Below, one piece after another: positions 1 to 33,796 of a stretch of DNA of 33,796 nucleotides (positions are counted from its first letter, which is position 1; every line of letters begins with the position of its first letter). The stretch covers positions 1-33,796 of the forward strand of contig JAFZSR010000122.1 of NCBI GenBank assembly GCA_017619275.1, written 5' to 3'. The notes under the pieces were generated by a model that had not been told where the DNA came from, did not search any database, and saw only the letters and a list, made by a program, of their open reading frames with translations. This stretch comes from Prevotella sp. Lineage in GTDB: Bacteria > Bacteroidota > Bacteroidia > Bacteroidales > Bacteroidaceae. Both the position numbers and the translations under genes were made by a program.

Positions 1-2
1 AA

Positions 3-181
3 GGCATCTACATGGCTACGACCCCAAAGGGGTCGCACAACAAGAATAATGGTGCTATTGTGCGACATCTTCGAAGTCGTCCCCTGCATAGTTACACCCA
101 CCGCAGGTCAAGACCTGCGGTTAGGCATAGTGCGACCCCTTTGGGGTCTTACTGCGGAGGTCTTTGTGCCATCTGCTATAT
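3..181. repeat. Palindrome-rich repeat, left copy
   Basis: This stretch of about 178 bp is repeated in inverted orientation at 33140-33317 with only scattered mismatches. It is a mosaic of hairpins: GACCCCAAAGGGGTC near each end, an arm pair GCACAA/TTGTGC around 37-64, and the perfect palindrome CCGCAGGTCAAGACCTGCGG around 102-121. The outer GACCCC/GGGGTC-GCAC modules make the whole unit one long imperfect inverted repeat. It has no coding content. The right copy carries one more module, which may lie beyond the left edge of this window. It is probably a non-autonomous palindromic element or a structured intergenic repeat; no transposase is visible. Confidence 0.8.
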
Positions 182-186
182 TATTC

Positions 187-229
187 CCTAAAAAATAGGG
201 CAGCCTTGTCATCACGACAACGCTGCCCT
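187..229 (-). terminator. Rho-independent terminator of the mannan catabolic operon
   Basis: The arms 197-210 and 216-229 form a 14-bp stem with one mismatch and a 5-nt loop. On the minus strand the stem is followed by a run of six T. It lies 57 bp after the stop codon of the alpha-galactosidase gene, the last gene of the minus-strand run. Confidence 0.8.
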
Positions 230-285
230 TTCAATAAAACCTTAGACTAATATCTACCTATTGAGTTTCTCGTTTTTGATTCTTT

Positions 286-2466
286 TTACTTCAGCTCAAA
301 CACGCGGCTGGCATAGTCGTCGCGCAGGGGAACCTCGATGCCGACAGACATCAGGAAGCGACCGGTGAACTGCTTGCCGTTGAGCGAGCAGGGCTTTTGG
401 CCGTTCTTCACGTTGCGCTCGGAGAGTGTATAGGTGCGGTCGGGGTCGAGGCCGGCGAGGCGGATGCGTGGGATGGGCTGGTCGCAATAGTTGTCAACCT
501 TATAGATGAACAGCACGCCATGCGAGCGGGCATCGTCGACATACATCAGCGAGGCCAAGCCCTCACGGCTGAAGGGCGACAGCAGGCGATAGAGGTTGCC
601 AGTCTGCACGATGGGCCGCAGCTCCTTATAGTCGGCAAAAGCCTGTGTGCATTGTGCACGCTCCTCGTCGCTCATGTGCTTTGGCTGCAGTTCGATGCCG
701 AGTCGACCGCTCATCGCCACATCGCAACGGAACTTGATGGGTGTGATGCGCCCGCCGGTGTTCCAATAGGGTACGCCGCCGATGTGCTGTGCCATTGCAT
801 TGGCAGGGAAGAAGTAGCTCGTGCCATACTGGATGTAGACGCGCTGCAGGGCATCGTTGTTGTCTGAGACCCAGAACTCGTCGAAGTAAGGCAGCAGCCC
901 GTAGTTGGCACGTCCGCCACCCGAGGCACAGTCTTGGATGACGAGGTCGGGATATTTCGCACGGATGCGCTTCAGCGTCTTGATGAGTCCGAGGTGGTAG
1001 TCGACGTAGATGTTCGACTGTTTCTGCTTCGGCAGATAGAGCGAACCATAGTTCTGGATGCTGGCGTTGGCATCCCATTTGATATAGGCAATCTCGGGAT
1101 ATTGTGTCATCAGGTCGTCAACCACGCGGAACACGAAGTCCTGCACCTGTGGGTTACTCATGTCGAGCACCACCTGCGTGCCGCCGCGACCCTGCTTCAG
1201 TTCACGACCCTTGGTCTGCAGTACCCAGTCGGGATGCTTCTCGAAGAGCTCGCTCTTGGTGTTCGACATCTCCGGTTCAATCCAAATGCCGAACTTGATG
1301 CCACGCTCGCGGGCAGCATCGGTCAGTGCCTTGATGCCATTGGGCAGCTTGCGTTTGTCGACCACCCAGTCGCCCAGCGACGACGAGTCGTTGTTGCGTG
1401 GATACTTGTCGCCAAACCAGCCGTCGTCCATCACAAACAGTTCGCCACCAAATTTAGCTATGTCGTCCATCATCTGAATGATGCGCTCCTCGGTGATGTC
1501 GAAGTAGATGCCCTCCCATGAATTCAAGAGGATGTCGCCCGTCTTCATGCCCCTGTGGAACATGCCCTCGGAGCGTGCCCAGCGATGGAAGTTACGGCTC
1601 ACGCCACCCATGCCCTCGGTGGTGTAGGTCAATGCAAGGTGGGGTGTTTCAAACACCTGCTTCGGCTCCAGCACATATTCGCTGGCCAGCGGGTCGATGC
1701 CTGCATAGAGATGATGCACGTGGTGGGAGTTGGTATTGATGCGCAACTCGAAGTTACCGCTCCAGCAAAGGACGGCACCGATGGTGCGCCCCGTGTTCTC
1801 CTGCGGCTGTCCGTCGAGCGAAAGCATCAGCTCGGGGGCGTCGAGATGCGAGTTGCGGGCGCCGTCGGTATTACGGATGATCTTCATGCCCGGCGTGAGG
1901 CGCTCCTGTGTAGACTCGGTCTCGGCGGCCCAGTTGCCATGCAGATGCGTCAGCCACACGTTGCCCTGGCGGAAGGTAAGATGGCCGGAGTCGAAGCGCT
2001 TCAGCGTAACGGCCTTCTTCTCCTGATGAGAAATCTCCGTCCATGTCTCGATGATGTCTACTTTCTGATAAGCTTTGTAGAACACACGTACGGTGACGGG
2101 CTGCAGCTTGTCGCTCATCGTGATGATGGTAACGGTGGCATTGCCCTCGCTGCGTGTCTCCACGTTGTCGACCTTCAGTTCAAGATTCTGGTCGCCGTCG
2201 GCATGCTCAATTTGAAGGGCAGGTGCCTCGATGGCATCGACGGTGCCGAATGCCGGCATGGCAGAGAAGTTCAGGTCGTCGCCGGCATCGCGCAACTGCT
2301 GCAATGTGGCAGTGCGGTCGCCGTAGTAAGCCATGCGCAGGTCGCCACCTTCCCAGGCATGCAGCAGCATTTGTGTGTTAGGAGTTTGAATGGTGATGTC
2401 GCCATTCCATGCGAAGGTAGGGATGGCCAGCACCAGAAGGGAGAGAATTGCTTTGATTGTTTTCAT
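286..2466 (-). CDS. Alpha-galactosidase, GH36
   Basis: Retaining alpha-galactosidase that would remove alpha-1,6-galactose from galactomannan oligosaccharides. The 726-residue length fits GH36. There is a beta-sandwich N-terminal half, then a TIM barrel starting near residue 310 with DDGWFG at 347-352. The nucleophile is probably Asp465 in YIKWDAN and the acid/base Asp535 in FWVSDNND. GIWIEPEM and DCASGGGR are further GH36 signatures. Residues 1-19 form a signal peptide (h-region AILSLLVLAIP, cleavage after TFA) with no lipobox cysteine, so the enzyme is likely periplasmic. It is the last gene of the minus-strand mannan run, 92 bp after the epimerase gene, and the gap holds a tandem CCTAGG array. 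Family assignment is firm; the galactomannan role is inferred from neighbours. Confidence 0.95.
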   Translation of the reverse strand: MKTIKAILSLLVLAIPTFAWNGDITIQTPNTQMLLHAWEGGDLRMAYYGDRTATLQQLRDAGDDLNFSAMPAFGTVDAIEAPALQIEHADGDQNLELKVDNVETRSEGNATVTIITMSDKLQPVTVRVFYKAYQKVDIIETWTEISHQEKKAVTLKRFDSGHLTFRQGNVWLTHLHGNWAAETESTQERLTPGMKIIRNTDGARNSHLDAPELMLSLDGQPQENTGRTIGAVLCWSGNFELRINTNSHHVHHLYAGIDPLASEYVLEPKQVFETPHLALTYTTEGMGGVSRNFHRWARSEGMFHRGMKTGDILLNSWEGIYFDITEERIIQMMDDIAKFGGELFVMDDGWFGDKYPRNNDSSSLGDWVVDKRKLPNGIKALTDAARERGIKFGIWIEPEMSNTKSELFEKHPDWVLQTKGRELKQGRGGTQVVLDMSNPQVQDFVFRVVDDLMTQYPEIAYIKWDANASIQNYGSLYLPKQKQSNIYVDYHLGLIKTLKRIRAKYPDLVIQDCASGGGRANYGLLPYFDEFWVSDNNDALQRVYIQYGTSYFFPANAMAQHIGGVPYWNTGGRITPIKFRCDVAMSGRLGIELQPKHMSDEERAQCTQAFADYKELRPIVQTGNLYRLLSPFSREGLASLMYVDDARSHGVLFIYKVDNYCDQPIPRIRLAGLDPDRTYTLSERNVKNGQKPCSLNGKQFTGRFLMSVGIEVPLRDDYASRVFELK

Positions 2467-2482
2467 ATTTCGGTTGCTTTTT

Positions 2483-2576
2483 GCTAGGGGTTTTTTCTAG
2501 GGGGGGGGCTAGGGTTTCCTAGGCTTTCCTAGGCTTTCCTAGGTTTTCCTAGGCATTCCTAGGTTTTCCTAGGGGT
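2483..2576. repeat. 10-bp tandem array of CCTAGG sites
   Basis: CCTAGG occurs six times at exactly 10-bp spacing (2518, 2528, 2538, 2548, 2558, 2568), with unit TTTCCTAGGC/T. It is preceded by degenerate CTAGGG units and a run of nine G. The array fills the gap between the epimerase and alpha-galactosidase genes and supplies the last codons and the TAG stop of the epimerase gene. Confidence 0.9.
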
Positions 2577-3872
2577 CCTTTCAATGATTTCGAGGCACAT
2601 GCGCGAGTTGTGATAGGGACACTTCCAGAAACCGGCATGGTCGTCGTCGAGGTTCAGCGAACCGTCGCGGTGGCGGCTCCAGAACCATTCGCCATGCTCG
2701 CGGTCGATGAGATTCTGCTTGATGTAGTCCCAGCATCGCAGTGCTCGCTGCAGGGCGTCCTCGTCGTCGAAGTGCTGATAGAGGTTGAACCACCCCACTA
2801 CATTCTCTGCCTGCACCCACCAATGGAGGTCGTCGTCGATGTGTCCCGTGTCGAGGTTCGCCTCGTGAATCATCGAACCATCGGCATTCAGACCTTTCGC
2901 CGATGCCTTCGCCACATCGCGCACGATGGGTTCCACCTTCTTTAATACCACCTTGTCGCCCAGCACAAGGGCTGCCTCGTGCATGAGCCACGAGCACTCG
3001 ATGTCGTGACCATAGCTCTCCAGATGTCCGGCGCCGCGCGTCCAGTCGTTCTCGAAGAAGAGGTCGAGGTGGTGGGTGTCGGGATTGAGGATGCGGTCGG
3101 TGAAGATATTGATAAGGTTGCGGAGTGACATCTCTACATGATCAATCATTTCCTGAGGCACCGAGACACCTACTGGGAGCACAGCACCCAGGGTAGGTAC
3201 GTAGTTGCAATTGAACAATTCGACCTCCCGAAACTCCTTTAAACACCGGAACAGATTGGTGTAAGGCTCGATGATATGCAGATGGGTGTTCTGCGACTTT
3301 GGGTAGTTGGCATCGAGGTCGGAGAGCCGCATGTCGGCAATGGGCTGCCAGTCGCGCGTCATTGCCTCGATGTAGCCGTTATACTCATGGTCGAGCGAGT
3401 GTTCCTCAATGCATTCGTAGAGCTGGAGGGCAACGTCGAGCGACTCGTGGTCACCAGTGGCACGCGCATACTCCGACAAGCCGTAGATCATGAAGCCGAT
3501 GGCATAGAACTGCTTCTTCGTGTCGCGTGGCTGGCCGAGGTAGTCCAGACTCCAATAGGTGCCGCCATATTCAGGGTCGAGGAAATGGTCGAGGATGTAG
3601 TCTTTGGCACGAGTTGCGGCTTCGAGGTATTCCGGCTTGCGGAGCACACGATAGGCTGCCGAGAACGCCCAGAGGATGCGGGCGTTCAGGATGGCACCTT
3701 TGTCGGCCGTCTTCACGAGTTCGCCGCGCCCGGTCATCTGTCCGTAGAAACCGCCATGCTCGTGGTCCTGCATCTGGTCGAGCCAGAAGCACAGGATGTT
3801 GTTTTCCAGTACGTCCTGCACTTCCGCTCTAAGCGTTGCGATGGCCTCGCACCATACTGAGTTGCTTTTCAT
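2559..3872 (-). CDS. Cellobiose/mannobiose 2-epimerase (AGE family)
   Basis: Cytoplasmic epimerase of the N-acylglucosamine 2-epimerase fold (alpha6/alpha6 barrel). It would convert beta-1,4-mannobiose to mannosylglucose, the substrate of the GH130 enzyme. The two catalytic histidines are visible as His289 in ESYGHDIE and His421 in KCPYHNSR, with Trp351-Trp352 in the active-site region. At 437 residues it is longer than usual for the family (about 390-410). The excess sits at about residues 213-238, where the DNA contains an imperfect stem-loop (CCCAGTAGG arms), and at the last five residues, which are encoded by the CCTAGG array. The start codon is 4 bp after the symporter stop codon, so the genes are translationally linked. 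There is no signal peptide. Confidence 0.92.
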   Translation of the reverse strand: MKSNSVWCEAIATLRAEVQDVLENNILCFWLDQMQDHEHGGFYGQMTGRGELVKTADKGAILNARILWAFSAAYRVLRKPEYLEAATRAKDYILDHFLDPEYGGTYWSLDYLGQPRDTKKQFYAIGFMIYGLSEYARATGDHESLDVALQLYECIEEHSLDHEYNGYIEAMTRDWQPIADMRLSDLDANYPKSQNTHLHIIEPYTNLFRCLKEFREVELFNCNYVPTLGAVLPVGVSVPQEMIDHVEMSLRNLINIFTDRILNPDTHHLDLFFENDWTRGAGHLESYGHDIECSWLMHEAALVLGDKVVLKKVEPIVRDVAKASAKGLNADGSMIHEANLDTGHIDDDLHWWVQAENVVGWFNLYQHFDDEDALQRALRCWDYIKQNLIDREHGEWFWSRHRDGSLNLDDDHAGFWKCPYHNSRMCLEIIERTPRKT

Positions 3873-3876
3873 GCGT

Positions 3877-5253
3877 TTATTTCTGGATGGGATATTTATG
3901 GATGAGGAGCACGATGAGTGCGGCGATGGCAGCGGGGAAGAGCGAGAACAGTGCCCAGATCATCTGGCGCACGGCTTCCTCGTTGGTGATGGTGACAACG
4001 GTCTGTCCTGTGGCAGCATCGGTGCCTGAGATGAAGCCAGCCATACCTAAGAACAGAGCCACGAGTGCACCCGAGATGGCCGAGCCGAACTTCTGTGCCA
4101 TCGTTCCGCTGGAGAAGATGAGGCCCGTCGACGAGGTACCATTCTTCTCAGTGGCATAGTCGGCCACGTCGGCATACATCGACCACAGCAGCGGTGAGTA
4201 GAGGCCGATACCGATGGACGTGATGATCACCACAGCCACCATTACCCAGATATAAGCGGGATCCATAGGGATGAAGAAGAAGAGCACCGATGACACGATG
4301 CAGATGATGGCTGCCCAGACAAACGCCTTGCGCTTCGAGCCCACCCACTGTGTGAATTTCGGCGAGAGTCCACCGAAGATCATGCAGGTGACCTCACCGA
4401 AGGTCATGAACACCGTGTAGTTGATGATGAGGCCCGACACCGTCACATCGCCATGCAAGCAGTACTCTAGCAGGTAGCCTGCCACCGCGTAGCGGAAGCC
4501 ATTGAAGAAGTTCGTGCAGATACCAATGAGCGTCAGGTAGATCCACGGCTTGTTCTTGAACAGGTCGGCAAACGGCTTGAACGAGAACTTCTCGGCGCGT
4601 ACGGGCTTCAGGCGTTCCTTCGTAAGCAGTCCGCAGGCCAGTGTTCCGATGGTGGCAAGCGCGCCGAAGACCACACCGATCACTGCATACTGATGCTGTT
4701 TGGCTGCTATGCTGTAGGTGCCGTCGGCCAGTTTGTCGCCACCAATGAACTCAACGACGTACGGGAACGACAATAACGTGATAAAGCCCATGGCATAGGC
4801 ACCCACCATACGATACGACGAGAACTCGTTTTTCTCGTTGTCGTCTTCCGTCATCACGCCGAGCAGCGAACCGTAGGGCACGTTCACGGCTGTGTAGACG
4901 GCCATCATCAGTAGGTAGAGCGAGTAGGCCCAGATGCGCTTGCCCACAGGTCCGAAGTCGGGCGTGTAGAGCAGCAGGGCGAAGATGATGCCAAGGGGCA
5001 CTGCACCGAAGATGAGCCACGGACGATAGGTGCCCCAGCGTGATTGTGTGCGGTCGGCCAGCGATCCCATGAGCGGATCGGTGACCACATCGAACATACG
5101 TGCCACGAGCATCAGGGTGGCGGTGTCGGCCACGGTCAGACCGAAGACGTTGGTGAAGAACAGCGGAAAGGCGATCGACATGACTTTCCATGTGATGCCG
5201 CCGGCAGCAGCGTCGCCGAGCGCATAGCCTATTTTCTCTCTTAATGTTGCCAT
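3877..5253 (-). CDS. GPH-family sugar:cation symporter (MFS)
   Basis: Inner-membrane transporter of 458 residues related to MelB, with about 12 hydrophobic segments. The family signature appears early as FDVVTDPLMGSLADRT followed by SRWGTYRPWL (about residues 54-81). In mannan loci of Bacteroides a symporter of this family sits between the phosphorylase and epimerase genes, as here, and is thought to bring mannobiose from periplasm to cytoplasm. It lies 81 bp after the GH130 gene and 4 bp before the epimerase gene. Substrate is inferred from context only. Confidence 0.92.
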   Translation of the reverse strand: MATLREKIGYALGDAAAGGITWKVMSIAFPLFFTNVFGLTVADTATLMLVARMFDVVTDPLMGSLADRTQSRWGTYRPWLIFGAVPLGIIFALLLYTPDFGPVGKRIWAYSLYLLMMAVYTAVNVPYGSLLGVMTEDDNEKNEFSSYRMVGAYAMGFITLLSFPYVVEFIGGDKLADGTYSIAAKQHQYAVIGVVFGALATIGTLACGLLTKERLKPVRAEKFSFKPFADLFKNKPWIYLTLIGICTNFFNGFRYAVAGYLLEYCLHGDVTVSGLIINYTVFMTFGEVTCMIFGGLSPKFTQWVGSKRKAFVWAAIICIVSSVLFFFIPMDPAYIWVMVAVVIITSIGIGLYSPLLWSMYADVADYATEKNGTSSTGLIFSSGTMAQKFGSAISGALVALFLGMAGFISGTDAATGQTVVTITNEEAVRQMIWALFSLFPAAIAALIVLLIHKYPIQK

Positions 5254-5334
5254 ATCGCTTTGATTGGGTTAAAGTGTGAATAGTCGGATAGCAGGTAATA
5301 CCTATTTATATTATAAAACTACCGACATTCGATT

Positions 5335-6501
5335 TTATTGTGTGCTCTTGTTTTTCCTGACCAAATTCTTGATGGTTTCCACCGAGGCAGCGGTGGCAAG
5401 ACCGTCTTCAGGCGTGCGCAAGCAGTAGTCGATGAGGCGTTCAACACTCGACACGGCCACATGCATGCGAGTATCGGCGGAGGCGTAGTAGATGAGCACG
5501 CGGCCATCGTCGTCCATAATCCAACCGTTGGCAAACGCTACGTTCATCACATCGCCGAGATATTCCTGGCCTTCGGGCACGAGGAACCAGCCGCCAGGCT
5601 GAGCGATGACGCGAGTGGGGTCGTCGAGGGCGGTCATATACATATACAACACATAGCGCAGACCATCGGCCGTGGCACGTACGCCGTGGGCCAGGTGCAG
5701 CCATCCCTGCGCAGTCTTCAAGGGATGCGGCCCCTCGCCGTTCTTCACCTCTGTGATGGTGTGGTAGTGGCGAGCGTTGATGATGCGCTCCTCTGTTACC
5801 TCCGCATGCTCGATGTCGTCGACCAGCGCCCAGCCGATGCCGCCGCCCGAGCCCGTATCAATAAAACCGTCCTGCGGACGCGTGTAGAAAGCATACTTGC
5901 CGTCGACGAACTCCGGGTGGAGCACCACGTTGCGCTGTTGCGAACGGCTCACGAGGTCGGGCAGCCGCTGCCAGGTCTTCAAGTCCTTTGTGCGGGCAAT
6001 GGCAGCCGTTGCCGTGGCAGCACTGAGGTTGCCGGGCTGTGAGTCGTCGTGGCGTTCGGCGCAGAACACACCGTAGATCCAGCCATCCTCGTGCTGCGTC
6101 AGTCGCATGTCGTAGACGTTCGTTGCAGGCACATCGGCCTCGGGCATCGTGACCGGCTCTTCCCAGAAGCGCCAATGGTCGATGCCGTTCGGGCTCTCTG
6201 CCACGGCGAAGAACGACTTGCGGTCGGCACCCTCCACGCGGCACACCAGCAAATAGCGGCCGTCGAGCTTGATGGCACCGCTGTTTAGCACGGCATTTAT
6301 CATGATGCGCTGCATGAGGTAGGGGTTGTCCTCGGGCGACAAGTCGTAGCGCCACTCCAGCGGCGTGTGCTCGGCAGTCAGAATCGGGTACTTATATTTC
6401 TCATAGATGCCGTTGCCCCATGGAAGTGGTTCGTTTGGTCGGCTGAGCAACGCCTCGTGGTGCTGCCGCAGCGCCTGTAGTCTTTCGTTGAAATCGTTCA
6501 T
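5335..6501 (-). CDS. 4-O-beta-D-mannosyl-D-glucose phosphorylase, GH130
   Basis: Cytoplasmic inverting phosphorylase that splits mannosylglucose with phosphate into mannose 1-phosphate and glucose. The 388-residue length and the catalytic acid Asp131 in TNVYDMRL match the characterised Bacteroides enzyme of GH130 subfamily 1. YLLVCRVEG and NVVLHPEF are typical of the five-bladed propeller, and there is no signal peptide. It lies between the GH26 gene (316-bp repeat-filled gap upstream) and the symporter. The gene order mannanase, phosphorylase, symporter, epimerase is the order of the described mannan operon. Other GH130 specificities (mannan-chain or Man-GlcNAc phosphorylases) are less likely given the epimerase next door. 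Confidence 0.93.
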
Positions 6502-6526
6502 TTTATTCTTTAGTTATTATTTACTT

Positions 6527-6610
6527 CTGAAGTTTCGCAAGCTCCACTTCCCAAGGGCTTGAAGGGGAGTGAAAGGGGAGTGAAAGGGGAGAAAAGGGAC
6601 GAATGCTTTG
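6527..6610. repeat. 84-bp repeat, inverted copy of 16432-16513
   Basis: The stretch runs from TGAAGTTTCGCAAGCTCC, through repeated AAGGGGAGTGA units, to ACGAATGCTTTG. The reverse complement is found almost unchanged at 16432-16513, upstream of the second surface glycan-binding protein. The two copies bracket the central 10 kb of the mannan locus. Confidence 0.85.
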
Positions 6611-6619
6611 CAGCCAACT

Positions 6620-6716
6620 GTAGGGGCAGACCCCCGTGTCTGCCCGTGAGTTTGGGGATGTATGGGCATGTAGCTTGTTCGTTATTGTTCGGGCAGACAC
6701 GGGGGTCTGCCCCTAC
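6620..6716. repeat. Pair of inverted 27-bp GGGGCAGACCCCCGTG repeats
   Basis: The unit begins GTAGGGGCAGACCCCCGTG and ends TCTGCCCG. It occurs at 6620-6646 and in reverse at 6690-6716, giving a 27-bp inverted pair around a 43-bp loop. A third copy is at 27076-27102, followed by the same CGAACAAT extension. With 6527-6610 it fills the gap between the GH26 and GH130 genes. A long RNA hairpin here could affect how the two halves of the operon are expressed. From 6717 to 6817 I see only low-complexity CCCTTT runs. Confidence 0.85.
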
Positions 6717-6817
6717 GCTGGGTGCAGGACTATAGTCCCTTTATGCCCTTTTCTCCCCTTTATACCCTTTATACCTTCGATTCGCGAGAGATTGTAGTCA
6801 TGCAGGTTGATTCTGTG

Positions 6818-7915
6818 TTAGGGTGCGATGTTCTTGAGGAACAGCGTGTTCTCGGCTTCATAGAGCTTCTTGAAGTCGGCACCGCTGGGTTCATCCTTCG
6901 ACGGGCCGAAATACTCTTTCGAGTAGTTGCGCCAGGTGAGGAAGTAGCTGAGCGGATAGCGGTCCATGATGGGCTTCAGCACGCGTGTCCACCAAGTGGA
7001 ATCGGGTGTATTCTTAAAACCGCACTCTGTCATGGCAAGCAGTTTCCCGTTGCGCTTTGCAAAGTCGGAGAGGAAGTCGAGGTCGGCAGTGATTTGCTTC
7101 ACGAAGTCCTCCTCGGTGCCCCACTGGTAGGCATCCTCGCCAATCAGTGTCACGCGGTCGTTCCCGGGATAGCGCTGCAGGAACCGTTCTTCGTTCCAGC
7201 CGCCGTCGAGGTTGGGCGAATAGCTCCAGAGCAGGTTTGTAAAACCACGCTCATCGCGCAGGTAGTCTTGCAGCATGTTCCACAGTGCATGGAACTCCTC
7301 GTCGGTGCAGAGCTTCTGTCCCCACCAGAACCACGAGCCGTTGTTCTCGTGCCACGGGCGGAAGATGACGGGCACGGGCTGCCCTTCCACATCCTTCAGT
7401 GTCTCGATGAAGTCGCCCACGCGCTGCATCCACTCTTTGAACTTCTCGTGTACGCTACCGCCAGGCAGGATATTGCGAACGACAGTGGTGTCGCTCACAT
7501 CCCAGGCATTGCTGCCCGTCAGCGGGTTGCGCGGATGCCACGAGATCGTAACAATGCCGCCACGTGTCACATGAGCCACCAGTTCGTCATGGATGCGTTG
7601 GAAGGGCACACTGTCCAGATTCTTCTCATCGCCCATCTCGATGCCGCCGATGTCGAAGCCCATTACGCCAGGATAATCGCCGACGAGTTCCAACACATCG
7701 CTGCGGCCCAGCTCAGCACTGTCGCCAGCATAGGTGCCCGCCCACGTCAGTCCGTACATGGGGTCGTCCTGATGGCCGTACATATAGCCGCGCTGCTGCA
7801 GCTGAGCCATGCGCGCTGCCAGTTGCTCACTCTGTGTCTCCACGTTTGTCTTTGCTGTGTTGCAGGCGGCCAGCAAAAGAGCGGCGATGCCTACAAAAAA
7901 TGCCTTGTATTTCAT
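6818..7915 (-). CDS. Beta-mannanase lipoprotein, GH26
   Basis: Secreted endo- or exo-acting beta-1,4-mannanase of 365 residues. The ATG at 7915 is chosen because it begins a clean lipoprotein signal (FFVGIAALLLAAC, lipid-modified Cys18). An in-frame TTG at 7933 would overlap the preceding gene. The acid/base is Glu190 in FRPWHENNG and the nucleophile Glu297 in AMTECGF, both classical for clan GH-A family 26. It starts 15 bp after the esterase gene and is followed by repeats and then the GH130 gene. In Bacteroides the equivalent enzyme releases mannobiose, which suits the epimerase/phosphorylase route. Confidence 0.94.
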   Translation of the reverse strand: MKYKAFFVGIAALLLAACNTAKTNVETQSEQLAARMAQLQQRGYMYGHQDDPMYGLTWAGTYAGDSAELGRSDVLELVGDYPGVMGFDIGGIEMGDEKNLDSVPFQRIHDELVAHVTRGGIVTISWHPRNPLTGSNAWDVSDTTVVRNILPGGSVHEKFKEWMQRVGDFIETLKDVEGQPVPVIFRPWHENNGSWFWWGQKLCTDEEFHALWNMLQDYLRDERGFTNLLWSYSPNLDGGWNEERFLQRYPGNDRVTLIGEDAYQWGTEEDFVKQITADLDFLSDFAKRNGKLLAMTECGFKNTPDSTWWTRVLKPIMDRYPLSYFLTWRNYSKEYFGPSKDEPSGADFKKLYEAENTLFLKNIAP

Positions 7916-7929
7916 TGTTGTTGGTTTTT

Positions 7930-9249
7930 TCAATCAGTCTTTCCGACGTGCAGCTGGTCCAGCAGCCATGCCTGCCACTCATCCCACTGCTCCTGATACC
8001 AGAAATGGGCGGTTTGCTGATAGGGGCTGAGTGTCTTCGAGGCCGTCACGATATTATAGGTGGCGTAGGCCGTGGTGGGTGGCACCACGTCATCGTTGTA
8101 GCCAAACGAGAACCATCCCGGACAGGTGATGCGGCGTGCGAAGTTCACACCGTCGTAATACCGTGACGTCTCTATTTTGTTACTTTGTTCCTTTGTTACC
8201 TTGTTACTTTGATAAAAGTAGTGCGGCCAACCGCAGGCGACACCCTTCAGCGATGCCGTATGGTCGCACAAGGCAGCATGAACGGCACCGTAGCACGACA
8301 CGCGCTTGTCCAATCCTGCCGTTGCCAGCGAGAGGAAACCGCCCTGACTCGAACCCGTCACGGCCAGATTCTTGCCATCCCACGGCGTGAATTCCTCAAT
8401 ATAGTCAATAGCACGGATGCAACCCAGCACCACCCGCTTGTAGTAGCTCTGGTCGCGGTCGTCCATGCCGTAGTTCCAATAGCCGTTCAGTGCAACGTTA
8501 GCCAGCTGGTCGTAGATGCTCTGCTCCATCGTCACAGGAATGCCATGAATGCCGATTTCGAGAACGATGACTCCCTTCGCGGCAGTCCATGGGTCGCCTT
8601 GATAGGGTCGGACACCGGCTCCGGGAACACGCAGCAATGCCGGATAGCGCCCTTCCTTCACGGGCACGCATAAAATAGCATAGGTACGCGAGCCCCAGCG
8701 CATATTCTGGAAACTCACCTCATAGACGTTCACATCCTTCGTCGACCGCTCGGGCAGCAGCCGCTTCGTAGGTTCCAGCTTTGTCCACCGGGCTTCCTCA
8801 ATGGCTTTCTCCCAGAACGAGTCGAAGTCGGCTGGCATCACGGTCGTGGGTTGCAATTGCTCGGGCGAGAAAGCAGCCGTGCAAGTGCCCGTGTAGTTGC
8901 GACCGTCTACATGCGCCACCACCTTCAATCGGTAGAAGCCAGGCTTTTGCATCTTGCCCTTGTGCTTCATGGTGCCATCCTTGAGCACCACTCCCTGGCG
9001 CTTCTCTGAAGGATACATCTCAGGCCCAGCCTCGTAGTCGACCGACACATTGTCGACCAGCGTGCCCGAACGGCGCACTTCCACCGTAAAGCCGGCCGTC
9101 TCGCCCACGCGATAGTTCCAGTCCTTATGATCGGGTTCCACGGTGACGACGATGTTGTTGCCTCTGATTTGTGCCTTCATGCCGATGGCTGTTGTCAGCA
9201 AAACTGCCAACAACAAAAGGCGAAGTATAGAAACGTTTTTACTGTTCAT
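7930..9249 (-). CDS. Acetyl (mannan/xylan) esterase, CE7-like
   Basis: Secreted alpha/beta-hydrolase of 439 residues. I start it at the ATG at 9249, which opens a normal signal peptide (LRLLLLAVLLTTAIG, cleavage near KAQ). The longer frame to 9432 runs back through the promoter region. An Ig-like N-terminal domain of about 100 residues precedes the hydrolase. The triad is visible as Ser301 in TGSSQGGF, Asp386 in YNDDVVPP and His415 in QTAHFW, in the CE7 arrangement. Residues about 346-358, before YYDGVNFA, are encoded by a DNA repeat that also occurs between genes. As first gene of the run it probably removes acetyl groups from mannan before GH26 attack; the acyl substrate is inferred. Confidence 0.88.
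   Translation of the reverse strand: MNSKNVSILRLLLLAVLLTTAIGMKAQIRGNNIVVTVEPDHKDWNYRVGETAGFTVEVRRSGTLVDNVSVDYEAGPEMYPSEKRQGVVLKDGTMKHKGKMQKPGFYRLKVVAHVDGRNYTGTCTAAFSPEQLQPTTVMPADFDSFWEKAIEEARWTKLEPTKRLLPERSTKDVNVYEVSFQNMRWGSRTYAILCVPVKEGRYPALLRVPGAGVRPYQGDPWTAAKGVIVLEIGIHGIPVTMEQSIYDQLANVALNGYWNYGMDDRDQSYYKRVVLGCIRAIDYIEEFTPWDGKNLAVTGSSQGGFLSLATAGLDKRVSCYGAVHAALCDHTASLKGVACGWPHYFYQSNKVTKEQSNKIETSRYYDGVNFARRITCPGWFSFGYNDDVVPPTTAYATYNIVTASKTLSPYQQTAHFWYQEQWDEWQAWLLDQLHVGKTD
8174..8211. repeat. Intragenic AAAGTAACAAAG repeat in the esterase gene
   Basis: On the minus strand this is a run of near-copies of CAAAGTAA/CAAGGTAA. The same run lies between susD and the first glycan-binding gene at 14735-14769. 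Here it is translated in frame (residues SNKVTKEQSNK) in a surface loop of the esterase. Confidence 0.8.
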
Positions 9250-9308
9250 TTTTGTTTGGTTTAGGTGAATTGTAGAAGGCTTTATGTCAGTAGTCTCATT
9301 AGCCGATG

Positions 9309-9351
9309 CAAATTTACGGCAAAATAATCGAATACGCTGATACTTTTTTTG
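9309..9351 (-). promoter_or_regulatory. Promoter and candidate operator of the esterase/mannanase operon
   Basis: On the minus strand TAAATTTG (9316-9309) matches the Bacteroidota -7 element TAnnTTTG, about 60 bp upstream of the chosen ATG. No good -33 TTTG is present. Instead CAAAAAAAGTATCAGCGTAT (9351-9332) sits just upstream and shares AAAAAAGTATCAG with a site facing the other way at 9494-9510. This suggests an activator-dependent promoter. Confidence 0.55.
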
Positions 9352-9493
9352 CCAAGTCCGACACTTTCTCATAAAATGTAACGAGTCGTTTTTCGCAACA
9401 AAAAGCCCCTTATATGGTGCATTGTGACGCAAAAATTGTTTTTTTCTATTGATAACGGGTGTCTACTCTTTTTTGTTAAAATTGCATCAATGT

Positions 9494-9556
9494 CAAAAAA
9501 GTATCAGTATCGGTTAAATAAATGCTATTTTGGTTGCTTTATTTAAACTATCTTTG
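9494..9556 (+). promoter_or_regulatory. Promoter and candidate operator of susC
   Basis: TATCTTTG at 9549-9556 is a full match to the -7 element and TTTG at 9529-9532 can serve as -33. CAAAAAAGTATCAGTAT at 9494-9510 lies about 38 bp upstream of the -7 box and repeats, inverted, the motif of the divergent promoter. A 5' leader of about 90 nt follows before the susC ATG. The remaining DNA of the 9250-9653 gap is AT-rich, with nothing else I can name. Confidence 0.65.
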
Positions 9557-9653
9557 CACCGTCGAAACCTACTATTATTTTAAACGTGTGTGTGAACGCC
9601 CGAAAACAGTCAGAAATTCTGATAACTAAATAATTTAATCTAACAATTAAAGT

Positions 9654-12600
9654 ATGAATTTAAATTGCAGTAAAAGAACGATTCTTGCAGCAGTGTGCTC
9701 AGTGCTGATGCTGGGTGCTGCGCCGCAGGCGTTTGCTGCTGGAGGCAAGAGCCCTGTGCCCGTGCCTGTTGTGCAGCAAGCCAAGAAGATTACTGGTACG
9801 GTGTCTGATCAGTTCGGACCCGTCATCGGTGCTACGGTACGTGTGAAAGGTTCGTCGAACGGTGTCATCACCGACATGGACGGCAACTTCGCACTGGATG
9901 CAAAACCCGGCGAGACCATTGAGGTGTCGTATGTGGGCTACCTAACGAAAACCTTCACGGTGGGCTCTGCTGCCCGCTACGATGTGACCATCGAGGAAGA
10001 CCATCAGAACCTTCAGGAAGTAGTGGTCGTCGGTTATGGTACGATGAAAAAGAGCGACCTCGCCGGTGCTTCTGCATCGATGGACGAGAAAGCCATCAAG
10101 GGAACGAATATCACCAACATCGACCAGGCCTTCCTGGGTCGTGCAACGGGTGTAAACGCCGTGCAGACCTCTGGTGCTCCTGGTTCGGCATCGTCGGTTC
10201 GTGTGCGTGGTCAGGCCACCATCAATGCCAATGCTGAGCCTTTGTACGTTGTCGACGGTGTCATCTTCCAGGGCATGGGTGCCTCGGGTGCCAGCTTCGG
10301 TCTGGGTGATGCACTGGGTAACGGCTCCGTATCAACCATTTCCCCGCTGTCAACGCTGAACCCTTCCGACATCGTGTCGATGGAAATCCTGAAGGATGCC
10401 TCTGCCACCGCCATCTACGGTGCACAGGGTGCTAATGGTGTTGTGCTTATCACCACCAAGCGAGGTAAGGCAGGCGAGGCCAAGTTCACCTACGACGGCT
10501 CCATCTCCATCAACCGTCAGATGAAGCGTCTCGACATCATGAACCTGCGCGAGTTCGCTGAATACTATAACGACATGGTCAACCAGGGCGAGATCTCCAA
10601 GCCCGACGAGACCTATAGCGATCCTTCCATCCTCGGCAAGGGTACGAACTGGCAGGACGCCATCTTCCAGACGGCCCTGCAGCACCAGCATCAGGTAAGT
10701 GCTCAGGGCGGTACCGACAAGGTGCGCTACTACGTGTCGGGTAACTACATGAACCAGGAAGGTACCATTATCGGTTCTAACTTCAACCGTTTCAGCGTCC
10801 GCACGAACCTCGATGCCGACCTGAAGTCGTGGCTGAAGCTGGGTCTGAACGTCAGCTACACGCAGACTGCCGACGACCTGAAGCTCGCCGACTCCGACGA
10901 GGGTATCATCAACTACTCGCTCGTCACACCGCCCGACATCCAGATCTACGACGTCAACGGTGGCTACTCCCACGTGTCGAAGGAAGGCTACACCAGCCCC
11001 AACCCCATCGCACTGGCCATGATGGACGACATCCTGCTCGACCGTCAGAAGCTCACGGGTAGCGTCTTCGCCGACATCACACCCATCAAGCACATCACCT
11101 GGCACGCTGAGCTGGGCTACGACCTGAGCTGGTCGAAGGCCGAGACCTACGAGCCGAAGGTGAACCTGGGCACCTGGAACCGTGCTCAGAACTCCAGCCG
11201 TCTGCAGAAGAACTCCAGCACGTTCTGGGCTCTGAAGAACTACGTCACCTACAGCAACCAGTTTGGCAAGCACAACGTCACCGCCATGCTCGGACAGGAG
11301 GCGTGGGAGTCGAAGTGGGACTATGTGTCGGCCTTCAACACCGACCTGCCCAACGACGAGGTCCACAACCCGGCACTGGGTTCTGGCGACCCGAAGATCG
11401 GCGCCGGATTCGGTTCGAGTTCCATGGCTTCGTTCTTCACGCGTGAAACCTATAACTATGATGACCGCTACCTCGGCACCTACACCTATCGTTACGACGG
11501 CTCGTCGAACTTCGGTCCCAACAAGCGCTGGGCAGGCTTCCATTCGCTGGCTCTGGCTTGGCGTTTTTCCAACGAGGCATTCTTGAAGGCGTTCACCGAG
11601 GGCTGGCTCTCAAATGGAAAACTCCGTCTGGGTTGGGGTCAGACCGGTAACTCCGGCATCGGTGGCTACAAGTGGGGTTCGGCCATGTCGGTCATGGACA
11701 CCGGCCTCGGCGTGAGCTATCGTCCTGCCAACCTGAAGAACCTCGACATCAAGTGGGAGACGCAGGAGCAGTGGAACGTCGGTCTCGACCTCGGCTTCCT
11801 CAACGGCCGCATCGGACTTACCCTCGACTGGTATAAGAAGATGTCGAAGGACATGCTCATGCAGCTCACCCTTCCTTCCATCATGGGTACCAGCGGCAAC
11901 GGCTCGTCGGCACTGGCTGCTCCCTGGGGCAACTATGGCGACATCGAGAACACCGGTTTCGAAATCGCCCTGAACACCATTCCCGTTGAGACGAAGAACT
12001 TCTCGTGGCACAGCGACCTGCAGTTCTCGTTCAACAAGAACAAGCTGAAGAACCTCTCCGGTTCTACCGCCCTGCTCGGCATGGGTCAGTGGACCGATGT
12101 CGTGGCACGCTCGGTGCCCGGCGAGAGCCTCTACAACTTCTACGGCTACGAGGTGGTGGGCGTCTATCAGGACTTCGACGATATCCTGAACTCACCCGTC
12201 TACACCCTGCAGCAGAACAACCCCATTGAGTACGATGCCGACGGCAAGGCTCATTGGAGCACCGACCCGACAAAGTACAACCCCCGCAACACCACGTTCG
12301 TGGGCGACCTGAAGTATAAGGATGTGAATGGCGACGGTGTCATCAACGAACAGGACAAGACCAACATCGGTTCACCGTTCCCCAAGTTCACCTTCGGTTG
12401 GAACAACACCTTTACCTATAAGAACTTCGACCTGACCATCTTCATCAACGGTAACTACGGTAGCAAGATTGGTAACTACATGAAGATGAAGCTCAGCCAC
12501 ATGAATTCGCCGTGGAGCAACCAGCTCACCGCCATCAACTCCCGCACACGTCTGAAGCCCATCGACGGCGTCTATGCCGACTACTGGACCAGCGACATCA

Positions 12601-12941
12601 CCAATGTCATGACGACGGGTGTGAGCGACCTGCCCCGTGCCTCTATCAACGACCCGAACGACAACGACGCCTGGAGCTCGCGCTACATCGAGGACGGTTC
12701 CTACATCCGTCTGAAGAGTCTCACGCTGGGCTACACCTTCGACCAGAAACTTGTGAAGAAGTGGGGCCTCTCCAGCCTGCGCCTCACCTTCAACGCCACC
12801 AACCTGCTCACCATTACGGGCTACGATGGCTACGATCCTGAAATCGGTGCTTCGACGGCTTCGAACAACGTGTTCAACCTCGACAACGGCCGCTATCCGT
12901 CACCGACCTCTTTCACCTTTGGTCTGAATGTCTCGTTCTAA
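9654..12941 (+). CDS. SusC-like TonB-dependent outer-membrane transporter
   Basis: Outer-membrane importer of mannan oligosaccharides, 1095 residues, normal for SusC. A signal peptide ends near PQAFA (about residue 28). A carboxypeptidase-regulatory-like domain covers about residues 45-120 (ITGTVSDQFGPVIGA through DMDGNFAL). It is followed by the TonB-box region with LQEVVVVGYGTMKKSD and the plug with RVRGQATINANAEPLYVVDG. The rest is the beta-barrel, ending in an aromatic residue (FGLNVSF). It is the first gene of the plus-strand run, has its own promoter at 9549, and is followed after 53 bp by susD. Mannan specificity is inferred from the locus. Confidence 0.95.
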   Translation: MNLNCSKRTILAAVCSVLMLGAAPQAFAAGGKSPVPVPVVQQAKKITGTVSDQFGPVIGATVRVKGSSNGVITDMDGNFALDAKPGETIEVSYVGYLTKTFTVGSAARYDVTIEEDHQNLQEVVVVGYGTMKKSDLAGASASMDEKAIKGTNITNIDQAFLGRATGVNAVQTSGAPGSASSVRVRGQATINANAEPLYVVDGVIFQGMGASGASFGLGDALGNGSVSTISPLSTLNPSDIVSMEILKDASATAIYGAQGANGVVLITTKRGKAGEAKFTYDGSISINRQMKRLDIMNLREFAEYYNDMVNQGEISKPDETYSDPSILGKGTNWQDAIFQTALQHQHQVSAQGGTDKVRYYVSGNYMNQEGTIIGSNFNRFSVRTNLDADLKSWLKLGLNVSYTQTADDLKLADSDEGIINYSLVTPPDIQIYDVNGGYSHVSKEGYTSPNPIALAMMDDILLDRQKLTGSVFADITPIKHITWHAELGYDLSWSKAETYEPKVNLGTWNRAQNSSRLQKNSSTFWALKNYVTYSNQFGKHNVTAMLGQEAWESKWDYVSAFNTDLPNDEVHNPALGSGDPKIGAGFGSSSMASFFTRETYNYDDRYLGTYTYRYDGSSNFGPNKRWAGFHSLALAWRFSNEAFLKAFTEGWLSNGKLRLGWGQTGNSGIGGYKWGSAMSVMDTGLGVSYRPANLKNLDIKWETQEQWNVGLDLGFLNGRIGLTLDWYKKMSKDMLMQLTLPSIMGTSGNGSSALAAPWGNYGDIENTGFEIALNTIPVETKNFSWHSDLQFSFNKNKLKNLSGSTALLGMGQWTDVVARSVPGESLYNFYGYEVVGVYQDFDDILNSPVYTLQQNNPIEYDADGKAHWSTDPTKYNPRNTTFVGDLKYKDVNGDGVINEQDKTNIGSPFPKFTFGWNNTFTYKNFDLTIFINGNYGSKIGNYMKMKLSHMNSPWSNQLTAINSRTRLKPIDGVYADYWTSDITNVMTTGVSDLPRASINDPNDNDAWSSRYIEDGSYIRLKSLTLGYTFDQKLVKKWGLSSLRLTFNATNLLTITGYDGYDPEIGASTASNNVFNLDNGRYPSPTSFTFGLNVSF

Positions 12942-12994
12942 TGTCGATGAAAGATGAAGGAATAACGATGAAACATAAAAGAAAGGAAAGTAAT

Positions 12995-14734
12995 ATGAAT
13001 ATCAAGAATATTAAATATGTAGCAGCCGCCATGCTCCTCGCTGTGGGCATGACCTCGTGTGATGATTTTCTGGATCGCCCCGTCGAGGACAACTACAATA
13101 CGGAAAACTACTACACCGACGACGCATCGTGCGTGCGCGGCGTCAACTACCTGTACAACTCGCCCTGGTACGACTTCCAGCGCGGCTTCATCAAGATTGG
13201 TGAGGTGATGTCGGGTAATATGTACTGGGGATCCAGTCCCTACATGAACTTCTCGCTCAACGGCACCGACCAGGACCTGGTGAACATGTCCTACTCGCTG
13301 TGGGCAGAGATTGGCCATTCCAACACCGTCTACAACTCCATCAAGGGCTCTTCCTGCTCGGAGTCGGTGAAGAACCAGTGCATGGGCGAATGCCTCGCCT
13401 GGAAGGCCATGGCCTACTTCTACCTCGTCCGCACGTTCGGCGATGTGCCCATCGTGCACGACAACTCTGTGAACATTGCCGCCGGCGACTACAACGACCT
13501 GCACAAGGTGCAGAAGGCCGACGTCTATGAGTACATCCTCATGACACTGGAGAAGGCAATGGACCTGCTGCCTCATGAGAAGAGCACCACCGGCCGCATC
13601 GACTACTACTGCGCCAAGGGCCTCTATGCAAAGGTGCTGCTCACCGCTGCCGGCGTGACCGGTTCGCTCAACAACGACTACCTGCAGCGCGCATCGGCCG
13701 CTTCGCTCGACGTCATCCAGAACTCGGGCCGCCAGTTCATGGCCAACTACGAGGACATCTTCCGCGGCTCGAACAACGTCAGCGACGAGAGCCTCATCGC
13801 TTGGCGCTGGACCAATGGTGCACAGTGGACCTCGCAGAACACCCTGCAGAGCGACCTCATGCCCGAAGGCTTCGACGAGAACGGCGACTGCTGGGGTGGC
13901 TGGGGTGGCCCGTCGGCCGACCTGCAGGATGCCTTTGGCTACGACGTGACGGAGAATCCCTCGAAGCGCATCGATACCGACGTGCGCCGCAAGGCCACGA
14001 TGATGGGTGCCGGCGACGTCTACAGCTACTTCTGGCGCGACAAGGACCTCGGCAACGGCAAGACCGGCTTCGACATCCTGAAGTTCTACTACGACAAGTC
14101 GTACAACCCCGCTGCCACGGGTGAGTTCCAGGGCCCCTGCGGTGTGCAGAACGTGAAGCACGCCTATGGCGACAACTTCGACCACCAGGCCGAGATGAAT
14201 GCTTCGGCTGGTCGCATGGCCTACAACCTCGCTACACACATCCTGCGCCTCTCCGACGTCTATCTCGTACATGCCGAGGCTGAGGTGCTGCAGGGCAAGA
14301 CCACGAGCCGCACCGCACTCGATGCCTTCAATGCCGTGCGCGGACGCGCCATCTCGTCTGCCGTGCCCAAGACCACGCTCACCTTCGACGACATCTGGAA
14401 AGAGCGCCGTCTGGAGTTTGCCGGTGAGGGCGACCGCTGGTACGACTTCGTGCGCCGTGCCTACTACCAGCCCCAGCAGTGCATCAACGAGCTGAAGGCC
14501 CAGCGTCGCAATGCCATCTGGAACTGCGGCACTGCCTACAAGACTTGGTTCGAGTCGGGCTACGTGACATGGGACCCCTCTCAGATTCAGTACGACGAGG
14601 AGACACCTGCTCCCAACGTGACCGCCAACAGCTTCACGCTGCCTTATCCCACTGAGGACGTGGCCCTGAACCCCAACCTCGGTAGCAACGTAGAGCCCGA
14701 CCACGTCGACGTGCGTGCCACCTACAGCTACTAA
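12995..14734 (+). CDS. SusD/RagB-like surface glycan-binding lipoprotein
   Basis: SusD partner that lids the SusC barrel and captures oligosaccharides, 579 residues. The start at 12995 follows an AGGAAAG ribosome-binding stretch and opens a lipoprotein signal with Cys22 (VGMTSC). An in-frame upstream ATG overlapping the susC stop would give a poor signal peptide. The C-terminal region has the usual SusD elements LDAFNAVRGRA and WKERRLEFAGEGDRWYDF. TPR-type helices with DFLDRP near the mature N-terminus are also typical. The gene is tightly linked to susC. Confidence 0.95.
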   Translation: MNIKNIKYVAAAMLLAVGMTSCDDFLDRPVEDNYNTENYYTDDASCVRGVNYLYNSPWYDFQRGFIKIGEVMSGNMYWGSSPYMNFSLNGTDQDLVNMSYSLWAEIGHSNTVYNSIKGSSCSESVKNQCMGECLAWKAMAYFYLVRTFGDVPIVHDNSVNIAAGDYNDLHKVQKADVYEYILMTLEKAMDLLPHEKSTTGRIDYYCAKGLYAKVLLTAAGVTGSLNNDYLQRASAASLDVIQNSGRQFMANYEDIFRGSNNVSDESLIAWRWTNGAQWTSQNTLQSDLMPEGFDENGDCWGGWGGPSADLQDAFGYDVTENPSKRIDTDVRRKATMMGAGDVYSYFWRDKDLGNGKTGFDILKFYYDKSYNPAATGEFQGPCGVQNVKHAYGDNFDHQAEMNASAGRMAYNLATHILRLSDVYLVHAEAEVLQGKTTSRTALDAFNAVRGRAISSAVPKTTLTFDDIWKERRLEFAGEGDRWYDFVRRAYYQPQQCINELKAQRRNAIWNCGTAYKTWFESGYVTWDPSQIQYDEETPAPNVTANSFTLPYPTEDVALNPNLGSNVEPDHVDVRATYSY

Positions 14735-14815
14735 GCAAGGTAACAAAGTAGCAAAGTAACAAAGTAACTAGGAATCATAAACTAGAAACTAGGAACTTGA
14801 AACCAGAAACTATAA
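14735..14815. repeat. AAAGTAAC run and CTAGAAAC microrepeats
   Basis: Positions 14735-14769 repeat AACAAAGTA/AGCAAAGTA, the same family that is translated inside the esterase gene at 8174-8211. Positions 14770-14815 are short CTAGAAACT/CCAGAAACT units, which reappear at 19313-19378 just upstream of the second GH26 gene. Confidence 0.8.
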
Positions 14816-14832
14816 AACTCGTAAATTGTGAT

Positions 14833-16206
14833 ATGAAAACAAACAATATATTCAAAGGACTTTGCCTTGCACTCATCTGCGGCGCCTCGCTGGCCGTCAC
14901 GTCGTGCAAGGACGAGCCCGATGCCTACGAGATACAGGGTGGCAAGCCAACCATCAACTTCATCCGCCCCGTCAGCGTAGAAGCAAAGGACTCCATCATC
15001 ACCGCTGCCTCGATGCGCTCCACCGTGTGCGTCGTGGGTGAGAACCTGCGCAGCGTCACCGAGCTGTTCTTCAACGACCAGCCCGCCGTGCTCAACACGA
15101 GCTATATGACCGACCACACGCTCATCGTCACCGTGCCGAACGAGATTCCCGACCTGGTGACCGATAAGATCTACTTCGTCACCCAGAGCAAGGACACGGT
15201 GGCTTACGACTTCCATGTCATCATCCCGGCTCCCGTCGTCTCGTCGATGTCGAACGAATGGGCTGCCGCAGGCGAGGAGGTCACCATCGTCGGCGACTAC
15301 TTCCTCGACTACGAGGAGTTCCCGCTCACGGTCAACTTTGGCGACTATGTGCTGCCGCGCAGCGCCATCAAGAGCATCACGAAGAATCGCATCACGTTCG
15401 TCATGCCTGAGGGCGTGCCTCACGAGAAGGTAAGCGTGGAGTCCATCTATGGCGAGACGCAGGGCGCCTTCAAGTATATGGACAACCGTGGCATGCTCTT
15501 CGACTTCGACACACCTTGGAAGGACGGCGCACCCGTGCTGGGCAACCATGGCTGGCATGCCCGCACCATCACCAGCGACGGCACCTCGCTCTCGGGCAAC
15601 TACCTCATCCTCGGTGAGGCTGCCATGGGCGACGACGGTGGCTGGAACGATGGCAACTTCTCGTTCGAATACTGGGCAGGCAACTGGGGCGATCCAGAGA
15701 ACTATGCCGAATATCCGCGCATCAGCGACCTGGCCGACTTCAGCGACTTTGCCAACCTCAGCCTGAAGTTCGAAATGTGCATCCCCGCTGAGAACGCTTG
15801 GTCGGCAGCACCCATGCAGATCTACTTCGGCTCCGTGCAGCAAATCACCAATGGTGCCGCTGGCGTGAAGGACATCTATGGCAATACCCTCGGTGGTGCC
15901 AACAACACCTTCTTCCACGAGCAGGGCAAGCTCAACCGCGCTCTCTACATGCCTTGGAAGGACACCGACGACAAGCTCTACCACACCGATGGCAAGTGGA
16001 CGACGGTCACCATCCCCTTCAGCGATTTCGTGATGGACTACGATGGCAACAAGATCGACGTCTTCTTCACCAGCGTTGCCGACTTCGGTAGCTTCAACAT
16101 CTTCATCATCCGCGGTGGCTACGACGACAAGTCGGCCCTGCCCGTTGGTGTTGCCTGCAACCCGATCATCAAGATCGATAACATCCGTGTCGTACCAAAT
16201 AAGTAA
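14833..16206 (+). CDS. Surface glycan-binding lipoprotein with two IPT/TIG domains (SGBP-A)
   Basis: Predicted cell-surface glycan-binding protein of 457 residues. The start at 14833 opens a lipoprotein signal with Cys25 (LAVTSC). The frame also runs upstream to a TTG in microrepeats, which is rejected. Residues about 37-132 and 133-216 look like two IPT/TIG Ig-like domains used as spacers. Residues about 219-457 form a C-terminal beta-sandwich rich in Trp and Tyr (DFDTPWKDG, FSFEYWAGNWGDPENY, HTDGKWTTVTIPFSDF), as in SGBP-B type proteins that bind xyloglucan or mannan. It follows susD and would present mannan to SusCD. I cannot name binding residues with certainty. Confidence 0.85.
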   Translation: MKTNNIFKGLCLALICGASLAVTSCKDEPDAYEIQGGKPTINFIRPVSVEAKDSIITAASMRSTVCVVGENLRSVTELFFNDQPAVLNTSYMTDHTLIVTVPNEIPDLVTDKIYFVTQSKDTVAYDFHVIIPAPVVSSMSNEWAAAGEEVTIVGDYFLDYEEFPLTVNFGDYVLPRSAIKSITKNRITFVMPEGVPHEKVSVESIYGETQGAFKYMDNRGMLFDFDTPWKDGAPVLGNHGWHARTITSDGTSLSGNYLILGEAAMGDDGGWNDGNFSFEYWAGNWGDPENYAEYPRISDLADFSDFANLSLKFEMCIPAENAWSAAPMQIYFGSVQQITNGAAGVKDIYGNTLGGANNTFFHEQGKLNRALYMPWKDTDDKLYHTDGKWTTVTIPFSDFVMDYDGNKIDVFFTSVADFGSFNIFIIRGGYDDKSALPVGVACNPIIKIDNIRVVPNK

Positions 16207-16274
16207 TTCAACTTTTGCAAGAAAGGCATGAAGGGAATAAAAGTCCTGCAGCTGAAGGTAGAACACCCAGCGTA

Positions 16275-16403
16275 GTCCCCTCCTCCGGGGAGGAGGGGTG
16301 CGGGGTGGTAGCGGAACAAAAACGGTCACTACCTATTAAACAAATATGTCGAACATTGTTTTTTCTCTACCACCCCTGGCCCCTCCTTCCAAAAGGAGGG
16401 GAC
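16275..16403. repeat. Inverted pair of 37-bp GTCCCCTCC...GGTGGTAG elements
   Basis: Unit 16275-16311 begins GTCCCCTCCTCCGGGGAGGA and ends GGGGTGGTAG. An inverted copy lies at 16367-16403 (CTACCACCCC to GGAGGGGAC). The pair makes a 129-bp element with 37-bp terminal inverted repeats. Further copies are at 27125-27171 (between genes) and 28354-28390 (translated inside the retropepsin gene). Confidence 0.88.
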
Positions 16404-16431
16404 AACAGGCCGACAACCAGCCGTAGGGCAA

Positions 16432-16513
16432 CAAAGCATTCGTCCCTTTTCTCCCCTTTCACTCCCCTTTAAGCCCTTTAAGCCTTTGGGAAGTGGAGCT
16501 TGCGAAACTTCAG
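16432..16513. repeat. 82-bp repeat, inverted copy of 6527-6610
   Basis: This is the reverse complement of 6527-6610 with few differences. It ends 17 bp before the ATG of the second glycan-binding gene and creates an open extension of that frame (to 16486) which I do not accept as coding. Confidence 0.85.
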
Positions 16514-16530
16514 AAAAAAATAATAGCGAT

Positions 16531-18411
16531 ATGAAAAACTATAAGAATATATTCACATGGTTGGTGGTAGCCCTCGTCGGGCTATCGCTGACAGGGTGCA
16601 GCGAGGACGACCTCGACACCAATCCCTATGGCAAGTCGGGCGTCAACCTGGTGGGCTTTGGTCCGTCGCCCATCCTGCGCACCCATGAGATTCGCATCAC
16701 TGGTACGAACATGAACAAGGTGACGAAGGTCATCTTCCCCGGCGATGCCATCGTAGAGCGCTCTGGCTTCAACTCGTCAGATGCCGAGAACATCTATGTC
16801 AACGTGCCCGATGAGTCGGTGCCCGGACAGATTCGCCTCGTGGCAGGCAACGACACGGTCACTTCCGTTTCGAAGCTCACCTTCGAGGAGCCCATCGAGG
16901 TTACGTCGGTATCGCCCACAACGGGTCTGAATGCCGGCGATGAGATCACCATCAAGGGCGACTATGTCTACAACATCGCGGAAGTGGTGTTCGCCTGTGG
17001 CGTGACGGGTGCTCCCGTCCTCGCTGAGGACTTCACCTACATCTCGCGTCGCGAAATCCGCCTGCGCGTGCCCCTGGCTGCCGAGTCGGGTGTCATCACC
17101 ATGAACGACGGTGCCAGCTGGGAACTCGAGTGGAAGGAGCCGCTGCAGATTGTCTCGGCTTCCTATGCCAGCCTCTCGCCGGCAGCTGCCGATTTCGGCC
17201 AGCAAATCAAGATCAATGGTACGAACCTGCACACCGTGGAGACGGTGATGTTCCCAGGTGGTGTCACGGCCGAGTTCACCGTTTCTGCCGACAACCGCAC
17301 CATCACCACCACCGTGCCTGCCGAGTGTAAGTCGGGTCCCATCACGCTGTTGCTCTACTCGGGCACCGCACTGACCACCGATGAGTTCTCCGTGCCTACG
17401 GTCACCATCACCAGTGCCACACCCAACAACGACCTCGTTGCTGGCGATCAGGTGGTCCTTGCCGGTGAGAACTTCGACCGCGTGAAGGAAGTGCAACTGC
17501 CCGGCGTCGGCCCGATCACCGACTACACCATCTCTGGCAACACACTCACCTTCACCGTGCCCGAGGGCATGACCGATGGCGACGTCGTCCTGGTGCAGAA
17601 CGCCTACATCTCTGCCACCATCGCCATTGAGGTGCGCAAGCTCGCAGGTGTCATCTGGCAGGGCAAGGAGAACCTCTCCGGCTGGAGCAACTGGGGCGTC
17701 TTCAACTGGGATGGCGAGAAGTGGCTGAAGTTCCAGGAGGCCATCAACGGCCCGGGCCAGCTCACATTCCACTTCGTTGTCACCAACGACAACCCCGCCT
17801 TCAACCTCCGCATGGGCGACTGGTCGACACCGTTCTCCGATCTCTCACTGCCTTATGGCGACGATGGCAACATCCATCCTTCTAAGGACGACACCGACGT
17901 CATCATCAACCTCTCTGCCGAGGAGCGCGAGAAGATGTTCGCCGATGGCGGACTGGGCATGGTCATCTGGGGCGATGGCATCCAGCTGCAGTACATCAAG
18001 TTCCTCGAGGCTACCGACGAGGTCGATGTCGCTCCGTTTGCAAAGTGGGAGGACCAGAGTGCCAACATCACCTATCCCATCCACATCTCGTGGAGCGAGA
18101 ACACGGGTAAGATTCGCATCATGCGCACCGGTCTGCAGGAACTGAATCTGAAGGTAGGTGTGTCGAAGCTCATCTTCTACAAGGAGGTTGGCACCACCGG
18201 ACAGATACAGCTCAACGACTGCAACTGGAGCAACCCCCTCACCGATGCCGACCTCACCGACTGGGCAGGCGACAAGACGCAGGTGGAGACCGTCTTCACA
18301 CAGAAGATGATGGACTGCGTCACGGGCGCCACCTCCGATGGCTGGTCTGACACGGCCTTCATCATCCAGGGCGACGGCATGACCATCACGAAGATTGTTG
18401 TGCTCCCCTGA
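16531..18411 (+). CDS. Surface glycan-binding lipoprotein with four IPT/TIG domains and a C-terminal tandem (SGBP-B)
   Basis: Large surface lipoprotein of 626 residues. The ATG at 16531 opens the signal with Cys23 (LSLTGC). Four IPT/TIG domains follow at about residues 37-122, 123-206, 207-289 and 290-369, each with the alternating GxxI.I.G.N/Y pattern. The C-terminus has two related beta-sandwich modules of about 125 residues (371-497 and 504-626). Both contain a DW/NWS-P-xxDxxL segment and end in a GDG(I/M)xxxxIxxL strand. These are likely the carbohydrate-binding part. IPT domains would hold them away from the membrane. It follows SGBP-A after a repeat-filled gap of 324 bp. Family is inferred from composition and position; ligand not demonstrated. 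Confidence 0.82.
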   Translation: MKNYKNIFTWLVVALVGLSLTGCSEDDLDTNPYGKSGVNLVGFGPSPILRTHEIRITGTNMNKVTKVIFPGDAIVERSGFNSSDAENIYVNVPDESVPGQIRLVAGNDTVTSVSKLTFEEPIEVTSVSPTTGLNAGDEITIKGDYVYNIAEVVFACGVTGAPVLAEDFTYISRREIRLRVPLAAESGVITMNDGASWELEWKEPLQIVSASYASLSPAAADFGQQIKINGTNLHTVETVMFPGGVTAEFTVSADNRTITTTVPAECKSGPITLLLYSGTALTTDEFSVPTVTITSATPNNDLVAGDQVVLAGENFDRVKEVQLPGVGPITDYTISGNTLTFTVPEGMTDGDVVLVQNAYISATIAIEVRKLAGVIWQGKENLSGWSNWGVFNWDGEKWLKFQEAINGPGQLTFHFVVTNDNPAFNLRMGDWSTPFSDLSLPYGDDGNIHPSKDDTDVIINLSAEEREKMFADGGLGMVIWGDGIQLQYIKFLEATDEVDVAPFAKWEDQSANITYPIHISWSENTGKIRIMRTGLQELNLKVGVSKLIFYKEVGTTGQIQLNDCNWSNPLTDADLTDWAGDKTQVETVFTQKMMDCVTGATSDGWSDTAFIIQGDGMTITKIVVLP

Positions 18412-18467
18412 TGCGTAACCAGTGAGTAACTGAAGTTTCTGAAGTTAATGAAGTTAAAGAAGTTAAA

Positions 18468-18547
18468 GAAGTTAAAGGACAACGGTCCTGCTACTTGGAA
18501 TTTCTCTCAGAGGTTTCAACCAAAAGGGGGTATCGTCCTTTAACTTC
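18468..18547. repeat. GAAGTTAAAG repeats with inverted arms
   Basis: Repeated GAAGTTAAA units (18429-18480) end in GAAGTTAAAGGAC, which is matched in reverse by GTCCTTTAACTTC at 18535-18547. More CCTTTAACT units and a small CGGTC/GACCG hairpin follow to 18592. It looks like another local palindromic element; no coding content. Confidence 0.75.
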
Positions 18548-18612
18548 CCAAACGGTCGGAGACCGTAACTTCCTTTAACTCCTTTAACTCCCGAAACATA
18601 AAGTATCATTCT

Positions 18613-18644
18613 AAGGAGCGCTGCCCACGGTCGTGGCGCTCCTT
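18613..18644. promoter_or_regulatory. Hairpin upstream of the small lipoprotein gene
   Basis: AAGGAGCGC at 18613-18621 pairs perfectly with GCGCTCCTT at 18636-18644 around a 14-nt loop, 20 nt before the next ATG. There is no T-run after it, so it is not a typical terminator. It could be an RNA stabiliser or cover the translation start. Confidence 0.5.
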
Positions 18645-18664
18645 ACCTTCAACACTTCAGAACA

Positions 18665-19252
18665 ATGACTATTCGTAGAGGAACCATCCTGATGCTCTCT
18701 GCCCTGCTGCTGGCTGCATGTGGGGGGAAGAAGGCGGAACAGAAATCGGCCTCCGAGCTCATCGCCGATGCCGACCACTTCCAGGTGGACACCATCGTCG
18801 TCGACCCTGCCGACACGCTCGTCAGCAGTAGCGTCGACCATGTTCTGCGCCACTATCCTGAGCTCTTCCGCGCTGCCGAGAAGGCACGGAAGATGTTCGA
18901 CCGATGGGTTGCGCAGGAGCAACAGTCGCCCATGAAGACCAATCCCGCCGTGCTCGACATCAGCGAAATCCTCACGGCGACCTTCAGCACGTCTGGCCTC
19001 TCTGCTGGAGAGGGTGGGGAAGAGGTGTTCTCCATCTCTTCGGAGAAACTGGATACAGCCTACCTTCGCCTCATCAGCGAGGCTCCCGCCGAGCAGAAGT
19101 CCGCCATCGGTCATTCGCGCCGAGCCTTCCTCGCCTATGCCGAGCAACTGCAGCAAGTGGCCCAAGCCGTCCCTGCCGACCTCCGCGACCGCTTTGCTGC
19201 CATCCTCGCCCAGCGAATGAATAGCTTGAAACTTGAACTTTTGGAGCAGTGA
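18665..19252 (+). CDS. Small lipoprotein of unknown function
   Basis: I do not recognise this 195-residue protein. It opens with a lipoprotein signal (LSALLLAACGGKK, Cys19). The mature part is rich in Ala, Glu and Ser and probably helical, with long amphipathic stretches at about 52-80 and 130-190 and no cysteine or obvious catalytic motif. It sits inside the plus-strand mannan run between SGBP-B and the second mannanase, so it may be an accessory surface or periplasmic component. The last codons and stop overlap a DNA repeat (GAACTTTTGGAGCAG) that recurs in reverse near 27015, so the C-terminus may have been set by that element. Codon use resembles the neighbours. Confidence 0.7.
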   Translation: MTIRRGTILMLSALLLAACGGKKAEQKSASELIADADHFQVDTIVVDPADTLVSSSVDHVLRHYPELFRAAEKARKMFDRWVAQEQQSPMKTNPAVLDISEILTATFSTSGLSAGEGGEEVFSISSEKLDTAYLRLISEAPAEQKSAIGHSRRAFLAYAEQLQQVAQAVPADLRDRFAAILAQRMNSLKLELLEQ

Positions 19253-19378
19253 GCGGAGTGTCAAGTTTACTTGAACAATCCCGAGTCACGACAAAAGTCA
19301 TGGTACAAAGTACCATAAACCAGAAACTAGAAACCAGAAACTAGAAACCAGAAACTAGAAACTTGAAACTTGAAACCA
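19231..19378. repeat. Repeat pair member and CCAGAAACTAG microsatellite
   Basis: Positions 19231-19306 match, inverted, about 26948-27026: both contain GAACTTTTGGAGCAG, and both contain CACGACAAAAGTCATGG followed by ACAAAGT. Positions 19313-19378 are units of AGAAACCAGAAACT with a 9/18-bp period, ending just before the mannanase start. Confidence 0.78.
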
Positions 19379-19401
19379 TAAATATGCTTACTCAAATCCT
19401 C

Positions 19402-20889
19402 ATGAAATCATCCTCTCTTTTCCCCTCCCTACGGGGGAGGGGCCAGGGGTGGGGTTTCCTCATCGTCTGTTGCAGCCTTGCCGCAACCCTCACCTCTTGT
19501 GGTGGCAGCGACGACCCAGAGCCCGAGCCCACGCCGACGCCCAGCGTCACCGTCTCGCTCTCCTCGCAGAGCATTGCCGAAGGTGCTGAGGTCGACGCCA
19601 AGTCGGTCTCTGAGCTGCAGCTCACCTATTCCGTTGCCATCAAGGTGGCAGCCACGGCCAACATCACCCTCAACGGCACGAAGGTCACCGCCACGCGCAT
19701 GACGAACAACGTGGCCGGCGTGCAGATTCCCCTCTCGCTCGAGGAGGGCACCGACTACACGCTCATCGTCCCCGCAGGCTCCATCGTCGCCTCCAAGGAT
19801 GCGTCTGCCACCGCTCCGGAGTTCAAGCTGAACTTCAAGACCAAGGCAAAGGCGCAGCCTGTGAACCCCGACATCAAGGCAACGCTGGTCAATGGCAACG
19901 ACGCCGCCCAAAAGCTCTACGACTTCATGCGCGAGCAATATGGCCAAAAGGTCATCTCCAGCGTGATGGCGAACGTGAACTGGAACAACGAAATTGCCGA
20001 GAGCGTCTATAAGCTCACGAAGAAATATCCCGCTGCGGTGTGCTACGACTTCATCCACATCTGCTACTCACCGGCCAACTGGATCGACTACACCAACATC
20101 ACGCCCGTGAAGCAGTGGAGCGACGCCGGCGGTATCGTACAACTCATGTGGCACTTCAACGTGCCGAAGAGCGAAGGTTCCACCGACGTCACCTGCACAC
20201 CCTCGGAGACCACGTTCCTTGCACAGAATGTTCTTACCTCCGGCACATGGGAGAACCGTTGGTTCTACGACCAGATGGACAAGGTCGTCGCCACCCTCTT
20301 GAAACTGCAGGATGCCGGCATCGCCGCCACTTGGCGACCCTTCCACGAGGCTGCCGGCAATGCCACTGCCAAGCAGCAGGCTTCCTGGACGAAGTCGTGG
20401 TTCTGGTGGGGCTACGACGGCGCCGAGACCTATAAGAAGCTCTGGACAACCATGTTCAATTACTTCAAGGAAAAGGGCGTGAAGAACCTCATCTGGATAT
20501 GGACCACGCAGAACTACAACGGCGATGCCGCCACCTACAACCAGGACACCGACTGGTATCCCGGCGACGCCTATGTCGACATCGTAGGCCGCGACCTCTA
20601 TGGCTACACCGCCCAGCAGAACCTGCAGGAGTTCACCGAGATTCAGGCCACCTATCCCACGAAGATGATTGCCTTGGCAGAATGCGGCTATGGCACCTAC
20701 GACAACAAGCGCGTCGACTTCGCCAACATCTCCGACTGCTGGAACACCGGTGCCCGCTGGAGTCACTTCATGGTGTGGTATCAGGCTGGCCAAGGCTCCA
20801 CCAACTCCATGATGACCGACGGCTGGTGGAAGGATGCCATGCAATGCTCCGATGTCATCACCCGCGACCAGCTGCCCTCGCTGAAGTAA
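19402..20889 (+). CDS. Beta-mannanase lipoprotein with Ig-like domain, GH26
   Basis: Secreted beta-1,4-mannanase, 495 residues from the ATG at 19402; the ATG at 19384 is an alternative. Lipid-modified Cys33 (LAATLTSC) is followed by an acidic, Pro-rich linker, a bacterial Ig-like domain (about residues 48-150) and the GH26 barrel (about 155-495). The acid/base is Glu316 in WRPFHEAAGN and the nucleophile Glu427 in IALAECGYG; WFWWGYDG and WIWTTQNY line the cleft as in GH26. It is probably the surface endo-mannanase of the locus, complementing the GH26 at 6818. Residues about 8-18, in the n-region of the signal, are encoded by a GGGGAGGGG-type repeat. A terminator follows 30 bp after the stop. 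Confidence 0.93.
   Translation: MKSSSLFPSLRGRGQGWGFLIVCCSLAATLTSCGGSDDPEPEPTPTPSVTVSLSSQSIAEGAEVDAKSVSELQLTYSVAIKVAATANITLNGTKVTATRMTNNVAGVQIPLSLEEGTDYTLIVPAGSIVASKDASATAPEFKLNFKTKAKAQPVNPDIKATLVNGNDAAQKLYDFMREQYGQKVISSVMANVNWNNEIAESVYKLTKKYPAAVCYDFIHICYSPANWIDYTNITPVKQWSDAGGIVQLMWHFNVPKSEGSTDVTCTPSETTFLAQNVLTSGTWENRWFYDQMDKVVATLLKLQDAGIAATWRPFHEAAGNATAKQQASWTKSWFWWGYDGAETYKKLWTTMFNYFKEKGVKNLIWIWTTQNYNGDAATYNQDTDWYPGDAYVDIVGRDLYGYTAQQNLQEFTEIQATYPTKMIALAECGYGTYDNKRVDFANISDCWNTGARWSHFMVWYQAGQGSTNSMMTDGWWKDAMQCSDVITRDQLPSLK
19422..19454. repeat. CCCCTCCCTACGGGGGAGGG repeat inside the mannanase signal region
   Basis: This 33-bp member of the CCCTCC-loop-GGAGGGG-n-GGGGTGGGG family is translated in frame as a Leu-Arg-Gly-Arg-Gly-rich segment ahead of the hydrophobic core of the signal peptide. 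Related copies lie at 27325-27440, 28441-28508 and 31691-31757. Confidence 0.85.
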
Positions 20890-20918
20890 TAGCAGCCCTG
20901 CAAACCCTCTATTCCCCA

Positions 20919-20960
20919 ACATGTCCCGCCACTCCCTCGCGCTTGGCGGGACATGTTTTT
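20919..20960 (+). terminator. Rho-independent terminator of the plus-strand mannan operon
   Basis: ACATGTCCCGCCA (20919-20931) pairs perfectly with TGGCGGGACATGT (20944-20956) around a 12-nt loop and runs into TTTTTG. It lies 30 bp after the mannanase stop codon. Confidence 0.93.
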
Positions 20961-20965
20961 GTAAA

Positions 20966-21176
20966 AGTAATGCTCTGTAGCCTCTAAAGCAATGCTCTAT
21001 GGCTTTAAAGTCAATGCTCTGAGCGTCTAAAAGCAATGCTCCTGGCCTCCAAAGTCAACGCTTTGAGCCTCTAAAGTCAATGCTCTTGGCTTCTAAAGTC
21101 AATGCTCTGAGCGTCTAAAGTCAATGTTCTTGGCCTCCAAAGTCAATGCTTTGAGGCTCCGAAAGCAATGCTTTTG
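20966..21176. repeat. 22-bp tandem repeat array, about 10 copies
   Basis: Units start at AATGCTCT-like words at about 20969, 20990, 21013, 21035, 21057, 21079, 21101, 21123, 21145 and 21167. The unit is AATGCTCTnGGCCTCTAAA followed by GTC or GC. Spacing is 21-23 bp with considerable drift. It has no spacers and no coding content. It separates the mannan locus terminator from the helicase promoter. From 21177 to 21290 the DNA is AT-rich without a feature I can name. Confidence 0.9.
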
Positions 21177-21300
21177 CTAAAACATAATAATTTAATTACT
21201 GCTTTGTTCCAATTTGTTTCTACATTTCTTACTGCTTTTCTTTATCACTTATTTTTTCATAAAAAAGTGGTAGGATGTCGGTATTTAAGAAGAAAATGTG

Positions 21301-21308
21301 TATCTTTG
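21301..21308 (+). promoter_or_regulatory. -7 promoter element of the helicase gene
   Basis: TATCTTTG matches TAnnTTTG and is followed by CACC exactly as in the susC promoter. It lies 67 bp upstream of the chosen ATG. The -33 region is weak. It supports the start at 21375 rather than the longer open frame beginning at 21168. Confidence 0.6.
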
Positions 21309-21374
21309 CACCAAATACCCTTTAACACAAGAGACATAAACCCTTTGACTCAAGCAAAACAAACAGAAGACTGT

Positions 21375-24300
21375 ATGGACAGCAAGAATATGATAGAAGC
21401 AAAGAACGTGAAGGCGGAGTTCCTGCCGTGTCTGAATTATGCAATGGCCGTGAACGGCCAGAAGTGTCTGGAATTTATAGAAATCAGCAATCCCACTGCC
21501 GACGACTGGCATGGTGTGCAGGTGAAGGTGAGCGGCGACTTGATTGCCGACGCCTCGTACATCATCGACACGGTGCCGGCAGGGATGACGGTGCGCGTGA
21601 CCGACCTCGACGTGAAGCCCGACCTCGACAAGCTGCGCGAGATGACGGAGAGCGTGGAGACGGCCTTCACGCTGACGGTAGTAGGAGCAAGAAGTGTGGG
21701 GCAAGGGGCAAGAGAATGCTCTTCGCTGGGTGAAAACGCAAATGGACAAGACTCATCTCTTGCCCCTTGCCCCTCGCCCCTTGCCCCCCTCTCCCTCTCT
21801 TACCCCCTGCGCCTGCTGGCCTTCGACGAATGGCCGGGCGTGGGCGTGCGACCGGAGATGCTCGCAGCCTTCGTCACGCCGAATGCCCCGCAGCTGTCGC
21901 AGGTGAAGATGAATGCCGCCGCGATTCTTGAGAAGCTCACCGGCAGCGCTGCCCTCGACGAATACCAGACGCAGGACCCGAACCGCGCCCGCGCACAGGT
22001 GGCCGCCGTCTACGAGGCGTTGCGGGGCGAGGGACTCGTCTACGCTGCACCGCCAGCCAGCTACGAGAAGACAGGCCAGCGCGTGCGACTTGTAGACCGT
22101 GTGCTCGACGAGAAGCTCGGCACCTGCATGGACCTGTCGTTGCTCATGGCATCGGTGCTGGAGTCGTGTGGCCTGCATCCGCTGCTCGTGCTGCAGAAGG
22201 GACATATGTTTGTGGGCTGCTGGCTCGTAGACCAATATGCCGCCTATAGCGTGAGCGACGACTGGTCGTTCCTCTCGAAGGCTACTGCCAACGGCGTCAG
22301 CCAGATGGTGCTCCTCGAGGCCACGGCACTGGCCAGCTCGGACGCCATCTCGTTTGAGAAGGCTGTGGAGATGGGTGAGAAGCACCTTGTTGCCGAGCAA
22401 GACAAGTTCGTGCTGTTCTGCGATGTGTATCGCAGCCGAATGGAGGGCGTCAGGCCGTTGCCGATGAAGGTGAACGGCGTGTGGCAGAATGCAGGGCTGG
22501 AGCACGAGCAGGTCACCAAGGGGCTGAAGGAGGTGCAGACGGCCGAGCTGCAGCTGCAGAATGGCGGACAGGTCACCCGCCAGCAGATTTGGGAGCGCAA
22601 ACTCCTGGATTTCTCGCTGCGCAACAACCTGCTGAACCTCCGCACGGGCCGGCGTGTCATTCCGTTTGTGTCGTTCGATATCGACGTGCTCGAAGACCAC
22701 ATCTTCGACCGCGAAGACTATAGCATGCAGGCCGTGCCGGTGAAGAAGCTGCTGAAGCCCGACGAGTTCGGCATCTACGACTCGCGCCTCTACAAGGACG
22801 AGTTGCAGCAGCTGGTGTCGGAGGACATCAAGCACAACCGCCTGAACGCCTACCTCTCGGCAGACGAGATGGCGAGCACGCAGAAGTTCCTCTACCGCGA
22901 GTCGCGAACGGCACTGGAAGAGAACGGTGCCAACTCGCTGTACATGGTGTTTGGCCTGATGCGCTGGTATGAGAACGAGAAGAGTGTGCGCCCGCGCTAT
23001 GCACCGCTGTTGCTCATGCCCGTGGAGCTGGTGCGCCGCAGCGGTAATAACTATGTGGTGCGCCGTCGCGATGAAGAGATGACCATCAACACCACGCTGG
23101 TGGAGATGCTGCGCCAGCAATACCAGATTGACCTGAAGGGACTGCAGCCGCTGCCCGAGGACGAGAGTGGTGTCGACGTGCGGGCGATACTCGCCACCGT
23201 GCGCGCTCAGCTGGCCTGCCAGCCGCGCTGGGATGTGGTGGAGGAGGCCATGCTCGGTCTGTTCTCGTTCAACAAGTTCGTGATGTGGAACGACATACAC
23301 AGCAATGCCGAGAAGATGCGCCGTTCGCCCATCATCGAAAGCCTCTTCCAGAAACACTGGGTAGGCCATGACGGCGTTCAAAGCGACGGAGTCGCGGTTC
23401 AAGGTTCAAATGCGCCTGCGGCGCGTTCAAAAGTTCAAGAAGGCCCTTCGGGCGTTCAAGGTTCAAATGGCCCTTCGGGCGTTCAAGAGGCAAATAACTC
23501 AACTTCTCCGCTCGACCCGCAGGGGCGCTTTCGTAGCGAAGCGGAGAAAGAACCTCTCAACTCCTCCGCTCGACCCGAAGGGGCGCTTTCAGAGCGAAGC
23601 GGGGAAAGAACCTCTTCCTCCGATGCCCGCCACATAGACCTTCACGTGGCACCACATGAGTTTGCAATTCCCGTGGACGTGGACTCTTCGCAGATGGAGG
23701 CCGTGGTGGAGTCGGGCGAGGGCCGCAGCTTCATCCTCTATGGTCCTCCGGGAACGGGCAAGAGCCAGACCATCACCAATATGATTGCCAACGCCCTCTA
23801 CCACGGGCGCCGCGTGCTGTTTGTGGCTGAGAAGATGGCTGCCCTCGAGGTGGTGCAGAAACGACTGAAGAAAATCGGCCTCGATCCGTTCTGCCTGGAG
23901 TTGCACTCCAACAAGGTGACGAAGACGCATCTGCTGCGCCAGCTGCAACAGACGCTCGACCTCACACGCATCAAAGACCCCGAGCAGTATGAGCAGGCAT
24001 CGAAGGAACTCTTCGAGCAGCGCCAGCAGCTCACGGGCTACATCCGCCTGTTGCACAAGAAGCAGGTATCGGGGCTGTCGCTCTACGACTGCATCTGCCG
24101 CTATGAGGGCATCGAAGGTGAGGGTATTCCGCCCTCCGCACACTTCGTGAACGGCCTCACCGATAGTAAGCTGCAGGAGGCTGCCGAGAAGATTGAAACC
24201 CTCGACACGGTGTTCGCCATCACCGGACCCGTTGCCCGCCACCAGTTGCAGGGCCTGAACATCTACGACCCGTCGCAGCAGACGCAGTCGCAGATTGCCG

Positions 24301-26888
24301 AGTGGCTCACGCAGCTTGCCTCGCAGGTGGAGACCACCGACAAGCTCATCAACCTCATCAACGGACAGGCAGGGTTCAAGCAGCCCCACTCGCTCAACGG
24401 AGCCCGTTGGGCAGAGCAGCTCATCGCCAAGCACGATGCGCTGGCCGGGCAGTACACCGAGGGAATCTTCGCACAAGATCCGCAGCAGCTGCGCGCGCAG
24501 TGGGCTGCCTTATGTGGAAAATGGTTCCTGCCGCGCTTCTTCGCCAAGCGGTCGTTCATGAAAGGCCTGCGCGCCTTCCGTGCCGACATGGGCGAGGGTG
24601 ATGTGGAGACGCTCTTCGGACAGCTCGACGCCTTCCGTCAGCAGCTGCGCGAGGGAGGTCTGCAGGCGCTTCCCATGGTGCCACCGGCAGCCATCCAGGC
24701 TTGCCGCGACTTGCTGCAGGGCGTGGAGAAGATGAAGGCGGTCTGCGACTTCGACGACGAGAACCTCGACACGCTTGCCCGTCTGATTCCACAGTGGCAG
24801 CAGGCACTGGGCAGCAGTCGCGACTGGGCGCAGTGGTGCATCCGCAAGCGCGAGCTGCAGGAGCTGCATCTGGAGAAGGTGGTCGACTACATGAACCATG
24901 CCAGCACCACCGGTCATGCTGCCGCACAAGCCATGCTGAAGGGCACCTATAAATATATGGCCCTGCAGATTGTGGACAGCGAGCCACAGCTGCAGATGTT
25001 CAACGGCCTGCTCTTCGAGGATGCCATTGCGAAATATCGCGACATGGCCAAGCAGTTCCAGGAGCTCACGAAGAAGATGCTCTACTGCAAGCTCGCTGCC
25101 AACGTGCCGTCGCAGGCGCTGAAGCCGACAGCCATCACCGAGCTGGGCATCCTGAAACGCTATATCGCCACCAATGGTCGCGGCGCCACCATCCGACACA
25201 TCATGGACCAGATTCCGACGCTGCTGCCGAAGCTCTGTCCGGTGATGCTGATGAGCCCCATCTCGGTGGCACAGTTCATCGACCTCGACCAGCCGCCGTT
25301 CGACATCGTATGCTTCGACGAGGCGTCGCAGATGCCAACGTCGGAGGCTGTGGGCGCCATCGCCCGTGGCAAGGCACTCATCTGTGTGGGCGACCCGAAG
25401 CAGATGCCGCCGACGAGTTTCTTCGCCACCAATGCCGTGGACGAGGAAGAGGCCGACATCGACGACATGGAGAGCATCCTCGACGATTGCATCACGCTGT
25501 CGCTGCCCGCCCGCTATCTGACGTGGCACTATCGCTCGAAGCACGAGAGCCTGATTGCTTTCTCCAATGCACAGTACTACGAGAGCAAGCTCTACACGTT
25601 CCCATCGGTCGACGACCGTGCGTCGAAGGTGCAGCTCATTCCCATCGACGGCACCTACGACTATGGTAAGACGCGCTGCAACCGCGCGGAGGCCGAGGCT
25701 ATCGTGAAGGAGGTGGTGCGTCGCCTGAGCGACGATGAGCTCGCCAAGCGCAGCATCGGTATTGTGTCGTTCAGCAAGGTGCAGCAGAACCTCATCGAAG
25801 ACCTGCTCACCGACGAGCTGGCGAAGCATGCCGACCTGGAGCGCAAGGCTTACGACGTGGAGGAGCCCATCTTCATCAAGAACCTCGAAAACGTGCAGGG
25901 CGATGAACGCGACGTCATCCTCTTCTCGGTGGGCTATGGTCCCGACAAGACGGGAAAGGTGTCGATGAACTTCGGGCCGCTGAACAATTCCGGTGGTGAG
26001 CGACGCCTGAACGTGGCGGTGTCGCGTGCACGCTACGAGATGATGGTGTTCTCAACGCTGAAGCCTGAGCAGATTGACTTGCGCCGCTCGAGTGCGCTGG
26101 GCGTGGCAGGACTGAAGGCATTCCTGGAGTTTGCACGCAACGGACGCATGGTGGTGAGTGCCGGACAGGTGAAGGCGCCGACCGAACATGCTGAAATCAT
26201 CGATGCCGTGGCCGGTGAGATTCGCAAGATGGGCTACGAGGTGGATACCTCCGTGGGACGCTCCGCATTCAAGATTGACCTGGCCGTGCTCGACCCGAAG
26301 AACGATCAGAACTACCTGCTCGGCATCATCTGCGACGGCACGCGCTACTACGAGACGAAGACCGAGCGCGACCGCGAGATCTGCCAGCCTGGCGTGCTGC
26401 AGGGGCTCGGCTGGAAGCTCATGCGCCTGTGGTCGGTGGACTGGCTGATGAACAAGGAGGCGGTGTTGGATCGCATTCGCAAGGCTCTCGAGAAGCCGGA
26501 GGAGCCCAAGCCTGCCAGCGCTCCGAAGGTCGCTGCCGTGAAGGGTGGCATCGAGCATGCAGCCCCGCTGCCCTTTGCCGTGAGCAAGGATGAGATTGTG
26601 AAGGAGAAGGAGGTGACGATGTCGCCGGCACTGGAGAAGGCGGTGAAGAAGTATCAGAGTGCTGTCGACAAGATGCCGGAGGGCGATATCGAAGAATATG
26701 CCCGCTTCATCATCCGTCAGCAACTGGCGGTGCCTCTCGACGACATGAAACGACAGTTCGCCAAGGCGATGGGCTACACTCGTCGCACCCAGCAGACTGA
26801 CATCGCCCTCGAAACGGCTGTCGCCATGCTCATCGATAAAGGTGAACTCACGGAGAAAGACGGAAACATTACGACAGTTGATAGTTGA
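21375..26888 (+). CDS. DUF4011 superfamily 1 helicase with Vsr/MTES_1575-like nuclease domain
   Basis: Multidomain protein of 1837 residues. In order: an N-terminal beta domain; a transglutaminase-like fold with Cys251 in LGTCMDLS and His277 in KGHMFVG; DUF4011 at about residues 400-670 (LLDFSLRNNLLNL); an SF1 helicase with Walker A GPPGTGKS near 790, Walker B FDEAS near 1315, NVQGDERDVILFS and LNVAVSRAR near 1545; a PD-(D/E)XK-like nuclease at about 1608-1690 (FKIDLAV, GIICDGTRYY, RDREI, LGWKLMRLWS); and a C-terminal DUF3320-like helical segment. The same order is reported for single-gene antiphage proteins (DUF4011-helicase-Vsr, Hhe), so defence is a reasonable inference. Two repeat-derived insertions are translated in frame (residues about 108-134 and 668-747). 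It has its own promoter and no partner gene. Confidence 0.88.
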   Translation: MDSKNMIEAKNVKAEFLPCLNYAMAVNGQKCLEFIEISNPTADDWHGVQVKVSGDLIADASYIIDTVPAGMTVRVTDLDVKPDLDKLREMTESVETAFTLTVVGARSVGQGARECSSLGENANGQDSSLAPCPSPLAPLSLSYPLRLLAFDEWPGVGVRPEMLAAFVTPNAPQLSQVKMNAAAILEKLTGSAALDEYQTQDPNRARAQVAAVYEALRGEGLVYAAPPASYEKTGQRVRLVDRVLDEKLGTCMDLSLLMASVLESCGLHPLLVLQKGHMFVGCWLVDQYAAYSVSDDWSFLSKATANGVSQMVLLEATALASSDAISFEKAVEMGEKHLVAEQDKFVLFCDVYRSRMEGVRPLPMKVNGVWQNAGLEHEQVTKGLKEVQTAELQLQNGGQVTRQQIWERKLLDFSLRNNLLNLRTGRRVIPFVSFDIDVLEDHIFDREDYSMQAVPVKKLLKPDEFGIYDSRLYKDELQQLVSEDIKHNRLNAYLSADEMASTQKFLYRESRTALEENGANSLYMVFGLMRWYENEKSVRPRYAPLLLMPVELVRRSGNNYVVRRRDEEMTINTTLVEMLRQQYQIDLKGLQPLPEDESGVDVRAILATVRAQLACQPRWDVVEEAMLGLFSFNKFVMWNDIHSNAEKMRRSPIIESLFQKHWVGHDGVQSDGVAVQGSNAPAARSKVQEGPSGVQGSNGPSGVQEANNSTSPLDPQGRFRSEAEKEPLNSSARPEGALSERSGERTSSSDARHIDLHVAPHEFAIPVDVDSSQMEAVVESGEGRSFILYGPPGTGKSQTITNMIANALYHGRRVLFVAEKMAALEVVQKRLKKIGLDPFCLELHSNKVTKTHLLRQLQQTLDLTRIKDPEQYEQASKELFEQRQQLTGYIRLLHKKQVSGLSLYDCICRYEGIEGEGIPPSAHFVNGLTDSKLQEAAEKIETLDTVFAITGPVARHQLQGLNIYDPSQQTQSQIAEWLTQLASQVETTDKLINLINGQAGFKQPHSLNGARWAEQLIAKHDALAGQYTEGIFAQDPQQLRAQWAALCGKWFLPRFFAKRSFMKGLRAFRADMGEGDVETLFGQLDAFRQQLREGGLQALPMVPPAAIQACRDLLQGVEKMKAVCDFDDENLDTLARLIPQWQQALGSSRDWAQWCIRKRELQELHLEKVVDYMNHASTTGHAAAQAMLKGTYKYMALQIVDSEPQLQMFNGLLFEDAIAKYRDMAKQFQELTKKMLYCKLAANVPSQALKPTAITELGILKRYIATNGRGATIRHIMDQIPTLLPKLCPVMLMSPISVAQFIDLDQPPFDIVCFDEASQMPTSEAVGAIARGKALICVGDPKQMPPTSFFATNAVDEEEADIDDMESILDDCITLSLPARYLTWHYRSKHESLIAFSNAQYYESKLYTFPSVDDRASKVQLIPIDGTYDYGKTRCNRAEAEAIVKEVVRRLSDDELAKRSIGIVSFSKVQQNLIEDLLTDELAKHADLERKAYDVEEPIFIKNLENVQGDERDVILFSVGYGPDKTGKVSMNFGPLNNSGGERRLNVAVSRARYEMMVFSTLKPEQIDLRRSSALGVAGLKAFLEFARNGRMVVSAGQVKAPTEHAEIIDAVAGEIRKMGYEVDTSVGRSAFKIDLAVLDPKNDQNYLLGIICDGTRYYETKTERDREICQPGVLQGLGWKLMRLWSVDWLMNKEAVLDRIRKALEKPEEPKPASAPKVAAVKGGIEHAAPLPFAVSKDEIVKEKEVTMSPALEKAVKKYQSAVDKMPEGDIEEYARFIIRQQLAVPLDDMKRQFAKAMGYTRRTQQTDIALETAVAMLIDKGELTEKDGNITTVDS
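21698..21773. repeat. Inverted-repeat element inside the helicase gene (insertion 1)
   Basis: GGGGCAAGGGGCAAGAGA at 21698-21715 is matched perfectly in reverse at 21756-21773, with a 40-bp loop. More CCCCTTGCCCC words follow to 21790. The insert is translated in frame as a Gly/Ser/Pro-rich linker in the N-terminal domain. Confidence 0.88.
23376..23613. repeat. Composite repeat inside the helicase gene (insertion 2)
   Basis: The first part (23376-23487) is built of GTTCAAGGTTCAAATG words and two CCCTTCGGGC hairpins. The second part (23501-23613) is two tandem copies of a unit containing CTCCGCTCGACCCG, GGGGCGCTTTC, AGCGAAGCGG and GAAAGAACCTCT. The second family recurs in reverse between genes at 26899-26943 and 27210-27256. 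All of it is open in frame, encoding about 80 low-complexity residues between DUF4011 and the helicase motor. Confidence 0.88.
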
Positions 26889-27282
26889 TAGTTGATAGTT
26901 CTTTCTCCGCTGCGCTACGAAAGCGGCAAAGCCGAGCGGAGAGTTATGTCACTTTGTTCCATGACTTTTGTCACGACTTGGCAGAGTTGATGCGAGCATC
27001 ACTCTGCGCTCGCTGCTCCAAAAGTTCTTTCTCCGCTTCGCTCTGAAAGCCTTCCGGATAGCGTTACACCCAACGGTAGGGGCAGACCCCCGTGTCTGCC
27101 CGAACAATGACGAGCTCCCAGCGTGGTCCCCTCCTCCGGGGAGGAGGGGTGTCCGAAGGACGGGGTGGTAGTGAAACAAAGGTGACTGGGGTCGAGCGGA
27201 GAGTTTAGAGTTCTTTCTCCGCTTCGCTACGAAAGCGCCGCTTCGCGTCGAGCGGATAGTTGATAGTTTAGAGTTGATAGTT
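26889..27282. repeat. Repeat-filled gap after the helicase gene
   Basis: The gap is a patchwork of families seen elsewhere: TTCTTTCTCCGC...GAGCGGA elements (26899-26943, 27024-27060 partial, 27210-27256), a copy of the 19231-19306 element in reverse (26948-27026), the GGGGCAGACCCCCGTG unit (27076-27102), and a GTCCCCTCC...GGTGGTAG element with an extra TCCGAAGGA (27125-27171). Short TTGATAGTT direct repeats flank both ends. I see no gene, and no typical terminator other than these hairpins. Confidence 0.85.
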
Positions 27283-28779
27283 ATGATTACCCGATGCGGC
27301 TTCAAGGCATTTCTCACCCACGTCACCCCTCCCTTTAGGGAGGGGCTGGGGGTAGGCTCTCTCCCCTCCCTATGGGGGAGGGGTTGGGGGTGGGGCCTCC
27401 TTTTCTCCCTCCCCTTTTGGGGAGGGCTGGGGTGGGGCTTCCCTCTCTCTGCCCAGCAGCTACATCGCTATAATCCCAATTTCGGCTTGTCGGCAGAGCA
27501 CTTCTGCGACACCATCAGCATCGACGTGGAGGACGACCTCATCCTCGTACCCGTGCAGATAGATGACAAGGTGTATCGCTTCTGCCTCGACACGGGTTCC
27601 AGTCAGGGCATGGTGTATGCCAATAGCAACATTCCTGATCTCGTGCCTCTGGGAAACATCATCTCCCGCGATGCAAACAATCATGTCGACACGGTGCAGG
27701 TCATACAGCTGCCGCCCTTCACTCTTCCAACGAATAGCTCTCAACTCACCATCAGCGGCTATGTGGCATCGCTCATGCCGCGACACTCCATCAGCGATAA
27801 GTATGATGCCATTATCGGCTTCGACCTCTTCAATCGTGGCATCTGTGCAAAAATCGATAAGCAGCGGGGTTTACTGATTCTCACCGATGAGAAGAAACTC
27901 TTCCGGGCCGAGGAAAAGGTGGGCTACACGCTGCGATACAAACTGAAGTGGTTCGTGCCTTATCTGTATGTGAGTCCCTTCGTCAGGCATACCGACGAGG
28001 CTCTCTTCGACACGGGGGCACCGCTGTTCTACACGATGAGCCGCGAGAGTTTCGACGAGCATCTGGCCTCCGACCTCGCCAACCTGCACAAGAACCTCGG
28101 GTCCGGCATTGAGCGACAGGTGGAAGGGCGTGCCGAAGGACATCTCACGCTCGGTGGCTTCGGACTCGAGAAGAAAGACGAAGTGGTGTTCCTGCATCTC
28201 GACCGGTTGAAATGGGGCGACTTCGCATTCACCGACCTGCACACCATCACCACGCAGGGAGCCTCGAAGATTGGAGCGAAACTCCTCGACTTCGGCAGCG
28301 TCATCATCAATCCCTTCCGCAAGCACATCACCTTCCAACCATATCCCGCTGCAGTCCCCTCCTCCGGGGAGGAGGGGTTAGGGGTGGTAGCGAATCCCTC
28401 ATTCGCGACGGAGGGCAAGGGGTTAGGGGTGGTAGCGAAACCCTCCCCCTCGGGGGAGTTGGAGGGGGGCTCTTCTTCCCTCCCTACGGGGGAGGGTCAG
28501 GGTGGGGCTCCTTCCTCCGTCCGCGTTGGCAACAAACAGTTCAGCGTGGCCTTCGTTCCCTACAAGGGACAAGCCGTCGTAGGACTCATCTGGGAAGGTA
28601 GTCCCCCTTATAAGGCGGGCATGCGACAGGGCGACGTCATCTTGCAAATAGACCAGCGTCCCATCACCTCCTTCGCCGACTTCCAGCGCTTTGGCTTCAT
28701 CAAGGGCGAGCGTCACCGCTTCCGCCTCCGCGATGAGCAAGGCATCGAGAAAATAGTAGAATGTATCATCAAAGAATAA
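27283..28779 (+). CDS. Retropepsin-like aspartyl protease with C-terminal PDZ domain
   Basis: Predicted exported or membrane-linked protease of 498 residues from the ATG at 27283. Two aspartic protease motifs are visible, Asp103 in CLDTGSS and Asp243 in LFDTGAP, giving a single-chain pepsin-like pair. A PDZ domain occupies about residues 430-498 (GLIWEGSPPYKAGM, RQGDVILQIDQRPI). Two segments are repeat-derived: residues about 14-53, which include the only candidate signal peptide (LLFSLPFWGGLGWGFPLSA before QQ), and residues about 358-409, a linker between protease and PDZ. Without them the protein would be near 405 residues. It is followed 25 bp later by a membrane-bound transcription regulator, so a signalling role is possible. 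Substrate unknown. Confidence 0.83.
   Translation: MITRCGFKAFLTHVTPPFREGLGVGSLPSLWGRGWGWGLLFSLPFWGGLGWGFPLSAQQLHRYNPNFGLSAEHFCDTISIDVEDDLILVPVQIDDKVYRFCLDTGSSQGMVYANSNIPDLVPLGNIISRDANNHVDTVQVIQLPPFTLPTNSSQLTISGYVASLMPRHSISDKYDAIIGFDLFNRGICAKIDKQRGLLILTDEKKLFRAEEKVGYTLRYKLKWFVPYLYVSPFVRHTDEALFDTGAPLFYTMSRESFDEHLASDLANLHKNLGSGIERQVEGRAEGHLTLGGFGLEKKDEVVFLHLDRLKWGDFAFTDLHTITTQGASKIGAKLLDFGSVIINPFRKHITFQPYPAAVPSSGEEGLGVVANPSFATEGKGLGVVAKPSPSGELEGGSSSLPTGEGQGGAPSSVRVGNKQFSVAFVPYKGQAVVGLIWEGSPPYKAGMRQGDVILQIDQRPITSFADFQRFGFIKGERHRFRLRDEQGIEKIVECIIKE
27325..27440. repeat. Three GGGAGGGG-type repeats at the start of the protease gene
   Basis: Three tandem members of the CCCTCC-loop-GGAGGGG-n-GGGGTGGGG family lie here (CTCCCTTTAGGGAGGGGCTG, CCTCCCTATGGGGGAGGGG, CTCCCCTTTTGGGGAGGG). 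They are translated in frame as Gly-Trp/Gly-Leu-rich sequence at the N-terminus of the protease. Confidence 0.88.
28354..28508. repeat. Composite repeat between protease and PDZ domains
   Basis: A perfect-length 37-bp GTCCCCTCC...GGTGGTAG element (28354-28390) is followed by a partial second copy and then a 68-bp element (28441-28508, CCCTCCCCCTCGGGGGAGTT onward). The last element also lies inside the DUF2723 gene at 31691-31757, where it is read in a different frame. Confidence 0.9.
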
Positions 28780-28804
28780 ACCTCAACTTCTCAACATCAA
28801 CCCT

Positions 28805-29521
28805 ATGAACCCCAGATTTGCCGTCATCGTATTCCTGTTCTTCACCATTTCATCGGTGTTGTCGGGAATGAAAAGTTTTAATGATACCCGTGAAATGGTG
28901 GATGCCGATTTGCATCAGGCACTTGTTCTGACGCTGGCAGCGCAGGACCACACCGTCATCACCCCCGACACCATTCGTAACTATCGCGCCAGTCTCGCCA
29001 TCGGTGAACTCCGCGACACGGCCTATCTGGCCTATACCCTGCAAGGCGAGATACAGGCAAAGTGCTCCTGGGCGGCCGTCTTTTGGCTGAGCGACCAGCG
29101 CCTCTCCGGCCTTTTCGCCTTCCTTGCTGCCTGCTGGGCCATTGCCTCACTCCTTTGGTATCGTCGAAAAACGCTCCAAAGCCTTTCAACGCTCCCATAC
29201 ACCCCATCCGCTGCTCCTGCAGCAGACCCTTCCTTCGGTGGACTGCGCTACGATGAGGCTACGCAGCATTTCTACAATCCGCAGGGCGAGCCCGTTCATC
29301 TCACACCCATGCAGCATCATCTGCTCACGATGTTCTTCCTCTCGCCGCAACATGAACTGTCGCATAGCGAGATCGCCGATGCCCTCTGGCCGAAAAAGCC
29401 CGATGCCTCGGAAACCCTCTACACCCTCATCCGCCGCCTGAAGGTTGTCCTCGCCCAGCATAGCACCCTCACAGTCGTCGTCGACCGTGGCCGCAGCTAC
29501 AAGTTGGAGTCCCAACCCTAA
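28805..29521 (+). CDS. ToxR-like membrane-bound winged-helix regulator
   Basis: Protein of 238 residues with two membrane segments (about 5-22 and 101-119) enclosing a periplasmic domain of about 78 residues. A Pro/Ala linker and a C-terminal OmpR/ToxR-type winged helix (about 145-236) follow: HLTPMQHHLLTMFF, SHSEIADALWP, ETLYTLIRRLKVVL and the wing VVVDRGRSYKLE. The topology places the DNA-binding domain in the cytoplasm, so it could act as a one-component sensor. It follows the retropepsin/PDZ gene by 25 bp and is probably co-transcribed with it. No receiver domain or kinase is present. The regulon is unknown; nothing ties it to the mannan locus except distance. Confidence 0.83.
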   Translation: MNPRFAVIVFLFFTISSVLSGMKSFNDTREMVDADLHQALVLTLAAQDHTVITPDTIRNYRASLAIGELRDTAYLAYTLQGEIQAKCSWAAVFWLSDQRLSGLFAFLAACWAIASLLWYRRKTLQSLSTLPYTPSAAPAADPSFGGLRYDEATQHFYNPQGEPVHLTPMQHHLLTMFFLSPQHELSHSEIADALWPKKPDASETLYTLIRRLKVVLAQHSTLTVVVDRGRSYKLESQP

Positions 29522-29583
29522 TCTCTTCTCCACTCGCCCCGTGACGGACGAGGGTAAAGCACAAGCTTTGGCCCAATCATATT

Positions 29584-29760
29584 ATTTATCAAGAATTAGA
29601 GAATTAGAGAATTTCTCTGCATGAGTGGGAATTAAAAAGAATTTGAGAAGAAATTGCAAGCAATTTCCTGTTTCCTTGCAGTCATTCTCGTCTCTTGCGG
29701 CGAATTCTTATCAATTCATTTGAAGAAAAAAATTCTCAAATTCTCTAATTCTTGATAAAT
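29584..29760. repeat. 177-bp element with 30-bp terminal inverted repeats
   Basis: The left arm 29584-29613 (ATTTATCAAGAATTAGAGAA...) and the right arm 29731-29760 are inverted copies with one mismatch over 30 bp. The interior holds a small palindrome GAAATTGCAAGCAATTTC and no ORF. MITE-like in shape, though I see no clear target-site duplication. The flanking bases 29522-29583 hold nothing recognisable. Confidence 0.8.
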
Positions 29761-29783
29761 AAAAAAACTCCCACGAAGTGGAT

Positions 29784-29842
29784 TTGTCAGACAATTGTCA
29801 GACTCTTTTTTCGGCTGACAATAGGTAAAGGTTGTACCTTTG
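29784..29842 (+). promoter_or_regulatory. Promoter of the DUF2723 gene with TTGTCAG sites
   Basis: TACCTTTG at 29835-29842 is a full TAnnTTTG match. TTGTCAGAC occurs twice in direct order (29784-29792 and 29795-29803), and CTGACAA at 29815-29821 is the inverted core, at the place expected for a -33 element. This looks like an operator cluster. The ATG at 29847 begins 4 bp after the -7 box, so the transcript would be nearly or fully leaderless. Confidence 0.55.
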
Positions 29843-29846
29843 CCGC

Positions 29847-32800
29847 ATGAAACGATTCGCTTTTGATTATCGAAGTGCCGATACGGCTATGGGATGGCTG
29901 GTATTTGCCATCGCCGCTTTCACGTATGTTTCTACCTTGGAACCCACCGCCTCGTTTTGGGATTGTCCGGAGTTCATCCTGAGTGGATATAAACTGGAAG
30001 TGGGTCATCCGCCTGGAGCACCGTTTTACATGCTTGCCGCCAATGTCGCCTCGCAGTTGGCAGCTGACAAGACCCAGGTGGCTTATATGGTGAACCTCAT
30101 GAATGCATTGCTGTCGGCAGCAACGGTGATGTTCCTCTTCTGGACAATTACTCATCTCGTCCGGCAGCTCTCTCCGTGCGAAGCACATCCCAACCTTTCT
30201 AAACCCTCTCAATTTGCCCCGCAGGGGTTGCTGGCAGGCTTCGTCGGCGCACTCATCTATTGCTTCTCCGATACGTTCTGGTTCTCGGCTGTTGAGGGCG
30301 AGGTGTATGCCTTCTCGTCGTTCTTTACTGCCATCGTATTCTGGCTCATCCTGAAGTGGGAGCAGCATGCCGACGAGCCTCATGCCGACCGATACCTTGT
30401 CCTCATCGCCTACATGACGGGTCTCTCCATCGGTGTGCACCTTCTCAACCTGCTCTGCCTGCCCTCCATCGTCTTGGTATGGTACTACCGCCGACACCCT
30501 GATGCAACACTTGGTGGGTCGCTCAAGGCGCTGGCGGTGTCGTTCCTTCTGTTGGCTGGCGTGCTTTATGGTGTCATCCCCGGCATTGTGAAAATTGCCG
30601 GTTGGTGTGAGCTGCTGTTTGTCAATGTGCTGCACTGCCCTTACAACACAGGCGTCTACATTTATGTCGTACTTTTGTTTCTGGCTATTGCGTCGGGCCT
30701 TTGGCTCACATTGCGTCGCGGCAAACGACTTTGGAACACAGCTCTTCTCTGCTTGCTCATGCTCGTCATTGGCTATAGCAGCTATGCAGTCATCCTGATT
30801 CGTTCTGCAGCCAATCCGCCGATGGACCAGAACTCGCCCGACGATGTCTTCACACTCGCAAGCTATCTCGCCCGCGACCAGTATGGCCAGCGTCCGTTGT
30901 TCTATGGCCAGGCTTACACGTCGTAGCCGGTCTATGAACCTGTCGCAGGTTCCAATATGATGCGCATGAAACTCAAGAAGGGCGCTCCCGTATACAAGCG
31001 AAAGCCCGCATCGCCCGGCAATGGCCAGCAGCGAGACGAATACTATGTTGCAGAGACGCAGGATAGAATTGTGTATGCACAAAACATGCTGTTCCCGCGC
31101 ATGTGGGACTCGCAGAAAGCGGAGGCCTATGAACAGTGGATGGGTGGTGTCAGCTGCCGGATGGTGCCTTACGACTATGGGGGTGAACGGGTCAATGTGA
31201 AGATGCCTACGCAATGGGAGAACCTGCGCTTCTTCCTGTCCTATCAGTGTAACTTCATGTACTGGCGCTACTTCATGTGGAACTTCTGCGGACGTCAGAA
31301 CGATGTGCAGGGACAAGGTGAACTTGAACACGGCAACTGGATAACGGGCATTCCGCTACTCGACGACCTGCGGCTTGGCAACCAGTCGTTGTTGCCCGAC
31401 GACTTGCGCAATAACAAAGGACGGAATGTATACTTTGGCTTGCCATTGTTGCTTGGTCTCCTCGGCCTTTTTTGGCAAGGGCTGCGACGGGGGCAGCGTG
31501 GCATCCAACAGTTCTGGGTGGTGTTCTTCCTGTTTTTCATGACGGGGCTCGCCATTGTTGTCTACCTCAACCAGAACCCACTGCAGGTGCGCGAACGCGA
31601 CTATGCCTACGCCGGCTCCTTCTACGCCTTCGCCATCTGGTGCGGCCTCGGCGTCGCCGCCCTCAACAACCTGCTCCTCTCCCTCCCTCTCCCTCCCCCT
31701 CGGGGGAGTTGGAGGGGGACTCTTCTCCCTTCCCTGCTGGGGAGGATAGGCGTGGGGCTTATCCCTCTCCTCATGGCTTCGCAGAACTGGGACGACCACG
31801 ACCGCTCTCATCGTTTTGCTTGTCGCGACTTCGGGCGAGACTATCTGGAGTCATGCCAACGCGACGAGGACCCAACCTCTGGAGATGAAAGTAGGGGCGG
31901 ACACCCTATCCTTTTCTGCGATGGTGACAACGACACGTTTCCGCTCTGGTATAACCAAGAAGTAGAGGACGTGCGCACGGATGTGCGCGTGTGCAACCTT
32001 AGTTATTTACCTACCGACTGGTACATCGACCAGCAGCGACGGCCCAATGCCAATGCGCCTGCACTTCCAATCCCTTGGCAGTCGGCCGACTATGCAGGCG
32101 ACAAGCGTAACTTCATACCGATACAACCTGAGTTGCGACAGCAGGTGGAGGACTTCTGCCAGCAACATCCTGACGAAGCACGGCAGCAATTCGGTGACGA
32201 GCCGTTTGAATTGCGTAACATCCTGCGACACTGGGTGTGCAACAGCGATCCGTCGATGCAGGTCATCCCAACTGATAGCATCTATCTGCGCATCGATAAA
32301 CAGGCGGTGCGCGAAAGTGGTATGATGGCTCCCGACGGCCGGTCTGCTGCCATGCTCACCGATGAGGAGATTCCTGACCGCATGGAAATCTCGCTGAAAG
32401 GCTGGCGCGGATTGCACAAGGGGCAGCTGGCCTTCCTCGAGACGCTTGCCAATGCCAACTGGCGACGTCCTGTCTACGTCTGTTCCTCCGTACCCGCCAA
32501 CCATTATCTGAATCTCGACGAATATCTTACCCTCGAAGGCATCGCCGAACGCGTCACGCCCTTCCGTCATCTGCCTGACGAGGTGCGCGTAGATACTCGT
32601 CGCACCTATCAGAATCTCATGCATCGTTTTCGCTATGGCGGTCTCAGTCGTCCCGGACTCTACCTCGATCCTACCACCGTGAACATGTGTTGTCGCATGC
32701 GTCTCTCCTTCGCACAGTTGGCTCTGCAACTGCTGAAGGATAATCCAGAAAAAGCCCTAAAGGTGTTGCAGCGGTGTGATCACGAACTGCCTGCCTACAA

Positions 32801-33092
32801 TCTGCCTTTCAGCTACGAGAGCGGTGCTCATTATCTGGCACGTGCCTATGCCCTATTGGGAAAGGAAGCGCAGGCTTGGCGGCACATCGATGCCGTTTGG
32901 AATCTTTCCTCACAGTATTTGCGCTGGATGCTCTCCCTCTCCGACAACCGTCGTTCTGGCTATGCCCGTCTCTACCAGCAACATTTCGCCGTGCTCTATC
33001 ACCTTCTGCAATCAGCCCAACTCCTCGACCCCACGCGCGCCCAACAGATGTCCCACCAACTCCTCGCCTTTCAGCAGGCATGGGAACAGTAA
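29847..33092 (+). pseudogene. DUF2723 membrane glycosyltransferase-like protein, interrupted by one in-frame TAG
   Basis: The 5' part (359 codons, to the TAG at 30924-30926) and the 3' part lie in the same frame. Together they match one DUF2723 protein of about 1080 residues. The first part has FWDCPEFI and GHPPGAPFYM, typical of the family, and about eight membrane segments. The second part continues with YKRKPASP, more membrane helices and VRERDYAYAGSFYAF, then a long soluble C-terminal domain with repeat-like helices. The family is GT-C-like; the animal member TMEM260 is an O-mannosyltransferase. The TAG is followed 9 nt later by a perfect 7-bp hairpin (GAACCTG/CAGGTTC). A nonsense mutation or sequence error is most likely; read-through is possible. 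The second part could start at ATG 30957. Residues about 615-637 are repeat-derived. Confidence 0.85.
31691..31757. repeat. Repeat element inside the DUF2723 gene
   Basis: This element of about 67 bp begins CCCTCCCCCTCGGGGGAGTT, and its second half ends GGCGTGGGG. It is the counterpart of 28441-28508 in the protease gene. Here it is translated as a Leu/Pro/Arg/Gly stretch after ALNNLL, in a loop or helix end of the membrane region. Confidence 0.88.
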
Positions 33093-33139
33093 TATGCTAC
33101 ACATTCGTTTTGCCGTTATGTCGTTAGTTTTGGCAACGA

Positions 33140-33372
33140 TATCGCAGATGGCAGAATACCCTCCGCAGTAAGACCCCAAAGGGGTCGCACTATGCATAAC
33201 CGCAGGTCTTGACCTGCGGTGGGTGTAACCAAACAGGGGACGACTTCGAAGATGTCGCACAATAGCACCATTATTCTTATTGTGCGACCCCTTTGGGGTC
33301 GTGGCCATGTGGATGCCCTACACCGCAGGTCAAGACCTGCGGTTAAGCACATGTGACCCCTTTGGGGTCCTT
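33140..33372. repeat. Palindrome-rich repeat, right copy
   Basis: Positions 33140-33317 are the inverted counterpart of 3-181. A further module to 33372 adds another CCGCAGGTCAAGACCTGCGG palindrome and another GACCCCTTTGGGGTC hairpin. It lies just after the DUF2723 gene and may also end its transcript. Positions 33093-33139 and 33373-33580 hold no gene I can support; the latter is very AT-rich and may act as an upstream promoter element. Confidence 0.82.
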
Positions 33373-33581
33373 TCTCTATTCAACTTTGTGCCAACTGCGA
33401 TGTTATTGCTTTAGTTTTTTGCATTGTATTCGTTTATTTTTTACATTGTATTTCTTAATGTCTCTATGTCGAATTTTGCCATGTCTTTTTGCTGAAGCCA
33501 CCTCTTTTGTGCCTCTTTTTCCTTGATTTATGTCAAGAAAGCATAATTTTCGCTGATTTTTGGAAAATAATCGCAAAAATA

Positions 33582-33613
33582 TTTGGTAGGTTCGCGAAAA
33601 AGCAGTACTTTTG
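33582..33613 (+). promoter_or_regulatory. Strong promoter, probably of an rRNA operon
   Basis: TTTG at 33582-33585 and TACTTTTG at 33606-33613 fit the -33 and -7 elements. They are preceded by about 170 bp of AT-rich DNA. The absence of an ORF downstream and the boxA-like word below suggest a stable-RNA promoter. Confidence 0.6.
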
Positions 33614-33796
33614 CATCCGCTTTCGAGGGACACCCCTTGGCAAGCGAACAAAAGAAGCGATCTTTGAACAGATTTACATAAGACAAGAAGTAGTAGTACA
33701 AGAAGCGTGCGTACGTTCTATTATATATATAATGTGAGGCGTATGCACTGGTAAGTTTTGCGAACCTGAGATTCTTTATGAGAGACTTCGATCTGG
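33614..33796 (+). other. Untranslated leader, probably upstream of 16S rRNA
   Basis: GATCTTTGAACA at 33660-33671 resembles the boxA antitermination element of rRNA leaders (TGCTCTTTAACA in E. coli). No convincing ORF follows. The window ends before a recognisable 16S start; the last bases (GACTTCGATCTGG) only faintly recall AGTTTGATCCTGG. Call based on promoter strength and boxA only. Confidence 0.45.

Follow-up and report, generated by a model that had tools for sequence, protein, structure and literature searches.

In-frame hairpin repeats within proteins of Prevotella: a probable case of REPIN- or MITE-like repeats surviving in flexible linkers

Short hairpin repeats lie in open reading frames within a range of unrelated Prevotella proteins, and they are probably REPIN- or MITE-like elements that persist in flexible linkers as long as they leave the frame open. 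An earlier note had described repeat families shared between the gaps and the proteins of one stretch of DNA, an observation that is confirmed as real and as larger in extent than was then seen. The stretch, called here the window, comprises 33,796 nt of Prevotella sp. (assembly GCA_017619275.1, contig JAFZSR010000122.1, forward strand). All seven repeat segments are in open frames where the note had placed them, none breaks a frame and, as it had also said, the coding repeats sit in linkers, loops or signal regions. The host genes and repeats are the following.

7930..9249, minus strand: acetyl xylan esterase host gene (Pfam AXE1, ORF)
8174..8214, minus strand: tandem microrepeat that encodes an esterase loop (copy search, relatives)
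14736..14768, no strand assigned: inverted copy of the esterase microrepeat between genes (copy search)
16273..16311, plus strand: intergenic F1-type hairpin (F1 profile)
16366..16405, minus strand: intergenic F1-type hairpin that pairs in inverted orientation with 16273-16311 (F1 profile)
19384..20889, plus strand: GH26 mannanase host gene with a lipoprotein-like N-terminus (ORF, Pfam)
19420..19456, plus strand: F1 hairpin in the mannanase N-terminus (F1 profile)
21168..26888, plus strand: DUF4011/AAA helicase host gene (ORF, Pfam)
21684..21787, plus strand: first helicase insert, an imperfect inverted repeat of about 29 residues (relatives, copy search)
23376..23490, plus strand: second helicase insert, hairpin-like first half (relatives)
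23491..23613, plus strand: second helicase insert, second half, two tandem F2 copies (copy search)
26890..27263, minus strand: intergenic stretch with three F2 copies (copy search, profile)
27126..27174, plus strand: intergenic F1-type hairpin (first F1 profile)
27283..28779, plus strand: retropepsin-like/PDZ host gene (ORF; both Pfam matches below curated cut-offs)
27323..27440, plus strand: three F1 hairpins in the retropepsin N-terminal region (F1 profile, copy search)
28350..28510, plus strand: F1-type hairpins forming a 50-55-residue insert ahead of the PDZ part (relatives, copy search)
29832..33092, plus strand: TMEM260-like (DUF2723) gene, two ORFs split by an in-frame TAG at 30924-30926 (ORF, Pfam, relatives)
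31687..31765, plus strand: F1-type hairpin pair in the DUF2723 gene (relatives, copy search)

Copies of the segments were sought in the window, in 36 other stretches of its own genome and in four stretches of the relative G071 (E<=0.01); division of the second helicase segment into two made eight test stretches. Seven of these, covering all seven coding segments, have DNA matches elsewhere, against a background of 0 to 0.1 matches per stretch from 20 mononucleotide shuffles. The N-terminal retropepsin stretch has 17 matches and the second one eight, the mannanase hairpin has nine, both genic and intergenic, the F2 half of the second helicase insert has five, in the intergenic stretch 26890-27263, and the esterase repeat has two, both at 14736-14768. 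The other half of the second helicase insert gave no match in any of the DNA searched. The first helicase insert has no copy in the own-genome sample and two in one G071 stretch, which are intergenic by synteny, and the DUF2723 repeat has a single match, across 55 nt of the retropepsin insert, and no intergenic one. Within the own genome, the intergenic kin claimed for the coding repeats are consequently seen for five of the eight stretches and missing for the last three (helicase 21684-21790 and 23376-23490, DUF2723 31687-31765). Palindromes, likewise, describe six of the segments, which are hairpin-like, but not the esterase segment, a tandem microrepeat with a unit of about 8 nt in which no palindrome is apparent by eye. 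F2 is confined to the contig of the window in a whole-genome search, with copies no more than 4 kb apart. No Rfam family reaches its gathering score in the window, and a known structured RNA was rejected as the identity of the repeats.

Alignment of the host proteins with orthologues, which the earlier note had proposed, found the repeat-encoded residues missing from relatives, with insertion accounting for only part of the cases. Both helicase inserts (19 aligned rows, representing 12 genes) and the insert in the middle of the retropepsin (24 orthologue loci) are true insertions, whereas the esterase and DUF2723 repeats replace loops of similar length: relatives of the esterase carry an unrelated loop at the repeat site, and the DUF2723 hairpin pair stands in place of a loop and a hydrophobic stretch (24 orthologue loci in each case). 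Repeat DNA makes up the N-terminal region in the other two cases. The retropepsin hairpins lie downstream of both possible start codons, and the mannanase hairpin lies downstream of every possible start codon and upstream of the hydrophobic/Cys part, and F1 seems partly to form the signal peptide there; 13 of 24 mannanase orthologue loci were aligned, among which comparable N-termini are few. The TAG of the DUF2723 gene falls outside the repeat, as previously stated, and because this stop interrupts the gene, DUF2723 is weak evidence for translation.

The main family, F1, is a GC-rich hairpin some 37 nt long, with a stem of 5-11 bp, mostly 9-10, and a GGGGTGGG-type tail. It often occurs as an inverted dimer with a spacer of 20-99 nt, an arrangement that is REPIN- or MITE-like and in which the inverted arms can be seen. 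F1 is spread genome-wide, and a profile count of the kind that had been suggested, made on a sample, extends the phenomenon beyond the window: 59 F1 hairpins were found in a 554-kb sample of the own genome (E<=0.1, overlapping matches merged), 23 of them within 15 predicted genes. Five of the stretches sampled were chosen as bearing paralogues of window genes and the rest are the first 20 kb of contigs taken by number. Genes were called with a simple codon-usage script, for which the coding fraction is low (0.645) in genome G016. The genic share is 39%, less than random landing predicts for a sample that is 83.5% coding. With the refined profile the window holds three in-gene F1 hairpins, compared with 1.3 per 33.8 kb in the rest of the sample. 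This count leaves out the copy at 28441 and the weaker ones in DUF2723, which the first profile had picked up, and it places the N-terminal retropepsin copies between genes, since the gene caller put the start of the retropepsin gene farther downstream.

The F1-bearing genes, among them those for UvrA, DnaG, XseA and MiaB, fit curated families, several of them carrying the copy between domains or just outside them, and in 14 of the 15 each copy is flanked by 50 or more host residues. The inserts in TerC and in a CbiC fusion are absent from aligned relatives. In MiaB and in one protein of genome G141, alignment shows the repeat as a replacement of similar length; together with the esterase and DUF2723, these sites count against simple insertion.

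Across the genus F1 was found in 89 of 120 genomes, with counts per genome capped near 56, and these include the one-contig genomes G016 and G141, in the latter of which four of 15 sampled copies (E<=0.05) are in genes. This spread bears on whether repeats within genes are an assembly or binning artefact of metagenome data, as might be suspected of a source assembly of 127 contigs that is 85% complete, with a 92% inverted repeat at the window ends. Such an artefact, which the note had named as grounds for refutation, is very unlikely, given that the repeat-bearing frames remain open, that F1 occurs in the two one-contig genomes and in genes of one, and that one in-gene F1 dimer is common to two separate assemblies. 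The tetranucleotide composition of the window is like that of the other contigs, which speaks against a foreign or misbinned contig.

All six classes of orientation and phase are present among 60 in-gene F1 copies. A single hairpin leaves on average 4.98 of the six frames open, compared with 3.44 for random intergenic 37-mers. The five '+-' clusters of the own genome have one or two open frames of six, in-gene '-+' clusters two or three, and random 100-mers a mean of 1.5. The two kinds of dimer differ by orientation and spacer but by stops only in part, and stop content only partly explains the orientation rule of F1 clusters. Altogether 48 inverted dimers were sampled in four genomes (E<=0.05 outside the own genome, overlapping matches merged). 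The stretches of genome G083 were mostly picked around F1 matches, so that its counts cannot be read as densities; G083 dimers also carry weight in the figure of 17/32, for which p is 2.4e-4 once one of the two dimers shared by descent is dropped. Dimer partners are more alike (0.83-0.89) than F1 copies on different stretches (0.69-0.75), and in two species dimer spacers reappear in different genes.

These features suggest how the repeats may have come to reside in proteins. Many Prevotella genomes harbour short GC-rich hairpin repeats, the F1 dimers of which appear to spread as units. With single hairpins free of stops in most of the six frames, landing in a gene would often keep the frame open, and copies would persist given an intact frame and a flexible linker, loop or N-terminal stretch, where they are presumably translated and nearly neutral for the host protein. 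The XseA hinge, the UvrA linker and the esterase loop hold different repeats in different species; such linkers may be so tolerant that different repeats have entered them across species.

A lesser but substantial probability attaches to a process in which DNA repair fills the linkers, through template switching or microhomology copying of nearby or abundant repeats, whether palindromic or tandem, into breaks and without dedicated transposition. It would suit the sites with replacements of similar length, the tandem microrepeats in the own esterase loop and in the UvrA linker of genome G140, and the local distribution of F2. It would also suit a helicase-like gene, 85% identical between the own genome and G083, one site of which holds F1 in G083 and another palindrome in the own genome. 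F1, in contrast to F2, gives no sign of local copying past 250 nt in three of four genomes: same-stretch copies further apart than this resemble one another no more than copies from separate stretches do, except in G016 (p 0.0085). The recurrence of dimer spacers in unrelated genes likewise argues against the repair process. No target duplication was found at F1 sites, the empty sites compared being too distant in DNA to show one.

If F1 were a true REP/REPIN family it would be moved by a RAYT (Y1 transposase), as its inverted dimers, its high copy number and the presence of Y1_Tnp matches in 73 of 120 genomes might suggest. This is improbable, since F1 lies near only one of 31 Y1 loci (the best 30 of the genus and the own one), since Y1 is found in 30 of 44 F1-rich genomes (at least 20 copies) and 43 of 76 others (p 0.25), and since GT[AG]G and CGTC are each missing from the hairpin foot, within 2 nt of the stem, in 58 of 59 copies. 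The single Y1 match of the own genome sits, by eye, among another repeat. Movement by this transposase is hence unsupported by locus, genome and foot-tag counts, and no moving enzyme linkable to F1 was found among the 31 loci. Still less probable is a functional role, of the peptide or an RNA hairpin, for which the repeat-encoded residues were selected. At another site of the helicase-like gene, the own genome and G083 share an F1 dimer that is 114/118 identical, above the 85% identity of the gene itself, although a recent transfer, or conversion of one copy by another, is another possible explanation. A single selected peptide is unsupported by the use of all orientation and phase classes, relatives manage without the insert, and in one predicted XseA structure the insert is disordered (pLDDT below 50). 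REPIN- or MITE-like repeats retained in flexible linkers remain the preferred explanation; against it stand the shortfall of in-gene copies, the part of the orientation rule that stops leave unexplained, the replacement sites, the over-long linkers with no match (below) and the failure to find a target duplication or a moving enzyme.

Coding palindromes were known before, and the Prevotella case is a variant of that phenomenon. The earlier note had cited Rickettsia palindromic elements (RPEs) as the known precedent, which holds for palindromes in frame in proteins, but intragenic REPs, tnpA-REP genes and MITE fusions are precedents too. According to PMC3733652, REPs occur inside genes, uvrA included, in several species, and recB of two Xanthomonas species carries different REPs at about the same site. 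Like F1, these GTAG/CGTC REPs are hairpins of 20-40 nt with repair genes among their hosts, and their in-gene dimers, a form also seen in F1, code for 20-30 residues. Unlike them, F1 is tagless in 58 of 59 copies and belongs, in Prevotella hosts, to a family common to many species, and in three proteins several kinds of repeat fill one linker. F1 shares with REPs and REPINs the form of a many-copy short hairpin, often an inverted dimer, but not the GT[AG]G/CGTC foot. With RPEs, as described in PMC2229807 and PMC10969869, it shares apparently mobile palindromes that lie in frame within conserved proteins of unrelated kinds and are missing from relatives; RPEs are 105-150 bp long and are reviewed as coding for a conserved peptide, whereas F1 is used in all phases and on both strands. 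PMC6006769 describes in-frame REPs within tnpA-REP genes (subclass 2.4) of Cyanobacteria and Bacteroidetes, again in-frame repeats with Bacteroidetes among the hosts; there the repeat lies in its own transposase gene, whereas F1 is found in numerous unrelated genes and could not be linked to a transposase. PMC2229807 reviews MITE-protein fusions; in it, Correia elements and MITEs similarly have an open-frame form in genes and a stop-rich form that is almost only intergenic, and part of a signal peptide comes from a Yersinia MITE, a situation that F1 seems to repeat in the mannanase; unlike these, F1 comes without a shown target duplication or terminal motif. The MITEs of Porphyromonas gingivalis are treated as non-coding (PMC5771137), and PARCEL is a different coding palindrome (PMC2996958). 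In the open-licence literature searched, no paper on palindromes within Prevotella proteins was found.

Coding palindromes are thus frequent and replicated in a gut genus that is abundant and has many sequenced relatives, so that natural pairs of the same protein with and without a repeat are numerous (80 XseA genes alone). Such pairs allow one to test the acceptance of 10-80 extra residues, the evolution of linkers by repeat capture, and the means by which hairpin repeats are copied where a transposase cannot be found. Annotators should be aware that GGAGGGS or TPSPSP stretches in these proteins can be repeat DNA rather than conserved motifs.

Among over-long linkers of XseA, UvrA and the esterase, 11 of 20 match DNA of unrelated loci (nine of 18 without two own-genome linkers chosen as F1-bearing), compared with 42 of 400 control segments of the same genes, which may include unremoved homologues; the other nine have no match in the 3.07 Mb of DNA searched. 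The XseA linkers were identified by pattern in 59 of 81 loci. It is conceivable, if rather doubtful, that a few linkers are standing landing pads, filled and refilled by any repeat that is common in the species while the gene itself changes more slowly, as the two sites of the helicase-like gene in the own genome and G083 would illustrate. Fusion of neighbouring genes by stop-free hairpins is conceivable too. If both ideas were true, selfish DNA would steadily supply linkers and fusion proteins. An M49 peptidase may be fused in this way with a DNA-alkylation repair protein, the two being separate ORFs in G016, and so may CarA with CarB, where the sole ATG, GTG or TTG found after CarA ends and before the CarB fold belongs to a repeat spacer.

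The window corresponds to contig C22, one of 127 in a genome of 3.59 Mb, and its host proteins are those named in the earlier note, an AXE1 esterase, a GH26 mannanase, a DUF4011/AAA helicase, a retropepsin-like PDZ protein (whose aspartyl-protease and PDZ matches both fall under the curated cut-offs) and a TMEM260-like (DUF2723) protein. The repeats were said to be translated in frame, and all seven coding segments are indeed open throughout and match DNA elsewhere at E<=0.01, shuffles giving almost no matches. That the same families also fill gaps between genes held for five of eight stretches (the second helicase segment being split in two), which matched intergenic DNA of the same genome, but not for the other three. 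The sole match of helicase 21684-21790 is an intergenic stretch of the relative G071 and that of the DUF2723 segment is the retropepsin gene. The second helicase segment has no DNA match elsewhere at E<=0.01 in its first half, 23376-23490. For the mannanase repeat and the N-terminal retropepsin repeats, all in-frame ATG, GTG and TTG codons before the homologous part sit upstream, so that the repeats would be translated if the proteins are made.

G071 contains most of the window as two collinear blocks, with the DUF2723 locus separate, and in comparison with it the helicase is longer by about 29 and about 75 residues and the retropepsin by about 50-55. The first helicase insert is absent from G071 and from all eight homologues whose alignment covers the site, the second from all 12 homologous genes, including a second copy in the same genome, and 23 of 24 retropepsin orthologues pass the site without an insert, the remaining one ending there. 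The proposed insertion into proteins whose relatives lack these residues is thus clear for both helicase inserts and the mid-retropepsin insert, but the esterase and DUF2723 cases are replacements: twelve repeat-encoded esterase residues occupy the place of about ten in most of 24 orthologues, and in DUF2723 the repeat DNA takes the place of a loop and a hydrophobic stretch.

The main family, F1, is a GC-rich hairpin of about 37 nt, often present as an inverted dimer. A profile seeded with the window copies and refined on the genome was run on 553,721 bases (15% of the genome) and found 59 hairpins, of which 23 lie within 15 predicted genes. Since this 39% compares with a coding fraction of 0.835, F1 is depleted in genes against chance, yet common there for a hairpin repeat. 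In 14 of the 15 host genes every copy is flanked by at least 50 host residues. Hosts include UvrA, MiaB, XseA, GH3, GH43, an M49 peptidase and CarA-CarB, together with DnaG, which has three tandem copies, and a ModF-like ABC protein with F1 between its ABC domains.

F1 matches occur in 89 of the 120 genomes searched, this one included. The one-contig genomes G016 and G141 have at least 55 and at least 52, and the one-contig G024 and G069 have none with the F1 model. In 400-kb samples, 4 of 15 copies in G141 and 2 of 17 in G016, both close to the C-terminus, lie in genes; in G083, sampled mostly around F1 matches, 29 of 74 do, in 11 genes. F1 separates the TP_methylase and CbiC domains of a fused G141 enzyme and the APH and RapZ domains of a G083 protein, and lies inside TerC, a methylthiotransferase and a hybrid two-component protein of G083. 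Alignment to a single relative apiece gives clear insertions for TerC and the CbiC fusion, an insert with a further length change beside it for the APH-RapZ linker, and replacements of similar length for MiaB and a protein of G141.

Several repeats may fill one linker. XseA of most of 80 relatives has a short hinge ahead of the RGGG motif; all 80 are titled Prevotella or Prevotellaceae apart from one 'uncultured bacterium', and many titles point to ruminant gut samples. The hinge has about 80 additional residues of F1-type DNA in this species, an F1-related insert in the assembly RUG13587 and unrelated stretches in other XseA genes. The RUG13587 AlphaFold model (mean pLDDT 81, pTM 0.59) places insert residues 216-259 below a pLDDT of 50. 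The UvrA linker carries a microrepeat in G140 versus F1 in this species; a third repeat is common to G121 UvrA and RUG12665 XseA, and three genomes (G121, G143 and G118) have a long esterase loop, with no match for that of G143 elsewhere in the DNA searched. Among over-long linkers of these three proteins, 11 of 20 match DNA of unrelated loci as against 42 of 400 control segments; without the two from this genome, picked for F1, the figure is 9 of 18 (p 6e-5). The RUG030 XseA locus shares 26-27 identical bases with parts of the window retropepsin and DUF2723 repeats. G022 UvrA (L182) and RGIG9954 XseA (L217) have a common repeat-encoded stretch, KYDYNQG..GNH.SHLSS, with DNA 88-91% identical.

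Orientation matters within genes, which, of 48 inverted dimers, hold 17 of 32 '-+' ones (the signs marking orientation) but 0 of 16 '+-' ones (p 2e-4). The '+-' spacers are of a single kind, rich in TAA/TAG, in 13 of 16 cases (4/4 here, 9/9 in G083). Stop codons account for this rule only partly, because one or two frames are still open in the five '+-' clusters of this genome. Single hairpins average 4.98 open frames of six, as against 3.44 for random intergenic 37-mers, and the 60 in-gene copies represent all six orientation/phase classes, which together favours selection for an open frame rather than for a peptide. A tolerance model for F1 in proteins is well supported.

As to how copies arise, F1 may have moved by unit copying, or linkers may have been filled by template-switch repair. 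Dimer spacers recur, as expected of unit copying: two other genes, both in G083, have one similar to that in this genome's CarA-CarB junction. Because of this, and because dimer partners resemble each other more than copies from different stretches, the sequences suggest that dimers travel as units. Template-switch repair is favoured by the replacements, the microrepeats and the local cluster of F2, the second family. The 31 Y1 loci examined gave no transposase link to F1, 58 of 59 copies lack the canonical REP foot, and no target duplication is demonstrable at F1. The only Y1_Tnp match of the genome (L181 1000-2060, contig C62) lies, by eye, amid copies of a different repeat, with AATCCGCC/GGCGGATT-like ends. 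F2-like DNA may extend beyond this genome, since a 111-aa open frame of another species (G028:C36:345053-345196) shows a 60% match to the F2-encoded part of the window helicase.

Copies may also turn over. A helicase-like gene 85% identical between this genome and G083 has a common F1 dimer (114/118 identical), and at a second site F1 in G083 versus another palindrome here. Two open frames cross F1 copies:
L161:10470-13145, minus strand, M49 peptidase and alkylation-repair protein
L158:6341-9310, minus strand, CarA and CarB
In G016 the M49 gene stops and a separate alkylation-repair frame follows. The CarA-CarB frame crosses an F1 dimer; between the CarA end and the CarB fold the only start codon falls in the spacer of that dimer. 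Judged by their reading frames, both are putative fusion proteins.

Earlier work describes REPs within genes, including repair genes and uvrA, and one case, recB of two Xanthomonas, where the REPs differ but occupy roughly the same position (PMC3733652); reviews treat RPE and MITE fusions (PMC2229807, PMC10969869), and in-frame REPs are reported within tnpA-REP genes, Bacteroidetes being among the hosts (PMC6006769). What is new, as far as the literature searched shows, is the F1 family, its spread across the genus (backed by one-contig genomes), the orientation rule, and the occupation of the same linker by several repeats in three proteins.

Other features of the window are as follows:
3-192 and 33128-33317, the two arms of a 190-nt inverted repeat (92% complementary) at the contig ends, probably where the assembly broke
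2509-2578, a 10-nt tandem array (CTAGGCTTTC-like) entering the 3' end of the minus-strand gene 2559-3872
20946-21187, a 22-nt tandem repeat array directly upstream of the long helicase ORF and extending into it; the true start may lie further downstream than that of the long ORF
30924-30926, an in-frame TAG dividing the DUF2723 gene, which has long uninterrupted frames in G071 and in two paralogues of this genome (C23, C85)
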